Shown: one piece after another, positions 1-64,000 of the stretch
Layout of the letters: every line of letters starts with the position of its first letter
Numbering within the stretch: position 1 is the first letter of the stretch
NCBI RefSeq assembly: GCF_937859865.1
Contig: NZ_CALMAT010000024.1
Location: 1 to 64,000 of the forward strand
Source of the DNA: an uncultured Mucilaginibacter sp.
GTDB taxonomy: Bacteria; Bacteroidota; Bacteroidia; Sphingobacteriales; Sphingobacteriaceae
Reading direction: 5' to 3'
Length of the DNA: 64,000 nucleotides
Made by a program: the position numbers and the translations under genes
Notes under the pieces: model-generated
The model's database searches: none
What the model saw: the letters and a program-made list of their open reading frames with translations, nothing else
Told to the model about the DNA's origin: nothing

Positions 1-1396
1 GCAATTGCTGCTATGAGCATGACTTTGTAGGCACCGGCTTTGCCGAGTACGCCTATTTTACTTAGTCCGTAATAATAGATCAGGCTGCCAAAGACCGGTT
101 CCACCGTACTTTGCCTTAGCTTTTTCATTTGCCAGCCTCTTTTGCTTTGCTGCCTGTCATGAGCTTTTTGATACTGCTCGTCGTAAGGCGTTCGAATGAT
201 TCTTTTATAATGTATATCCGGTATACAGCTGGATTTTAACGGGCAGTGTTTGCAGTCTTTCGATGCTGTCCAGTATTGCTTTAATAGTCTGCCGTCGTCC
301 GTATGATCAAATTTTTTGAATGGAACTGGTTTGCCTGCCGGGCAGATATATTCGTCTTTTTCCGGATTATAAGTAAATTCAGATGAAACAGGTTTGTACA
401 TTTCAAATGCGGGAATCCGTCCGGTAATGCCTTTTTGTTCCAGAAAGCTATAGTTGGAGCCGTTTGAGTAGCCAGTATCGGCTAACAAATCATTCATCCG
501 GAGTTCGTTTTCTTTTAAGCGGCTTTGTAGCTGACGGGTAATTTCAGGTAAATACTGGCTGTCCCTGCCGTCTGCAAAATCTGCCTGCACATGACTGATC
601 ACACCTTCAGCAGTATCTACTGCCATGCTGCACCGGTAGTTCATTTTCCTTGCTTTGCCTGGTTTTACCGATATGCGGGCATCCGGATCGTGTGGGCTGT
701 AATGCGTTTTATTACTCAGCAGCTGCGCTTTTTCGTGAACAGGCCCTGGAGGGCCTTTCGGACTATCTGGGCAATTTCTGCTGGTGTTTCTTTAGCTTTC
801 TTAACTGGTAGTTAGGTGCACTGATATAGGATTCCCTAGGCGGAGGACCATTCTTCTTTTTCGGTTCCTGGTTCTCTTCCTCTACTTTTTGCAAATGGTT
901 TTCTACCGAATTCACGGGTACTTTTAGAACAAGGCTTTCCATGGAAGCGTTTGCTTTAACAGGTGCAAAATCTACTGCCTGCATATGGCCTAATACCATA
1001 CTGGAATTCACACACTGCGCAAACACTTTATTAAATAAAACCTCGAATAAAGCAATCGGATAGAGTTGCCTTGTCCTGCTGATGGTCGAATGCCAGGGCA
1101 GCTCTTCATTGATATCAAAACCTAAAAAGTACAGCACATCCATATGCATCGAGCAGTGCTCCACCAGCTTGCGGTCAGAAGTAATGTTCTCCAAATACCC
1201 AGTTAGCAGCAGTTTAAAGAAAACTACGGGATCAATCGACGATTGCCCGTCTTGCCATAAAGTTCTTTAGTGTCTTTGTATAAAAACTTAGATCGAGCGT
1301 TTCGCGAAGTCTGCGATAAAAGTTTACCTTCGGAACGCGGTCCAATAACTGAAAGCTCATAAACAGCTTTTCGGTATAGTCCTTTCTGCCTTGCAT
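1..1396 (-). pseudogene. IS1182-family (DDE) transposase relic, multiply frameshifted, truncated by window edge
   Basis: Reading the minus strand across frames gives MQGRKDYTEKLFMSFQLLDRVPKVNFYRRLRETLDLSFLYKDTKELYGKTG / QSSIDPVVFFKLLLTGYLENITSDRKLVEHCSMHMDVLYFLGFDINEELPWHSTISRTRQL..., then KPGKARKMNYRCSMAVDTAEGVISHVQADFADGRDSQ... DCKHCPLKSSC... The frame changes near 1240 and near 770. Confidence 0.88.
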
Positions 1397-1539
1397 GCCC
1401 TTAATTTACGCATTCTGCTATTTAAATGAAAGAAAAACTTGCCCTTTATTCAAGTTGTGCAACAGCCACGTTCCTTTTTTGATTATTTTCGCTTTATTTA
1501 ACAGTCTGGTTTCAAGGAGGGGTTACAGACGACACATAG

Positions 1540-2862
1540 TTAATCACGCTGCATAGGTTGCCGTCGCCAGTAAGTTAAACTACGCCAAAACCATTCCAAC
1601 GGGCCGAAAAGAAAATATTTAAGCCAGAGCGGACTAATAATTAATTGGATCATCCAGATGGCTGCTACAACAAAATACAACTGATAGTATTGCAGTTCTG
1701 CAAAATAATTTAATCCGTAGCCGAAGAAAAACAAAGTGCAAAATACAGTTTGCATAATGTAGTTGGTAAAAGCCATCTGCCCAACGGCAGCTAAACGAGC
1801 CGTAAAACCTTTCCAGATTCCTGCTTTTAAAATCAGCATAATCATACTGGCATGTGCCATTACCAAAAGAATGCGCTGGAAAGGATAAATAAGTTCAGAC
1901 CATCTAATTGGATGAGTTTCGAGGTAAGTCATGAAAGCTGCGCTACCGGATGGAACTTGATAGGATTGGCTGTAACTGTATATTACTAATGGCAAACCAA
2001 ATCCGTAACCAATCAAAGCAGTACGTATATATTCTTTTTGAGACCACTCTCCGGTAAAAAATTTCCATTTATATAGAGCCATGCCTAATAGCATCAGGGC
2101 AAGCACATCTCCTGCTGAAAGATATAAGTACTTAATTTCATAATCCCAGGTTATAGGGTTAATACGTTTGGCAACTCCACCATAACCAGATTTCATCATT
2201 TTTATATGCTCAGCTACTTGTGCTTTATTGGGCATAAATTCTCTTTCGGTTTCAAGCCAGCTTTTAATGTCTTTGGATTGTTTAATGTTTAAAGGCTTGT
2301 GTTGTTTCTGTACATTTTCTGCCGCCATGTAATTGAGACGTTGATTTCGCAAATTCTGATAAAACATCGTGTAAGACACATCATCAGCCACAGCCATCAA
2401 CAGCACACCAATTACCAGATATTTAGCTTTCATTTTGCGAAAAAAGAAAGCCAGCATACCAATCAGCCCGTAGAAATATAAAATATCTCCTACCCACAGT
2501 AAAATATGCGCGTGTATAAGCCCAAATAATACCATCCAGCCCATTCTGCTAAAAAACAGAAATTTAAACGGGTAGCCTGCTTGCTCTTTCCTCATAATAA
2601 AAAGTAAAATTCCTGCACCAAAAATCATGGAAAACAGTGCACGCATTTTTCCTTCAAAAAAAACGGTAATCACAGCATGGGTCCAAAAGTTCGGACTATG
2701 CAAGTCTTGATGAAAACTTTCTGTAAAATGCTCCGGCATCGCAAAGCCCGGGATATTCATCATCAGAATTCCAAGCAAGGCAACGCCCCGCAATACATCA
2801 ATAGTCTTGATACGATCTGCCTGGGCTACAGGCCCGGGCGATAATGAGTAATTTTTTTCCAT
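1540..2862 (-). CDS. DUF418 / YeiB-like multi-pass membrane protein
   Basis: Full-length ORF; IDVLRGVALLGILMMNIPGFAMPE start and C-terminal FTNYIMQTV...PLEWFWRSLTY motif typical of DUF418. Confidence 0.88.
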   Translation of the reverse strand: MEKNYSLSPGPVAQADRIKTIDVLRGVALLGILMMNIPGFAMPEHFTESFHQDLHSPNFWTHAVITVFFEGKMRALFSMIFGAGILLFIMRKEQAGYPFKFLFFSRMGWMVLFGLIHAHILLWVGDILYFYGLIGMLAFFFRKMKAKYLVIGVLLMAVADDVSYTMFYQNLRNQRLNYMAAENVQKQHKPLNIKQSKDIKSWLETEREFMPNKAQVAEHIKMMKSGYGGVAKRINPITWDYEIKYLYLSAGDVLALMLLGMALYKWKFFTGEWSQKEYIRTALIGYGFGLPLVIYSYSQSYQVPSGSAAFMTYLETHPIRWSELIYPFQRILLVMAHASMIMLILKAGIWKGFTARLAAVGQMAFTNYIMQTVFCTLFFFGYGLNYFAELQYYQLYFVVAAIWMIQLIISPLWLKYFLFGPLEWFWRSLTYWRRQPMQRD

Positions 2863-2892
2863 AAATAAATCGGTTTTATTGTTTTTAAATTA

Positions 2893-3086
2893 GCACCTGT
2901 TTAAGTTTTATCATTGAAATTGATAATGCTTCTTTTATGACTGTAATTTTTGTTTTTACAATCAATACCTATATGAAATTATATAATTTTCAATATTTTA
3001 GGTGATAAAAGAAGCATCGTAAACCGATGATTTTTGTCCGGTAAAAGAAGCATGGAAAATAAACTGATTAAATTTTAAACAGGCTC
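2893..3086. repeat. Palindromic repeat copy 1 (core 2926-3053; right arm present twice)
   Basis: aatgcttcttttatga ... aggtgataaaagaagcat ... ccggtaaaagaagcat; outer arms ttagcacctgtttaag / tttaaacaggctcttaa. Confidence 0.9.
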
Positions 3087-3123
3087 TTAACTATGAAACG
3101 TTATTAAATAACATGTTCCAATT

Positions 3124-4332
3124 TTATTGCGCCATAGATTTGAGCCAGGGCAGGGCATCAAGCATCATCGGCCCAACGCTGGTTTCATGCGTACCACCAG
3201 GAATGGGCGTTAATGTTAATTGCTTAGAACCTGCCGCAATAAACTTGTTGTAAGTCGTTTGCGAAGTCTCAAAGAACACCGCTTCGTCTGCTGTTCCGTG
3301 ATACATGCGGGTAGGGCTAACCGGGTACCAGTCCGGGAAACTGTTCAAAGCAATTTTTGCTTTAAAAGCGGTTTCTCCCGTAGGGCTACTTAAATTGTTA
3401 TAGAAAGCCGTGTTTAATAATGCAGCAGGCGAAGTGTTCAGTTGCGGGTTGATCTGTGCATTGGTTTTGGTACCATCAAGCAGTCCGGGTATTTTGGCCG
3501 CATAAACCGGCATGAAATAATCCGTATACGGGCGGTTAAAGCCGTAAGTGATATTATAAGACCGGATGAACAAGGCAAAGAAAGAAGGGTCCGGGTAAGT
3601 AGTTACCGTTGCAACTTTAGCTACCATGCCCGCCAAATCATAGCCGCCTGCTCCCTCGGCTGCTGCTGTAAGCGTTAATTTATGTGCTTTATTGGTTTCT
3701 ATCTCTTTTTGCGCTGCCATGGTAACGTACCCGCCTTCAGAATATCCCAGTAAAAACAGCTTGTCATTAACGGCCTTGTTTTGTGACTGCAAGTAGTATT
3801 TACCCGCTTTAATCATATCCACAACTGCTAAGCCGGAAGACTGCATATCATAATAAGGATGCGCAATATCCTTGGAAATGCCGTAACCAATAAAGTCAGG
3901 AACCAGGGTCACGAAGCCCGTTGAGGCAAACAGCTCAAAGCCGGTAAACCCGATCGGGAAATTAGAAGGCGCATCTGAATTCCGGAACATCGTTCCGTGT
4001 TGGGCGCTCAGTAAAGCAGGCGTAGTAGTCATTTTTTTAGGAATGCCTAATAAACCTGATGCCTGCACCGTGTTCCCGTTGTAGGTCGTATTATAGATGA
4101 TTTTATAATAATCTACATCGTACTGTAGAAGAGGAGCATAATTTCCAAACCCGTTTAGTGCGGCAGCAGCCTGCAACTCAAGCTTGGTAAAGCTTCCGGC
4201 AGGTGTAGCGGAAACAAAAAAATTCTTCCCATCCGATAGGTCAGGAATCTTATTAGTCACATCTTTTTTACATCCTGCAAACGAAAATAGGCACAACAGT
4301 AAATAGCTTATAGCTTTAAAAGAGTTTTTCAT
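3124..4332 (-). CDS. Secreted lipoprotein alpha/beta hydrolase (secretory lipase-like)
   Basis: GYSEGGY nucleophile elbow, lipobox-like LFSFAGCKK; likely start MKNSFKAIS at 4332 rather than the track start 4419. Confidence 0.8.
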   Translation of the reverse strand: MKNSFKAISYLLLCLFSFAGCKKDVTNKIPDLSDGKNFFVSATPAGSFTKLELQAAAALNGFGNYAPLLQYDVDYYKIIYNTTYNGNTVQASGLLGIPKKMTTTPALLSAQHGTMFRNSDAPSNFPIGFTGFELFASTGFVTLVPDFIGYGISKDIAHPYYDMQSSGLAVVDMIKAGKYYLQSQNKAVNDKLFLLGYSEGGYVTMAAQKEIETNKAHKLTLTAAAEGAGGYDLAGMVAKVATVTTYPDPSFFALFIRSYNITYGFNRPYTDYFMPVYAAKIPGLLDGTKTNAQINPQLNTSPAALLNTAFYNNLSSPTGETAFKAKIALNSFPDWYPVSPTRMYHGTADEAVFFETSQTTYNKFIAAGSKQLTLTPIPGGTHETSVGPMMLDALPWLKSMAQ

Positions 4333-4381
4333 GCTTTTGAATTCTAAAAATTTAATATAATCATTAGTTGATAATTTAGAC

Positions 4382-4840
4382 TTAATATAAGGAGTTGTGG
4401 TAAACTGTTTTTTGCTCATAAAACGTTGGTGTAACAGCTTTGTTGATTAGAATTTTTTTGTGTTTATCCAGTAACTTTTTCCACCAAAAGCGATGCCGTC
4501 TTGGATAAATGATCTGTTCTGAATGATCTGATTTCTTAAGATTTTCTAAACTGAGTAGCTTGTGCATTACTTTCCTGGAATGATCTACTACCTGATGGGA
4601 AATTAATGAATAACCATATTTCAGATTCAAAACCCTGTTGGTTTGGTGGGTCAGGAGAATCTGCTCAAAAATTTCCAGGTGCAGCGTTGAGAACCCTTTC
4701 GTTTTCAGCAACGGTTTTGTACTTTTTTTCTCTAAAATATCAGGTGGTCTATTTATTTGTTGCTTCATGTTGCAAGGCATAAAATGATTTCTACTGGATA
4801 CTGCTTTTACCAGGGATATTATAAAGGATCGAAAAGTCAT
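4382..4840 (-). CDS. Hypothetical protein
   Basis: ORF only; start uncertain (possibly internal MKQQINRPP). Confidence 0.3.
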   Translation of the reverse strand: MTFRSFIISLVKAVSSRNHFMPCNMKQQINRPPDILEKKSTKPLLKTKGFSTLHLEIFEQILLTHQTNRVLNLKYGYSLISHQVVDHSRKVMHKLLSLENLKKSDHSEQIIYPRRHRFWWKKLLDKHKKILINKAVTPTFYEQKTVYHNSLY

Positions 4841-5546
4841 TACTGCCCCGGTTCAAATTATTGGTTGTACCGGCATTAAAGCTGTAGCAATACCCTAAAC
4901 GAAGGTTGTTTTTTTTGGATATATTGTACTGAACCATTGGTCGAAGGATTGACTGGTACAGGTAGTCCCGGCTAGCCGTATTAGAGGTGAAATAGGAAAT
5001 GTTTTGCCGGAAAGAAGCTCCCAGGGAAAGGGAATGCATCATCTCGAACATGGCACTAAACTCAATTGCAGTTAGTCCTCCGAAAGACTTCATCAGCAGC
5101 AGGGACGATTTGAGGTTAACGTTGCTCGGAAAATCTACATTGGCTCCGGCGATCGCGTACATGATGATTTTGCGAAACATCTGCGGTACGTTGTTCTCGT
5201 AATCATTCCTTGTGGTATAAACCGATAACAGGTTGTCAAAGGAAAGCCCGGCGTAGTATTTGGATTTGTAAAGCATTCGCAGGCCTGCATGGGCATCGGC
5301 CTTAGAACTGTAAACGTTGTTGGAGGATACTGGGTCGTTCGGGGTAACGGTCTGCAGGTTCAGCAGATCAATATTAAACTGCTGAAAGCCCAAACCTACA
5401 CCTGATGAAAGCGTAAGGTCTTGCGAGAGGTCGAGGTGGTAAGCATAGTTTGCATTGGCTACGGTATAGGCATCGTTACCAAAACGGTTCCTCACAAAGT
5501 TGAACCCATAAGCTGATTTATTATTTGGAAACAGGCCATCGATCAA
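4791..5546 (-). pseudogene. PorP/SprF-like type IX secretion outer-membrane protein, probably 5'-truncated
   Basis: Beta-barrel pattern GVGLGFQQ...SKADAHAGLRMLYKSKYYAGLSFDNLL; no signal peptide or typical N-terminal region; frame closes inside the adjacent palindromic repeat. Confidence 0.65.
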
Positions 5547-5594
5547 AGAATTATATAGCTTGTTGTAAAAGCTTAAAAAGTTTATCGTTTCTGC

Positions 5595-5688
5595 ATGCTT
5601 CTTTTACCGCCTAAAATTTTGTAATCAGTTGTATCTGTTCTACAAGCATTAATTTTATAAACGAATTTTAATGGCATAAAAGAAGCAT
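5595..5688. repeat. Palindromic repeat copy 2
   Basis: atgcttcttttaccgcctaaaatttt ... aattttaatggcataaaagaagcat. Confidence 0.9.
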
Positions 5689-5803
5689 CAGTAATTATCA
5701 GCTGCAATTAATTAGAGCCCGAGATTAAGAAAATTTCTTTAAAGATATTCTAGCAGGAATAATTAGCTTAGCAAAGCAATCCAAAATGAATTTGTAAGAA
5801 CAA

Positions 5804-8800
5804 ATGACTAAAAGCAGTTTGCTTAAAAGATGTAAGCTAATCTGCCTGAGCTGGCTTTTTGTACTGAAGCTGCACGCCCAGGTAACAACCAGGCTACCCT
5901 TTAGCACACTTGACATTAATAACGGGCTATCACAAGGTTATATTAAAAATATCATCCAGGACAAAAAGGGTTTCCTGTGGTTTTCAACCAACGATGGGTT
6001 AAACAGGTATGACGGCTACAGTTTCACTGTTTTTCATCATGACACCAATGACCCGGCTTCACTGGCCGATGATGAGCTTACTTTCGTTTTTGAAGATTCG
6101 CAGGAAAGGTTGTGGGTTGCCACGCGAAACCAGGGCCTGGAGCTGTTTGACAGAAAAAGCCAAACTTTTTTTCACTATCCTAACCTGGGGAAACAAAGTG
6201 CTTACGCTAATGAAATTTATAATATTACAGAAGATAAAACAGGGCACCTCTGGTTAAGTTCCGCTTTAGGGATATACCGGGTAACGGTAGAAACAAATGC
6301 TAGTGGCCCGCCAAATCAACCATTAAGGAAAAGTCCAATTGTGAGGTTTACCTATATTCTTACAAAGACACCACCAGAATTATTTAATCGAAAAAAAGTT
6401 TTAATTGACCGCGAGGGGAAGATATTTATTCTTTCATCTAACAGGATCTATCAGCTTGTTGAAACGGCTATAAAACCGGAGAAATTTTACTTGGAAGAAC
6501 GCTATCATTTTCTAAAGCTTATTAGTGATGTCAAAAAAGATATAAATATATTAGAAGACACGCTGGCGCATTGTTATCTCTTGCAGGTAGGCCAAGACGT
6601 ACTAATGAGTCGGGGCTATAACTGGAATTCTTTCCAGAAAATTGGAAGCTGTTCCCATAGTATACAGAACTGGTTAATAGACCGCCGGCATAGGCTTTGG
6701 ATTAGAGCACAGGAGCAGTTACTTCGAATCCCGCTTCCTGGATTTGTAGCAGAGCGAATTGAACCAAGTGACCTTTCCCTGATTCCTATACTTAAAAACA
6801 TCACCTGCTTTTTACAGGACCGTACAGGCGTCATCTGGATCGGTACGGGCGGGCTAGGGGTACTGAAATATCAGCCTGATATTGAGTTATTTCATCATTC
6901 ATTACCAGGTCAGATCGTTTACTGGATTTTTTTAGGCGAAAGAAACGAAGTGTTCATAGATCAAAAGTTAGGCTTAGGCTCTATGGGCTTAAATTTTGCT
7001 CAAGGACATTTATCTGGAGTCAAAACATTCAACCGTGTCCAAACATTGAACTTGTTAAATAAAAAACCTACGATTTATACCTATTATACTTCCCTGTTTC
7101 CTGGTAATCTGAAAGTAAATAACGCTCGTATTTTTTCAAAAATGTATTGTGATAAATGGTCACCTGTTAGAAAAGACACCAAAAACAATACCTGGATTGC
7201 TGGAGAGATCGGACTGATCAAAATACTACCTGATGGCCGGGCAAAGGGGTTTCCTTACCCGGTTTCAGCAGGTAAAGAACCGTTTGAATTCGTTCACGCC
7301 ATGATTTTAGATCAAAGGGGCCACACTTGGACGGGAACAGCTAAAGGGTTACTTGATTTTAATCCTATTACAGAAAAGTTTACTTACTACCACCACCAGA
7401 CAGGTGATCCGGCTAGCTTGAACTTTGATGTCGTTTATGCGCTTTGTAACGATCCTGTAAAGCCGGAAAGATTCTTGTGGGCCGGAACAAAAGGCGGCGG
7501 ACTAAACTGCCTGGATAAACTCACAGGAAAATTTATCAGTTATACTACTGCTAATGGCCTGCCTAACAATGTAGTTTATGGTATATTAGCAGATAGCGAT
7601 GGTAACCTGTGGTTGAGTACCAACAAAGGTTTATCCAGATTTAATCTTGTAAATAAATTGTTCCGAAACTTTACCGTGGGAGACGGTCTGCAAAGCAATG
7701 AGTTTAACAGATACGCTTATGCAAAACTAAAAGACGGAACACTCATTTTTGGCGGGATGCAAGGCATCAACTACTTTAATCCTCGCGATATCAAAGAGCT
7801 AAGTGCGCCGCAGGTACAAATAACTGATTTCCGGTTGTTTGACAAATCGCTCACACCAAGAGACCAAGGGTCACCCCTTTCTACAGACATCTCTTATAGT
7901 AAGAATATAGCTTTTAGTTCCGGGCAGAATGTCTTTACGATCCAGTATGCAGCGATGGATTACAGGAAGCAAGAATCCGTAAAATATCGTTATCTGCTTG
8001 AGGGTTTTGATAAAAGTTGGAACTTTTCGCAAACGGCCCGGGAGGCAACCTATACGAACCTGGATCCCGGGCAGTATAAGTTTATTGTTGAAGGAAGCAA
8101 TACGGAAGGAATATGGGGAAAATATAAAACGGCGTTGATAATTACCATTACACCGTTATGGTATCAGACCCTGCTATTTCGGATAGCTGTTTGTTTGTTC
8201 ACGCTGGGTTTGATTTATTATTTTTACAGGTATCAGCTGAGACAGGCGCTAAAGGTTCAGCGCGTGCGCAATCATATCGCAAAGGACTTGCACGACGAGA
8301 TTGGCTCTTCCCTGAGCGCTATTTCCATATACTCAAAAGTTGCCCGTCAGCAGCTTGGATCACAAACGAGTCCTGATGCACTGCTTAAAAAGATTAGTGC
8401 AAACACCCAGGCCACCATGGAAGCGATGAGCGATATCATCTGGAGCACCCAAACCAGTAACGATGCTTTGGAGCATACCATTAGCCACATCCGGGAACAT
8501 GCTACGGAGCTGTTAGAAGTTAAGGGTTATAAAATAGACTTCAAATGCGCTCCTCAAATTAACCGGATTAAGCTGGATATGCAGCAGCGAAGGGATTTGT
8601 TTTTGATTGCGAAGGAGGCCATTAACAATATTGCAAAATATGCCTGCGGTCATTTGGTACATATAGAGCTGACCATCGAAAAAAGGCATTTAAAATTAGT
8701 TGTACAGGATGACGGCCAAGGATTTGATACGCAAAATATCTTCAAAGGGAATGGTCTTAAAAACATGCAGGCCAGGGCTAGCGAACAGAAAGGAAAATTT

Positions 8801-8863
8801 CAAATTGATTCTGTACCGGGAAAAGGTACCCGCTTAGAAGTAAGTTTTAAAATTATCCAATAA
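5804..8863 (+). CDS. Two-component sensor: periplasmic Reg_prop propeller, Y_Y_Y domain, HisKA_3-type histidine kinase
   Basis: Repeated GLSQGYIKNIIQDKKGFLWFSTNDGLNRYDG blades; RNHIAKDLHDEIGSSLSAISIYSKVARQQ (HisKA_3) and DDGQGFD ATPase motif. Confidence 0.9.
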   Translation: MTKSSLLKRCKLICLSWLFVLKLHAQVTTRLPFSTLDINNGLSQGYIKNIIQDKKGFLWFSTNDGLNRYDGYSFTVFHHDTNDPASLADDELTFVFEDSQERLWVATRNQGLELFDRKSQTFFHYPNLGKQSAYANEIYNITEDKTGHLWLSSALGIYRVTVETNASGPPNQPLRKSPIVRFTYILTKTPPELFNRKKVLIDREGKIFILSSNRIYQLVETAIKPEKFYLEERYHFLKLISDVKKDINILEDTLAHCYLLQVGQDVLMSRGYNWNSFQKIGSCSHSIQNWLIDRRHRLWIRAQEQLLRIPLPGFVAERIEPSDLSLIPILKNITCFLQDRTGVIWIGTGGLGVLKYQPDIELFHHSLPGQIVYWIFLGERNEVFIDQKLGLGSMGLNFAQGHLSGVKTFNRVQTLNLLNKKPTIYTYYTSLFPGNLKVNNARIFSKMYCDKWSPVRKDTKNNTWIAGEIGLIKILPDGRAKGFPYPVSAGKEPFEFVHAMILDQRGHTWTGTAKGLLDFNPITEKFTYYHHQTGDPASLNFDVVYALCNDPVKPERFLWAGTKGGGLNCLDKLTGKFISYTTANGLPNNVVYGILADSDGNLWLSTNKGLSRFNLVNKLFRNFTVGDGLQSNEFNRYAYAKLKDGTLIFGGMQGINYFNPRDIKELSAPQVQITDFRLFDKSLTPRDQGSPLSTDISYSKNIAFSSGQNVFTIQYAAMDYRKQESVKYRYLLEGFDKSWNFSQTAREATYTNLDPGQYKFIVEGSNTEGIWGKYKTALIITITPLWYQTLLFRIAVCLFTLGLIYYFYRYQLRQALKVQRVRNHIAKDLHDEIGSSLSAISIYSKVARQQLGSQTSPDALLKKISANTQATMEAMSDIIWSTQTSNDALEHTISHIREHATELLEVKGYKIDFKCAPQINRIKLDMQQRRDLFLIAKEAINNIAKYACGHLVHIELTIEKRHLKLVVQDDGQGFDTQNIFKGNGLKNMQARASEQKGKFQIDSVPGKGTRLEVSFKIIQ

Positions 8864-9209
8864 AAGTCAAATGCTTTTGTTAACAGTAAACATTGAGTTA
8901 AGAAATTAAAATTAAGGATATCAATTATTGCTAACTAAGTTGAATGGTTTTGGGTCAATAGGAACTTTTATGAGTAGGTAGAATTATATTTATACCTTTC
9001 CATAATTCGGCGGAATTTTGATAAAATATTTTATCACTAACCTTCCTTTTCTGATAATTTTCGCAAATTTATCTGTTTGGTTTTAAGGAGGGGTTACACC
9101 TGATTGTAGAGGTAGTATCGGAGAATATTAATCAATTTCTACTTTTTCAATTGATTAAAGTTTCGATATATGGGTAGAAACAATAGACGTTCTGTCAGAA
9201 AGCAGTCAT

Positions 9210-11042
9210 TTACCTTGTTAGAGGCAAGGCAATAGACGAAGCAAAACCCAATGAATGATAAACCTGCTGCGTTGCTGCCTGGTAATCTGTTTCTTTAGCC
9301 TCGAAAATATTAGGAACGTACTTCTGCGGGTTACGATCAATCACTGGGAACCAGGAACTTTGTACTTGTACCATGATCCGGTGGCCTTTCTTAAATACGT
9401 GATCTGCGCCATGTAAATCAATCGCATAGGCTTCTACTTTGCCAGGAGTTATTGCTTCGGGCCTGGAAAAGCTATTGCGAAAACGGCCGCGAAAAACATC
9501 ATCCGCAATCATCAGCTCGTAGCCAGACATTTTCGGCTCTTTTGGATAGTAATCAGGATAAACATCGATCAGTTTTACTACCCAGTCGGCATCACTGCCT
9601 GTAGTGGAGGCAAACAGACGAGCTGCAATATTTCCTGTAACAGTGATGTCACTGGTCAGGGTATCGGTTTCCCAGCTGAGCACATCCGGCCGATTATCTA
9701 CAAAGCGCTGGTCTTCGGTCAGCCAGTTATACCAGCGAGAACCGGGGCCGTAAGTTTCTTCAATGGGCCTGCTTCGGTAAGGAACAGGTTTTGAAGGATC
9801 GGAAACATAGCTGCTAAATGCCTTGGGTTCGCCTGCTGAAGGTTTATCAAAAGAAAGCTTACCATCAGCATGGAAATATAGATTCCTGGTTGCTGCTTCT
9901 TTCGGTGGCCATGCTGTATAATTCTTCCACTGGTTAGATCCGGTTTGAAAAGTAATGGCGTTAGCAAACTTACCGTCCCCTTTACCTTTTAAAAAATACG
10001 CGAACCACTTCGCCTGTATTTCTTTGCGAAAATAACTTCCCGTAGGTAGATCAAAGTTAATATTACCAAGACTGTCACCCTTTCCGGATGCCCAACCGCC
10101 ATGGTTCCATGGACCGATAACAATAAAGTTTTGGTTGTCCTTGTCCCGCTTTTCTAAAGCCTGGTAAGTGGCTTGCGGCCCCACCATATCTTCCTGGTCC
10201 CACCAACCGCTGACATGCTGGATAGGTACACGGGGATGATCTAACCGGGAAGGTAATGCCTGCTTTTGCCAGAAAATATCATTATTCGGGTGAGATACAA
10301 AACTGTTCCAACTTGGGAGTGTGCCGTGAAAATATTTTTCATTTACATTAGATAAAGGGCCTAAATCCAAATACCAGTCATAGGTATCGTATTTGCTAAA
10401 CTGGTAAAGGGAATCAGTTTTAGTACTCTCCGTTAAAAAAGCATATTCAAAACCATAACTTAAACGAAAAGCGCCATTATGATGAAAATCATCGTTTAGA
10501 AACATATCTGATGGTGTAGCCTGTTCAGACACTGCTTTAATTGCCGGGTGCGGATCAGTTGCCGCTATAATTGCAGTCCAACCATCATAAGAAATACCGT
10601 ATAACCCCACTTTCCCGTTATTATGGGGAATATTCTTCAGCAGCCAATCAACCGTGTCATTGGTATCGCTGCTTTCATCTATAGCTTTGCCGTCTGCTAT
10701 ATTACGGCTTGCCCGAAGCTCTTCATAAGTACCACCAGATTCATACTTTCCCCGTATATCCTGATATACAAAAATGTAGCCTTCATCTGCCATGTCTTTG
10801 ATGTACTCAAAATTTTCAGGACGTGGAATCCTGCTGACTCCATAAGGCGTCCTTTCCATTAAAAAGGGAAGCTTTTCTTTTTGCTGTTTGGGAATAAAAA
10901 TTAGCGTGTGCAGTTTTATGCTGTCACGCATCGGTATCATTACCTCTTTGCGATTATACGCGTCCGGCTTATCTTCACTTTGTGCAAATCCATGAAAGCA
11001 AAAAAGCAGCAGTAGATACACAGTATTTAAAGGGCACTTCAT
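9210..11042 (-). CDS. CocE/NonD family hydrolase (X-Pro dipeptidyl-peptidase S15-like)
   Basis: YQDIRGKYESGG, GLYGISYDGWTA, PHPAIKAVSEQATPSDMF, GWWDQEDMVG motifs; signal peptide. Confidence 0.92.
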   Translation of the reverse strand: MKCPLNTVYLLLLFCFHGFAQSEDKPDAYNRKEVMIPMRDSIKLHTLIFIPKQQKEKLPFLMERTPYGVSRIPRPENFEYIKDMADEGYIFVYQDIRGKYESGGTYEELRASRNIADGKAIDESSDTNDTVDWLLKNIPHNNGKVGLYGISYDGWTAIIAATDPHPAIKAVSEQATPSDMFLNDDFHHNGAFRLSYGFEYAFLTESTKTDSLYQFSKYDTYDWYLDLGPLSNVNEKYFHGTLPSWNSFVSHPNNDIFWQKQALPSRLDHPRVPIQHVSGWWDQEDMVGPQATYQALEKRDKDNQNFIVIGPWNHGGWASGKGDSLGNINFDLPTGSYFRKEIQAKWFAYFLKGKGDGKFANAITFQTGSNQWKNYTAWPPKEAATRNLYFHADGKLSFDKPSAGEPKAFSSYVSDPSKPVPYRSRPIEETYGPGSRWYNWLTEDQRFVDNRPDVLSWETDTLTSDITVTGNIAARLFASTTGSDADWVVKLIDVYPDYYPKEPKMSGYELMIADDVFRGRFRNSFSRPEAITPGKVEAYAIDLHGADHVFKKGHRIMVQVQSSWFPVIDRNPQKYVPNIFEAKETDYQAATQQVYHSLGFASSIALPLTR

Positions 11043-11575
11043 TTTCCTAAAAGTTTATGCTGAAGCAATTTAGAGATAAACAAGAGAAAAACAACTGTTA
11101 TTTGATTATCATCCGTTTTGATAGAAAACACTTAAGGTTAACTAAATAAAGTAAGGTTATAAATCAATTTTTGATACGGTTTCTTATCTACTACCTGTAG
11201 CTGATGTTCAGAATTTGTCGCACCTCCTTTGAAGTCTAATATAACCCGCCTTTTCTTTTGAATAAAAAATCAATTATGGTAATACTTGAGTTGCATCATA
11301 AAATTGAAAATTCGGGTAAGACCATCTTTAAATTGCTAACTATCAAATATCGACTGTTAAATGATGTGAAATTTAGGATCTAAATCAGCAAAAAGAAAAA
11401 TATCGAACATTGCCTCTTTTCCCTATAAATTTTGGTTTAAGCTAATTCACGTAAACTCATTTCATTAATCAACCTATAATTTGTGTTTTTGACAATGTCT
11501 TTCTAATAAAAAACCAAAGACGTTCCCAATGCTAATGAAACTAAATAAAAAAATTTTAGGTTAAACCTTTATAAT

Positions 11576-11606
11576 GTAAAAATACGGAAATTTTCCGTAT
11601 TTTTAC
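11576..11606. promoter_or_regulatory. Perfect 15-bp inverted repeat with 1-nt spacer upstream of the TA operon (candidate operator)
   Basis: gtaaaaatacggaaa t tttccgtatttttac, 18 bp before the ATG at 11624. Confidence 0.75.
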
Positions 11607-11623
11607 ATAAATTATTTAATTAT

Positions 11624-11914
11624 ATGTCAGCAGTAATTGAAAAAACCAGATTTGATACCAAGCTCACTAAGGTACAAAAAGAACTATTTGAACAGGCAGC
11701 ACAGTTAGGGGGATACCGCACGCTGACTGATTTTGTCATTTCAACCGCACAGGAAAAAGCCAAGGCTATTGTGGAACAGCATCAGCTATTACTGGCTTCG
11801 GAGAAGGACAAGGAAATATTCTTCGATGCCCTTATGAACCCGCCAGCACCAGGCAAAAGGTTGTTACAGGCAGCTGAACGATACCGTCAGGTATATGACC
11901 AGGTTAAATCCTAA
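11624..11914 (+). CDS. DUF1778 ribbon-helix-helix antitoxin (TacA/AtaR-like)
   Basis: RFDTKLTKVQKELFEQAAQLGGYRTLTDFVISTAQEKA; overlaps downstream GNAT ORF. Confidence 0.88.
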   Translation: MSAVIEKTRFDTKLTKVQKELFEQAAQLGGYRTLTDFVISTAQEKAKAIVEQHQLLLASEKDKEIFFDALMNPPAPGKRLLQAAERYRQVYDQVKS

Positions 11915-12420
11915 TGAGTTATCCGATTGAGCCATTGCGTTCTGATCTGAACAAAAAAGATTTTAGCTGTGGTAAACAGCTTTTGGATAACTACCTGCAA
12001 AAGCAGGCCGGGCAGGACGTAAAAAGAAAGCTTTGCGCAGTATTTGCCATGACAGAAGGGACAACGATCATCGGCTATTATACACTTTCTAACGCCGGTA
12101 TAAACAGGGAAATGATACCGGAAGACCTTCGTAAAAAAATGCCTGCATCATATACAGACCTTCCGGCCACATCATTATTAGGAAGGCTGGCCATTAATGA
12201 AAAATACAGGGGAAAAGGTTTAGGCGAATTATTATTACTGGATGCCTTGAAAAGAAACAATCAGGTTTCCCAGGCACAGATTGGATCAATGGCCATCATT
12301 GTTGACCCTTTAGATGAAAATGCCGAAGCTTTTTACAAAAAGTATGATTTTATCAGCCTTCCTGATTCTAAAAAAATGTTTTTGCCCATGCAGAGTATCT
12401 CTTCGTTGTTTAAGCCTTGA
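11914..12420 (+). CDS. GNAT acetyltransferase toxin (TacT/AtaT-like)
   Basis: LGRLAINEKYRGKGLGELLLLDALKR acetyl-CoA binding motif; coupled to DUF1778 gene. Confidence 0.88.
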   Translation: MSYPIEPLRSDLNKKDFSCGKQLLDNYLQKQAGQDVKRKLCAVFAMTEGTTIIGYYTLSNAGINREMIPEDLRKKMPASYTDLPATSLLGRLAINEKYRGKGLGELLLLDALKRNNQVSQAQIGSMAIIVDPLDENAEAFYKKYDFISLPDSKKMFLPMQSISSLFKP

Positions 12421-12474
12421 TTCAATCTAATAATATTCTATACCATCGGTGAAAGGCCTGCCTCGTTGTTTCAT

Positions 12475-12712
12475 TTATCCGGTCGTTTTAGCCTACAGTA
12501 ACGCTTTACGCTGGAAATGCTAATACCGTTCAGGTTGGCCGTTTCGTTTACGGATAACCCGCTTTCCATCGCTTTCTTTACTTTTCCAAACTGTTCCTGG
12601 TTGATCCCTTTCGGCCTGCCAATGTGCTTTCCTTTTGCTGCAGCTAGGATCTGCCCGGCCCTAGTCTTTTACCAAAATGCTTTCCCGGTCGTATTCTGCT
12701 AAAGCTTAAAAC
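12475..12712 (-). pseudogene. Serine site-specific recombinase, C-terminal relic
   Basis: Minus-strand frames give ALAEYDRESILVK / TRAGQILAAAKGKHIGRPKGINQEQFGKVKKAMESGLSVNETANLNGISISSVKRYC; 1-nt insertion frameshift; 5' part absent next to IS982. Confidence 0.8.
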
Positions 12713-12722
12713 CAACCTAATA

Positions 12723-13729
12723 ACCTGAGTTCGCTTAATCAGAAAGCTACAATTTGGTTAGATGGGGTTGTTTGATAAGAAATAGAAGGCTTTTTGGGAA
12801 GGAAAGATAGGCTATCAGGCCGGCAACCATATTGGAGATAAAATTGGCAAAGGACCTATGCCTTGAATGTTCAAGTTGGCAAATGTTCTTCAGTTCATCG
12901 TTTACAGTTTCAATGACTGACCTTTTGCGCAGCAATATTTTGTCGCCCATTGTCATCAGGCTGTTCTTCATGTTGTTGCAGATGTTGGTGACCAGGTGTA
13001 TGTCGTTGACAAACAATAAGTTTGTCAATTTTTCTGATATGTAGCCCTTGTCGGCAAACAGCTTGCCGAACACCGCTTTAAGAAAGCTTTCGTTTTTAAG
13101 TGGCTCCCTGTCGTCGACATTGGCCTGTGTAACGGCGAAGTTTAATATTTCGCCCCGGTCGTTGATCACGATATGCAGCTTAAAGCCATAAAACCAGCCC
13201 ATTGTCGACTTGCCCACTTCTGCCATACCTTTAAATACTTTGTTCCTTTTGATGCGCTTGTTGTGGCATACCCTGATCGGCGTGGAATCAACAAATGAAA
13301 TGCCCGAACATAAGCCTAAGCGGCAGGTCTTAAGGAAAATGGCCATTGGCATCAGTACGCCCCCACTAAGTTCGACAAACCGGTTATAAGATACCGTATG
13401 GGGGAATCCGCCCTGCATGTGCCTTTGTACATAAAACATATAGAAGTGTTTGAAGCAACGAAAGCCACTTAGGTGGAAAAGCATACAAATGGAAATAACC
13501 TCGCTTTTTGACATGGTTGGGGGACGTTTCGAAGGCCTGCCCAGGACAAAGGGTCCGGTAGTGTTGTCAAAATCTTTACAAAACTCATCAACAAGACAGA
13601 AAATATCGCTAATTTTATTGAAGTCAATCATGTGGAAATGTATTTAAATGTTTAAATGTCAGATACTTAAATATACTTACATTTCTAATGATTGACAAAT
13701 CTTTTCTCAATTATTAATCGAACTCAGGT
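12723..13729 (-). mobile_element. IS982-family insertion sequence (about 1.0 kb)
   Basis: Terminal inverted repeats acctgagttcgcttaat (12723-12739) and attaatcgaactcaggt (13713-13729) enclosing one transposase ORF. Confidence 0.88.
12747..13631 (-). CDS. IS982-family transposase
   Basis: Full-length 294 aa; FVDSTPIRVCHNKRI, GWFYGFKLHIVINDRGEI, FADKGYIS, RKRSVIETVNDELKNICQLEHSRHRS. Confidence 0.92.
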   Translation of the reverse strand: MIDFNKISDIFCLVDEFCKDFDNTTGPFVLGRPSKRPPTMSKSEVISICMLFHLSGFRCFKHFYMFYVQRHMQGGFPHTVSYNRFVELSGGVLMPMAIFLKTCRLGLCSGISFVDSTPIRVCHNKRIKRNKVFKGMAEVGKSTMGWFYGFKLHIVINDRGEILNFAVTQANVDDREPLKNESFLKAVFGKLFADKGYISEKLTNLLFVNDIHLVTNICNNMKNSLMTMGDKILLRKRSVIETVNDELKNICQLEHSRHRSFANFISNMVAGLIAYLSFPKSLLFLIKQPHLTKL

Positions 13730-13740
13730 AATTAGTTAAA

Positions 13741-14321
13741 TCCTGATCGTAATGTTCCTTGGAATGGGTTGCCAGAGCTTCCAGTCGAAGACAGTTTATA
13801 TAAAACAGTGGAAGTGTATGAGCAATTAGCGAATGCAAAAGCAGCCCTAGGCCGGCTGCAAGGTAGAAGTATTGCTATTCCAAATCAAGGTCTGTTAATC
13901 AATTCCATCAGTTTACAAGAGGCAAAGGCATCAAGTGCGATAGAAAATATTTTTACAACAGATGATGAGTTATACAAGGCATTCAGTGAACAAAAAGTAG
14001 AACAGGTACAAGGTGCTCCTAAAGAAATTTTAAGATACAGGTAGGCTTTATGGCAAGGACATTCCTATTTGAAGAATAAGGATGCCTTTGATGAACAGTA
14101 TTTCAAACTACTCTATCAGCAGGTGAACCAAACAACAGATGGCATACGCGCTTTAATTGCACAAATTTATATCAGACAAGGTGGAACAGGGTTTATACGC
14201 AGAAAACACAGCAAAAAAGTATTTAAACCAGTTAGTGGATATGGGCATATTTGAACGGAGAAGCATTCAAGGCAATCATTACTATCTCAACTTAGAACTC
14301 TACAGAATTTTAGGTGAGTAA
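13741..14321 (+). pseudogene. Fic-family protein relic
   Basis: NPDRNVPWNGLPELPVEDSLYKTVEVYEQLANAKAALGRLQG... Fic_N-like, in-frame TAG after ILRYR, loss of the central Fic core, C-terminal winged-helix-like YLNQLVDMGIFERRSIQGNHYYLNLELYRIL. Confidence 0.78.
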
Positions 14322-14680
14322 TTGAAATCGACAAATAGAGTTTTAAGAATTTTAATTTAGCAATAAGTATTTGCAATAGCATCAAAAAGAAGATTAAACT
14401 TCGAAGATAGCTTATTAACCAAAGTTTAATTTTGTCTTATAATGATGATTATGTTAAAATTGATTTTTCTTAAAGAAATTTAAAGTTGCTTTGTGGAGGT
14501 ATTTCAATGATTACCAGTGTTGGAAATGTAGTTATCGTTCAACAAGTTTTTTAACCAATTAAACAGAACAGTAAATCTTTAATCAATTTAGAAACTCAAC
14601 TATCTTGTACCTCGTAATAAAAGAAAATTTTTTATTTTTCGTTATCTGAATTTAGCTGCCCTCGGGTATTAGTAGATACA

Positions 14681-16309
14681 ATGATAAACACTTTTACTAC
14701 CGATATTATTCCTGCGAACGAGCAGCAGCGCCTTGAGGCGCTGCACCGTTACCGCTTGCTCGGCACCTATGCAGAAAAGTCATTCAAAAGCATCGCAAAA
14801 CTTGTCTCTGAAATATTTAAGACCTCTATCGCGATGATTTCCTTAGTAGATGCCGAAGTAGTCCATTTCGGTTCTAACGTGGGTATGGAAAGCACAACTG
14901 GTTCACGTGGTGAAAGTTTTTGTTCCTTAACCATATTAAAAGACGAAGTACATGTCGTAGAAAATGCTTTAGAAAACCCTGTCGTGGCCAGTAACCCTTT
15001 TGTTTGCGGTGATTTTGGTTTGCGTTTTTATGCAGGGGCGCCTCTGGTTACCCATGACGGATTTATGATCGGTACGGTGTGCCTGGTTGATACCCAGTCC
15101 CGGAAATTTAACAACCATGACCGGACTGTTTTGGAAGGCTTAGCTACGGTAGTGATGGAGCAAATTGAGTTACGGCTGGAAAACCTGCAAAACTCAGAAA
15201 AGCAGGTTGAGGTTAATGATCAGCTTTTGCAAAGCAATGATAAACTGACGGCAAGCGAACAGCGTTTCCAATATATTTTGGACACCATGGCCGAAGGTGT
15301 AGGCATTATCGATCAGACAGGGCAAATGGTTTATGCGAATAACATGGCGCAGCAGATCCTGGGCCTAACACATAGTGAAATTAAGGACCGAACATTTGAT
15401 GATCCCAGGTGGCAGAACCTGCGGATAGATGGTTCGCCCCTTCCGCCTGAAGAGCATCCTATGGCTGTTATGATGAGGACTGGCCTTTCTTTGTTTGACC
15501 AGGAGATCGGTGTGCAGCCTCCGGATAAAGAACGATTTTATGTTTCGATCAACGCAGCTCCTATTATTGAAAAGGGGACCGGTAAGATTACCGGAGGAAT
15601 TGGTACTTTCATGGACGTGACCAACAGGCGCAGGATACTTCAGCAAAAGGACGAGTTCATCAATGTCGTAAGCCACGAGCTTAAAACACCGGTAACCAGC
15701 TTAAAGGCAGCAATGCAGGTATTGAACCGAATGAAGGATAACCCTAGGCAAGAAGTGTTTTCTAAAATGCTGGCCCAATCCAATACAAGCCTGAACAAGC
15801 TGAGTGGCCTGATTAACGATTTGCTTGACAGCAACCGGATTTCTCTTGGGCAGCTACAATTGAAAAAAACAAGGTTTTCCATTGCAGACCTGGTGAATGA
15901 CTGTTGCAGCCATGTGCGTACCGCTGGTACCCATGAAATTATTTTACAAGGAGATATTCAGCAGGAAGTCACGGCCGATGAATCACAGATCGATCAGGTG
16001 ATCGTGAACTTGGTTAATAATGCTGTAAAATATGCCCCTGACTCAAAAACCATCGAGATCGGAATAGAACATTTGGGCCAGGAGGCAAAAATAAGTGTTA
16101 AAGACAATGGCCCCGGTATTCCGGTTGACCAAATCCCCCGTCTTTTTGACCGTTACTACCGGGCAGATTATAGCAGCATTCAGTTCTCCGGCTTGGGCTT
16201 GGGCTTATACATCAGCTCGGAGATTATTAAAAAGCATGGTGGCAGGATAGGTGTAGATAGTGCGCCCGGCAAGGGAAGTAGTTTCTGGTTTACCTTGCCT
16301 TTAAGATAG
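14681..16309 (+). CDS. GAF-PAS sensor histidine kinase
   Basis: GAF-like N-terminus (FCSLTIL...RFYAGAPLVTHDGFMIGTVCLVD), PAS, HisKA VSHELKTPVTSLKAA, HATPase NAVKYAP...DNGPGIP...GLGLGLYIS. Confidence 0.92.
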   Translation: MINTFTTDIIPANEQQRLEALHRYRLLGTYAEKSFKSIAKLVSEIFKTSIAMISLVDAEVVHFGSNVGMESTTGSRGESFCSLTILKDEVHVVENALENPVVASNPFVCGDFGLRFYAGAPLVTHDGFMIGTVCLVDTQSRKFNNHDRTVLEGLATVVMEQIELRLENLQNSEKQVEVNDQLLQSNDKLTASEQRFQYILDTMAEGVGIIDQTGQMVYANNMAQQILGLTHSEIKDRTFDDPRWQNLRIDGSPLPPEEHPMAVMMRTGLSLFDQEIGVQPPDKERFYVSINAAPIIEKGTGKITGGIGTFMDVTNRRRILQQKDEFINVVSHELKTPVTSLKAAMQVLNRMKDNPRQEVFSKMLAQSNTSLNKLSGLINDLLDSNRISLGQLQLKKTRFSIADLVNDCCSHVRTAGTHEIILQGDIQQEVTADESQIDQVIVNLVNNAVKYAPDSKTIEIGIEHLGQEAKISVKDNGPGIPVDQIPRLFDRYYRADYSSIQFSGLGLGLYISSEIIKKHGGRIGVDSAPGKGSSFWFTLPLR

Positions 16310-16935
16310 ACCTTGCTTCTAAGGCTGACGAATAGAACATTAACGAATACTTTATTGGATAATAACTTCTGTTTCCTAAACTACTTATATTAAGTATTTA
16401 ATAGTGAAATATGTTTAAATCGAAACCTGCTCCTGATTATTCCGCTTTTCTCGGTCTTACTGATCTGTTAAAGAGTTATTGTGAGAAAACAAGTCTGTAC
16501 AAATCCTGTGTTATCTTGGTTATTACACAGTCTTAACCTGCTGCAGCTTCGTCCTAGTAGATAACATTCCCCACTATTTTACAGAAGGGGGGTTAAAGCA
16601 CTTAATGTGTATCTAATTTTAGAGCGTCAAAAAAATCCCACTTAACATAAAGTTAAATATAAGGCAATGGAACTAACTACAGAAAATAGACGTCTTATGA
16701 CAATAATTATGTCTGGTTAATCTGTACCTTTAAAAGTAATCTTTTTAAGCACCACGTTGGTAGCGATGAAAGAGCACAATAATTGATTTTTTATTTGATT
16801 TGCAATTAAAAATCTGCTATTTTTAGCACATAGTTCTTTCAAAATCAGTCAAAAAATACTAAATCATTCGGTTACTTAATTGGTTACCTCTTGATTTATA
16901 AAAAGATAAATTATTGATATTAAGTGAATTAAACA

Positions 16936-16963
16936 AATGGTTCGAGTCCCGTCCATTCCGCTA
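16936..16963 (+). other. Orphan tRNA 3'-end fragment (T-loop plus acceptor strand), candidate attachment site
   Basis: ggttcgagtcccgtccattccgcta has T-loop TTCGAGT and 3' acceptor-like sequence; the 5' T-stem strand and the rest of a cloverleaf are not present upstream. Confidence 0.75.
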
Positions 16964-16981
16964 AAAATAATTCAGAAATTT

Positions 16982-17017
16982 AAAAACGCTTAAACCATTG
17001 GTTTAAGCGTTTTTTTA
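16982..17017 (+). terminator. Rho-independent terminator
   Basis: aaaaacgcttaaacc att ggtttaagcgttttttt, 15-bp stem and T tract. Confidence 0.88.
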
Positions 17018-17077
17018 TGCCACAAATTCTTATTTCAGGCTACATCTATGGTTCATTTGGCTGCCCGGTTAAAGTGC

Positions 17078-17198
17078 ATGCTTCTTTTACCACATAAAAA
17101 TCATTGCCTTTTTGTGCCTGTAAAATATCTGCATACACCAAATTTACAGGCATAAAAGAAGCATTGTAAAATTTTATGATATAAATTTAAACAAAGGC
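17078..17198. repeat. Palindromic repeat copy 3 (core 17078-17164)
   Basis: atgcttcttttaccacataaaaa ... aatttacaggcataaaagaagcat; outer right arm aaatttaaacaaaggc. Confidence 0.9.
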
Positions 17199-17288
17199 AT
17201 GTTTCCTAACAATCGCCGTTTACCTGCTTGGTAAAATTGCTGCAGCTTTTATTTGCTTTATTTTTCTGCCCGTAATCCGCAAAATTTA

Positions 17289-18656
17289 TTAATTTTTTAA
17301 CACGATGTAGGAATAAGGCTCCAAGTTGACCGTGCTGCTTAAAGTTGTTTTGCTGCCGGTATAAGCATTTTTCCAAGAGGCGGATGCCACGGCAGCAGGG
17401 ACAGTAAATGTTACCGCTTTGTTTCTTAAATTGGAAATGACCAATACTTTTTCTAAACCGGTTTCCTTTGTAAAAGCACAAATATCCTGATTTGTATAGG
17501 AAGTTAAATTTCCCCTCCTGATTGCGTTGCTTGCATTTCTGAAAGCAATGATTTTTTTATACTCAGCAGTAACATCCGGGTTGGTCGCCCAATTAATTTT
17601 CTCGGAGGTAAACGGAAATTTTAACCGGTAGGGCGTTCCTACTTCCTGGCCGTTATAAATCATCGGAACACCTTTCATGTAAGCAACAACCACAAACGCA
17701 GCCATTGACCCTTTTTTGTCGCCAAACAGTTCTAAAGGTGTTCCATCTGAACTGTTGACATCATGGTTTGTAACGTACCTTACGGTTTGCTGGCCATCTG
17801 ATGTACCGACATAATTGACCACATTCAAACTATCAATGGATTGAACCGATTTATTTTTTTTATATACTGCTTCTAAGTCTTCAAAAAAGTTGAAACCAAA
17901 ATTATAATCGAAACCTGCTGCATAATTAGCCGGACGCTGCCCTTCTGCCAGCATCAATAATTTGTGGGTAGAAATGCTTTTCAAAGAATCAATCGCCTGT
18001 TTCCAGAAATCAACCGGTGGGCCATCAGAATAATCACAACGGAAACCGTCAATATTGGCAGTATATACCCAATATTTCATATCGTTGATCATGGTTGCGC
18101 GCATATCGGCATTGGCAAAGTTTAGCTGCGCAATGTCGTTCCAACCGTTTGGGCTAATGATTTTACCGGTAGAATCTCTTTTATACCAATCCGTGTTTTT
18201 CATCCAGGGGTTATCAAACGAAGTATGGTTGCCTACCCAGTCCAGCATTACAGCCATATTTCTTTTATGAGCACCATCAACCAGGGCACGCAAATCCTTT
18301 ATTGTTCCGAATTCTGTGTTGATCCCCAAATAATCTTTTACGCAGTAAGGGGAATTGGTGCTTTTTAACACGCCAACCGGATAAATAGGCATCAGGTAAA
18401 TCAAATTGGCACCTAAGGCTTTGATAGAATCCAAGCGTTTGGCAACACCTTTAAAATCCCCTTCTTTACTAAAAACACGCATGTTTACCTGGTAAATGGT
18501 TACATCGCGACGGTCGGGGACGTGGTTAAAAGGTTTGCCATATTGTGGCGGGTGCTTTTCATTACGTGCCGGGCCTGATGTTTGGCCGATTACACAAATA
18601 GGGCTGATACTGAAAGAAACAGCTATCAGCAGTAAAAAAATAATACTTCTTTTCAT
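17289..18656 (-). CDS. GH13 alpha-amylase family enzyme
   Basis: MLDWVGNHTS, DGFRCDYSD, LMLAEG, YVTNHDVNSSDG: the four conserved GH13 regions. Confidence 0.93.
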   Translation of the reverse strand: MKRSIIFLLLIAVSFSISPICVIGQTSGPARNEKHPPQYGKPFNHVPDRRDVTIYQVNMRVFSKEGDFKGVAKRLDSIKALGANLIYLMPIYPVGVLKSTNSPYCVKDYLGINTEFGTIKDLRALVDGAHKRNMAVMLDWVGNHTSFDNPWMKNTDWYKRDSTGKIISPNGWNDIAQLNFANADMRATMINDMKYWVYTANIDGFRCDYSDGPPVDFWKQAIDSLKSISTHKLLMLAEGQRPANYAAGFDYNFGFNFFEDLEAVYKKNKSVQSIDSLNVVNYVGTSDGQQTVRYVTNHDVNSSDGTPLELFGDKKGSMAAFVVVAYMKGVPMIYNGQEVGTPYRLKFPFTSEKINWATNPDVTAEYKKIIAFRNASNAIRRGNLTSYTNQDICAFTKETGLEKVLVISNLRNKAVTFTVPAAVASASWKNAYTGSKTTLSSTVNLEPYSYIVLKN

Positions 18657-18707
18657 AATTTTAAAACAATCGTTTATTTAAATATTGATCCAGCTTAATT
18701 TTATTTA

Positions 18708-18862
18708 GGGCCTGTTTAAATCTGTCCGGCTATTTCCCATGCTTCTTTTACCACCTAAAAATCATTGCCTTTTTTGGTTTTTGTGCCAAATAATGCCCCA
18801 CACAAAATTTATAGGCATAAAAGAAGCATCGTTATTTTTTCTTGTCTAAATCTAAACGGCGC
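18708..18862. repeat. Palindromic repeat copy 4 (core 18739-18829)
   Basis: ttagggcctgtttaaat ... atgcttcttttaccacctaaaaat ... ataggcataaaagaagcat ... ctaaacggcgctta. Confidence 0.92.
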
Positions 18863-20275
18863 TTATTCTTTGGATATAACTTGTTGTGTGTTTTTTCCTG
18901 CAATGAATTTTATATCCTTGGCAAATTCTATTTGAAAATCTCCGTCGTTAATGCCGGAAAGGGGTTTCCCTGCTAAAAAACAATGGTCAAAAGTTATGTC
19001 TTCAATCAGGTTGGTAGGGATCCCGGCGATGACAAATGGCTTGTTTGCATTCGCCCAACGGATGTTTTTTAAATAAACTCCTTTGATATTGCCGGGCCCG
19101 GCAGTTCCATATCTTCTACCCTCGGTTACAATCAGTTCAAGGTTTTTGTATTCAATTTGATTTTCGATCCGGATATCTTCAAAACGAATATTTTGGACCA
19201 AAGAAGGGCCATCACAAACAATACTGAACCCGGAATGCCCTCCTGTTCTGCCCTGGCCGTTTGCAGAAATAATATCACAATTTTTTACCAAAACGTTTTG
19301 CACTAAACCTCCCTGTAGTTCAAACCCTAAAGTAACGCCATCAGCGTGCGCCCAGCCCACCAGCAAACAATTGGTTACCGTTATAGAATCTGTATTGATG
19401 TTTTTAACGGTATCGCTACCAAACCTGCCCATGGATTTGATCGAAATACAATCATCCCGGGTACGGATAAAACAATAGTTGATCTTAAAATCTTTGCAGG
19501 AAACGGGGTCAATGCCATCAATCCCCCAAACGCCTTTATAACTAAAAACCTTTACATTGTTGTAAACAGTATGCTCACAATCAATAAGCGTATTGCTCCA
19601 GTTAGAAGTATTACGGATGAAAACACCGCTAACATCAATATTGGAACTACCGTAAATCCGAACGTTTCCGTTGAGAATTCCTCTTCCCTCAATTTTAACG
19701 TTCTTAAGGTTTTTACCCCTAACATTGGCATTTACAACCGCCCCTCCGGCTATGTAAACCGTTTGGCCACTCTTTAAATTAATTTCACCCTCGTTATGGG
19801 TTCCTGCGCCAAAATACAAAACTCCGGGATCTCCGTTTTTAGGGATATGTGTTTCTAATGGGTTTGCAAAAATGGCTAAAGCAGGCAGGCCATCAATTTC
19901 AATATACAATTTTTGAGGGCCCGAAATGGTAAAGTTAAGTTCGCGCCCGTTTACCTTTGCTTGAATTGCCCGGCTTGCCGGCCCGATTTTATACTTGCTG
20001 ATTTTGGAAGATGCAACAACCGTAATTGCCTGCGGCCCGGAACAAGAAAAATTGGCCACGTGTAGGTTTTCCATGCCGCCGCTGCCTATCTGTTCGGTCC
20101 AAACCGGACTATTGTTTACCCTGACAGTAAAGTTTGCACTGGTTTGCAGGCCATCAGGTTTTGGATAGGTAACAAGTGTGCTTTTGGTGCTTGGCGGTGC
20201 GGCAAACAAACCTGGTTTCAGCGAAAATAAAACCAAAAAAAGGCTGATGGTTATGCGTATAGCTGTTTTAGACAT
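18863..20275 (-). CDS. Right-handed beta-helix glycoside hydrolase (GH28/GH49-like, clan GH-N)
   Basis: Beta-helix pattern GRGILNGNVRIYGSSNIDVSGVFIRNTSNW...GIDGIDPVSCKDFKINYCFIRTRDDCISIKS; signal peptide. Confidence 0.75.
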   Translation of the reverse strand: MSKTAIRITISLFLVLFSLKPGLFAAPPSTKSTLVTYPKPDGLQTSANFTVRVNNSPVWTEQIGSGGMENLHVANFSCSGPQAITVVASSKISKYKIGPASRAIQAKVNGRELNFTISGPQKLYIEIDGLPALAIFANPLETHIPKNGDPGVLYFGAGTHNEGEINLKSGQTVYIAGGAVVNANVRGKNLKNVKIEGRGILNGNVRIYGSSNIDVSGVFIRNTSNWSNTLIDCEHTVYNNVKVFSYKGVWGIDGIDPVSCKDFKINYCFIRTRDDCISIKSMGRFGSDTVKNINTDSITVTNCLLVGWAHADGVTLGFELQGGLVQNVLVKNCDIISANGQGRTGGHSGFSIVCDGPSLVQNIRFEDIRIENQIEYKNLELIVTEGRRYGTAGPGNIKGVYLKNIRWANANKPFVIAGIPTNLIEDITFDHCFLAGKPLSGINDGDFQIEFAKDIKFIAGKNTQQVISKE

Positions 20276-20327
20276 ATTTTCAAAAATCGTTGTTAAAGTG
20301 GCTGTTTTATTTATCCTAAAAAAGGCA

Positions 20328-20419
20328 ATGCTTCTTTTATCCCTATAAATTTGGTATTGCCTTGATTTGAAACAAAAGGAATACCCGGACCAATGATTTT
20401 TATAGGATAAAAGAAGTAT
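20328..20419. repeat. Palindromic repeat copy 5
   Basis: atgcttcttttatccctataaattt ... gatttttataggataaaagaagtat. Confidence 0.88.
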
Positions 20420-20431
20420 CGAAAAAAATCC

Positions 20432-20452
20432 GTAACAGGCCCAGCCTGTTAC
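20432..20452 (-). terminator. Hairpin, terminator-like for the minus-strand gene 20480-21460
   Basis: gtaacaggc cca gcctgttac followed on the minus strand by ggatttttttc. Confidence 0.65.
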
Positions 20453-20479
20453 CTGATCAGGTTTTATCCAGCCTTTCTT

Positions 20480-21460
20480 TTAATTATTAACCGTGTAATA
20501 TTCATAGCTGATTTTCCAGCTCACTTTTTGTCCGGGCTTTGCCCTTATTTTTATATAGGGTTCAGGGCATAAGGTTTTTAAGGATGACCAGAAAGCCAGT
20601 TTTGATATTGGGCGGTCTCCTGTAATTTTTACCCCTGCGCCTGTTTTTTGGTTTTCAATTTTTATATGATATGACGCGCCTTTGCCATTCGTTAAATCTT
20701 TAAATGCAATGTATTTATCCTTCAGTTCTTTTAAAAATATAAGCTGGTTATTTTTGATGCTTACATAAGCTTCCATTCCATCCAGTTTTTCATGCAGGTC
20801 ATCCGGAAAAGTAACCACAAAGCCAGGGCCGGTAGGCTGCCGGTCAATAACAAAAAAGTTATGGTCATAAACCTCGGTTTCTATAGTTTTTTTACCTGTG
20901 TTTTTTAAAGTATGGGTAATAACCAGGATAGGCCGGTGCTTTTTTAACTGTATGCTTTTCTTGTATTCATAAGCATATTCCTTTTCATTTAATGCCTGAA
21001 AAAACTTCACCTTATCAGGTTTTGATTTGATATTCCAGTTTCCGTAGTTTGAAATGGCATAGGGCCTCATAAAGTTATAAGCCAAACTATCGGGCTTAAC
21101 AAGGGCGCCTATGCCAATTTTGATAAACGTTTCTCCTGGTTTTGCCTCATCAAAACCCAAAGGGTCAAAAGCTTCAACAGGCCCCACAACAGCGTCGTGG
21201 CTTGTAGGGCTGTAAGTATCAATCCATTGGCCAAAATAAGTATGACCTTTATAGCTCAAATTAGGGATAACCCCTGCCCAGTCAAATCTCGGCCCGCGGT
21301 TATAACCGGTATGTTCATCGGGCAAATATACAGTGGCATCAATTATACCATTGGTGATTTTTGTTTCTGCCGGCTTCACAGTTGTTTGGGCGCATACAGT
21401 TGAAATTGACAAAGAGAAAAATATACAACAAAAAGAAAGCGTAATTATTTTCCTGTTCAT
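20480..21460 (-). CDS. Secreted PUL-associated protein, probably mutarotase-like beta-sandwich; function unknown
   Basis: Signal peptide; THTLKNTGKKTIETEVYDHNFFVID resembles aldose-epimerase-like folds; operon position. Confidence 0.5.
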   Translation of the reverse strand: MNRKIITLSFCCIFFSLSISTVCAQTTVKPAETKITNGIIDATVYLPDEHTGYNRGPRFDWAGVIPNLSYKGHTYFGQWIDTYSPTSHDAVVGPVEAFDPLGFDEAKPGETFIKIGIGALVKPDSLAYNFMRPYAISNYGNWNIKSKPDKVKFFQALNEKEYAYEYKKSIQLKKHRPILVITHTLKNTGKKTIETEVYDHNFFVIDRQPTGPGFVVTFPDDLHEKLDGMEAYVSIKNNQLIFLKELKDKYIAFKDLTNGKGASYHIKIENQKTGAGVKITGDRPISKLAFWSSLKTLCPEPYIKIRAKPGQKVSWKISYEYYTVNN

Positions 21461-21470
21461 CGCATATCAA

Positions 21471-22850
21471 CTACTGCGTTAATGCCATATGCTGATAAGG
21501 CTGTAAATACATTTGGCTGTTTAAAGTAACCGAAGCACCGGTAAAAGCATTTTTCCATCCGGAAGCGCTTAAACTTGCAGGTATTGTATAAGTAACCGCG
21601 TTGTTGCGCAGGTTGGCTATCACCAGTACCTTTTGGCTGCTTGTTGATTTCGTAAAAACGGCCACATCATCACTGCTGTATTGGGTTAACTGTCCGTTTT
21701 TTACCGCATCGCTGCCTGCCCTAAAATTCAGGATCTTTTTGTACTCTGCAGTCATATCCGGATTGGTGGTCCAATCAATCGGGTTGTGGTAAAAAATGTT
21801 CAGGTCTCGTGTACACCCAACCTCTTGTCCATTATAAATCATCGGGACACCTTTCATATAAGCGGTTACTAAAAATGCGGCCATTGATCCTGTTTTGCCC
21901 CCATAAACTGTAATCGGGCTTCCATCACTTGAGTACACATCATGATTAGTGGTATATCTCATCACCTGAGAACCAGGTAAGGCACCGGCATATTCCGAAG
22001 TATTTAAGTCTTGAAGCGTTGTAACAGATTTTGAACTGCCAAAAACACCGGCTTCAAGGGCAGAATAATAGGCAAAACCATATCTCATGTTAAAGCCTGC
22101 ATTAAAATGATCGCTCCGTGCACCTTCGGCCAGCATAATAAGTTTATGAGTAGTAATACTTCTTAATGCGTCAATTGCCTGTTTCCAAAAATCAAACGGA
22201 ACATTATCTGCAAAATCACAACGGTAACCATCAATATTCGCGGTAAAAACCCAATATTTCATGGCATCTATCATGGCTGTGCGCATGGTTTGATTGGTAA
22301 AATTAAGTGCAGCAACATCATTATAACCGGGCGGAGAAATGATATTGCCATTAGCATCCTGCTGATACCAGCTTTTATTGCTGATCCAGGCATTGTCCCA
22401 GGAAGTATGATCGGCAACCCAATCAAACATAACCGCCATGTTTTTTGCATGTGCCGTATTTACCAAATTCTGTAAATCGGCCAAAGTGCCAAATTCAGGG
22501 TTAACTGCTTTATAATCTTTAACCGCATACGGAGAACCTAAGCCGCCTGCCGATTTAAGAACACCTACCGGGTAAATTGGCAACAGATAGACCACATTGG
22601 CACCTAAAGCTTTAATAGAATCCAGCCTTGCAGTAACGCCTTTAAAGCTGGCATCACTGCTAAAAGCCCGAAGGTTTACCTGGTAAACAATAACGTCCTG
22701 CGTGTTGGGGACATTGGCAAACGGCGTACCATACTGCGGGTAAGAAGTATCTGAAACAGGCGTATCATTATTTTTTTTACAATTGCTAAAAACAGTAATG
22801 AATGAAAGGAGCAGAAGTTTAAATATATTCCTGTTGTTTATTAATTTCAT
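21471..22850 (-). CDS. GH13 alpha-amylase family lipoprotein
   Basis: MFDWVADHTS, DGYRCDFADN, LIMLAEGARSD, YTTNHDVYSSDG; paralogue of 17289-18656. Confidence 0.93.
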   Translation of the reverse strand: MKLINNRNIFKLLLLSFITVFSNCKKNNDTPVSDTSYPQYGTPFANVPNTQDVIVYQVNLRAFSSDASFKGVTARLDSIKALGANVVYLLPIYPVGVLKSAGGLGSPYAVKDYKAVNPEFGTLADLQNLVNTAHAKNMAVMFDWVADHTSWDNAWISNKSWYQQDANGNIISPPGYNDVAALNFTNQTMRTAMIDAMKYWVFTANIDGYRCDFADNVPFDFWKQAIDALRSITTHKLIMLAEGARSDHFNAGFNMRYGFAYYSALEAGVFGSSKSVTTLQDLNTSEYAGALPGSQVMRYTTNHDVYSSDGSPITVYGGKTGSMAAFLVTAYMKGVPMIYNGQEVGCTRDLNIFYHNPIDWTTNPDMTAEYKKILNFRAGSDAVKNGQLTQYSSDDVAVFTKSTSSQKVLVIANLRNNAVTYTIPASLSASGWKNAFTGASVTLNSQMYLQPYQHMALTQ

Positions 22851-22866
22851 AGTAAGTTTTAATAAG

Positions 22867-22892
22867 ATCAGGCAGTTGATGAACTGCCTGAT
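22867..22892. terminator. Intercistronic hairpin between susE-like gene and GH13 gene
   Basis: atcaggcagtt gatg aactgcctgat. Confidence 0.5.
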
Positions 22893-22895
22893 GAA

Positions 22896-23978
22896 TTAGT
22901 TTTTATGGAGCGTATAATTATAGTTGCTTGGATTATGCAAATCCAGGGTAATGGTATAATTTCCGCTTACCGGTACGGTTATGTTTGTTATAGCAGGATT
23001 AGAGCCATAAATAGAAGCAGGGCTGTCAGAATAAGCTAATTTACCATTGGCATCCAAGCCAAAATCAATGTTCCAAGCATTGTTGGCCCTAAATTTAAAT
23101 GAACCTGTTGAAAGCATATTAGCGGTTACCGTCCAAACCTGAGTAGTAGCATTGTAAGTAAGCTGCGTATCTGTACTCCAGCCGCCTGGTGTTGCATCCC
23201 CTAATATAGACCAGGTAGTTTTGGTGTAAGTCCAGGTATTGGTGTTTAAATTTGCAGAAAGTTCATAATAACCTGCTCCCGGCACCTGCAGTCCGGCTGC
23301 AGTACCATCAGTTGTCAATTTGCCTCCGCCTGCATCACCATAGTTGGTATGGTTCCAATCCCTGGCATTGGTATATTTAAAATAGTACGTGCCACCGGCC
23401 GGTATGTTGATATACGCATCATAAATTTGGGGTTTAAGTGCCGCCATAGTTGGTGCAGTTGGCGGATCCCAGCCCTGATAATCGCCGGGAACATATAAAA
23501 GCGGATAAACAGCAATTAACGGGTGCGGAGTTACATTCACAGTAACACCTTTAGAATAAGCATACCGATCTTGATAAGCCAGGACCCTGAAAGCTAGGTT
23601 TCCTGCTGTGCCAGGAGGGATGCCAAGGGCCATCGCAAGGGTGTTTAAATCTGCACCTTTGTAAGACTTGCTTAAAACATCGTTGCCCACAACCACGCTG
23701 GTTGCATTTGCCCAGGCATTGCTGCCCAAGGTATCTGCAGGGATATCAGCCTGAAGGGTGTAAGTTACCGATGCTTTAACCGGATAAACAACGGCCGGCC
23801 AGGAAATGGTCAACACGGCAGAGGAATCGTTTTTAGAAGTAAGCGCTACCGAAGTTGCAGAAGCCTTTATTGAAGAACCAAAAGAAACTGGCTGCAATGT
23901 TGTTAAGGTGGCATCTTTTTTACAGGAGACAGCAAAAAGAAAACTAAGCAGGAAAATACTGTAAATTATTTTTTTCAT
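22896..23978 (-). CDS. SusE/SusF-like outer-membrane starch-binding lipoprotein
   Basis: MKKIIYSIFLLSFLFAVSCKKDATLTTL then SWPAVVYPVKASVTYTLQAD (SusE-type) and starch-binding-like WSILGDATPGGWSTDTQL; start at 23978 preferred. Confidence 0.85.
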   Translation of the reverse strand: MKKIIYSIFLLSFLFAVSCKKDATLTTLQPVSFGSSIKASATSVALTSKNDSSAVLTISWPAVVYPVKASVTYTLQADIPADTLGSNAWANATSVVVGNDVLSKSYKGADLNTLAMALGIPPGTAGNLAFRVLAYQDRYAYSKGVTVNVTPHPLIAVYPLLYVPGDYQGWDPPTAPTMAALKPQIYDAYINIPAGGTYYFKYTNARDWNHTNYGDAGGGKLTTDGTAAGLQVPGAGYYELSANLNTNTWTYTKTTWSILGDATPGGWSTDTQLTYNATTQVWTVTANMLSTGSFKFRANNAWNIDFGLDANGKLAYSDSPASIYGSNPAITNITVPVSGNYTITLDLHNPSNYNYTLHKN

Positions 23979-24026
23979 AATGAAATGATTGATAGAACGC
24001 ATTAAAAATCTGTTCTGCTTATTTCG

Positions 24027-24124
24027 ATGCTTCTTTTACCACCTAAAAATTGGTGAAGTGCTGCTTTTGCTTTGTTTAAGCTGGGACAGATCAGATACCA
24101 ATTTTTATAGGGTAAAAGAAGCAT
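24027..24124. repeat. Palindromic repeat copy 6, between susE-like and susD-like genes
   Basis: atgcttcttttaccacctaaaaattggtg ... taccaatttttatagggtaaaagaagcat. Confidence 0.92.
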
Positions 24125-24140
24125 GCTAAGCTTGCAACTG

Positions 24141-25622
24141 TTAATATCCAGGGTTTTGTACCAAAGTTGGGTTAGCGTTAAGTGCAGCAGTTGGTATCGG
24201 GAAAATAAGCCTGTAGGCAGGTGTTGTTTGAACAAAACCATGCGGCAGCAAAAACTTACCAAATCGAATCATATCCTGCCTGCGGTGGCCTTCCATATTC
24301 AGCTCAAAGCCCCTTTCGTCATAAATATTGTCCAAAGTAGGGGTGGCAATAGGGCCTAAACCTGCCCTGTCCCTCACCTGGTTGATAAATGGTGCTGCCG
24401 CCGCGGCGTTCCCTAAACGAACGTTGCACTCTGCCTGCATCAACAACAGGTCGGCATAACGGTAGATAGGGAAATCGTTTGATTCACCGCTGCCATCGGA
24501 TGGCGCAACCGGGAAAAACTTAACATCCCTTACACCTTCATTTGGCCCTGCACCCGGAGAAATGATGGATGATACCGAAGCAGTGTAGGTAACACCACCA
24601 ACTTGCGGACCAACCAAAAATTGTTTTCTCCTGATATCGCTGGCATCATACTTATTATAAAACTCTTCAGGAATAATAGTACCGTTCCAGCCGGAAAAGC
24701 CAATAAGTGCCAAACCATTCGGACCGTTCAGGCTCCTGATGGCATAGATGTTACCGCTAACAATATTTTGGGTGATGTATTCAGCCAAAATAGTTTCATC
24801 ATTGGGGCAAGTGTTTCCAAACAGCTCATAGTACTGGTATCCCAACGGACTGCTTGAATTAGCAGCTCCAGGATGCAAGGAAAAGCCACCGGATGCTACT
24901 TTATTACAAGCGGCTAAAGCATCTGCCCAATCAGGTGTACCAGTATAAACCCCGGCATTTAAATAAACTTTTGCCAGTACCATGTAGCCAGCCCATTTAT
25001 TAAAGCGGCCATAATAAGTACCACCTCTTGTTTCAGAAAGCAAATCAACATTGGCTTTAAGTTCCGATACTATAAAATTGTAAATTGTTGCCCTTTTTGC
25101 CTGCGGGATTTTAGAAACATCCGTATTGTTGTCTGTATAAAAAGGCACATCACCAAAATCATCTATCAATAAATAATATAACCAGGCGCGGGCAACTTTC
25201 GCTTCCGCAATTTTGGAAGGGTCAGCTTTTGCTGTTGTGAGCGTTGCTATTGCCAGGTTTGCACTATAAATAGAAGAATACGCCCAGTTCCAAGTATTGT
25301 TGATAATGCCAAGGCTGGGTAATGCTGTATGGGTGTACAGTTGTGCAAAGTCAAGCTGCCAGTCGCCTGTATTGCGGTGCGGTATCACCTGCTCGTCTGA
25401 TGAAAAAGAGTTAAGGTCATACCAGCAGTTGTCGCGGCCGGCGTAATTCGAACCCCAGGAACCTGTGATTTTTGCATACACATTGGCTAAGGCGTTATCA
25501 GCACCTATCGGCGTTGCAAAAAATTGTTGAGCAGGATATTTGTCATACACATTTTCATTAACCTTGGTACAACTTTGTGCAGCAAGGCCAACAATAAAAA
25601 TACTGATGAATATTTTTTTCAT
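24141..25622 (-). CDS. RagB/SusD family nutrient-binding lipoprotein
   Basis: DNALANVYAKI..., ARAWLYYLLIDDFGDVPFYT, RYADLLLMQAECNVRLGN, DERGFELNMEGHRRQDMIRFGKF. Confidence 0.94.
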   Translation of the reverse strand: MKKIFISIFIVGLAAQSCTKVNENVYDKYPAQQFFATPIGADNALANVYAKITGSWGSNYAGRDNCWYDLNSFSSDEQVIPHRNTGDWQLDFAQLYTHTALPSLGIINNTWNWAYSSIYSANLAIATLTTAKADPSKIAEAKVARAWLYYLLIDDFGDVPFYTDNNTDVSKIPQAKRATIYNFIVSELKANVDLLSETRGGTYYGRFNKWAGYMVLAKVYLNAGVYTGTPDWADALAACNKVASGGFSLHPGAANSSSPLGYQYYELFGNTCPNDETILAEYITQNIVSGNIYAIRSLNGPNGLALIGFSGWNGTIIPEEFYNKYDASDIRRKQFLVGPQVGGVTYTASVSSIISPGAGPNEGVRDVKFFPVAPSDGSGESNDFPIYRYADLLLMQAECNVRLGNAAAAAPFINQVRDRAGLGPIATPTLDNIYDERGFELNMEGHRRQDMIRFGKFLLPHGFVQTTPAYRLIFPIPTAALNANPTLVQNPGY

Positions 25623-25629
25623 GATTTAA

Positions 25630-28629
25630 TTATTTTAAAATAACATTTAAACCCACAGAGAAAGTCCGGGTACGGGGGTAATAATTACCAAAGTCCCCAC
25701 CTGTTGAAACTGACTGAGTTTGCGGATTATAATAACTACTAACATCTATTTCAGGATCCAGGCCTTTGTATTTTGTAATTAACGCTAAATTTTGACCGGT
25801 TAGGGATACCCGTAAAGCACTAATATATTTAACTTTAGTTAGGTTAAACCGATATCCAACTGATAGGTTTTCCCATCTTAAAAACGAACCGTTCTCTAAC
25901 CAAAGGTCTGAACCATATTGTGAGGAAGCTATTCCTAAGGGAATGGCGCTTTCCAATAAGTTTGCTTTACCTAAGTTCTGTTCTAAACTCAATTGCTGCC
26001 TTAGGCCGTTGTAAATTTTGTTGCCGCCCGAACCACGCCAAACCATGGAAGCATCAAAGTTTTTATAACTGAAGCTTGGTGTAAAAGCATAATTATATTT
26101 TGGTAAAGATTGCCCTTCGCTTATCCTGTCTTGACTTTGATTGCCCTGGTCAATTACACCGTCTTTATTCTGGTCAACAACGGTTTCTGCATTATTTGCA
26201 TCTTTTCCAAGGTGTTGTAAAATAAGATAAGAACCAATAGGTTTACCTACAACAAGATAAGCATTTGGCCCCCAGGCAACATAATTCGTAGGTATATTAA
26301 AACCTTGTATATTACCTCCCAGGCTTAATACCTTGTTTTGCAGTAAAGTTCCGTTGCCTGCAAGGGTTAATGTGGTATTGTTGCTTTTAATAACCGTATA
26401 ACTTAAAGTAAGCTCCAGCCCTCGGTTTTGTAAACTACCAACGTTTGCAAGAATGTTACCAACAAAAAATGGTCCTTGTACTGGCACAGAATAATTAAAC
26501 AAAAGATTGTCTGTATTAGCGGTAAACACATCCACAGTACCGGTAAGCCTGTCATTAAGAAATCCAAAATCTAAGCCGGCATTAGCCTGCTTTTTAGTTT
26601 CCCATTTCAAATTTGGATTTGCGTTTTGGCTATAAAAATAATTTGGAATTGTAGTTCCCCCAAAAAATACTGAAGGTGGGGTTCCTTGCCCTACTAATGC
26701 AATCGAATTTTGCGGCCCAATTCCCTGCTGGTTACCGGTAACACCATAGCCAACCCTAAATTTAAGGCTACTCAATGTATGCTGGTTTTTCATGAAATCT
26801 TCCTGGTCAACCCGCCATGCCAATGATGCGGAAGGAAAATTTCCCCATTTGTTATTTGCACCAAATACCGTTGAACCATCGCGCCTAAAACTTGCGGTAA
26901 GCAGGTAACGGTCATTGTAGGAATAATTAACCCTACCCAGTAAAGAAACCAGCCTTCTGTCATTTTTGTAGGAAGAAATATCGCCCTGGAAAACTTTTGA
27001 AATATCGCCCAATTGTAAAGCATTATAACTTGCAAGGTCATTTACAAAGCCTCTGGCCTGTGTAAAACTGCCGTTGTAAGTTTGTGCCTGCCACTCATAT
27101 ACGGCAGTTGCATCCAGGTGGTTTTTTCCAAAATCATGTTTGTAACTCAAATTAATGTCCATTAATTTTTCGTCCGTATGATCATTGTGAATATTACCAA
27201 ACCCGTTATAATCAATGGCTGTTTGATCCGTTGATGCAGCAGGCAAATAATAACCGGAGTTAAAATCAATTTTTCTCCAACTGCCAAACCAGCCGGCCGA
27301 TAACCCTTTATAAATATCCAAGTCTCCTCTTAAACTAGTAAAAAGGTTATTCGTGGCACCATTATTTTGAACAGTTTTAGCAACCGCATAAGGGTTGGTG
27401 TAATGAAAAACATTTGGGTCCCGGTAATAAGTTCCATCCGTATTAAATACAGGGTCGGTTGGCCTTGCTACATTGGCTTGATTGATTAAAATTGAACTAA
27501 AAGCATTATTACCTACACCTGTAGGGCTGTAATTAGCATTGTTAATACCGCTATTTACGTTCATGGTAATGGTCAATTTATCATCCAGGGCTTTTTGCGT
27601 TGCAGTGATCCGGCCGATATAATTTTGGTATTTTGAATTGATAACCACACCAGTTTGGCTAATAGCCGTTACGGATGCACGGTAATTAAACGAATTGGCA
27701 CCGCCGCCAATAGCCAGGGTATGGTTTTGGGTAAAACCGTTTTGGGTAAGCAGGTTATACCAATCGGTATTTGAGCCGTGGTTTGCGGAAATATTTACGC
27801 CTAACAGGTTGGCCTGGTTTGACCACTCATCTGCATTTAATACATGCAACTTTTTAGGGATTATATCCAATGAACTGTTTTCGGTATATTCAACACTGGT
27901 TTTACCAGCAGCAGTCTTTTTAGTGGTAATAATAATTACGCCCGGCGCACCGCGTGAACCATAGATCGCAGTTGCAGAGGCATCTTTTAATATATCCACT
28001 GTGGCTATTTCGCTTGGCGGCACTTGGTTTAACAAATCTATGTTGCCCTGTACGCCATCAACCACAACCAAAGGATCATTACCACCTTGAAGCGAAGTAA
28101 TACCACGGATACGCACGGATGGAGCAGAGCCAGGCTCACTGCCAACTTGTGAAATGTTTACGCCCGCCGCTTTGCCTGCAATTTGTTGTAATGGGTTGGT
28201 GATAGGCCCCGGGTTTAAATCCTTGCTTCCCAGGTTTGTTACCGCGCCCGTTACGTCCGATTTTCTAACCGTTCCGTAACCAACCACTACAACTTCATTT
28301 AGCGATTGCGATGTTGGCTGTACTTGAAAATTAACCTGCACATTGGCAGTTCCGCTAACCGTTACCGATTTTTTAAGCGGTGTGTAACCTACAAACTGGG
28401 CAGTTAAACTGTAAGTGCCGGGTTGTACACCGCTTATACGATAGTTGCCGTCCACATCGGTTGTAGCACCCAGGGCAGTGCCGTCTATGGTTACGCTGGC
28501 ACCGGGCAAGGGCTGGCTTTTTTCGTCAATCACTTTTCCTGATATTGAAGCATTTTGTGCAAAAGCGATAAAAGCATTGATTAAAAACAGCATGGTCAGG
28601 CCATACTTAAAAAAGTAGATTCTCTTCAT
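25630..28629 (-). CDS. SusC/RagA family TonB-linked outer-membrane protein
   Basis: Carboxypeptidase-like domain, VVVGYGTVRKSDVTGAV TonB box, IKDASATAIYGSRGAPGVIIITTK plug motif. Confidence 0.95.
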   Translation of the reverse strand: MKRIYFFKYGLTMLFLINAFIAFAQNASISGKVIDEKSQPLPGASVTIDGTALGATTDVDGNYRISGVQPGTYSLTAQFVGYTPLKKSVTVSGTANVQVNFQVQPTSQSLNEVVVVGYGTVRKSDVTGAVTNLGSKDLNPGPITNPLQQIAGKAAGVNISQVGSEPGSAPSVRIRGITSLQGGNDPLVVVDGVQGNIDLLNQVPPSEIATVDILKDASATAIYGSRGAPGVIIITTKKTAAGKTSVEYTENSSLDIIPKKLHVLNADEWSNQANLLGVNISANHGSNTDWYNLLTQNGFTQNHTLAIGGGANSFNYRASVTAISQTGVVINSKYQNYIGRITATQKALDDKLTITMNVNSGINNANYSPTGVGNNAFSSILINQANVARPTDPVFNTDGTYYRDPNVFHYTNPYAVAKTVQNNGATNNLFTSLRGDLDIYKGLSAGWFGSWRKIDFNSGYYLPAASTDQTAIDYNGFGNIHNDHTDEKLMDINLSYKHDFGKNHLDATAVYEWQAQTYNGSFTQARGFVNDLASYNALQLGDISKVFQGDISSYKNDRRLVSLLGRVNYSYNDRYLLTASFRRDGSTVFGANNKWGNFPSASLAWRVDQEDFMKNQHTLSSLKFRVGYGVTGNQQGIGPQNSIALVGQGTPPSVFFGGTTIPNYFYSQNANPNLKWETKKQANAGLDFGFLNDRLTGTVDVFTANTDNLLFNYSVPVQGPFFVGNILANVGSLQNRGLELTLSYTVIKSNNTTLTLAGNGTLLQNKVLSLGGNIQGFNIPTNYVAWGPNAYLVVGKPIGSYLILQHLGKDANNAETVVDQNKDGVIDQGNQSQDRISEGQSLPKYNYAFTPSFSYKNFDASMVWRGSGGNKIYNGLRQQLSLEQNLGKANLLESAIPLGIASSQYGSDLWLENGSFLRWENLSVGYRFNLTKVKYISALRVSLTGQNLALITKYKGLDPEIDVSSYYNPQTQSVSTGGDFGNYYPRTRTFSVGLNVILK

Positions 28630-29151
28630 TCTTAATTTTATTTAAATTTTAGGTTGTTACAACTGTATACTTCAGATGTAGTATAATTGTTACCTCAAAG
28701 TAAACGAGGTTTAAAGATTTTAACAAATGCGATTGACCTCAATATTAAAGAAAATTGTATTTTATAAATTTAATTCATTATAAGACAACTTTTTATAGAA
28801 TTTAAAACAGTTTGATTATATAGATAAGATGTAGGTTATTAAAACAGTTTTTAAAGATTTTTAGCCTTAATATTGTTAGAAACAAATTTTCTGTTGTATC
28901 GTGTAGAATTTAAAAAAATCGTAGTATGCTTTGTTTAATAAAGGAAGTGAATTAATAGTTTCACTCGAAGATGATTTTAGTAATCATTACCGAAGCAATA
29001 AAAAAATGAAGGTAGCAAAGCTTTATTAATAGCTTACACACACTCTAATTTCATAATTGTAAAGATGATAAAGGAACCGGGATAAAATGCTTTTCTCTTT
29101 TTTGTTATTTTAGTAATTTACCTAAAACTCGTAATACAACAGGCTTTTGTT

Positions 29152-30597
29152 ATGAATTTCGAATTATCTTTTAAAAGGTTATTAATTGTAATACTTTGTA
29201 CAATGAACTTACTCTTTTCACACATAAATTCATACGCACAGCTTAAAATAACTTTACAACAAGCCATTGATTCTACCCTAAACCGAAACCTGCAAATTAA
29301 ACAGGCACAATTTAATGCTGCTTTTACCGAAGAAAACTTAAAGCAAGCCAAGTATAATTTATTGCCTAGTATCAGTGCCAGTCCGCAATCTTCTTTTAAC
29401 TGGGGGCGTACATTAGATGTTTCTACTTATAATTACATCAACCAACGAGTATTTTTGGTAAATGGTAGTTTTAACACCCAAGTAGCCTTATTTCAGGGCG
29501 GACAATTACGAAGGCAAATTGTACAGAACAAGTTGTTGCTCGAAGCCGACCAAAGTAACATAGCCAAAATAAAAAATGATTTGATCTTATCCGTGGCTAC
29601 TACTTTTTTGCAGGTTATGGCCAGTGAAGATCTGTTAAAAGCGGCCAGGCAACAAGTGCAGGTAGCTAAACTCGGTGTAGAAAGGACACAAAAAAGCTAT
29701 AACGCAGGTAATAAATCTTTGGCTGATTTGGCTCAGGCACAAGCCCAGCAAGCGACTACCGAATTAGATGAAACGAATATCCAAAATACTTTAGAGGCCA
29801 ACCTGCTTACCTTAAAGCAATTGATGGAAATGCAAACTATAACGCTTGATCTAATAAAACCTGATATTAGTAAACTGACCAACGAAAGCAGGAAATTAGA
29901 CACAGCAGCATTATGGAAGGAAGTTTTAGCCGTTAACCCGGATATTAAACTGGCAAACCTGCAAAAGAATGCTGCTTATCAAAATATTAGGGTTGCCAAG
30001 AGCAGTTTATACCCAAGTTTGTATTTATTTGGTTCCATAGGTTCTAACTTTTCGGATGCCCGTTCCTTAATTACCGGCACAAAACAGGTTGGTTTTGATA
30101 CAGTCGGTTTTGTAAATGGCACCAACCAACGTGTACTAGAACCTGCTTATCGTTCAACTGTTAACAGTTATCCTTTTTTAAGGCAGTTTTCTGATAACTT
30201 TTATCAATCGGCAGGTATTACCCTGCAAATCCCATTATTAAACCATTTTAACAGTCAAACTAATATCCGTAAAGCCAAAATCACTTACCAAAATGCACAA
30301 GTAGCCGTGCAATTAACAGTTAATAATTTATACAAAATATTTAATCAGGCTTTAGCGGATTTGAATGCTGCAAACAAACGCTTGGCAGCAAACCAAAGCA
30401 ATTACCAGGCAACCAAACAAGTGCTTTATGTAAGCGAAAAACGTTATCAGGCAGGTTTGCTTAATTCGGTGGATTATAATATTGCGCTCACTAATTTTAA
30501 TAAGGTTGAATTTGATTTGATCCAGGCAAAGTATGACTTGGTTTTTAGAAACAAGGTGATTGATTACTATTTAGGGAAACCTCTAATATTAAATTGA
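29152..30597 (+). CDS. TolC-family outer-membrane efflux protein
   Basis: LKITLQQAIDSTLNRNLQIKQAQ... SVDYNIALTNFNKVEFDLIQAKYDLVFRNKVIDYYLG. Confidence 0.92.
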   Translation: MNFELSFKRLLIVILCTMNLLFSHINSYAQLKITLQQAIDSTLNRNLQIKQAQFNAAFTEENLKQAKYNLLPSISASPQSSFNWGRTLDVSTYNYINQRVFLVNGSFNTQVALFQGGQLRRQIVQNKLLLEADQSNIAKIKNDLILSVATTFLQVMASEDLLKAARQQVQVAKLGVERTQKSYNAGNKSLADLAQAQAQQATTELDETNIQNTLEANLLTLKQLMEMQTITLDLIKPDISKLTNESRKLDTAALWKEVLAVNPDIKLANLQKNAAYQNIRVAKSSLYPSLYLFGSIGSNFSDARSLITGTKQVGFDTVGFVNGTNQRVLEPAYRSTVNSYPFLRQFSDNFYQSAGITLQIPLLNHFNSQTNIRKAKITYQNAQVAVQLTVNNLYKIFNQALADLNAANKRLAANQSNYQATKQVLYVSEKRYQAGLLNSVDYNIALTNFNKVEFDLIQAKYDLVFRNKVIDYYLGKPLILN

Positions 30598-30712
30598 ATA
30601 ATAATTTCAGTTAATCAAAGAAATAAGATAACATGGAGCATTAAAATTTATTTTGAAATAATTTTTGTTTTCTAAATTATTTAACTTTAGCTTTAAAAAA
30701 TAAATTGATGAT

Positions 30713-32332
30713 ATGCTTAATTTTACCAATCGGGCCAATCCTGATGAGGTATTATTTAACTTATTAAAGCTGTATAATCTTTCTTTTACTTCCGAGACAG
30801 TTTCTCAAGAGTTAAATACCCATCCTGATTATCCCAGTTTACTGGCTTTAAATGACGTTGCTTTAAACTTTGGGCTTCATTGTGCCGCTTACCAGATAAG
30901 TAACGAGGATTTGTTTGATGTACCCTGTCCTTTTATTGCATATAGTACCAATCAGGGCAGTGAATTTACGTTGGTTACCAAAATTACGAAAGACACAGTC
31001 GCTGTCGACTTGGGGAATGGCAGGAAAAAAATTAGTTTAACAGATTTTAAAAGTAAGTTTACCGGGACTGTATTGGTTGCAGATGAGGTGAATCAAAATA
31101 TTAAGAGTCAATCGAAATTAAGTTTAGCAAAACTATTTAATTCGTTCCGTTACTTTATTGCTCCTTTACTGTTGGTGTTGGCTTTAATATCCGGGTTATT
31201 CCTTCATTTTAATAGCTTCAATAGTATAACATTGCCGTATGTGCTGTTGCTGCTTTTTAAGAGCGCCGGCGTTTTGGTAAGTATTTTGTTATTGATACAA
31301 AGCATTGACCAAAATAATCCTTTAATTCAAAAACTTTGTGGTGGCAGCAGTAAAACTGATTGTAATGCGATATTAACTTCAAAAGCGGCAACTGTTTTTA
31401 AAGAATTGAGCTGGAGCGAAGTAGGTTTATTTTATTTTACTGGAACCTGGCTTGTCCTGATGTCTAGCCATGGTTTAACTATCATGCTTCAGGCACTGGC
31501 AATCCTTAATATTGTTAGCTTGCCTTATACCTTTTACTCCATTTATTACCAGGCAAAGGTAGCTAAACAATGGTGTAAACTCTGCTGTGCGGTACAAGCT
31601 TTGCTTTGGCTGGAGTTTTTCTCCTTAGTTTTGTTTTCTCCAAGTTTGTTTAACATTGGCTCGTTTGCAGTTTTATCATCCGTTCTGTTGTCAACAGGAT
31701 TAAATCTTTTTATTTGCCTCGCATTACCTATAGCCCTTTGGTTGTTGCTAAAGCCATTGTTGTTAAAGGCACAGCAATCCAAATCTTTAAAAAGCCAACT
31801 TAGAAAGCTTAAGTATAACAAGGAATTCTTTGATCAACTGCTGTTTGTACAACCGAAATATGCCACGCCTGATGAAAATTGGAGTATTGTGTTGGGAAAT
31901 GTTAATGCAGAAAATATCATTACCATGGTAAGCAACCCTTATTGTCCGCCTTGTGCCAAAACCCACCAAATTTTGGATGAATGGTTAGATAAGCGGGATG
32001 ATTTGCAAGTGCGGTTGGTATTTACAGCTAATAATTCGGAAGCTGATATAAAAACACCTGTTACCCGGCATTTAATGGCGTTAAATGCTTGGCCTGAAAA
32101 AAGTATGATAAAAAGAGCTTTGCACGACTGGTATGGGCAAACGCAGAAAAATTATGAAGCATGGGCTAAAGTTTACCCGGTAGCATTAGTTGAAAGTGAA
32201 TATTATAAGTTAGATAAGCAAAGCATTTGGTGTGACATGGCAGAAATAAAAGCCACGCCCACATTTTTAATTAACGGTTACCGTTTACCAGAATTGTACC
32301 AATTAAACGATATTAAATACCTGCTGAATTAG
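30713..32332 (+). CDS. Fusion: degenerate C39-like domain + vitamin K epoxide reductase (VKOR) + thioredoxin/DsbA-like domain
   Basis: N-terminal C39-like fold without the QxxxDCG motif; membrane segment with CGGSSKTDC and WCKLCC; C-terminal SNPYCPPCAKTH redox motif and cis-Pro region ATPTFLINGYRLP. Confidence 0.85.
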   Translation: MLNFTNRANPDEVLFNLLKLYNLSFTSETVSQELNTHPDYPSLLALNDVALNFGLHCAAYQISNEDLFDVPCPFIAYSTNQGSEFTLVTKITKDTVAVDLGNGRKKISLTDFKSKFTGTVLVADEVNQNIKSQSKLSLAKLFNSFRYFIAPLLLVLALISGLFLHFNSFNSITLPYVLLLLFKSAGVLVSILLLIQSIDQNNPLIQKLCGGSSKTDCNAILTSKAATVFKELSWSEVGLFYFTGTWLVLMSSHGLTIMLQALAILNIVSLPYTFYSIYYQAKVAKQWCKLCCAVQALLWLEFFSLVLFSPSLFNIGSFAVLSSVLLSTGLNLFICLALPIALWLLLKPLLLKAQQSKSLKSQLRKLKYNKEFFDQLLFVQPKYATPDENWSIVLGNVNAENIITMVSNPYCPPCAKTHQILDEWLDKRDDLQVRLVFTANNSEADIKTPVTRHLMALNAWPEKSMIKRALHDWYGQTQKNYEAWAKVYPVALVESEYYKLDKQSIWCDMAEIKATPTFLINGYRLPELYQLNDIKYLLN

Positions 32333-32431
32333 CAGCAACAAGATACTTTGCAAAGGTAAAGGAGCATGCACTTTAATAATACATGCCGTTTTAAAGTCGG
32401 GGCGTGTCCGGTAATTTTAATAATTAAAATC

Positions 32432-32623
32432 ATGGAAAAGAAAAAAAACATTTTTGGGGACATTAAAAGTATGTTGACCAGAGACCAAATGAAACAAATT
32501 AAAGGTGGAAGTGGCGCTAGTTGGGGTAGTTGTATGGATGAATGTGCCTACGGTTCCCAATGCTCTAGTGGTCAGTGTATTTTAGCGCGTTGTTCAAATG
32601 GCACTTTCTTTATTTGCCAATAA
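32432..32623 (+). CDS. Double-glycine-leader Cys-rich secreted peptide (bacteriocin-type precursor)
   Basis: MEKKKNIFGDIKSMLTRDQMKQIKGG | SGASWGSCMDECAYGSQCSSGQCILARCSNGTFFICQ; start at 32432 preferred over track start 32366. Confidence 0.85.
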   Translation: MEKKKNIFGDIKSMLTRDQMKQIKGGSGASWGSCMDECAYGSQCSSGQCILARCSNGTFFICQ

Positions 32624-32632
32624 TTAATGTAT

Positions 32633-32672
32633 AAAAAAGAGGAGCTAATAATATTTATACTCCTCTTTTTAT
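32633..32672 (+). terminator. Rho-independent terminator after the peptide gene
   Basis: aaaaaagaggag ctaataatatttata ctcctcttttt. Confidence 0.78.
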
Positions 32673-32920
32673 GAATGTTTAGGACACATTTTAAATTATT
32701 ATATTTGTTTTTTTACTACTTCTATCACTTAAAAATTAACAAATTGTTATGCTCTTTGAGTGTTTTCCAAATCGAAACAAAACTTAGTAATATAAAAGAA
32801 GAGGTATTATTCATATGATAAATATATATCACTCTTTTTATAAGAAATATTTATTACGAGTTTAAAGAAGGAATTTCAGTCGTTTATCCAATTTCAACGG
32901 ATTAAAACTAATATAATAAT

Positions 32921-34465
32921 ATGAAATCTTTTTGTTGTTGTAAAGTACTTCTGTATTTTTTAACTTTTTTGTGCGTAAATAAAATTTACGCACAAAATAA
33001 ATTCACCCATACTCTTGCAGAACTTGGACAAATACAAACTTTAAAAGCGCAGGTAGAAGCATATCCAGAAAGCGAACGGGCAAATCAGGCTTTTATTAAT
33101 GCTTTTGATATAGACGACCCGGCTTTAGAAACGCAGTATGGTGCCTGGATCAAGGAATTTCCTAAAAGTTTTACCATAGCTTTTACAATAGGTAAAGCCT
33201 ATTCTAATCACGGAAATTCTAAAGCTGTCCCTTTCCTACAGCAGGCAAGCATGTTAAAACCTGATGATGATCAAATCTGGTACATGCTGGCGGGTGACGC
33301 GTACTTAAGAAACAATCTAAAGCTCCGCCAAGGATATTTGAAGAAAGCAATGCAGTGCGCGCCGGAGAATGTTAACTACGTCCTTAATTACGCTTCTTCC
33401 TTTGAACAAACTGATCCTGCCCGCAGAGATTCCATATATTTAGAGATCGCCAAATGGTCCACTAATAATGACAATGCAGAGTTAGCTTTATCACTTTTAG
33501 CTAATAATACCAGTTCGCCTGTTCAAAAAGTAATTTATTATAAACAGCTTTATATCAGGCAAACAAAACCACATTCTGGAGCGTATTCTCCTGCCATGAC
33601 AGCATATTTTGATTTGCTATTAAGCACCGATCCCGTGCAGGCGATAGATTTGGGGCAAGCCATGATTATAGAAGATAAGCTATTTGTGGATGTTTGGCAA
33701 GAGCGACTAAAGGTGGCATCACAATTCATTCAGGCCAGAAATCTTTTAGCACAAAATAAGTCTAAAGAAGCTATCGCAATATTGAACCAGGTAAAATTAG
33801 ATAATAACCAACTTGGACATCACATTAATGCTAAAGAAACATTAGTTCTTTTTAAAGCCGAGGCATCTGATGCAGACAAACAAGTTAGAGCAGCATATGA
33901 CAGTCTTACTGTCGCTTACAGTAAATTTCCAACCGATAAGTTTCATGTAGCCCTGTTAAAGTACGCAGTAAAGCTGGGTCTGGATAGTAACCAGGTTGCA
34001 GAAAATATCAAAAAAACAAGGATTAGTAGCGCTAAAAAAGCAACTGATTTTCGCTTGGAAAATTACTACAATTCGGCAAAAGCTTCTTTAGCTGATTATA
34101 CAGGTAAAGTAGTGTTACTTACATACTGGTTCCCAGGTTGTGGCCCATGTAGAGATGAGTTCCCACATTTTGAATCTGTAATGAAAAAAGTGAGCCGCCA
34201 GGAGGTAGCTTATATAGGCTTAAATATTTTTCCTTCACAAAATGAATACGTACTGCCCTTTTTAAAAGAAAGTGGTTATAGTTTCATACCATTGCAGGAC
34301 GACCTAAAAAGAGCAAAAGGAACGCTGGATGCCCAGGCATTTCCAACAAATTATTTACTGGATCAAAAAGGCCGGATCATTTTTTCAAATTTTAAGATTG
34401 ACACAGAAAATGAAAAAACGCTTGAACGGATGATTCAGGAAACCCTCGCAGCTAAAGGTTATTGA
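32921..34465 (+). CDS. Secreted TPR protein with C-terminal TlpA/thioredoxin-like domain
   Basis: Signal peptide; VVLLTYWFPGCGPCRDEFPHFE; AFPTNYLLDQKGRIIF. Confidence 0.85.
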   Translation: MKSFCCCKVLLYFLTFLCVNKIYAQNKFTHTLAELGQIQTLKAQVEAYPESERANQAFINAFDIDDPALETQYGAWIKEFPKSFTIAFTIGKAYSNHGNSKAVPFLQQASMLKPDDDQIWYMLAGDAYLRNNLKLRQGYLKKAMQCAPENVNYVLNYASSFEQTDPARRDSIYLEIAKWSTNNDNAELALSLLANNTSSPVQKVIYYKQLYIRQTKPHSGAYSPAMTAYFDLLLSTDPVQAIDLGQAMIIEDKLFVDVWQERLKVASQFIQARNLLAQNKSKEAIAILNQVKLDNNQLGHHINAKETLVLFKAEASDADKQVRAAYDSLTVAYSKFPTDKFHVALLKYAVKLGLDSNQVAENIKKTRISSAKKATDFRLENYYNSAKASLADYTGKVVLLTYWFPGCGPCRDEFPHFESVMKKVSRQEVAYIGLNIFPSQNEYVLPFLKESGYSFIPLQDDLKRAKGTLDAQAFPTNYLLDQKGRIIFSNFKIDTENEKTLERMIQETLAAKGY

Positions 34466-34518
34466 AGTACTGAGATGCTCTTGCTAAACTGCACGTAGAA
34501 AAGAAATTGAAAATTTTA

Positions 34519-34682
34519 GAGCCTTTTTAAATTTTATTTGTATAAAAATCACAATGCTTCTTTTAGCATTATAAAATTGGTGCTTATAACGTACCTCCAT
34601 AAAAAGCGAATCATATCTGACTGTTTTTTAGGCGATAAAAGAAGCATAGAAAAATAAATTAGCAAAAATTTAAACAGGTGCT
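34519..34682. repeat. Palindromic repeat copy 7 (core 34554-34647)
   Basis: ttagagcctttttaaattt ... aatgcttcttttagcattataaaattggtg ... tttttaggcgataaaagaagcat ... aaatttaaacaggtgcttaa. Confidence 0.92.
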
Positions 34683-34796
34683 TAAGGTAAAAGATTATTT
34701 TAAGCATAAAAAACACTACAAAGTTTCCAGATTAAGAAGTACAGGTCTGAACTCTATTCCAACTATATATTAATTTCAGTTTTAAAAGTAATTAGA

Positions 34797-36422
34797 ATGA
34801 AAATTGTACAATCCTCTTGGTCGTGTAATCAACTAGATTTGTTAAGATTTAATGCAGGGTGGTATTCACCTGAGTATAATTTAATGAGCTGGACATTAAG
34901 CTGTTTACAGTTAAAAAAATATTATGCTGAGGTTATTTTATATGCAGATAGTGTTGCAGCAGAAATTTTAATAGATACATTAAAACTTCCTTATACAGAG
35001 GTAGTGTGTAACCTGGATAAATTGAACATTATACATCCACAATTATGGGCTTTACCCAAAATATACTCCTATTCGCAACAAGACACTCCGTTTTTACATG
35101 TTGATGGGGATGTCTTTATATGGAAGCCATTTGATGATAATTTATTAAAAAAGGAATTGATTACTCAAAATTTAGAAGTTTCAACGGACTACTATGAAAC
35201 ACATATGAAGGCATTAGAAGCGAAATTAATCTATTTTCCATCAGAAATTATAGTAGAAAGAAAAAATACCAATCCAATTTATGCCTATAATGCTGGTATT
35301 TTCGGTGGATGTGATATAGCCTTTTTTCAAGAATATACACAGAAAGCAATAGGGTTTATTAAAAAAAATGAAAGCAGTTTTTCTAAAATTGATGTAGGGG
35401 TTTTTAATATTTTTTTTGAACAGTACCTATTTTATGTTCTGGTTAAGAAATATAAAAAAAAGGTAGGGGTTTTACTTGACGAAGTGATTGGAGATAATGA
35501 ATATGTTGGTTTTGGAGATTTTACGGCTGTACCTTACAATAAACAATATTTACATGTATTAGGTGTATTTAAACGTGATAAAACGGTTTGTGAGCAAATG
35601 GCAGACCGTTTAAGGCTTGACTATCCCGAATATTATTACAGGATAATAAACTTGTTTAAAAAGAACCGCATTCCCTTAAAAAAAGATTACTATCATTTTA
35701 TAGATAACCCATCTGAAAGAGGGTTGACTGACCGATACGCTTTGTTAAAAACAAAATTTAAAAAAAATGAATTGATGGTTTTGGTAAATCCAAAACTTGG
35801 AGAAGGTTGCAAATTAAACCTTAGTAGTAATCTAATGAAAACGGTGAGTGCTACAATCGAACATGTCGAAAAGAATTTTCAAAATGAAGAATTAAGCAAT
35901 GAACTCAGAAAAGACATACTACTGTTCGAAGCTAAATTGGATATATTATTAAACCAAAAATTTATTCATTATTCCCAGGAATATTTGTATGGTAGAGACT
36001 TAAATTACACCCAGTATTTTCAGTTGATTTTTGAATATCCGAAATTGGGGTTTGATATAAAACTGATTGCTGATCCATTATTAGAAATTGTTGAATGCAA
36101 ATATAACTGGAATGAAGTGTACCAAAGTTATGTTGACCAAACTATAATAAAATCGCAATTAAATACAGAACCTTCAGACGTTTACACGGCAATTATACCA
36201 GAGTGTGATTTACAGGGTTACTCGTTAATAAACATGGATGACTTAGACTTATTACTTATTCAAAATTTAAAAAAACTGTTTAGCATAAATGAATTATTAA
36301 ATGAAGTAAAACAATCATTTGATCCTATTGACCTTGAAAACTCTTTGGCCGAATTTGAAATCTTGATACTTGGGAGGATTAAAAGGTTGTTGCAAACCAA
36401 AATTATTAAAGTAATATTTTAA
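34797..36422 (+). CDS. Uncharacterised protein of the export locus (tentatively DUF6734-like; glycosyltransferase-like N-terminus)
   Basis: MKIVQSSWSCNQLDLLRFNAGWYSPEYNLMSWTLSCLQLKKYY..., FLHVDGDVFIWKPF, YAYNAGIFGGCDIAFF; domain name from memory only. Confidence 0.5.
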   Translation: MKIVQSSWSCNQLDLLRFNAGWYSPEYNLMSWTLSCLQLKKYYAEVILYADSVAAEILIDTLKLPYTEVVCNLDKLNIIHPQLWALPKIYSYSQQDTPFLHVDGDVFIWKPFDDNLLKKELITQNLEVSTDYYETHMKALEAKLIYFPSEIIVERKNTNPIYAYNAGIFGGCDIAFFQEYTQKAIGFIKKNESSFSKIDVGVFNIFFEQYLFYVLVKKYKKKVGVLLDEVIGDNEYVGFGDFTAVPYNKQYLHVLGVFKRDKTVCEQMADRLRLDYPEYYYRIINLFKKNRIPLKKDYYHFIDNPSERGLTDRYALLKTKFKKNELMVLVNPKLGEGCKLNLSSNLMKTVSATIEHVEKNFQNEELSNELRKDILLFEAKLDILLNQKFIHYSQEYLYGRDLNYTQYFQLIFEYPKLGFDIKLIADPLLEIVECKYNWNEVYQSYVDQTIIKSQLNTEPSDVYTAIIPECDLQGYSLINMDDLDLLLIQNLKKLFSINELLNEVKQSFDPIDLENSLAEFEILILGRIKRLLQTKIIKVIF

Positions 36423-36423
36423 T

Positions 36424-38601
36424 TTGAACTTCATCCATTACAAACAACTTGATCAAATGGACTGTGGCCCCACCTGCCTGCGTATGGTGGCCAAACATTA
36501 TGGCCGTAATTATAAAACACAAACATTACGGCAACTTTGTGAAATCAACAAAGAAGGAGTTTCACTATTAGGTATTAGCGATGCAGCCGAAAAGATAGGC
36601 TTCCGTTCTTTAGCGGCAAAACTGGGTTTAACTGATTTAAAAGAAGCAGAACTGCCTTTTATTTTACATTGGCGGCAAAACCATTTTGTGGTTTTGTATA
36701 AAATAAAAAAAGGGAAGTTCTTTCTGGCAGACCCAGCCAAAGGTTTGGTTACTTTAACAGAATCTGAATTCAACAAAAACTGGTTGCCAGATTTAGAAAC
36801 GGTTGAAGGTATCGCCTTGTTGCTAAGCCCTACACCTGTTTTTTATGAACAGGAAAACGAAAAAGGGACGGAGGTAAGCTGGGGTTTTTTGCTCCGTTAT
36901 TTAACAAGGTACAAGCAATTGGTTTTACAACTGTTGTTTGGCCTCGGCATTGGCAGCCTGCTGCAATTGATTGTACCGTTTTTAACGCAATCGGTTGTAG
37001 ATATTGGCATCAATACGCGCAACCTTAATTTTGTTTACATCATCCTGATTGCCCAAGCCATGATGATTATTGGCCGGGTAAGTGTTGACTTTATCCGTTC
37101 CTGGATTTTGTTGCACATTAGCACACGCGTTAACGTTTCCATCCTCACGGATTTCCTGATCAAGCTGATGAAGCTGCCGATGAACTTCTTTGATACGAAG
37201 ATGACTGGCGATATCATGCAGCGCATGAACGACCAAAAACGCATCGAAAGTTTCTTGACCGGTTCTACGTTAAGCACTTTGTTTTCGCTTTTTAACCTGC
37301 TTGTTTTTTCGGTGGTACTGGCTTATTACAATGCCACCATCTTTTTTGTGTTTGTGGTAAGCAGTGCGCTTTACATCGTTTGGATTGTTGCCTTTTTAAA
37401 AACCAGGTGTTCTTTGGATTATAAGCGTTTTGATATTTCGGCCAAAAACCAAAGTAGCATTGTGCAATTGGTAAGCGGGATGCAGGAAATCAAGCTAAAC
37501 AATTGCGAGCAACAAAAACGCTGGGAATGGGAACATTTACAGGCAAGGCTGTTCAAGTTCAATGTGAAAAGCCTGGCCTTAAACCAGTACCAGCAGGGTG
37601 GTTCCACCTTTATCAATGAAGCTACCAACCTACTCATCACTTTTTTAAGTGCCAAAGCCGTTATAGAAGGAAACCTGACTTTGGGCGGGATGGTGGCCGT
37701 GCAATATATAGTAGGGCAACTAAACAGCCCGGTACAGCAGTTTTTGGGCTTTATACAAGGTTTTCAGGATGCCAGGATCAGCTTGGAACGCTTAAACGAG
37801 ATACACCAATTGGACGATGAAGAACCGGTCAATAAAGAATTTAACTATGCCTTGCCGGAAGATAAAAGTTTGCAGTTTAACAATCTGACATTTCGTTACC
37901 CTGGTGCAGGGAACGAACCGGTATTAAAAGGAATCAGCCTATCTATCCCGCAAGGAAAAACAACAGCTATTGTGGGCATGAGCGGCAGCGGGAAAACTAC
38001 CATTTTAAAGTTATTGCTAAGGTTTTATGAGCCTGAAAAGGGTGAAATTACCGTCGGCCAACAAAGCTTAAATACAATAGGCTTTAAAACCTGGCGGAGT
38101 GAGTGCGGTGTGGTGATGCAGGACGGTTTTATTTTTTCTGATACGATTGCCAAAAACATTGCGGTTGGCGATGAGTACCCCGACAAGCAAAAGCTGAACA
38201 ATGCGATTAAAGTAGCCAACATCCAGGATTTGATTTCAGGTTTACCTTTAGGCATCAATACCAAGATTGGTGCAGAAGGGAACGGCATTAGCCAGGGGCA
38301 GCGCCAACGTATCTTGATTGCCCGTGCTGTTTATAAAGACCCGCAATATATCTTTTTTGATGAAGCTACCAATTCATTAGACGCCAACAACGAAAAAACA
38401 ATTATGGAAAACTTACAGGAGTTTTTTAAAGGCCGAACGGTTATTGTGGTAGCGCATAGGTTAAGCACGGTAAGCCATGCCGATAACATTGTAGTGCTGG
38501 ACAAAGGTTGTATCATTGAGCAAGGAACACATGAGCTATTAACTTCATTGAAAGGCGATTATTACCGTTTAGTGAAAAACCAGTTAGAATTAGGGAACTA
38601 A
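36424..38601 (+). CDS. C39 peptidase-containing ABC transporter (peptidase/permease/ATPase)
   Basis: YKQLDQMDCGPTCLRMVAKHYG C39 catalytic Cys, HFVVLY / ADPAKG, Walker A GMSGSGKTT, signature GISQGQRQRI, Walker B YIFFDEATNSLD. Confidence 0.95.
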   Translation: MNFIHYKQLDQMDCGPTCLRMVAKHYGRNYKTQTLRQLCEINKEGVSLLGISDAAEKIGFRSLAAKLGLTDLKEAELPFILHWRQNHFVVLYKIKKGKFFLADPAKGLVTLTESEFNKNWLPDLETVEGIALLLSPTPVFYEQENEKGTEVSWGFLLRYLTRYKQLVLQLLFGLGIGSLLQLIVPFLTQSVVDIGINTRNLNFVYIILIAQAMMIIGRVSVDFIRSWILLHISTRVNVSILTDFLIKLMKLPMNFFDTKMTGDIMQRMNDQKRIESFLTGSTLSTLFSLFNLLVFSVVLAYYNATIFFVFVVSSALYIVWIVAFLKTRCSLDYKRFDISAKNQSSIVQLVSGMQEIKLNNCEQQKRWEWEHLQARLFKFNVKSLALNQYQQGGSTFINEATNLLITFLSAKAVIEGNLTLGGMVAVQYIVGQLNSPVQQFLGFIQGFQDARISLERLNEIHQLDDEEPVNKEFNYALPEDKSLQFNNLTFRYPGAGNEPVLKGISLSIPQGKTTAIVGMSGSGKTTILKLLLRFYEPEKGEITVGQQSLNTIGFKTWRSECGVVMQDGFIFSDTIAKNIAVGDEYPDKQKLNNAIKVANIQDLISGLPLGINTKIGAEGNGISQGQRQRILIARAVYKDPQYIFFDEATNSLDANNEKTIMENLQEFFKGRTVIVVAHRLSTVSHADNIVVLDKGCIIEQGTHELLTSLKGDYYRLVKNQLELGN

Positions 38602-38604
38602 ACC

Positions 38605-39906
38605 ATGCCTGAACTATTTGTAAACGAAAGAGGCGAAATCCGCCACTCGGACGATATGCAGGACATTATTACTGCACCGCCGGGTTGGTTGCTGCGCTGG
38701 GGCATCACTTTGTTTTTTGGCATTTTGGTGATGATCGTTGGCCTGTCCGCTTTAATCAAATACCCCGACATCGTAAAAACACAATTAAAGGTGAGTTCTA
38801 TGGATGCCCCAAAATCTATCGTAACTAAAGTGCCGGGCAAGTTAAACAGGTTGCTGATACAGGATAACCAAGCGGTAGTTGCAGGCCAGCCGCTGGCCTA
38901 TTTGGAAAGTACGGCCAACCATCAGGATGTACTTGCGCTGCTTATACAACTGCAGCAGTTGCAGCAACAGTTGCAAACTGGCGGACAAGTAAACAATACT
39001 GTTTTTAACAGGCAAATTGTTTATAATATTGGTGAACTGCAACCTGCTCTTCAAACTTTTAGCCAAAGTATGCTTACTTATCAGGCTTCTGTTAAAAGTG
39101 GTTTTTATGAAAAGAAAAAAGGTTTTTTACAACGGGATCTAATCAACCTGGATAAACAAAAAAGCCAGTTAACCGCGCAAAAAACTTTGCAGCAACGAGA
39201 TTTTAAATTGGCCGGCGAAGAATACGAGATGAACAAAAAGCTGGAGCAGGAAAAAGCGGAAACACCCGCCGAACTCCGTGCTGCGGAAAGTAAATATTTG
39301 TCAAAGCAATCCCCATTGGTACAAACCGATGCTTCCCTGATCACTGCTGGTAGCAATTATGACGCTAAACAAAAAGAAATACTGGAACTGGACAACCAGA
39401 TGATGGAAGAAAAAGCCAAGTTTGTTCAAGCATTGAACAGTTTGATCAGCCAGGCTGAAGATTGGAAAAACAAGTATGTGTTAAGTGCATCCCAGAACGG
39501 TAAACTATCTTTTGCAGGTATTATCCAGCAAAACCAGGTATTGCAGGCCGGGCAGGAAGTGTTTTATATCAACCCCGGCAACAACAACTATTTCGGGGAA
39601 ATGGCCATTCCGCAAGCCAACATGGGGAAAGTAAAAGAAAACCAGGAAGTACTAATCAAGCTCCATAGCTATCCTTTTGAAGAGTACGGCATGATTAGGG
39701 GCAGGATCAGCAACATCAATGAAGTGCCTTATAAAGACAGTGTGTTTTTATCCAGGGTAAGCTTTAATCTAAAAAACTCAACTGATTTGAAAAAGCCGGT
39801 ACATTTAAAACAAGGGATGCTGGCCGATGCTGAAATTATTACGGAAGATGCGACCATATTGCAGCGCATCACCAGAAACTTGTTTAAATTGATTGGTAGT
39901 AAATGA
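38605..39906 (+). CDS. HlyD-family periplasmic adaptor
   Basis: Single N-terminal TM, KVPGKLNRLLIQDNQAVVAGQPLAYLES biotinyl-lipoyl-like motif, long coiled coil. Confidence 0.9.
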   Translation: MPELFVNERGEIRHSDDMQDIITAPPGWLLRWGITLFFGILVMIVGLSALIKYPDIVKTQLKVSSMDAPKSIVTKVPGKLNRLLIQDNQAVVAGQPLAYLESTANHQDVLALLIQLQQLQQQLQTGGQVNNTVFNRQIVYNIGELQPALQTFSQSMLTYQASVKSGFYEKKKGFLQRDLINLDKQKSQLTAQKTLQQRDFKLAGEEYEMNKKLEQEKAETPAELRAAESKYLSKQSPLVQTDASLITAGSNYDAKQKEILELDNQMMEEKAKFVQALNSLISQAEDWKNKYVLSASQNGKLSFAGIIQQNQVLQAGQEVFYINPGNNNYFGEMAIPQANMGKVKENQEVLIKLHSYPFEEYGMIRGRISNINEVPYKDSVFLSRVSFNLKNSTDLKKPVHLKQGMLADAEIITEDATILQRITRNLFKLIGSK

Positions 39907-40204
39907 CATAATTTTATTGTAATCTAATGAAAACGAATTATTTGCTTCCTAAAATTATACATCATGTATTTTCATGTAAGTTTTTCTTTTACAGCAGGAA
40001 CCATTTCCGGGCTGCTGAAACGAATATAGTACCGCTTTTACCAATCAAAAAACCGCTTCTGCGGATTTTGCCAGCCTTTCCCGGCATTTCAAAAGCGTTG
40101 CTGTTTTCTGTGATTCTTTGCCCAAAAACACCGTATTTAGGTTTTCCTGCCGAGTTTTAACGTTACGCGCTTTAACCTGCAAAACTTTGCGAAAAACCGT
40201 AGGT

Positions 40205-40450
40205 AAAAAGGCGTTTTCCTTTAAGTAAAAGCCTGTTTCCTTTAAGTATTCTGGCTTTTCCTTTAAGTATCCTGCTGTTTCCTTTAGGTATCCTGGCCAT
40301 TCCTTTAAGTATTCCGGGCTTTCGTCTTTGTATTTTGGCTTTTCCTTTAAGTATTTTGCGGTTTCTTTGAAGTATCCTGGCTTTTCCTTTAAGTACTTTG
40401 GCTTTTACTTAAAGTATCCTGCCTTTTCCTTTCAGGTTTCCGGCTTTTCG
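40205..40450. repeat. About 11 degenerate 21-bp tandem repeats (minisatellite)
   Basis: Unit gcttttcctttaagtatcctg; minus strand reads (G/E/K)Y-L-K-E-(K/T)-(P/A) heptads. Confidence 0.85.
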
Positions 40451-40622
40451 GAGCAGGTTTTTGGCGGTTCGTTTTGGTTTTGCCAGTAGCTGCTTCCGCC
40501 CGCCCTTGCCGACTAAGCACCACCAGCTTTTTCCGCAACCGATTTCAGTTATCTGTTTTGGTTTTTGCCGGCCAAACCGCTTCCCTTATTTTATCCCCTT
40601 AAAAAAAGCACGGAAACAAAAA

Positions 40623-40649
40623 ATGCCCTTCGGCAAAGCAAAAGGGCAT
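40623..40649 (-). terminator. Rho-independent terminator for minus-strand gene 40678-40914
   Basis: Minus strand: atgcccttttgctttgccgaagggcattttttgtttcc. Confidence 0.7.
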
Positions 40650-40677
40650 GGGTTATCAGCGGCCGGAACCGGCAGGT

Positions 40678-40914
40678 TTACAGGCTGAGGTGGAAATACA
40701 ATTGTTCGCGGGTTAAATGGTACTCCTGGCAAAGCTGGTACACGTTTAAGTGCTCTACCCCGTACTTACTGCAATAATGCGAAAGCTCCAAGCGGTAAGT
40801 GGTTTCGCATCGCTGTGTAAGCATATGCAGGTGCTGCCAGGTAATAGTAAAAGAAGCATTCGCATTTTGGGAATGATTGTGGTAACATTTAAAATCAGCC
40901 CCAAAAACATACAA
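40678..40914 (-). CDS. Hypothetical small protein
   Basis: 78-aa ORF followed by a terminator; contains a half palindromic-repeat arm (reads NASFTIT). Confidence 0.4.
   Translation of the reverse strand: MYVFGADFKCYHNHSQNANASFTITWQHLHMLTQRCETTYRLELSHYCSKYGVEHLNVYQLCQEYHLTREQLYFHLSL
40844..40860. repeat. Half copy of the palindromic repeat (right arm only)
   Basis: tagtaaaagaagcatt. Confidence 0.6.
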
Positions 40915-40935
40915 TTTAAATTAGGGTAAGCTAAC

Positions 40936-42642
40936 TTATTCTTTGACAGCTTTTATGGCGATCACCCGATCTTCAAACTCATCATTTGGTAAAAAAGACC
41001 TGTTTTTTACTTTCGTTTTGTAAGTATAGATCGTATTGACCGAGTAGTTTAAAATTTTGGCTATCGTTTCATTGTCATCAATACCCAGCCTGATGAGTGC
41101 AAAAATGCGAAGTTCTGTGTTAAGCAGTTGGTTGTCATGCAAGTGCACCTGGTGTTCGGCATCAAACAAAGTATTAAAATCTTCAATAAAATTGGGGAAC
41201 AGGTTGAGAAAAACCCGGTCAAAGCTGTTCGACAAGCTTTCGCGCTCTAAACCGATGTTTAATTTGTTTAAAAACGGCAGCACTTCATCGTACCGTTTTT
41301 CTTTCATCACTTTTTCGATAAACCGCTTCAGCCGGTCAATTTTTTCAATATAGCTGGAGTGCACGTTAAAAAAATAACCGATGTATTCATCCTTGATCAT
41401 GTTGGCCTCGTCCAGTTTGCCGTTCATGCTGGTTAAAGACCGGTTTGCAACATCCAAAGCCTGGTTTGCCTGGGTAAGGGCTTCGTTTGTGGCATTTAAA
41501 TCAATGTTTTTATCAAAAATCACCTGGTCTGCCATACGCAGTTTTTTAAGCTGTTTTAAGGTGATGACCGAAAAAACGATCACGATGATGATCAGGAAGC
41601 TGATGATAGAAGCAAAGATGACCAGGGACCGTTTTTGTTTCTCGATACTGTTGATCCGCTCGCTTTCGATCACGGGCAGTATGCTGCTGATCCTGGCCTC
41701 GCGGTGCCTGGCGCCATAAAAGTTGGCGTCTGTTATGGCATTGTTGATATAATTATACGCCAGTTGGGTGTTTCCCTCTTTAAAATAGTAATTGGCAAGC
41801 TCAGTTAGCGCAACCGATTCTTTTATAGAATGTGCATTATCTATGATGGCTGCATTTAACAATGCCGATAAGGCGGGCTGGGGCTGCTTCAACCTAAAAT
41901 AAGTATAACTTAAACTGCTTAAGTTGACCGCGCTGTCTTGATAAGATTGATGGATTTTGAGTATTTTGGTATAAGCTGCCAGGGCCGACCGGAAGTCGGC
42001 CTTGCGTATTGATTTCAGCCCGATTGCGGATAAAGACTGGTAGGAGTTTTGCCCGCTGTTTTTAATCACCGAATCACAGTATTGCAGCCCTGTTAAGTTG
42101 TACTTCACGTAATAGTCGCTTATCCGGTTAAAATCGGCCATGTCAAAATAGCTTCTTGCTTTCAAAAACAAAAAGTCTGCGCGTTGCCGGGCGTTTAAAT
42201 GTTTAGGGTCAACGGCGTTTAAAGTATCCAGGCCTTCTTTAAACAAACCTGCCGATACCAAAACAAACCCCATCTGCACTTTAGAATAATTTATTTTATT
42301 AAGGTCTTTTAGCAAATAAGCCGATTCGTTTAGCTTCTTGCAGTACACATAGGCAGAATCGTGGATAAAAGATTTGTAGGCGTTGAATAATTTTTCATAA
42401 TTATCATAGCGGCTACTCAGCGAGGAGAAGTTTGCCAAAAGCCCTTTTTTTATTTTTTTTATTTCGGTCATCCGGCTTTGGTCATACAATGCCTTGTTGC
42501 CGAGTTCCCGGTTCAAAACTTGCTGTAAACTGTCTGCTTTGGTAGTTGCTTTGGATGAGTCCGTCCATAAAATCCCCAAAAAACTAAAAGCTAGCCAAAG
42601 CCATTTAATATTTTTAAGTTTACAACCAATGTGTATTGCCAT
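40936..42642 (-). CDS. TPR signal-transduction protein with C-terminal LuxR-like HTH (DUF6377-like)
   Basis: TPR-like N-terminus, one TM, coiled coil, C-terminal [44 protein letters not shown]. Confidence 0.75.
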
Positions 42643-42740
42643 AACTGAAACTACAAAAAAAATAATCTGAAATTCAAAATTAAGGTTTCTATTCTGTTAA
42701 CGAACAGACAGAAACTGACCGGCTGCCATTTGGTATGATG

Positions 42741-42907
42741 AGGGCTTGTTTAAATTTGTACCGGAAAAAATTACAATGCTTCTTTTACCCTATAAATTTT
42801 GGTGTTTTAATCGTCCTAATCAAATCGAAAAACCAAACACTTGTCAATTTTTAGGCGATAAAAGAAGCATTAGAAACCTTGATAATCAGATTTAAAAAAA
42901 AGTCCTT
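42741..42907. repeat. Palindromic repeat copy 9 (core 42776-42870)
   Basis: agggcttgtttaaatttg ... aatgcttcttttaccctataaattttggtg ... caatttttaggcgataaaagaagcat ... agatttaaaaaaaagtcctta. Confidence 0.93.
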
Positions 42908-42948
42908 AAATAAATTGCCGCTCCCGGGCGTTTGTATGAGCAGAATGT

Positions 42949-43269
42949 TTGATTCAACTTATGGAAGACCAAATTTTTTTAACCGGCCGCTACAAACAAT
43001 TGTTAAACGAAATACTGCCGGCATCATTTACAAAGCCGGTACGGTATAACCATTGCTTTAACCGGATTATATTAGACTGGCTTTTTCAGGATGTTTGGTA
43101 CCGCCACTTGAATGGTTCAAAAACGGCCATTAGCCAATTAGATAAAATACAGTTGCAAAAAATGGTCGGGCGGATGGAAGCTTGGCTGCAATATCCTGAT
43201 TTGCTTTTCGAGGACAATCAGAAGTCTTTAACCTGGCGAAAAAATAAAATTACCGCTACTTCCCGCTGA
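42949..43269 (+). CDS. Hypothetical protein
   Basis: 106-aa ORF; likely start at internal MEDQIFLTGRYK. Confidence 0.45.
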   Translation: MIQLMEDQIFLTGRYKQLLNEILPASFTKPVRYNHCFNRIILDWLFQDVWYRHLNGSKTAISQLDKIQLQKMVGRMEAWLQYPDLLFEDNQKSLTWRKNKITATSR

Positions 43270-43457
43270 CCAACTTTAGTGGCAGCATGTTTTCGTTCAA
43301 AGTTTTATCACCCAAAATGTTGCCGCCGTTTTCCCAGCCTTCCGGCTTTTGGCTTTTTGATATTGCAGTTCGATATGCGGGTAGTGGTTTGCTGGTAATG
43401 CCATCTGTGGAGGTACAATTTGTAATGCGGATCTTGTTTACTTGTTGCTTATTTTCG

Positions 43458-43559
43458 ATGCTTCTTTTACCGCATAAAATTGGTAAAGCTTTTGGTTGAT
43501 GGTTCATTGGTGATAGCATATCAGATATGGTCACCAAATTTACAGGCATAAAAGAAGCA
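43458..43559. repeat. Palindromic repeat copy 10
   Basis: atgcttcttttaccgcataaaattggtaaag ... caaatttacaggcataaaagaagca. Confidence 0.9.
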
Positions 43560-43613
43560 CAATGATTATTAAACGTGTTACATTTATAACCTGTTAACCT
43601 TAACATAACCGTT

Positions 43614-44663
43614 ATGACCCATCCGATTTCGGTAGAAGATTTTGTCCGGCTGCCGGAGCCTGTGCCTTTGGCTGATGTACGCACGCCCGCTGAGTTTTTG
43701 CAGGGCCATGTTCCGGGCGCTTTTAACCTGCCGTTGTTTAGCAACGAAGAGCGTGTAAAAGTTGGCACCACTTACAAACAGGGCAGCCGCGAAGAAGCCA
43801 TCCTTTTAGGCTTTGATTTAACGGGCAATAAGTGGTCGGGCTTTATCAGAACGGCGTTAGAAATGGCTCCGCAGAAAAAAATAGCGGTGCATTGCTGGCG
43901 CGGCGGGATGCGGAGCGGTGCCATGGCCTGGGCACTTAATCTTTACGGTTTTGAGGTTTACCTGATTACCGGCGGATATAAAAACTACCGGAGATGGGCC
44001 TTAAAACAGTTTGAAACGCCATACGAACTTTGCGTTTTGGGCGGCATGACGGGTTCGGGCAAAACAAAAATCCTGCAACACTTTAAAGCTCTGGGCGAAC
44101 AAATAATTGACCTGGAAGAACTGGCACAGCACCAGGGCTCATCTTACGGAACGTTGGGGAAATTGATCCAGCCCACGCAGGAACAGTTTGAAAACGACCT
44201 GGCTTTTGCCTTGTCTCAACTAAATAAAAACCGCAAAATTTGGGTGGAAGACGAAAGCCTGACCATCGGTAAACGTTTCATTCCCAATCCTTTTTGGCAC
44301 CAAATGCGCCAATCGGCTTTAATTGAAATGAAAGTCGCTTTGATGCAGCGAACCGGCAACCTGGCCAAGGAATATGGCCGGCTGGATAAAGTGTTTTTGA
44401 TCGAATGCACGCAGCGCATCGGGAAACGGCTGGGGCCAGAGCAAACCCGTGATGCCATTGCAGCCATCAAAGAAGACCGGATGGAAGATTTTATAAAACT
44501 CGTGCTGATTTATTACGATAAAACTTACAAGGTTGGGTTATCTAAAAGAAACAAAGAAAATGTTTTTCCGCTTGAAATAGAAGATGCCGATGTACTTGCC
44601 CAGGCAAAAAGTATTTTAAACTTTGCAGGCAGTTTGGCCGGTGATGCACAAAGCGCACAATAA
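43614..44663 (+). CDS. mnmH: tRNA 2-selenouridine synthase
   Basis: Rhodanese domain [23 protein letters not shown]...[11 protein letters not shown] plus P-loop [12 protein letters not shown]. Confidence 0.93.
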
Positions 44664-44667
44664 AAAA

Positions 44668-45717
44668 ATGGATATAAAAGAAGTAAAACTGACCCAATAC
44701 TCGCATGGTGCCGGTTGCGGTTGCAAAATAAGCCCGGCCATTTTGGATCAGATACTGCATAGCCCGGTTGCTGCCCCGCCGGATGCACGATTATTAGTTG
44801 GCAATGATAAACGCGACGATGCCGCGGTTTTTGATTTGGGCAACGGCACGGCGCTGATTTCGACCACTGATTTTTTTATGCCGATTGTGGACGATGCATT
44901 CGATTTTGGGCGGATTGCTTCGGCCAATGCCATTAGCGATGTATATGCCATGGGCGGAAAACCGGTTTTGGCAATCGCTATTTTGGGCTGGCCGATAGAT
45001 AAGCTTCCTGCCGAAACTGCACAACAGGTGCTGCAAGGGGCAAGGGCAATTTGTGCCGAAGCAGGCATTACGCTGGCGGGCGGCCACAGCATTGATTGCC
45101 CGGAACCGGTTTTTGGCTTGGCTGTAAATGGCTTGGTCAACATCAATCAGCTTAAACAAAATTCCACGGCAACCGCAGGCTGCAAACTGTATTTAACCAA
45201 AGCTTTAGGCGTAGGCATTTTATCTACCGCCCAAAAACGAGGAATACTATTGCCTGAAGATGCAGCCATCGCCCTAAAAAGTATGGTTACGCTGAATAAA
45301 TTGGGGGAAGTTTTTGCGGGATTAAACGGTGTAAAAGCGATGACGGATGTAACCGGCTTTGGCCTTTTAGGCCATCTTTCTGAAATGTGTGAAGGAAGCG
45401 AGTTGTCAGCAGTAATTGAGTTTGATAAAGTTCCAGTGATTTCTTCTTTGCCTTATTACCTCGTACAAGGTTGCATCCCCGGAGGAATGCAGCGCAATTG
45501 GGGCAGTTATGGCCACAAAGTGAGTTCGTTGACCGATCATCAAAAACAAATTTTAGCCGACCCGCAAACCAGCGGCGGTTTATTGGTTGCTGTTGAAGAA
45601 GAAAGTGCAGCGGAATTTGAGCAGCTTTTAACGGAACACCAGCTTTCGGAAAACTTAGTTTCACCTTTTGGCTGGCTAAAAAAAGTTGACGAAAACCCTT
45701 TAATATCTGTAATTTAA
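44668..45717 (+). CDS. selD: Selenide, water dikinase (Cys form)
   Basis: [39 protein letters not shown]; start at MDIKEVK (44668) preferred over 44623. Confidence 0.93.
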
Positions 45718-45728
45718 TAAATCAACCT

Positions 45729-45762
45729 AATGCTTCTTTTATCATGCAAAAATTAGTAAAGA
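45729..45762. repeat. Half copy of the palindromic repeat (left arm only), contains start codon of downstream gene
   Basis: aatgcttcttttatcATGcaaaaattagtaaag aligned to copy 10 left arm aatgcttcttttaccgcataaaattggtaaag (copy 10 has c/gatgctt). Confidence 0.75.
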
Positions 45763-46223
45763 CCTTCGTTTTAATTGGCCTTGTTTCAACCTTTATCTGC
45801 CAAAGGGTTAAAGCACAAACTTCCCCGGCACCAATGCCAACTTTGGGCGTAAGCAACCCCTGGACAGAAAAACAGGTAATGGAGCCAGCCGCTTTAGCTG
45901 CTATGATTGATGATGCTAAAGCGGAAAAACCGCTGCTATTAAATATTGGCGCGGTGGGCGATATCAAAGGCGCAAAACACATCGGTGCCGTGAGCAAGGC
46001 AGAAAATAGGCAAAAGCTAAACAATGCCATCCGTGATCTGCCTAAAAACACACCCGTCGTAATTTACTGCGGCTGCTGCCCGTTCGGCAAATGCCCAAAC
46101 ATTCGGCCTGCCTTTACCGCTTTGCAAAAACAAGGCTTTGCCAACATCAAAGTGCTTGATTTGCCGGTTAATTTAAAAACAGACTGGAGCAGCAAAGGCT
46201 ATCCTTTGGCAGCTGAGAAATAG
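45744..46223 (+). CDS. Secreted rhodanese-like protein
   Basis: Signal peptide; LLLNIGAVGDIKGAKHIGAVS...TPVVIYCGCCPFGKCPNIRPAFTALQKQGF. Confidence 0.8.
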   Translation: MQKLVKTFVLIGLVSTFICQRVKAQTSPAPMPTLGVSNPWTEKQVMEPAALAAMIDDAKAEKPLLLNIGAVGDIKGAKHIGAVSKAENRQKLNNAIRDLPKNTPVVIYCGCCPFGKCPNIRPAFTALQKQGFANIKVLDLPVNLKTDWSSKGYPLAAEK

Positions 46224-46260
46224 GAGCAGAGTCTGATCCGGGTTTTTGCAGAAATGAAAC

Positions 46261-46872
46261 TTACTGCTTTTGCATGCACCAGGTCGTCATACAGCGCAAG
46301 CCCTGAACGTTGGTTGTTTTGATGGGTTCAAAAAGCAAGCCGTTCAGCTCGTTAGTGTAGTTCAGCAGGAGTTGCTCATTTACCAAAAAACGTTCGGAGC
46401 CATCGGGCAACAAATAACAGCCGTTGCCCAAGCCCTGTACCAAAGTTTCGATGCCAATATCAGAAGCCAGCCGGGCAAACAAGTAACCGCCGGGTTTAGT
46501 TGCCCGCCAAATTGCGCGGAGCATTTGGTCGAAATGGTTTTCGTTCCTGGCAAAATGAAGCACCGCGCTGCAAATAACCAAGTCGAAAAAACCGGCCTCA
46601 AATGGTAGTTCTTCGGCTGCTGCAATGCTGAAGTTTGTTAAAGGGTTGTTTGGCGCCAGGCTTCGCGACAAGTTTTGTACGGCTGCTATCGCTTCCGGAT
46701 CCAGGTCAACCCCGTAAACTTCAAACCCGTTCCTTAAAAAATAAATCAGGTTTCGGCCGCTGCCGCAGCCTGCGTCCAGCACTTTTTTAACATTGTCAAA
46801 GCGTCCTTTCAACAACTGGTCAAACAGGTAAATGTCTATATTGCCGTAAAGCTGCTGCAGGTTGTTTTCCAT
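46261..46872 (-). CDS. Class I SAM-dependent methyltransferase
   Basis: VLDAGCGSGRNLIYFLRNGFEVYGVDLDPEAI; start at MENNLQQLYG (46872) preferred because the track start lies in a repeat arm. Confidence 0.88.
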   Translation of the reverse strand: MENNLQQLYGNIDIYLFDQLLKGRFDNVKKVLDAGCGSGRNLIYFLRNGFEVYGVDLDPEAIAAVQNLSRSLAPNNPLTNFSIAAAEELPFEAGFFDLVICSAVLHFARNENHFDQMLRAIWRATKPGGYLFARLASDIGIETLVQGLGNGCYLLPDGSERFLVNEQLLLNYTNELNGLLFEPIKTTNVQGLRCMTTWCMQKQ

Positions 46873-46918
46873 AATTGGTATAGCAAATTGCGCAAAGGTA
46901 AGCGGCAAAGTTATTGGC

Positions 46919-47044
46919 CACGCTTCTTTTAGCACATAAAAATTGGTGTTGTGCAGCAACCTGAAAAATCAAAAAACGGATGCCACCAACTTTTAGGCGG
47001 TAAAAGAAGCATGAAAACTATTTAGGTAAATTTGAAACAAGCCG
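46919..47044. repeat. Palindromic repeat copy 12 (core 46921-47012)
   Basis: cgcttcttttagcacataaaaattggtg ... caacttttaggcggtaaaagaagcat; outer right arm aaatttgaaacaagccg. Confidence 0.9.
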
Positions 47045-48697
47045 TTCAGTTTGTACTTGGGTTTTTGCCAGGATTTCTTCGGCGGCCATTCGTCCGGTTT
47101 CCGCTGCGCCGTTCATGTAGCCCTGGAAGTTAAGGCTGCAATGTTCTCCGGCAAAGTGCAGGTTGCCAATGGCTTTTCTTTCCGCCCCGCGGATACTGGT
47201 ATATTGCCCAACTTTATAGCAAGAATAACTGCCAAGCGTAAAAGGGTAAGTTGGCCAGTGCATCCTTTTTACATTGCCGTTAAATGCCTTTTTACAGCCT
47301 GGCCACATTTGTTCTAACTGGTCAACAAATTTTGGTGCCTGGGATTCCGGCGTTCCGTTTCCCAATTGTAAGCCTTCGTTTCCGCCTTGAAATACCGTAT
47401 AACCGCCGTTTTTACCAGGTTGTGCCTGGCTATTGTCCCATCCGGTTTGGATGGCATTGTTGGTAAAGGCGTAACCGCTGTATTGATATTTGCGCCACAC
47501 CCTGCTGTCAAAACCCAGCAACAGTTTTGAATTGGTGCCATACCCTACGTTTTTTATCGCCTCTAATTTCCATTTTGGCAAGGACACATCCAGTTCAATG
47601 TTTCTTAAAACACTAAAAGGGACAGTACAAACCACGACATCGGCATTGACCGTTGTTACCGAATTATTTGTATTTAAAAAATACAAGGTGTAGCCTGTTG
47701 TGGCCTGTTTTATTTTTACCAGCACATTTTCCGTGTAAACCTGGTCTTTAACCTGGGCGTAAAGTTTATTGGTTAAAGTTTGGTTTCCGCCTGCAATTTT
47801 GTAACGCTCGTCGCTTTCGCCAAAAATTTCAAACCCGTTGGAAGTATCAGGATTAAACAGGAATAAAAAATTGATAGCAGATTGTACGTCTGTCTCCAGT
47901 CCGTATTCGGTTAAGTAAGCCACTTCTATCCCTTTGCGGATAAACCCGGTCATGCCGATAGCATCCAAATATTCTTTGATACTCATCCGGTCAAAACGCT
48001 TCGAGGCGGCATCATTGTCGTCATAAGTGATTTCATCGGGCAACGAATTTATATCGGCATCAATCCTGGAAGCATAAGGCAAAAACGCTTTGATCACTTC
48101 TTTTTCAGCATAAAACCTTCCGTCTATAAAAAAGCTGTCCCTTGCAAATTTTTCCTCTGTTGCAGAACGGGTATCTAATAAAGAAAGGCCAAACTCGCTG
48201 CACAGTTGAAGCATGTCTTCATGCCCCGAATCAATAAATTCCCCGCCCAATTCCGTGTAAATATCCGGTGCCAAGATATTGCTTTTAGAAAAAATTCTGC
48301 CGCCAACCCGTTTTGAACCTTCGTAAACAGTGGCAAAACGGCCTGCCTTTTTCAGTTGGTACGCACAGTTTAAACCCGCCATGCCTGCGCCTATAATTAC
48401 AGTTTTAGGCTGACATTGACTCTGGCTAAGGTTTGCCGAAAAATTTGGCAGTGGGACGGCAGGCGTTACCTCAACCGCTTTTTTGCAGGCACTTAAAAGG
48501 CCTGCGGCACTGATTGCAACGCCTGTTTTCATCAGGTCGGCAATAAACTTTCTGCGTTGCAGCCTGCTTTGTACCAGTCCTTCAATCAGGTCATCAACGG
48601 GCGCGCTATTGGTTTTTTGAGATTCTTTGGCAATAAAAAAAGCTTTGCGCAAGGCATTGAGCAAAGACGTGCGGTTTTGTTTTTTAAAATTATTCAT
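47018..48697 (-). CDS. Flavin monoamine oxidase family protein
   Basis: TVIIGAGMAGLNCAYQLKKAG FAD motif, VGGRIFS, C-terminal LHFAGEHCSLNFQGYMNGAAETGRMAAEEI. Confidence 0.92.
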   Translation of the reverse strand: MNNFKKQNRTSLLNALRKAFFIAKESQKTNSAPVDDLIEGLVQSRLQRRKFIADLMKTGVAISAAGLLSACKKAVEVTPAVPLPNFSANLSQSQCQPKTVIIGAGMAGLNCAYQLKKAGRFATVYEGSKRVGGRIFSKSNILAPDIYTELGGEFIDSGHEDMLQLCSEFGLSLLDTRSATEEKFARDSFFIDGRFYAEKEVIKAFLPYASRIDADINSLPDEITYDDNDAASKRFDRMSIKEYLDAIGMTGFIRKGIEVAYLTEYGLETDVQSAINFLFLFNPDTSNGFEIFGESDERYKIAGGNQTLTNKLYAQVKDQVYTENVLVKIKQATTGYTLYFLNTNNSVTTVNADVVVCTVPFSVLRNIELDVSLPKWKLEAIKNVGYGTNSKLLLGFDSRVWRKYQYSGYAFTNNAIQTGWDNSQAQPGKNGGYTVFQGGNEGLQLGNGTPESQAPKFVDQLEQMWPGCKKAFNGNVKRMHWPTYPFTLGSYSCYKVGQYTSIRGAERKAIGNLHFAGEHCSLNFQGYMNGAAETGRMAAEEILAKTQVQTERLVSNLPK

Positions 48698-48779
48698 AAC
48701 GGTTTTTTGTTGTTTCGGTTTTAGGGCTTGATAGACGGCAACTTATACTGCTTTTTAAGGAAATAAGGTTACGGTTATG

Positions 48780-48870
48780 ATGCTTCTTTTACGGCATAAA
48801 AATCAGTGGGCAGCTTTTTTTTAAGGAGATGAAAGGCCGGACACTCATTTTTTAGTGCTAAAAGAAGCAT
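48780..48870. repeat. Palindromic repeat copy 13
   Basis: atgcttcttttacggcataaaaatcagtg ... cactcattttttagtgctaaaagaagcat. Confidence 0.9.
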
Positions 48871-49041
48871 GCAATTTTCAGGGATTAACTTCTGAACAAG
48901 TTTTATAATTAAAATGTTATCATCTTTACACTATAGAAAAACAGGTTTTGTTTACTTGGCAAACTATCAATTCCAGTTGATTTTGCACATCAGGTATAAA
49001 CATATTACCTTTAATAAACCAATATAACCACTTTTTGCAAG

Positions 49042-49623
49042 GTGAACAAAGATTTTGTTAATATCAGCGATATTCTTAGTTTAATGGCAGGAGATGAGCC
49101 TGCTTTTGCCGCTGTTTATAAGTGGTATGCGGAGAAGGTTTACCGTCTTGCCTTTAGGTTTTTAAAAAATCAGGCACAGAGCGAAGAAATTGTGCAGGAA
49201 ACGTTTATAAAACTTTGGCTTACCAAAGGCCAATTGAAACCGCAAGGCAATTTATGGCTGTACCTGTTTGTAATTGCCAAGCGCCTGTCTATAAATACAC
49301 TTCGCCAACACAACCAATCTGCTCATACCTTTGAACAACTTGCTGACCGGATGGCAGAAATCCAAAATGTAACCGAAGAACAGGTGATAGCGCACGACCT
49401 GGAACAGTTTACCGAGAAAATACTGCAAAAATTACCTAAGCAACAGCAGCAGGTTTTTAAAATGAGCCGTAGAGAGGGCTTAACTCACAAGGAAATTGCA
49501 GAGCGGCTGCATATTTCACCTAATACCGTAAAAAACCATATGGTAGAAGCGTTAAAAACTTTAAAATCTTATTTAAGATATGCCGATTTTATTTGTTTGA
49601 TTTTTTTGCATCTCTATAAATAA
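49042..49623 (+). CDS. ECF-type RNA polymerase sigma factor (GTG start)
   Basis: Sigma-70 r2 FRFLKNQAQSEEIVQETFIKLWL, r4 REGLTHKEIAERLHISPNTVKNHMVEALKTLK. Confidence 0.94.
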   Translation: MNKDFVNISDILSLMAGDEPAFAAVYKWYAEKVYRLAFRFLKNQAQSEEIVQETFIKLWLTKGQLKPQGNLWLYLFVIAKRLSINTLRQHNQSAHTFEQLADRMAEIQNVTEEQVIAHDLEQFTEKILQKLPKQQQQVFKMSRREGLTHKEIAERLHISPNTVKNHMVEALKTLKSYLRYADFICLIFLHLYK

Positions 49624-49775
49624 GAGTTTGTTTAAATTTTGTTCAACTTATTTCCCATGCTTCTTTTATCACCTAAAAATTATCAAGTCCCATACTTTTG
49701 TATCATTATAAAAACAGAATTTATAGGCATAAAAGAAGCATTATGAATTTTCCTGATTTAAATTTAAGCAAGCCA
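49624..49775. repeat. Palindromic repeat copy 14 (core 49657-49741)
   Basis: taagagtttgtttaaatttt ... atgcttcttttatcacctaaaaat ... tttataggcataaaagaagcat ... aaatttaagcaagcc. Confidence 0.92.
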
Positions 49776-49866
49776 TAAAAATATTTTACTTTTTACTAGC
49801 CGTACCGGCTTAGCCCGGTGTTCTGTATATATCTCCCGGCATGGGCCGATATAAACCAATTAAAAC

Positions 49867-51084
49867 ATGAACGAGGCAAAGCTGAAACGCTTGTTGCATG
49901 CTTATTTTAATAATACCATCAGCCCTGCCGATTGCTTGGAGCTGTTAGAATATTTAAAAACTGCAGATGTTGGCAAGATAGAAGATTATATTTCAGAAGA
50001 CTTGTTGAAGTTAGATGAGGGGCCGGAGCTGAAGCCAATGCAGGCCAGGGATATATGGAAGCAAATTACTTCGGATGCCCGCTATACCAACATTGCTGCT
50101 CATGTAACAGATAACCAATCTTTGGCTGTTAAACTATACCGCAAAACTTGGTTTAAAGTGGCTGCATCTTTATTAATTTTTCTTACTGTCGGGTTAATCT
50201 TTTTTAACCGGCAGTTTAGCCAGCCTGTCGTCGGCAAGCGCTATGTAAAGCATGAAAACACTGCCGTTATATTGCCCGGCAGTACCAAGGCCACACTAAC
50301 CACGGCTAACGGTGAAGTGCTTGTATTGGAACAAGCCGCAAACGGGTTAATTGCCAAGAGCGGCAATATTAAAGTGCTTAAAACACATAGCGGACAAATT
50401 GTATACAATTTAAGGGATCAAAAACAGCTTTCCTCAATACAACAAGTTAGCTATAATACTTTAACCACCCCTAAAGGGGGAGAATACCAGGTGGTACTGG
50501 CCGACGGAACTAAGATTTGGCTTAATGCTGCTTCTTCCATCACTTATCCTACCGCTTTCAACGGTAAGGAAAGGCGGATAAAGTTAATCGGGGAAGCTTA
50601 CTTTGAAGTTGCCAAAGATGCCCGCAAACCGTTTTATGTAAATACAGCCAACGGACAAATTATGGTGCTGGGCACGCATTTTAATATTTCTGCTTACCCG
50701 GATGACGAAGTAACTTCAACTACTTTGCTGGAAGGTGCTGTTCAGGTAACCAAAAACCAGTCATCTTCCTTGCTTAAACCCGGTCAGCAAGCCAGCATCA
50801 GCCGTGGCTCAGATTATATTAGCATAGCCGAAGCCAAAATTGATGAAGTAATGGCTTGGAAAAATGGCTATTTTATTTTTGATGAAGACAATATTGCCGA
50901 TATTATGAAAAAGGTTTCCCGATGGTACGATGTCGATGTGCAGTATCATGGCCTTATTAATGATCAAAAGTTCGGAGGGACTTTTCACCGGTCAAAAAGT
51001 ATTGTTGAGTTACTGCATTACCTTGAAAAAATCGGGAATATTCACTTTTTAATTACAGGAAGGAGGATAACCGTGACCAAATAA
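49867..51084 (+). CDS. FecR-family anti-sigma factor
   Basis: TM segment, TPKGGEYQVVLADGTKIWLNAASSITYPTAFNGKERRIKLIGEAYFEVAKDARKPFYV. Confidence 0.94.
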   Translation: MNEAKLKRLLHAYFNNTISPADCLELLEYLKTADVGKIEDYISEDLLKLDEGPELKPMQARDIWKQITSDARYTNIAAHVTDNQSLAVKLYRKTWFKVAASLLIFLTVGLIFFNRQFSQPVVGKRYVKHENTAVILPGSTKATLTTANGEVLVLEQAANGLIAKSGNIKVLKTHSGQIVYNLRDQKQLSSIQQVSYNTLTTPKGGEYQVVLADGTKIWLNAASSITYPTAFNGKERRIKLIGEAYFEVAKDARKPFYVNTANGQIMVLGTHFNISAYPDDEVTSTTLLEGAVQVTKNQSSSLLKPGQQASISRGSDYISIAEAKIDEVMAWKNGYFIFDEDNIADIMKKVSRWYDVDVQYHGLINDQKFGGTFHRSKSIVELLHYLEKIGNIHFLITGRRITVTK

Positions 51085-51115
51085 ACATTATTTACCAACG
51101 GTTATCCGGAAAAAA

Positions 51116-51142
51116 GCCAGAGGTGTTCGCAGCACCCCTGGC
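51116..51142 (+). promoter_or_regulatory. Structured 5' leader hairpin between fecR and susC
   Basis: gccag a ggtg ttcgcag cacc c ctggc followed by a second GC-rich hairpin-like segment. Confidence 0.5.
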
Positions 51143-51224
51143 TAATGTGGCCCGGAGGCCCTCAGTTGGGCAACCGTAACTTTTTGCAGCTATACAACCA
51201 ATTACTAATTAACCTAACATTCAA

Positions 51225-54200
51225 ATGTATAAAAATTTTACTGCTTTTATTATAGGCAAGCAGCCCCGCTGCCTTTATAAACCGTTGCTTATCATGAAGC
51301 TAATTATGATCCTGCTTACCGCTACTGCTTTGCAAGTGGCTGCAGCAACTTATGCCCAGGAAGTTACATTCAGTTTTAAACAAGCCAAACTGAAAGAAGT
51401 CTTTGGTAAAATTCAGGCACAAACCAATTATGATATATTGTACAAGGCCGAAGATTTAAAGCTGGCCAAACTGGTAACCGTTAATCTAACAAACATGCCT
51501 TTGAGGCAAGCACTGGATATTTGTTTAAGCAAGCAGCCACTTACCTACTCCATTGAAAACACCACCATTTTAATTACACGCAAGCCTGTATTAACTGAGG
51601 GTAAAATAGCAGCAGTCATCCCCATCAGAGGCCGGGTAACAGATACGATAGGGCAGCCGCTACCAGGGGTAACCATACTGGAGAAAAACACACATAACGC
51701 AGCAGTTACTGATGCAAACGGTAACTTCTCTATAACTGTGGCTAATGAAAACGCAATACTTCAACTGAGCTTTATCGGGTTTGTAACACAAGAAATTCCC
51801 GTAACAGGCAGAACCTCCTTTGATATCAGGCTCCGGGAAAGCAAAACGGTATTAAATGAGGTAGTGGTGGTAGGTTATGGCACCCAAAACCGCCTCTCTT
51901 TAACTGGTGCGGTTGATCAGGTAACTTCAAAGGACATTGAAAATAAACCTGTTTTAAATCCGTTGCAAGCCTTGCAGGGAGAATCACCCAATTTAATTAT
52001 CCAGCAAACTAATTTTGAGCCTGGCAGCGGGGCTAATATTAATATCCGGGGGGTAAGTACCACAGGCGACAATTCACCCCTAATTGTTATTGATGGTATT
52101 ATCGGCGGCAATATTCAAACCCTAAACCCTAATGATATTGCCAGCGTATCTGTTTTAAAGGATGCCGGTGCGGCTGCAATTTACGGTTCAAGGGCTGCCA
52201 ACGGTGTTATTTTAGTAACTACTAAAGGCGGTAAATTAAACCAGGCACCTACGATCACCTTTAACAGTAGCTACGGCATACAACATGCTGATGTATTGCT
52301 GCATAAAGTAAATGGCTGGGACAATGCTTATTATAAAAATGAATCATTGGTGAACTCCGGCTTGCCGCCGGCTTATACCCCTGACCAAATTGCACAATTG
52401 CAGGCGCAGGGCAACGGCACCTGGGATGTGAACCATGTTTTGCACAATGCACCACTTTTATCTGAAAACGTTGCCATTACCGGTGGCGGCCCAACCAGTT
52501 CCTATTTTATTTCAGGTGGTTATCAGAACCAGTTGAGCAACATCATAGGCAATGGCGGTTCAGGTTCCAATTATGGTTATGATAAATATAACCTGCGTAT
52601 GAACCAAACTACCAATATTGGAAAGCTGCGGGTAAACATGATATTAAGTTATAACCGGAACGAAAGTAAATACAACACAGCGGGCGACAATAATATCTTT
52701 GCCGATGCCAATCGGGTGCCGTACAATTACAGTTGGCAGGATGCGCAGGGGCGCTACCTTACCAATCAAGTGGCTTCTGAATTTAATGTTTTGAATACCG
52801 TTCAAAATGGCGGCTATAACTTAAGCACTGGTGATGAATTTTTTGGTTCGCTAAATGCGCAATTTAACGTTACCAAAGACATCAAGCTGACTGGTATTAT
52901 CGGCGCAACAATTACTGACGCAGGCACATTCATCAGAAGGATACAGGTTTATGATTATCCATCCGGCACCTCAAATTCGGATAGGGCAGTTTTTAATAAC
53001 AACTTAAACAACCTATTTTTAACGCCGCAATTTTTAGCGGAGTATAACAAGCAGATACAGGACCATAAATTCAGGGTGCTTTTGGGCGTATCTAATGAAT
53101 CTTATACTTCAAAAGTCAGCCAGGTACAGCAACTCTATACCGATCCGCAACTGGGTACACCTACTACCGGTACTACACTTGATCCGAGTAACTCCTATAA
53201 CACTATCAGCAATACGCTTGAAACAAGTTTAGATTCATTTTTCGGCCGTGTAAATTATTCTTTTAAAGATCGGTATTTTATAGAGGGTAATTTCAGGGAG
53301 GATTGGTCATCTAAATTTGCAGCAGGCCACCGGGCGGCTTTTTTCCCGTCAGTAGCGGGTTCATGGCTAATTTCGGAAGAATCATTTATGAAATCTGTAG
53401 CCAACACAATTAATACTTTAAAATTTAGGGCTTCATACGGTACATTGGGCAACCAAAATGTAAACGCTTACCAATATCAAACCCGTTATTCCTCTTATCC
53501 TAATGCTTATGCGTTTAATAATTCGGCAGTTAGCGGAGCTGGTTATGCTTTAGGAAACTCAAATTTAACCTGGGAAAAAGCTACTACTTTAAATTTAGGT
53601 GTAGATGCCGGCTTTTTCAACAATAAATTGGTTGCATCTGTTGATTATTTTAATAAAACCACCAGCAATATTTTGGCCGGCCGCACTGATATTCCTGCAT
53701 TGTTTGGTGCCGGGTTACCCAATTATAATATTTCAAAGGTTGGGAACAAAGGCTGGGAAGCTATTGTAACTTACAATTTAAGAAGTAACTCGTCGGTTAC
53801 CCAGAGTTTCAGCTTAAATGTGGCCAACAACAGCAATAAACTTCTGGCTTTAAGTTATGGCTCAAACCAACAAATCCAGGGTTTAGGCGAATACTCTTTG
53901 CTGCGGCAGGTAGGCCAGCCCATTACCCAATATTATGGCTACAAGATTGCCGGTATATTTCAAACCACAGCCGAAGTTCAGGGTTCTGCCAAACCATCAG
54001 GCCTTAACCTTGCGCCCGGCGATTTGAAATATGTAGATCAGAACAAAGACGGTGTAATTGACCAAAAGGATATGGTTCCCCTCGGTAATCCTTTTCCTCA
54101 ATATACCTTTGGTTTTACCTACCGGTTAGCGGTTAAAGGGTTTGACCTGTCTGTATTTGTACAGGGAGTGGGCAAACGGACTGAATTTATCAGGGGCGAA

Positions 54201-54614
54201 CTGGTAGAACCTTTCCATTACAACTATGGCAACACCTTGTTCGAAAACCAAACCGACTTTTGGTCACCTTCCAATCCGGGAGCTAAATATCCTCGCCTTG
54301 CGGTAATTGGTTCTGACTCTAATACCAACAACTGGCGTGATGGATCGGATATTTATAGTTTTAATGCTGCTTATGCAAGGCTAAAAAATGTAAATATCGG
54401 TTATACGCTGCCCTCTGCCTTAACCAAACGGGTAGGCATTCAAAAACTGAGAATATCTTTAAGCGGCCAAAACCTGTACACTTTAACTAAACTAAAATTT
54501 ATAGACCCCGAAAACACTGAGTTTAACAATAATGTAAGCTTTACCAGCTCTAATAGCGGCCGCAGCTATCCGCTGCCTGTATTTTATGGAGCAGGTTTAG
54601 ATATAACTTTTTAG
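51225..54614 (+). CDS. SusC/RagA TonB-linked outer-membrane protein with STN domain
   Basis: STN-like VTFSFKQAKLKEVFGKIQAQTNYDILY, VVVVGYGTQNRLSLTGAVDQV, LKDAGAAAIYGSRAANGVILVTTK. Confidence 0.95.
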   Translation: MYKNFTAFIIGKQPRCLYKPLLIMKLIMILLTATALQVAAATYAQEVTFSFKQAKLKEVFGKIQAQTNYDILYKAEDLKLAKLVTVNLTNMPLRQALDICLSKQPLTYSIENTTILITRKPVLTEGKIAAVIPIRGRVTDTIGQPLPGVTILEKNTHNAAVTDANGNFSITVANENAILQLSFIGFVTQEIPVTGRTSFDIRLRESKTVLNEVVVVGYGTQNRLSLTGAVDQVTSKDIENKPVLNPLQALQGESPNLIIQQTNFEPGSGANINIRGVSTTGDNSPLIVIDGIIGGNIQTLNPNDIASVSVLKDAGAAAIYGSRAANGVILVTTKGGKLNQAPTITFNSSYGIQHADVLLHKVNGWDNAYYKNESLVNSGLPPAYTPDQIAQLQAQGNGTWDVNHVLHNAPLLSENVAITGGGPTSSYFISGGYQNQLSNIIGNGGSGSNYGYDKYNLRMNQTTNIGKLRVNMILSYNRNESKYNTAGDNNIFADANRVPYNYSWQDAQGRYLTNQVASEFNVLNTVQNGGYNLSTGDEFFGSLNAQFNVTKDIKLTGIIGATITDAGTFIRRIQVYDYPSGTSNSDRAVFNNNLNNLFLTPQFLAEYNKQIQDHKFRVLLGVSNESYTSKVSQVQQLYTDPQLGTPTTGTTLDPSNSYNTISNTLETSLDSFFGRVNYSFKDRYFIEGNFREDWSSKFAAGHRAAFFPSVAGSWLISEESFMKSVANTINTLKFRASYGTLGNQNVNAYQYQTRYSSYPNAYAFNNSAVSGAGYALGNSNLTWEKATTLNLGVDAGFFNNKLVASVDYFNKTTSNILAGRTDIPALFGAGLPNYNISKVGNKGWEAIVTYNLRSNSSVTQSFSLNVANNSNKLLALSYGSNQQIQGLGEYSLLRQVGQPITQYYGYKIAGIFQTTAEVQGSAKPSGLNLAPGDLKYVDQNKDGVIDQKDMVPLGNPFPQYTFGFTYRLAVKGFDLSVFVQGVGKRTEFIRGELVEPFHYNYGNTLFENQTDFWSPSNPGAKYPRLAVIGSDSNTNNWRDGSDIYSFNAAYARLKNVNIGYTLPSALTKRVGIQKLRISLSGQNLYTLTKLKFIDPENTEFNNNVSFTSSNSGRSYPLPVFYGAGLDITF

Positions 54615-54800
54615 GATCCCTTTAAATTTGTATTAAAAAATAACAATGCTTCTTTTACCACATAAAAATTTGTGTTTGTAGCCTCACCCCAACCCTCACC
54701 AACAGGAGAGGGAGCTGTAGAAAACATAGAAAGCCTCACTGATTTTTATATGGTAAAAGAAGCATCAAAAATATGCTGAACAAAATTTAAACCTGTTCTT
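54614..54800. repeat. Palindromic repeat copy 15 (core 54646-54765), loop carries a second inserted repeat
   Basis: ttaggatccctttaaatttg ... aatgcttcttttaccacataaaaatt ... gatttttatatggtaaaagaagcat ... aaatttaaacctgttctt. Confidence 0.92.
54681..54739. repeat. Nested short GC-rich repeat inside copy 15 loop
   Basis: gcctcaccccaaccctcaccaacaggagagggagctgtag...gcctcac; resembles dispersed ccctcacccc..ggagaggg repeats. Confidence 0.6.
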
Positions 54801-54820
54801 GATCATTAAAAAATATCAAA

Positions 54821-56464
54821 ATGAAATATTTTAAAAAATTACTTTTTCTAACATTGGCAGCTACTGTTGCCAGCAGTTGTAAAAAGCTCGATCTGGCTCC
54901 TACCAATACGTTTACAGAGTTGAACTTTTACACAACCAGCCTCAACGTTAACAACGCCCTGAACAACAATTACAGTGGTATGTACAATTCTGGCCTTTAT
55001 TTTTCCAATGATGCCATGTCTGATAATGCCTATGCACCGGGAGGCGGTCCAACAGGAAATGTAACTGCTGTTGCTTCCGGGTCATACAATTCTCAGTTGG
55101 ATAAATTTTTGAACGATTGGAACTTCCATTATTCAGGCATCAACTCATGCAACCTGTTTTTAGGCAATGTTGATCAAAATAAAACATTAGACGCAGCCAC
55201 TATTACAAGGATGAAAGCAGAGGTACGCTTTATCAGGGCATTTCATTACTTCTACCTGATGACCCATTGGGGCGATGTACCGCTAATTACGACGATAATT
55301 ACTGCTGATGAATCTAAAACACAATCTCGTGTAAGTAAAGCAACCGTGCTTAACTTTATTACCAGCGAACTGGAGGCTTGTGCTGCCGTACTGCCTTCAA
55401 AAGATCAATATTCATCTGCCGATAACGGCCGTATTACCAATGGAGCTGCTTTGGCGTTGGAAGCCCGCGTGCTGCTGTACCAGGGAAACCGGATGGCCGA
55501 TGTTGTAACCATTTGCGAAAAGCTGATGAACAACCCGGGCACTTACGGCAATTACGCATTGGTTAGCGATTATAACAGCTTGTTCAGCAATACCGCAGTA
55601 AATAAAAACAATACAGAAACCGTACTGGCACTACAATATCAGGGAGGGATCACAGGCAGGACCTGGGGTGATTATTATGATTTTGCCCCGATATCAGCAG
55701 GTGCCCGTGATAATGGCATGGCACCAACCCAGGAGCTGGTAAACGATTGCCTGATGCTAAATGGTAAACCTATTACTGACCCTACATCTGGCTACAACGA
55801 AAGTAACCCTTATATAAACCGCGACCCAAGGCTTACAGCTACTATTGTATATGATCAATATAAGTTTCTAAATCCCGACGGCACTACCCAAACCATTTAT
55901 ATTAAACCAGGCACCGATCCTAATTCTAACCGCCCGAACGAGTACAGGCCGGCTGTTGAATCCGTTTCTTCTACAGGTTATTACTGGCACAAGTATTTTG
56001 ATCCGAACCATTTGCCTGCTTTAGCTTCAGGCTTAAACCTGCACCTGATCCGTTGGGCAGAAGTATTACTGGATTATGCAGAAGCAGAAAACAGCCTGGG
56101 GCAAATGAATGCCACCGTTTGGAACAAAACAATCATACTGCTGCGCCAGCGTGCTGGCTTTACCGATGCCAATGCACTAAACTATCCCGGCAATGCGGAT
56201 ATGACCAACATCATCAGGAGGGAGCGCAGGGTAGAGCTTGCCATGGAAGGTATCCGTACTGAAGATATCAACCGTTGGAAGCTTTCTGAAATTGTATTGA
56301 ATGGCTATGCGCATGGTGCTAAATTTAGTGGCGATCCAACGGTAGATAACGGTTATATCAGGGCTCAATTACGCCATTTTGATCCAGCCAAAAATTATTT
56401 GTGGCCTATTCCTTATAACGATTTGCAGAAAGATGCCAGTCTCACCCAAAATCCGGGCTATTAA
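54821..56464 (+). CDS. RagB/SusD family nutrient-binding lipoprotein
   Basis: AEVRFIRAFHYFYLMTHWGDVPLIT, IRWAEVLLDYAEAENSLG, RRERRVELAMEGIRTEDINRWKL, LTQNPGY. Confidence 0.94.
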   Translation: MKYFKKLLFLTLAATVASSCKKLDLAPTNTFTELNFYTTSLNVNNALNNNYSGMYNSGLYFSNDAMSDNAYAPGGGPTGNVTAVASGSYNSQLDKFLNDWNFHYSGINSCNLFLGNVDQNKTLDAATITRMKAEVRFIRAFHYFYLMTHWGDVPLITTIITADESKTQSRVSKATVLNFITSELEACAAVLPSKDQYSSADNGRITNGAALALEARVLLYQGNRMADVVTICEKLMNNPGTYGNYALVSDYNSLFSNTAVNKNNTETVLALQYQGGITGRTWGDYYDFAPISAGARDNGMAPTQELVNDCLMLNGKPITDPTSGYNESNPYINRDPRLTATIVYDQYKFLNPDGTTQTIYIKPGTDPNSNRPNEYRPAVESVSSTGYYWHKYFDPNHLPALASGLNLHLIRWAEVLLDYAEAENSLGQMNATVWNKTIILLRQRAGFTDANALNYPGNADMTNIIRRERRVELAMEGIRTEDINRWKLSEIVLNGYAHGAKFSGDPTVDNGYIRAQLRHFDPAKNYLWPIPYNDLQKDASLTQNPGY

Positions 56465-56492
56465 TTTACCGATTAAAAATTTTTGAAATAAA

Positions 56493-57626
56493 ATGAGAAA
56501 AATATTCATGATAAGTATGATGCTCCTGTTTGGGGCTATTGCTTTTACCTCCTGTAAAAAAGATGTCCATGTGCTCGATGCCAATGTTGCACCTGTAAGC
56601 AAACTAAATTTACCCGCAGACCAGGCCAGTTTTAGTCTGGACCCTAAATCCAGTTCGGGTATTGTGTTTCAATGGGATGCCAGTTCAACCCAAGATCTGG
56701 TATTGTACGAAATAGCTTTTGATAAACCTACCGGTGATTTTAGCAACCCGATTTACAAGGTGCTTTCTAATGGCTCTGGCGTACAAACACAGGCAACCAT
56801 TTCTCAGAAATTATTGAACACGATAGCCTTTACGGCTGGGATAGCTTCTTCCAGCACCGGTACATTGAAATGGACAGTAATTGTTTCTAAAGTAGCCAAT
56901 AAGCAATTGAGCACAAGCAGCCGCATTATCCAGATCAACAGGCCTGCCGGTTTTGCTGTGCTGCCAGCCGCTTTGTACCTTACCGGAACGGCTACAGAAG
57001 CTGGTGCTGATGTTACCAAAGCAATCGCCATGAAAAAAGTAACGGATGGTGTTTTCGAACTATATACCTCACTGCAACCTGGCACTTATACGCTGGTAGA
57101 TAAAAACAGCGGAACGTCCACCGTTTATTCCGTACAAAATGGTACTTCTGTTCAATTGAACGGCAGTACCACCGTAACCGGGAATAAAGCTGTTTACCGG
57201 ATATCCATTGACCTCACTACCGCTTCCGCAACACTTACTCAAATCCTTTCTGTGGGTTTTTGGTCTGCGCCCTTAGGTAAAATTACGTTTATGCTGCCTT
57301 ATGTAGGAAACAGCCAGTGGGAAACCAATACGACCATCGTTATCCCGCAGCAATCCTACGGTTTGGATAGCCGCTACAAATATCAGTTTATGGTAGCAGA
57401 TGCCTCCGGGAAGCAATCATTAGAGTGGTACGGGAGCAAAAATCCAGACAATCCTGATCCGAACAGTACTACGCTTCCCTCTTACTTTTATATGTACCCT
57501 GTAGACAATTCACAATTTAATTATTGCTTTAAGCTGCTTCCGGCTACCAATAATAAAAATTGCACTGTCAATGTGAATTTTAGTCCGGCCATAGCTAACT
57601 ACAATAATACCGTTACCATAAAATAA
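56493..57626 (+). CDS. SusE-like outer-membrane lipoprotein
   Basis: LFGAIAFTSCKKDVHVLDANVAPVSKLNLPADQASFSLDPKSSSGIVFQWDAS; position after susD. Confidence 0.75.
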   Translation: MRKIFMISMMLLFGAIAFTSCKKDVHVLDANVAPVSKLNLPADQASFSLDPKSSSGIVFQWDASSTQDLVLYEIAFDKPTGDFSNPIYKVLSNGSGVQTQATISQKLLNTIAFTAGIASSSTGTLKWTVIVSKVANKQLSTSSRIIQINRPAGFAVLPAALYLTGTATEAGADVTKAIAMKKVTDGVFELYTSLQPGTYTLVDKNSGTSTVYSVQNGTSVQLNGSTTVTGNKAVYRISIDLTTASATLTQILSVGFWSAPLGKITFMLPYVGNSQWETNTTIVIPQQSYGLDSRYKYQFMVADASGKQSLEWYGSKNPDNPDPNSTTLPSYFYMYPVDNSQFNYCFKLLPATNNKNCTVNVNFSPAIANYNNTVTIK

Positions 57627-57632
57627 TCATTT

Positions 57633-57663
57633 AACGGGTTGCTGCTATAGGTAGCAACCCGTT
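57633..57663 (+). terminator. Terminator-like hairpin after susE-like gene
   Basis: aacgggttgct gctatagg tagcaacccgtt. Confidence 0.7.
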
Positions 57664-57679
57664 AACTTTAATTCGATTT

Positions 57680-57839
57680 TAGGGCCTGTTTAAATTTGGT
57701 TTAACCTATTTTCATGCTTCTTTTATCCCATTAAAACCTTGACCTTCTTATCCTTTTTAAAAATGAATGGTGCATAGCACTAATTTTTATAGGGTAAAAG
57801 AAGCATTGTCATTTTTTCAAACATAAATTTAAACAGGCT
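57680..57839. repeat. Palindromic repeat copy 16 (core 57714-57805), ends 3-4 nt before the GH76 start codon
   Basis: ttagggcctgtttaaatttgg ... atgcttcttttatcccattaaaa ... aatttttatagggtaaaagaagcatt ... aaatttaaacaggc. Confidence 0.94.
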
Positions 57840-57842
57840 TTT

Positions 57843-59024
57843 ATGAAAATCAATAATTTTAGTTGTCGGCTGGCCAGATATATGCTGTTAACTATAGCAA
57901 TTTTAAGCTCCTGCTCTAAAGGAAGCAATTCGCCAGCACCCATAAACCCTGGCACCGGTACTGGTGGTACAACCACACCTATAGCCAATGCGTATGCTGC
58001 CGTTGCAGATTCTATGCAGAATAAAACTTACAGCACTTACCTCTCGGCTAACGGGAATTATTACGTTCAAAACAATACCGGCAATACCAACTTCAACTAC
58101 TGGCCACAGGCGCATATGCTGGATGTGCTTACCGATGCTTACCTGCGTACCAAGAATACGGTATATCCGCAGCGCATGAAAGCTTTGCTAACCGGCTTAA
58201 AAGCCACCAATGGTGGTGTATATCCAAATGATTATTACGATGATATGGGCTGGATGGCCAATGCCTGTTTGCGGGCTTATGCGGCTACTAATGATGCCGA
58301 TTATTTGAATACAGCGCAAATTCTATACACCGATATAAAAACCGGTTCTAATACCAGCCAGGGCGGAGGCATTGCATGGCGCAAAACTCAGCTTAATTAT
58401 AAAAATTCCCCATCTACCACCAATGGCATTATCCTGGCTGCCCGTATGTACGAACTGCAAAACAACGTCAATGACCTGACTTTGGCCAAAAGTTTATATT
58501 CCTGGATGAAAGTTACTCTGGTAGATCCTGCAACAGGTGTAGTGTATGATGGCATTAACAGCAACGGGACAAACACTTTAGACAAAAATATTTACACCTA
58601 TAACCAAGGGGCTTTTATTGGGGCAGCCATAGAATTGTACAACGCAACCAAAGATCCAACTTATCTTGCCGATGCCGTGCTTACAGCAAACAATGCCATC
58701 ACAGATTCCCGTATAGTATCGGGCGGCGTGCTAAAAAGCGAAGGCCAGGGAGACGGCGGCCTGTTTAAAGGCATTGAGGTAAGGTACTTAACTGTGCTTA
58801 CAGAACTTTCTGGTTTAGACGCTGCAAATAGCACCAAATACGCAGCTTTTCTGCAAAATAATGTATTGTACTTATATAAGGTAGGTATTGCTAAACCAGC
58901 ATATCTGGCAGGGCCAGATTGGACGCAAAAGCCAACAGGGAGTGTTGACCTTACTACGCAGCTTAGTGGAATGATGATGATGGAAGCGGCAGCGAAACTA
59001 CAGGCAGAAGGAAAAATTCAATAA
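57843..59024 (+). CDS. GH76 family lipoprotein (alpha-1,6-mannanase-like)
   Basis: YPNDYYDDMGWMANACLRAYAATND catalytic DD motif, GGGIAWRKTQLNYKNSPSTTNGIILAARMY, YTYNQGAFIGAAIELY. Confidence 0.9.
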   Translation: MKINNFSCRLARYMLLTIAILSSCSKGSNSPAPINPGTGTGGTTTPIANAYAAVADSMQNKTYSTYLSANGNYYVQNNTGNTNFNYWPQAHMLDVLTDAYLRTKNTVYPQRMKALLTGLKATNGGVYPNDYYDDMGWMANACLRAYAATNDADYLNTAQILYTDIKTGSNTSQGGGIAWRKTQLNYKNSPSTTNGIILAARMYELQNNVNDLTLAKSLYSWMKVTLVDPATGVVYDGINSNGTNTLDKNIYTYNQGAFIGAAIELYNATKDPTYLADAVLTANNAITDSRIVSGGVLKSEGQGDGGLFKGIEVRYLTVLTELSGLDAANSTKYAAFLQNNVLYLYKVGIAKPAYLAGPDWTQKPTGSVDLTTQLSGMMMMEAAAKLQAEGKIQ

Positions 59025-59123
59025 ATTTCATTTTCACCCAAATTCCTGTCACAATTGTTTGTTTTCGATTAAAGCTGTTCGGTGCTTTTTAATTTTGGTA
59101 TTCTTCAAAATCATATTTGCTTT

Positions 59124-59303
59124 AAGGGCTGTTAAAATTTATACAAGGCTCTTTGGCATTCTCGGGTTTGATGCCAATGCTTCTTTTACACTATAAAAAT
59201 TGGTGCCTGCATCAATTTAAATAAAATCAAAAACCAAATATGTACCAATTTTTAGGTGGTAAAAGAAGTATTTAAACCCAATTGGGTAAATTTAAAAAGG
59301 CAC
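59124..59303. repeat. Palindromic repeat copy 17 (core 59177-59271)
   Basis: ttaagggctgttaaaattt ... aatgcttcttttacactataaaaattggtg ... taccaatttttaggtggtaaaagaagtat ... aaatttaaaaaggcac. Confidence 0.93.
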
Positions 59304-59310
59304 TTGTTGG

Positions 59311-59391
59311 GATGCTTCTTTTACGGTGTAAAAATCATTGGGTTTCCTTTTTTAAATTGATGAAACACCAATTTTTTAGCTTGCATTAATT
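59311..59391. repeat. Palindromic repeat copy 18, right arm partly deleted
   Basis: gatgcttcttttacggtgtaaaaatcattggg ... acaccaattttttagcttgcatt, compare copy 13. Confidence 0.7.
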
Positions 59392-59421
59392 AGGTTAATG
59401 CTGATCCTGATCAAATTGTGG

Positions 59422-59907
59422 CTAAGCCTTTTTGCCCAATGTCCATCCTTTTCGGATAGTTGGGGCAGATTTCGGGCCTGCAATCAAAGCATCTGTAATG
59501 GCGCCGGTTACAAAAGCATAAATCCCTTTATGGATTAAATCAATAGCTTGTTCATCTTTCGGCCAGGTCCAGGGCAAAGAACCGGCACCGGTTGCATTTT
59601 CCAGCGTTTGGTCGTTTAGTAAACGCAGGTTCATAAACAGGAACGAACCTACCGGGCCCCTGATCCCTTTTTCTGCCATCAAACCTCTGACTGCGCCCAG
59701 CAAAATCCCTTGCCCCCAGTGCATCGCCCAGTTCATTGCCTCATTATCGAGTTTGGTGGGAAGGCCAAGCAAGCGTTCTAAAGTATGGGCAGGCATATAA
59801 GAGTTTGGCCTTTTCGTAATCAATTGTTCCAGTTTTTCTGCCACGGTCATTGCGGCAACACCAGCTATTCCTGCTAAAACCCCTTGTAATGCTGCTTTAC
59901 TGTTCAT
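59422..59907 (-). CDS. Hypothetical protein with hydrophobic N-terminal segment
   Basis: ORF MNSKAALQGVLAGIAGVAAMTVAEKLEQLITKRPNSYMPAHTLERLLGLP..., good codon usage; no confident family. Confidence 0.6.
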   Translation of the reverse strand: MNSKAALQGVLAGIAGVAAMTVAEKLEQLITKRPNSYMPAHTLERLLGLPTKLDNEAMNWAMHWGQGILLGAVRGLMAEKGIRGPVGSFLFMNLRLLNDQTLENATGAGSLPWTWPKDEQAIDLIHKGIYAFVTGAITDALIAGPKSAPTIRKGWTLGKKA

Positions 59908-60049
59908 GGTTTTTTATCGTTTGAGTTAATATTTAACTACAGGTTTGGTGGGTTTTTGTTTATAACCATAACGTATTTTATTGATTTGTTATTTAGCAAT
60001 AGGGAATTTAAAAGGCAAAAAATTTTTACTTGTTTACCAACCCATAGTA

Positions 60050-60082
60050 AACTTGCCAATTTTTAGGTGGTAAAAGAAGCAT
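60050..60082. repeat. Half copy of the palindromic repeat (right arm)
   Basis: aacttgccaatttttaggtggtaaaagaagcat. Confidence 0.8.
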
Positions 60083-60264
60083 CGGAAACCAACAAATATT
60101 TATACAACCTCAACATCGCGTAAGCAAAAATTGATAAAACTTTAATTGCCGCCCGGCCGTATGCCGAAGAGTGAAAACGCCGGCGCAATGCTTTAAAACT
60201 TTTTGCACGATAATTATTTAAACCCGGCATTGCATTAAGAGGAAAAGGAAACAATCCATAAAAA

Positions 60265-60660
60265 ATGTATTTTTTAATTTATACCAGTTATGCTTTGCAG
60301 ACAAATGGGCAAGCTTTAAAAGCATTGTTGCAGCAAGCGCGCGAAAAGAACAAAAGACAGGCTGTTACCGGGATGCTGCTTTATCTGAACGGTATATTTA
60401 TCCAACTGATTGAAGGCGGACAAAAAGAGGTGCAGCAATTGTACCAAACCATCCGTAAAGACAACCGGCATAAAGAGGCCGTTGTTTTAAAGGAAGGCGC
60501 GATAGAAAAGCGTTATTTTACCGATTGGTCTATGGGTTTTAAAGCTGTTTCTGCAGAAGAACTGGCGCACGAGGAAGGCTATAAATGCCTGAATGGCCCG
60601 GGCCAGCCGGATATACAATCGGTACTTAAAGTTTTTGAATTGTTGGCTCCGGTAAATTAA
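60265..60660 (+). CDS. BLUF-domain blue-light photoreceptor
   Basis: IYTSYALQTNGQALKALLQQAREKNKRQAVTGMLLYLNGIFIQLIEGGQKEVQQLYQTIRKDNRHKEAVVL, DWSMGFK. Confidence 0.9.
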   Translation: MYFLIYTSYALQTNGQALKALLQQAREKNKRQAVTGMLLYLNGIFIQLIEGGQKEVQQLYQTIRKDNRHKEAVVLKEGAIEKRYFTDWSMGFKAVSAEELAHEEGYKCLNGPGQPDIQSVLKVFELLAPVN

Positions 60661-60688
60661 ATTCACCGTTGCGCAACTTGATGGAAAC

Positions 60689-60720
60689 AAAAATGGAGGA
60701 ATTTATTCTTCCATTTTTGT
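60689..60720 (+). terminator. Terminator after BLUF gene
   Basis: caaaaatggaggaa tttat tcttccatttttgttt. Confidence 0.75.
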
Positions 60721-60752
60721 TTTAGGTGGTTTTTTGGTTTTATTTAAACTGA

Positions 60753-60785
60753 TGCCACACCAAATTTTACCTGGTAAAAGAAGCA
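60753..60785. repeat. Half copy of the palindromic repeat (right arm)
   Basis: ccacaccaaattttacctggtaaaagaagcat. Confidence 0.75.
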
Positions 60786-60908
60786 TTGCGTTTTGAAGCA
60801 AAAAATATGGCAGGACATTTTTTTGAATTGTCAATCTTTTAAAAAACGTTTTGCCATAAATTCATTTTTTATAACCAAGCCCAAAAAAATTATTTGCCAA
60901 ACCATCCT

Positions 60909-63900
60909 TTAAGCCGTTGCGGTTGATTTGGCATTCCCGTTTCTTTTGGTTTGCTGGTAATCGGTTGGTGTTGTGCCAAACTGCTTCAAAAAATTCCGGC
61001 CCAAATGCGATTGTGAGCTGTAGCCTACCATCGTGGCAACTTCGTAAACTTTATAATCGCCTTCTTCCAGCAGTTGTGCCGCTACTTTTAGCCGTGTAAT
61101 GTTGATGAGTTCGTTGATGGTCAGGTTTGATATCGCTTTAACTTTTCGGTACAAAGTAGGCTTGCTCATGTTCATCAGGCCTGCGATATGCTCCACATCC
61201 AGATCGGTGTTTTGGATGTTTTTATAAATAACAGCGTTTAGTTTATCCAAAAAGTTTTCGTCGGATTTTGAGTTGGCCATACTTTTAATATGTGCCAATG
61301 GCGAACTTGCAAAATGTTCTTTGATCTTGTTGCGGTTGCTCAACAGGTTGGCAATTTGCACTTGCATGTGTTCGGGCGAAAATGGTTTTTCGATGTAAGC
61401 GTCTGCGCCAACTTCCAAGCCTTCAATTTTGCTTTGCAATGTGTTTTTGGCCGTCAGCAAAATGATCGGCATATGGCTGTGGTCAAAGTTGGTTTTAATC
61501 TGCTTGCAAAGTTCAAAACCGCTCATGCCCGGCATCATCACATCGCTGATGATCAATTGTATGTTTTCTATCTCGATCATATCCAATGCCTCTTGTCCAC
61601 TCGTCGCTTTTAGCACGGTGTACTTCTCACTTAAATCATCTGAAATAAAATCCAAAATTTCAGGGTTATCATCAACTAACAAAATTATTGGCTTCATAAA
61701 AGGTAGGTTTATATTGGTCTGGTCATTTACTATTTCTGTTTCTTCGGAATTCAGGTCAAGGTCAAACTCCTTGTCCTGATGCACCGGCAAGGTCAAAGTA
61801 AAAATATTAAGTTGGTCAACAGGTTTATTTAAAGCAAGCGCGCCTTTATGCAGTTCGGCCAGCGAGCGCGACAAAGATAAGCCAATGCCCGTTCCGATTT
61901 GTTTTTCTGTTTCTTTCAGCCTGAAAAAAGGCTCAAATATTTTTTCGCGCATTTCATAAGGGATCAAATGCCCGTCGTTCCTGATCTCGATGGTAAAAGT
62001 ACTGTCGTCCTGTTTTGGTTGCAGCAATTCTACCGATACTGTTTTTACCGCATATTTTATGGCATTGTTAAACAGGTTGCTTAGTATTTTATTGAGGGCT
62101 TCCAAATCAACATAAGCAAACAGCGGTTCTGGCGGCAATTGGAGCGTGCAGTTTAAATTCTTTTGTTCGGTAATGGGTTTAAAACTGCTAAAAATATCTT
62201 CCATCAGTTCGGTAATATTGGCTTTAACAAAGTTGAGGCTAAAACTATTGGCCTCGGTTTTCCTGAAATCAAGCAACTGGTTGGTGAGGTCGAGCAAACG
62301 GTCGGTATTTTTCTCCATGATCTTCAGGTTGTTCTGAATATCAGGAACGTGCGATGACCTGCGGATCACTTTTTCCATCGGCCCTTTAATTAAGGTCAAA
62401 GGCGTACGGATTTCGTGGGCCACATGGGTAAAAAATTCAATTTTGGCATTGTAGATTTGCTTTTCCTTATCGTTCTCCAAAATCTCAATCAGCCTTTTGT
62501 TTTTGTTTCTGGTTCTGATATGGTAACTTCTGAAGAAGTAATAAACCATGAAAATACCTAAACCGGTATAAAGGATGTAGGCAAAAGTGCTTGCCCAAAA
62601 TGGCGGGGAAATGATGATTTCGAGCCGTGCATCCTGGTCGTTCCATTTGCCGTTGCTGTTGCCCGTATTAACAATAAAGGTGTAATGCCCTGGTAAAAGC
62701 TGGGTGAAGTAAACTTTTCTGTTTGTTTTGAGGTAGTTCCAGCGGTTGTCCAGGCCCTGCATTTTGTATTTGTACTGCGTCATTTCCGGCGAGGGGTAGC
62801 TCAATGCGGCAAAATCAATACTAAAGGAAGACTGGTCGTAGTTCAGGTTGATTTTATGTGTATAAGTGATAGATTGGTTAAGCAAATTATGGTTGATGGC
62901 CACCTCTTTGTTATAAACCTGGAAACCGGTAATATAAACCGGCGCAACAAAGTTGTTTTCATGGAACGATAGCGGGTTAAAGCTTATCATCCCTTTTACG
63001 CAGCCAAAATACAAGGTGCCGTCTGCATCTTTAAAAGATGAGTTGTAGTTAAACTGGTCGCTCAGCAAGCCGTTGGCTTTGGTATAAACCTTTAAGTTTT
63101 GATTGGCCAGGCCAAGGCTGACCAAGCCGCGGCTGGTGCTTATCCACAAGTTTTTGCCCGCATCTTCCTGCATCCGGAAAACGTAGTTGCTGGGCATACC
63201 ATTGTTTACATCATAAACTTTGTATTGGTTTTTGGCAGGGTTGTATCGCCAAATACCCAGGCCTTCGGTAGCAAACCAAATTTGGTGTTGACTGTCTTCA
63301 AAAATACCGTTCACCGTACTGCTGTTTAATGCTTCTTTTACCGGGTATTTATAGTTGAGCTTGCCGCCCTGGTTTGTTTTTGGGTTAAAGTAGTAAATGC
63401 CGTCTCGCATCGTACCTACCCAAATGGTACCGTTATGGTCTTCGATCATGGAATAAACAAAATCATGGGGTGGGACGTGTTTAATTAGGGTAAAATCATG
63501 GCTTGCCGGATTGTAACGGTAAAGGCCGTAGGTGGTGCCTACGATGATTTCGCCTGTACTGGTTTTGCAAAAACAAACCACAAAACTGCTTTTCAAATCA
63601 TTAAGCTTTGGGCCTGCCAAAAAATGGCGGACAACTTTGCCCGATGGTATGTCCAAAATATCCAGTCCGCGATCAAATGTCCCTACAAACAGGTTTGGGC
63701 CATTGGCCAGTAAACCATGAATGTTGGTATTGGCAATACTGTTTTTACCGCCCGGATTATAGTGCGCCCAAGTATGTTTATCGCTGCTGAGCTTGTTGAG
63801 GCCGTTATCTTCCGTGCCAATCCAAAAATTGCCGTATTGATCTTTACAGATTTCGCGCACCACGTTCCCTTTTAAAGAGTTTCTGTCAATCCCCGGATAA

Positions 63901-63992
63901 AATTTGTTGAAAGTAGCATACTGTTTGGGGTAATAATTGACGCCGCCGAAATAAGTCCCTGCCCAAACCCCGCCTTCCAAATCATGGTACAA
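60909..63992 (-). CDS. Hybrid two-component system protein (Reg_prop, Y_Y_Y, HisKA, HATPase, receiver, AraC HTH), N-terminus beyond window
   Basis: FFTHVAHEIRTPLTLIKGPMEK, IILLVDDNPEILDFI receiver, C-terminal AraC helix DLDVEHIAGLMNMSKPTLYRKVKAISNLTINELI...VGYSSQSHLGRNFLKQFGTTPTDYQ. Confidence 0.94.
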   Translation of the reverse strand: MYHDLEGGVWAGTYFGGVNYYPKQYATFNKFYPGIDRNSLKGNVVREICKDQYGNFWIGTEDNGLNKLSSDKHTWAHYNPGGKNSIANTNIHGLLANGPNLFVGTFDRGLDILDIPSGKVVRHFLAGPKLNDLKSSFVVCFCKTSTGEIIVGTTYGLYRYNPASHDFTLIKHVPPHDFVYSMIEDHNGTIWVGTMRDGIYYFNPKTNQGGKLNYKYPVKEALNSSTVNGIFEDSQHQIWFATEGLGIWRYNPAKNQYKVYDVNNGMPSNYVFRMQEDAGKNLWISTSRGLVSLGLANQNLKVYTKANGLLSDQFNYNSSFKDADGTLYFGCVKGMISFNPLSFHENNFVAPVYITGFQVYNKEVAINHNLLNQSITYTHKINLNYDQSSFSIDFAALSYPSPEMTQYKYKMQGLDNRWNYLKTNRKVYFTQLLPGHYTFIVNTGNSNGKWNDQDARLEIIISPPFWASTFAYILYTGLGIFMVYYFFRSYHIRTRNKNKRLIEILENDKEKQIYNAKIEFFTHVAHEIRTPLTLIKGPMEKVIRRSSHVPDIQNNLKIMEKNTDRLLDLTNQLLDFRKTEANSFSLNFVKANITELMEDIFSSFKPITEQKNLNCTLQLPPEPLFAYVDLEALNKILSNLFNNAIKYAVKTVSVELLQPKQDDSTFTIEIRNDGHLIPYEMREKIFEPFFRLKETEKQIGTGIGLSLSRSLAELHKGALALNKPVDQLNIFTLTLPVHQDKEFDLDLNSEETEIVNDQTNINLPFMKPIILLVDDNPEILDFISDDLSEKYTVLKATSGQEALDMIEIENIQLIISDVMMPGMSGFELCKQIKTNFDHSHMPIILLTAKNTLQSKIEGLEVGADAYIEKPFSPEHMQVQIANLLSNRNKIKEHFASSPLAHIKSMANSKSDENFLDKLNAVIYKNIQNTDLDVEHIAGLMNMSKPTLYRKVKAISNLTINELINITRLKVAAQLLEEGDYKVYEVATMVGYSSQSHLGRNFLKQFGTTPTDYQQTKRNGNAKSTATA

Positions 63993-64000
63993 GGAGTACA

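Follow-up and report, generated by a model that had tools for sequence, protein, structure and literature searches.

An IS5-derived MITE and a dispersed candidate DNA uptake motif in Mucilaginibacter

DNA uptake that recognizes self has been established in only two families, the Pasteurellaceae and the Neisseriaceae (PMC7811141). Haemophilus influenzae has about 1,465 perfect 9-bp cores of its uptake sequence (USS), or 2,206 sites if these are counted by a motif model (PMC7811141), and both Haemophilus and Neisseria (whose uptake sequence is called DUS) possess terminator-type hairpins formed by such sequences (PMC1852404), a shape shared by the short-loop motif pairs described below. In the Bacteroidota, natural competence is possible without pili, and the competence studied there is pilus-less (PMC8459023); Riemerella columbina shows a preference for self DNA (PMC7965970, PMC8459023). 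A k-mer search in Riemerella, limited to words of 10 bp and shorter, returned only A-rich words, whose function was left open (PMC7965970). Apart from that remark, I found in the literature no established uptake sequence in the phylum, nor any uptake experiments with the species considered here.

The repeat at issue was encountered in a 64-kb window (the whole stretch of DNA analyzed) of the genome of a soil Mucilaginibacter. Two layers are superimposed in it: a MITE derived from an IS5-family insertion sequence, and a dispersed motif. I consider it moderately probable that this motif is of the uptake type and that the MITE captured it as a pair. The motif resembles the USS of H. influenzae and other Pasteurellaceae in its conserved core with a downstream tract of only A/T, in its number (1,479 14-mers here), in its occurrence on both strands and in both coding and intergenic DNA, and in the inverted pairs at the ends of genes. 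It differs in that its core is unrelated and its host belongs to a different phylum, that one A/T tract is clear and a second is not, that its intergenic bias is stronger than in Haemophilus, that no PilB/PilT-type ATPase accompanies it in the genomes searched (see below), and that its role in uptake is putative.

With the DUS of Neisseriaceae it shares the character of a dispersed, lineage-restricted ~12-mer with variant forms, found in inverted pairs and often between genes, though again the sequences are unrelated. In Neisseria a type IV pilin reads the DUS, while a receptor other than a pilus would be needed here. The Correia elements of Neisseria (CREE or NEMIS) are likewise intergenic MITEs of ~150 bp and high copy number, and dispersed uptake sequences occur in the same genomes. 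Their insertion target is TA, however, their features include a promoter, IHF sites and RNase III sites, and the descriptions consulted mention no uptake sequences inside them. Competence in Riemerella (Flavobacteriia) is similar in being pilus-less, in the same phylum and, in R. columbina, accompanied by a preference for self DNA, and dissimilar in that the k-mer search there gave no motif like the present one.

A MITE and its IS5-family parent

The 15-mer of the inner arm, AATGCTTCTTTTACC, has 45 matches in the window when up to three mismatches are allowed, against 4.5 expected (100 shuffles, maximum 10). When opposite arms are paired, exactly 15 copies with two arms result (Table 1), the number reported in a preliminary description of the window, and the overlap with predicted genes is zero for all 15, in agreement with its claim that no open reading frame lies inside. 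The outer inverted arms that it reported also hold up, with 25 matches to GRGCCTGTTTAAATTTG in the window against 7.3 expected; they are well preserved in part of the copies only (2893-3086, 34519-34681 and 57682-57840 by a strict two-sided test) and degraded in others. Across the genome there are 224 exact arm pairs. Exact pairs were used for genome-wide counts; looser pairing (two mismatches per arm) placed some pairs inside genes, where single coding motifs had probably been paired by chance.

Table 1. MITE copies and unpaired motifs in the 64-kb window.
Feature	Coordinates	Strand	Details
MITE copy	2893..3086	-	both TIRs, flanks TTA/TTA; right arm duplicated, extra motif 3040-3053; passes strict two-sided outer-arm test
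MITE copy	5555..5719	+	both motif arms retained, TIRs decayed
MITE copy	17044..17198	+	left TIR lost
MITE copy	18707..18863	+	both TIRs recognizable
MITE copy	20298..20443	-	decayed TIRs
MITE copy	23994..24155	+	decayed TIRs
MITE copy	34519..34682	-	both TIRs, TSD TTA/TTA; passes strict two-sided outer-arm test
Single dispersed motif (unpaired arm)	40846..40859	-	intergenic
MITE copy	42742..42904	-	one good TIR
MITE copy	43429..43595	+	decayed TIRs
Single dispersed motif (unpaired arm)	45730..45743	+	immediately 5' of ATG of ORF at 45744
MITE copy	46884..47045	-	decayed TIRs
MITE copy	48747..48904	-	decayed TIRs
MITE copy	49623..49775	+	TSD TAA/TAA, both TIRs recognizable
MITE copy	54614..54799	-	loop longer, core 120 nt
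MITE copy, best preserved of window	57681..57841	+	both TIRs, TSD TTA/TTA; passes strict two-sided outer-arm test
MITE copy	59145..59304	-	
Single dispersed motif (unpaired arm)	59312..59325	+	adjoins MITE; possible deletion derivative
Single dispersed motif (unpaired arm)	60069..60082	-	with AT tract
Single dispersed motif (unpaired arm)	60773..60786	-	with AT tract
Dispersed motif, variant form ATACTGTTTTTACC	62036..62049	+	within ORF 60909-63992
Exact dispersed motif, coding (unpaired arm)	63329..63342	+	within minus-strand ORF 60909-63992 (1,027 aa)
Dispersed motif, variant form ATACTGTTTTTACC	63736..63749	+	within ORF 60909-63992

The repeat is a MITE, a non-autonomous and non-coding derivative of an IS5-family insertion sequence, about 160 bp in length (range ~150-165 bp) and bounded by the terminal inverted repeat (TIR) GAGCCTGTTTAAATTTTGTTCAAT. 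Its 3-bp TTA/TAA flanks are identical in 27 of 60 cases, as compared to 12.7 expected (10,000 permutations, maximum 23). Since nucleotide synteny between the whole window and the sister genomes was swamped by matches to the MITE itself, empty sites were sought on individual contigs. One is precise: M. arboris has AATTAAA[element]AAAGAAAAG where the sister MAG has AATTAAAGAAAAG. Further empty orthologous sites in sister species correspond to four copies of the window genome (L023, L049, L056 and L063).

A transposase gene bounded by the same ends occurs in another genus of the same family, within an intact IS of 887 bp (L270) that has a TTA/TTA target duplication and an open frame of 261 aa. 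The encoded transposase scores 192 bits with NF033580 (transpos_IS5_3, IS5-family; cut-off 110) and also matches DDE_Tnp_1 and DUF4096. The end of the MITE and the right end of this IS are identical over 24 nt, and GAGCCTGTTTAAATTTTGTTCAAT is common to both. Thus the preliminary "MITE-like" reading is borne out by TIRs, target duplication, empty sites and a parent with identical ends. The MITE resembles IS5-family insertion sequences and their MITEs in these terminal 24 nt, in the 3-bp duplication and in the lack of an open reading frame, and differs in that its interior is not derived from the IS and carries two inverted uptake-like motifs. The transposase of the IS recognizes the GAGCCTGTTTAAATTTTGTTCAAT ends and inserts the element at TTA/TAA, duplicating those 3 bp.

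Each of the three genomes from the genus contains decayed relatives of the 887-bp IS, and the copies in the sister genomes are either decayed or more distant. In the window genome, the search for an active transposase gave no more than an N-terminal relic interrupted by a stop; the assembly is a draft of 177 contigs, and an IS that had collapsed at the end of a contig might have escaped the search. Other candidates for the parent were rejected. The window's own DDE transposase (12747-13631) is IS982-like and has different ends; an IS elsewhere in the same genome (C174) has a related but not identical TIR, GAGGTTGTTTAAAC; and an IS of M. arboris (L075; TIR GAAACTGTTTAAATTTTG, TTA duplication) is close and was superseded by the IS with exact ends.

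A palindromic, intergenic repeat of high copy number might also be a REP or BIME mobilized by a RAYT (Y1 HUH) transposase, as had been suggested. To our knowledge, HUH elements make no target duplication. The DDE-type TIRs, the 3-bp duplication and a DDE parent of the IS5 family that shares these ends effectively refute this suggestion.

The motif outside the MITE

Each inner arm of the MITE is one instance of a dispersed DNA motif, RATGCTTCTTTTAYCR-N3-WWWWWWT, with core forms ATRCT[TC/GT]TTTTA. That the inner arms constitute a separate motif, with some 1,500 instances per genome and most of them outside the element, had been overlooked in the preliminary description. The 14-mer motif is found 1,479 times in the window genome (745 and 734 on the two strands), 1,357 times in Mucilaginibacter arboris and 711 times in the MAG from a lichen. 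All three genomes of the genus carry hundreds of copies or more, as compared to 0-4 copies in each of 298 other genomes of the family. A control with the motif reversed gave 0-1 in the genus, and in ten other genera a degenerate form of the motif turns up 0-1 times in every 40 kb. On the contigs examined of each genome, the exact 12-mer is observed 240-302 times where 0.6-1.4 would be expected, in each genome more than 190-fold above the Markov-3 expectation, and the most overrepresented 10-mer of all three genomes lies within the motif.

Most copies of the motif are single, and over a third of the single ones fall in coding sequences; the density between genes is about ten times that within them. 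The motif is depleted in divergent spacers; single copies lie closer to 3' ends and are enriched in convergent spacers, and inverted pairs with short loops are present. An A/T tract at +18..+24 downstream carries position-specific information, coding sequences included, where G or C accounts for no more than about 3% at +19..+21. An atypical stretch of ~81 kb with lower GC contains no exact 12-mers.

The position near 3' ends and in convergent spacers and the existence of short-loop pairs are what would be expected if motif pairs acted mainly in RNA, as terminators, mRNA 3'-end hairpins or RNase III sites like those of Correia elements, and the inner cores do fold well (z from -3.7 to -6.6). 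However, the arms show no covariation. Left and right arms had been said to vary together; in fact, 5 of 27 stem pairs changed on both sides, as compared to 8.1 in shuffles, and RNAalifold finds 12 pairs with zero compensatory changes. A search of Rfam with the repeat gave no match. The large, conserved RNA hairpin proposed earlier was therefore rejected, covariation being no better than in shuffles. Considering also that most motifs are unpaired, with over a third of the single copies located in coding sequence, and that such motifs can double as terminators, as has been reported of USS and DUS (PMC1852404), I judge a primary role in RNA improbable.

Within genes, the motif is kept at the level of DNA against codon freedom. 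Coding motifs are exactly retained in orthologues in 44 of 67 cases (random 12-mers: 10.8%). Where the windows compared between orthologues of M. arboris and the MAG are identical in protein, the motif is identical in 32 of 34, against 18.4% for the control. The peptide [VLI]KEA[SCYFW] is encoded by the exact motif 23 times out of 24, with 1.2 expected.

These coding motifs bear directly on the possibility that there is nothing here beyond an ordinary MITE, whose inner arms would be parts of the transposon (e.g., subterminal transposase-binding sites) and whose decayed half copies would be the single motifs. The MITE itself is certain, and intact elements always have both arms: in 18 elements selected by their TIRs alone, arms are present in 36 of 36 positions (32 of them exact), and on the contigs examined every size-matched element with good TIRs carries both. 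On the examined contigs of the window genome, about a third of the exact 12-mers are in MITE-type pairs. But the lichen MAG has 270 exact 12-mers in 960 kb, of which only 14 are in such pairs, and counts like these cannot come from MITEs; only a small share of the motifs belongs to the MITE in M. arboris and in the MAG. Many single motifs lie at orthologous positions in intact, conserved genes with their codons frozen. Moreover, ATGCTTCTTTTA is absent both from the intact parental IS and from a TIR-bounded, 160-bp element of another genus (L284). The coding-sequence data have already refuted the MITE as a full account, and I regard it as highly improbable. The half copies noted earlier likewise exist as unpaired arms (Table 1), but they are mostly single motifs of the genome-wide, dispersed kind, not half elements.

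An uptake sequence or a chromosomal site

I infer that the motif is a candidate DNA uptake sequence because its dispersal, its freezing at the DNA level, its A/T tract, its lack of strand bias and its avoidance of divergent spacers match the profile of DUS and USS. Strong DNA-level conservation and an A/T tract would fit any sequence-specific DNA-binding protein, however, and a protein that organizes the chromosome could in principle impose similar conservation. The motif might then serve to bind a protein of the nucleoid or of chromosome maintenance (in the manner of Chi, KOPS, Ter or SlmA), with which the intergenic enrichment and the restriction to one genus may also be reconciled. Yet that restriction is odd for chromosome maintenance. 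Chi and KOPS are shorter than a 14-bp core plus tract. Along 0.96 Mb spanning a switch in GC skew, no replichore strand bias of the motif was seen (heterogeneity p = 0.08). The density of the motif, its form and its absence from the atypical island are better matched by uptake sequences, and a chromosomal site seems to me rather unlikely.

If the motif is an uptake sequence, the transformation machinery would prefer DNA that bears it, and uptake bias together with homologous recombination would accumulate and repair it throughout the genome, as happens with USS in the Pasteurellaceae and DUS in the Neisseriaceae. Early on, the MITE would have picked up two such motifs in inverted orientation, and its transposition would spread motif pairs through the genome. 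Carrying the pair, DNA that contains the MITE would be favored for uptake, which would give the element a route between cells.

In the three genomes of the genus (G000, G002 and G027), no T2SSE (PilB/PilT) ATPase scores above the Pfam cut-off, so the pilus-based receptor of known DUS and USS would be unavailable and another receptor must be assumed. A motif-only search covering well under half of each genome gave no match to ComEC or DprA. The full proposal, that the genus independently evolved a Bacteroidota uptake system with a receptor not of the PilB/PilT type, and with a transposon as a carrier of paired motifs that both seeds the genome and is favored for transfer, is in my estimate an even bet.

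If it is true, the genus would provide a third and independent case of self-recognition, now in the Bacteroidota, against which ideas of how uptake bias creates genome-wide motifs could be tested, and the lack of a PilB/PilT-type ATPase would suggest that DNA is received by a new type of receptor. Cloning the motif into donor DNA would offer a simple route of transformation for bacteria that are difficult to manipulate. With its pair of motifs, the MITE would be a case of a mobile element exploiting the recognition of self DNA, and one concrete way by which uptake sequences spread.

The palindrome as a transposable element

The palindromic element is a MITE. Its full copies, 150–165 bp in length, are bounded by GAGCCTGTTTAAATTT, which with at most one mismatch is present in 66 places in the window genome (control, 0). 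In 27 of 60 copies the left and right flanking triplets agree, mostly as TTA/TTA or TAA/TAA, whereas permutation gives 12.7 (at most 23 in 10,000 rounds). Since these triplets are direct and not inverted, they have the form required of a target duplication. Comparison of two sister genomes, Mucilaginibacter arboris and a lichen MAG (median protein identity 86%), provided a precise empty site: AATTAAA/GGGCCTG...CAGGCCC/AAAGAAAAG in M. arboris vs AATTAAAGAAAAG in the MAG. Empty orthologous sites were also found in one or both sisters for four copies in the window genome (L023, L049, L056, and L063). The element transposes by means of its terminal inverted repeats (TIRs), with a 3-bp duplication.

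The preliminary description counted 15 two-arm copies in the 64-kb window, and this count was confirmed: a covariance model built from 31 copies recovered the same 15. Throughout the window genome (a 3.98-Mb draft of 177 contigs, with the window on contig C24) the model found at least 150 candidates, all with E < 1e-12, and a pattern search found 224 instances of the exact sequence ATGCTTCTTTTA-N55-85-TAAAAGAAGCAT. The same exact pattern occurs 134 and 27 times in the two other genomes of the genus, which are the sisters, and not at all in 198 family genomes from other genera. The reversed pattern, used as a control, did not occur.

A pattern search also found a parent for the MITE: an intact 887-bp IS, flanked by TTA/TTA, in the neighbouring large genus g14 (L270). 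Its 261-aa open frame encodes an IS5-family transposase (NF033580, 192 bits, cut-off 110; also DDE_Tnp_1 and DUF4096). The MITE consensus end is identical over 24 nt to the right end of this IS (GAGCCTGTTTAAATTTTGTTCAATAATAATTTTATA; the left end is GAGCCTGTTTAAAAATAGATAAATAAAATTG). Side A of the MITE's subterminal region matches the right end better than the left, while side B scores equally with both. Relatives of the IS within the genus are decayed: M. arboris has two loci (82–83% identity across 72 C-terminal aa), one of them ending in GGGCCTGTTTAAATTTTGTT; the window genome has an N-terminal fragment containing a stop, and the MAG has a fragment. The search revealed no intact IS of this kind within the genus, where assembly gaps could hide one. 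Other elements encountered are listed in the table.

The inner arms and the dispersed motif

The inner arms of the MITE are something else: each is one copy of a separate motif that is dispersed through the genome. The arms had been described as varying together, but over the whole 27-pair stem covariation is no greater than in shuffles, and the 12 innermost base pairs show no compensatory change. Of 240 exact 12-mers of the arm motif in 454 kb of the window genome, 84 belong to MITE-type pairs; the corresponding figures are 32 of 302 for M. arboris (676 kb) and only 14 of 270 for the MAG (960 kb). A Markov-3 model predicts totals of 0.6–1.4. In the sisters, unpaired 12-mers far outnumber pairs. 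Genome-wide counts of ATGCTTCTTTTAYC are 1,479 for the window genome (745 forward, 734 reverse), 1,357 for M. arboris, and 711 for the MAG, as compared to 0–4 for 298 other family genomes. The most overrepresented 10-mer of all three genus genomes is contained in the motif, and the motif as a degenerate 14-mer appears 17–22 times per 40 kb in the genus vs 0–1 in each of ten other genera.

Single copies, 251 coding and 429 intergenic, were aligned and share one layout: R at −1, the core ATGCTTCTTTTA, Y, C, R, three loose positions, and an A/T tract at +18 to +24, with G or C at no more than about 3% at +19 to +21 in coding copies. Other core forms are abundant in a MAG contig (ATACTTCTTTTA, 111; ATGCTGTTTTTA, 93; ATACTGTTTTTA, 124), the last with flanks as for the main core.

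To avoid circularity, elements of 130–200 bp in the contigs examined were chosen by their TIRs alone. All 36 arms of the 18 elements so chosen were present, 32 of them exact. Neither the parent IS nor a 160-bp element from another genus that shares these ends has the motif. Capture of the motif pair by this MITE lineage is therefore the most likely origin.

Features and their locations (L, examined stretch; G, family genome; C, contig)
Feature	Location	Observation
Second MITE family of the same IS	L284 1501-1660 (G014)	160 bp; same TIRs, other genus, without motif
IS5-like elements	L037/L070 (window genome C174), L076 (G008)	Related TIRs GAGGTTGTTTAAACTT and GAGGTTGTTTAAATTTC
IS982-type transposase gene	Window 12747-13631 (-)	Apparently intact; ends ACCTGAGTTCG / CGAACTCAGGT; unrelated to MITE
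Single motif	Window 45730-45743	Directly precedes ATG of ORF 45744; A/T tract within first codons
Motif-free stretch, ~81 kb	L164-L168 (G027:C1, ~42,000-123,000)	0 exact motifs; lower GC (0.380), unusual gene content
10-mer CTATCAGCTA	L344, L345 (G025)	15 in 40 kb; local repeat in another genus
10-mer CTAAATACTA	L330, L331 (G016)	6 in 40 kb, ~90-fold over expectation; could be another dispersed motif

Constraint on the motif and resemblance to uptake sequences

The dispersed motif is constrained at the level of DNA. Gene pairs of M. arboris and the MAG share 80.6% nucleotide identity; of 67 coding motifs in them, 44 are unchanged in the orthologue, vs 10.8% of random 12-mers. Among motif sites that encode the same amino acids in both genomes, 32 of 34 also agree in DNA, vs 18.4% of control windows. 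The exact motif encodes 23 of the 24 [VLI]KEA[SCYFW] peptides in the MAG, where codon usage predicts 1.2. The motif is therefore neither a leftover of transposition nor kept for the sake of protein.

The constraint is inferred to come from biased DNA uptake; the main rival explanation is that a chromosome-organising protein accounts for it. In a 0.96-Mb contig, single motifs show no strand bias that tracks the GC-skew switch. Divergent spacers are depleted of single motifs, which lie closer to 3' ends, and some motifs form short-loop inverted pairs, e.g., GTGATAAAAGAAGCATCGTTAGCATGCTTCTTTTATCAC. The motif-free stretch of the lichen MAG, with its large ORFs of unusual type, is probably an island of acquired DNA.

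A dispersed motif with such counts, anatomy, constraint, and placement fits the profile expected of DNA uptake sequences. Haemophilus influenzae has about 1,465 perfect USS cores with A/T tracts (PMC7811141), resembling the motif in both respects, and the short-loop pairs within the genus resemble the inverted pairs of uptake sequences reused as terminators (PMC1852404). The main problem for uptake is that no PilB/PilT-type ATPase above cut-off was found in the three genus genomes, and a motif search covering well under half of each genome did not turn up ComEC or DprA. This is less damaging than it appears, because Riemerella, the competent Bacteroidota studied, lacks a pilus and takes up DNA through proteins of unknown type (PMC8459023). 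One species, R. columbina, shows a preference for its own DNA; the authors who reported this searched k-mers of at most 10 bp, obtained only A-rich words, and left the question open (PMC7965970).

The literature searched, incomplete in its coverage, yielded no account of an uptake sequence established for Bacteroidota nor, in what that search reached, of a MITE carrying uptake sequences. I rate the case as a combination of what would be an uptake sequence, known in kind and new as a variant, with an IS5-type MITE, likewise known in kind and new as a member.
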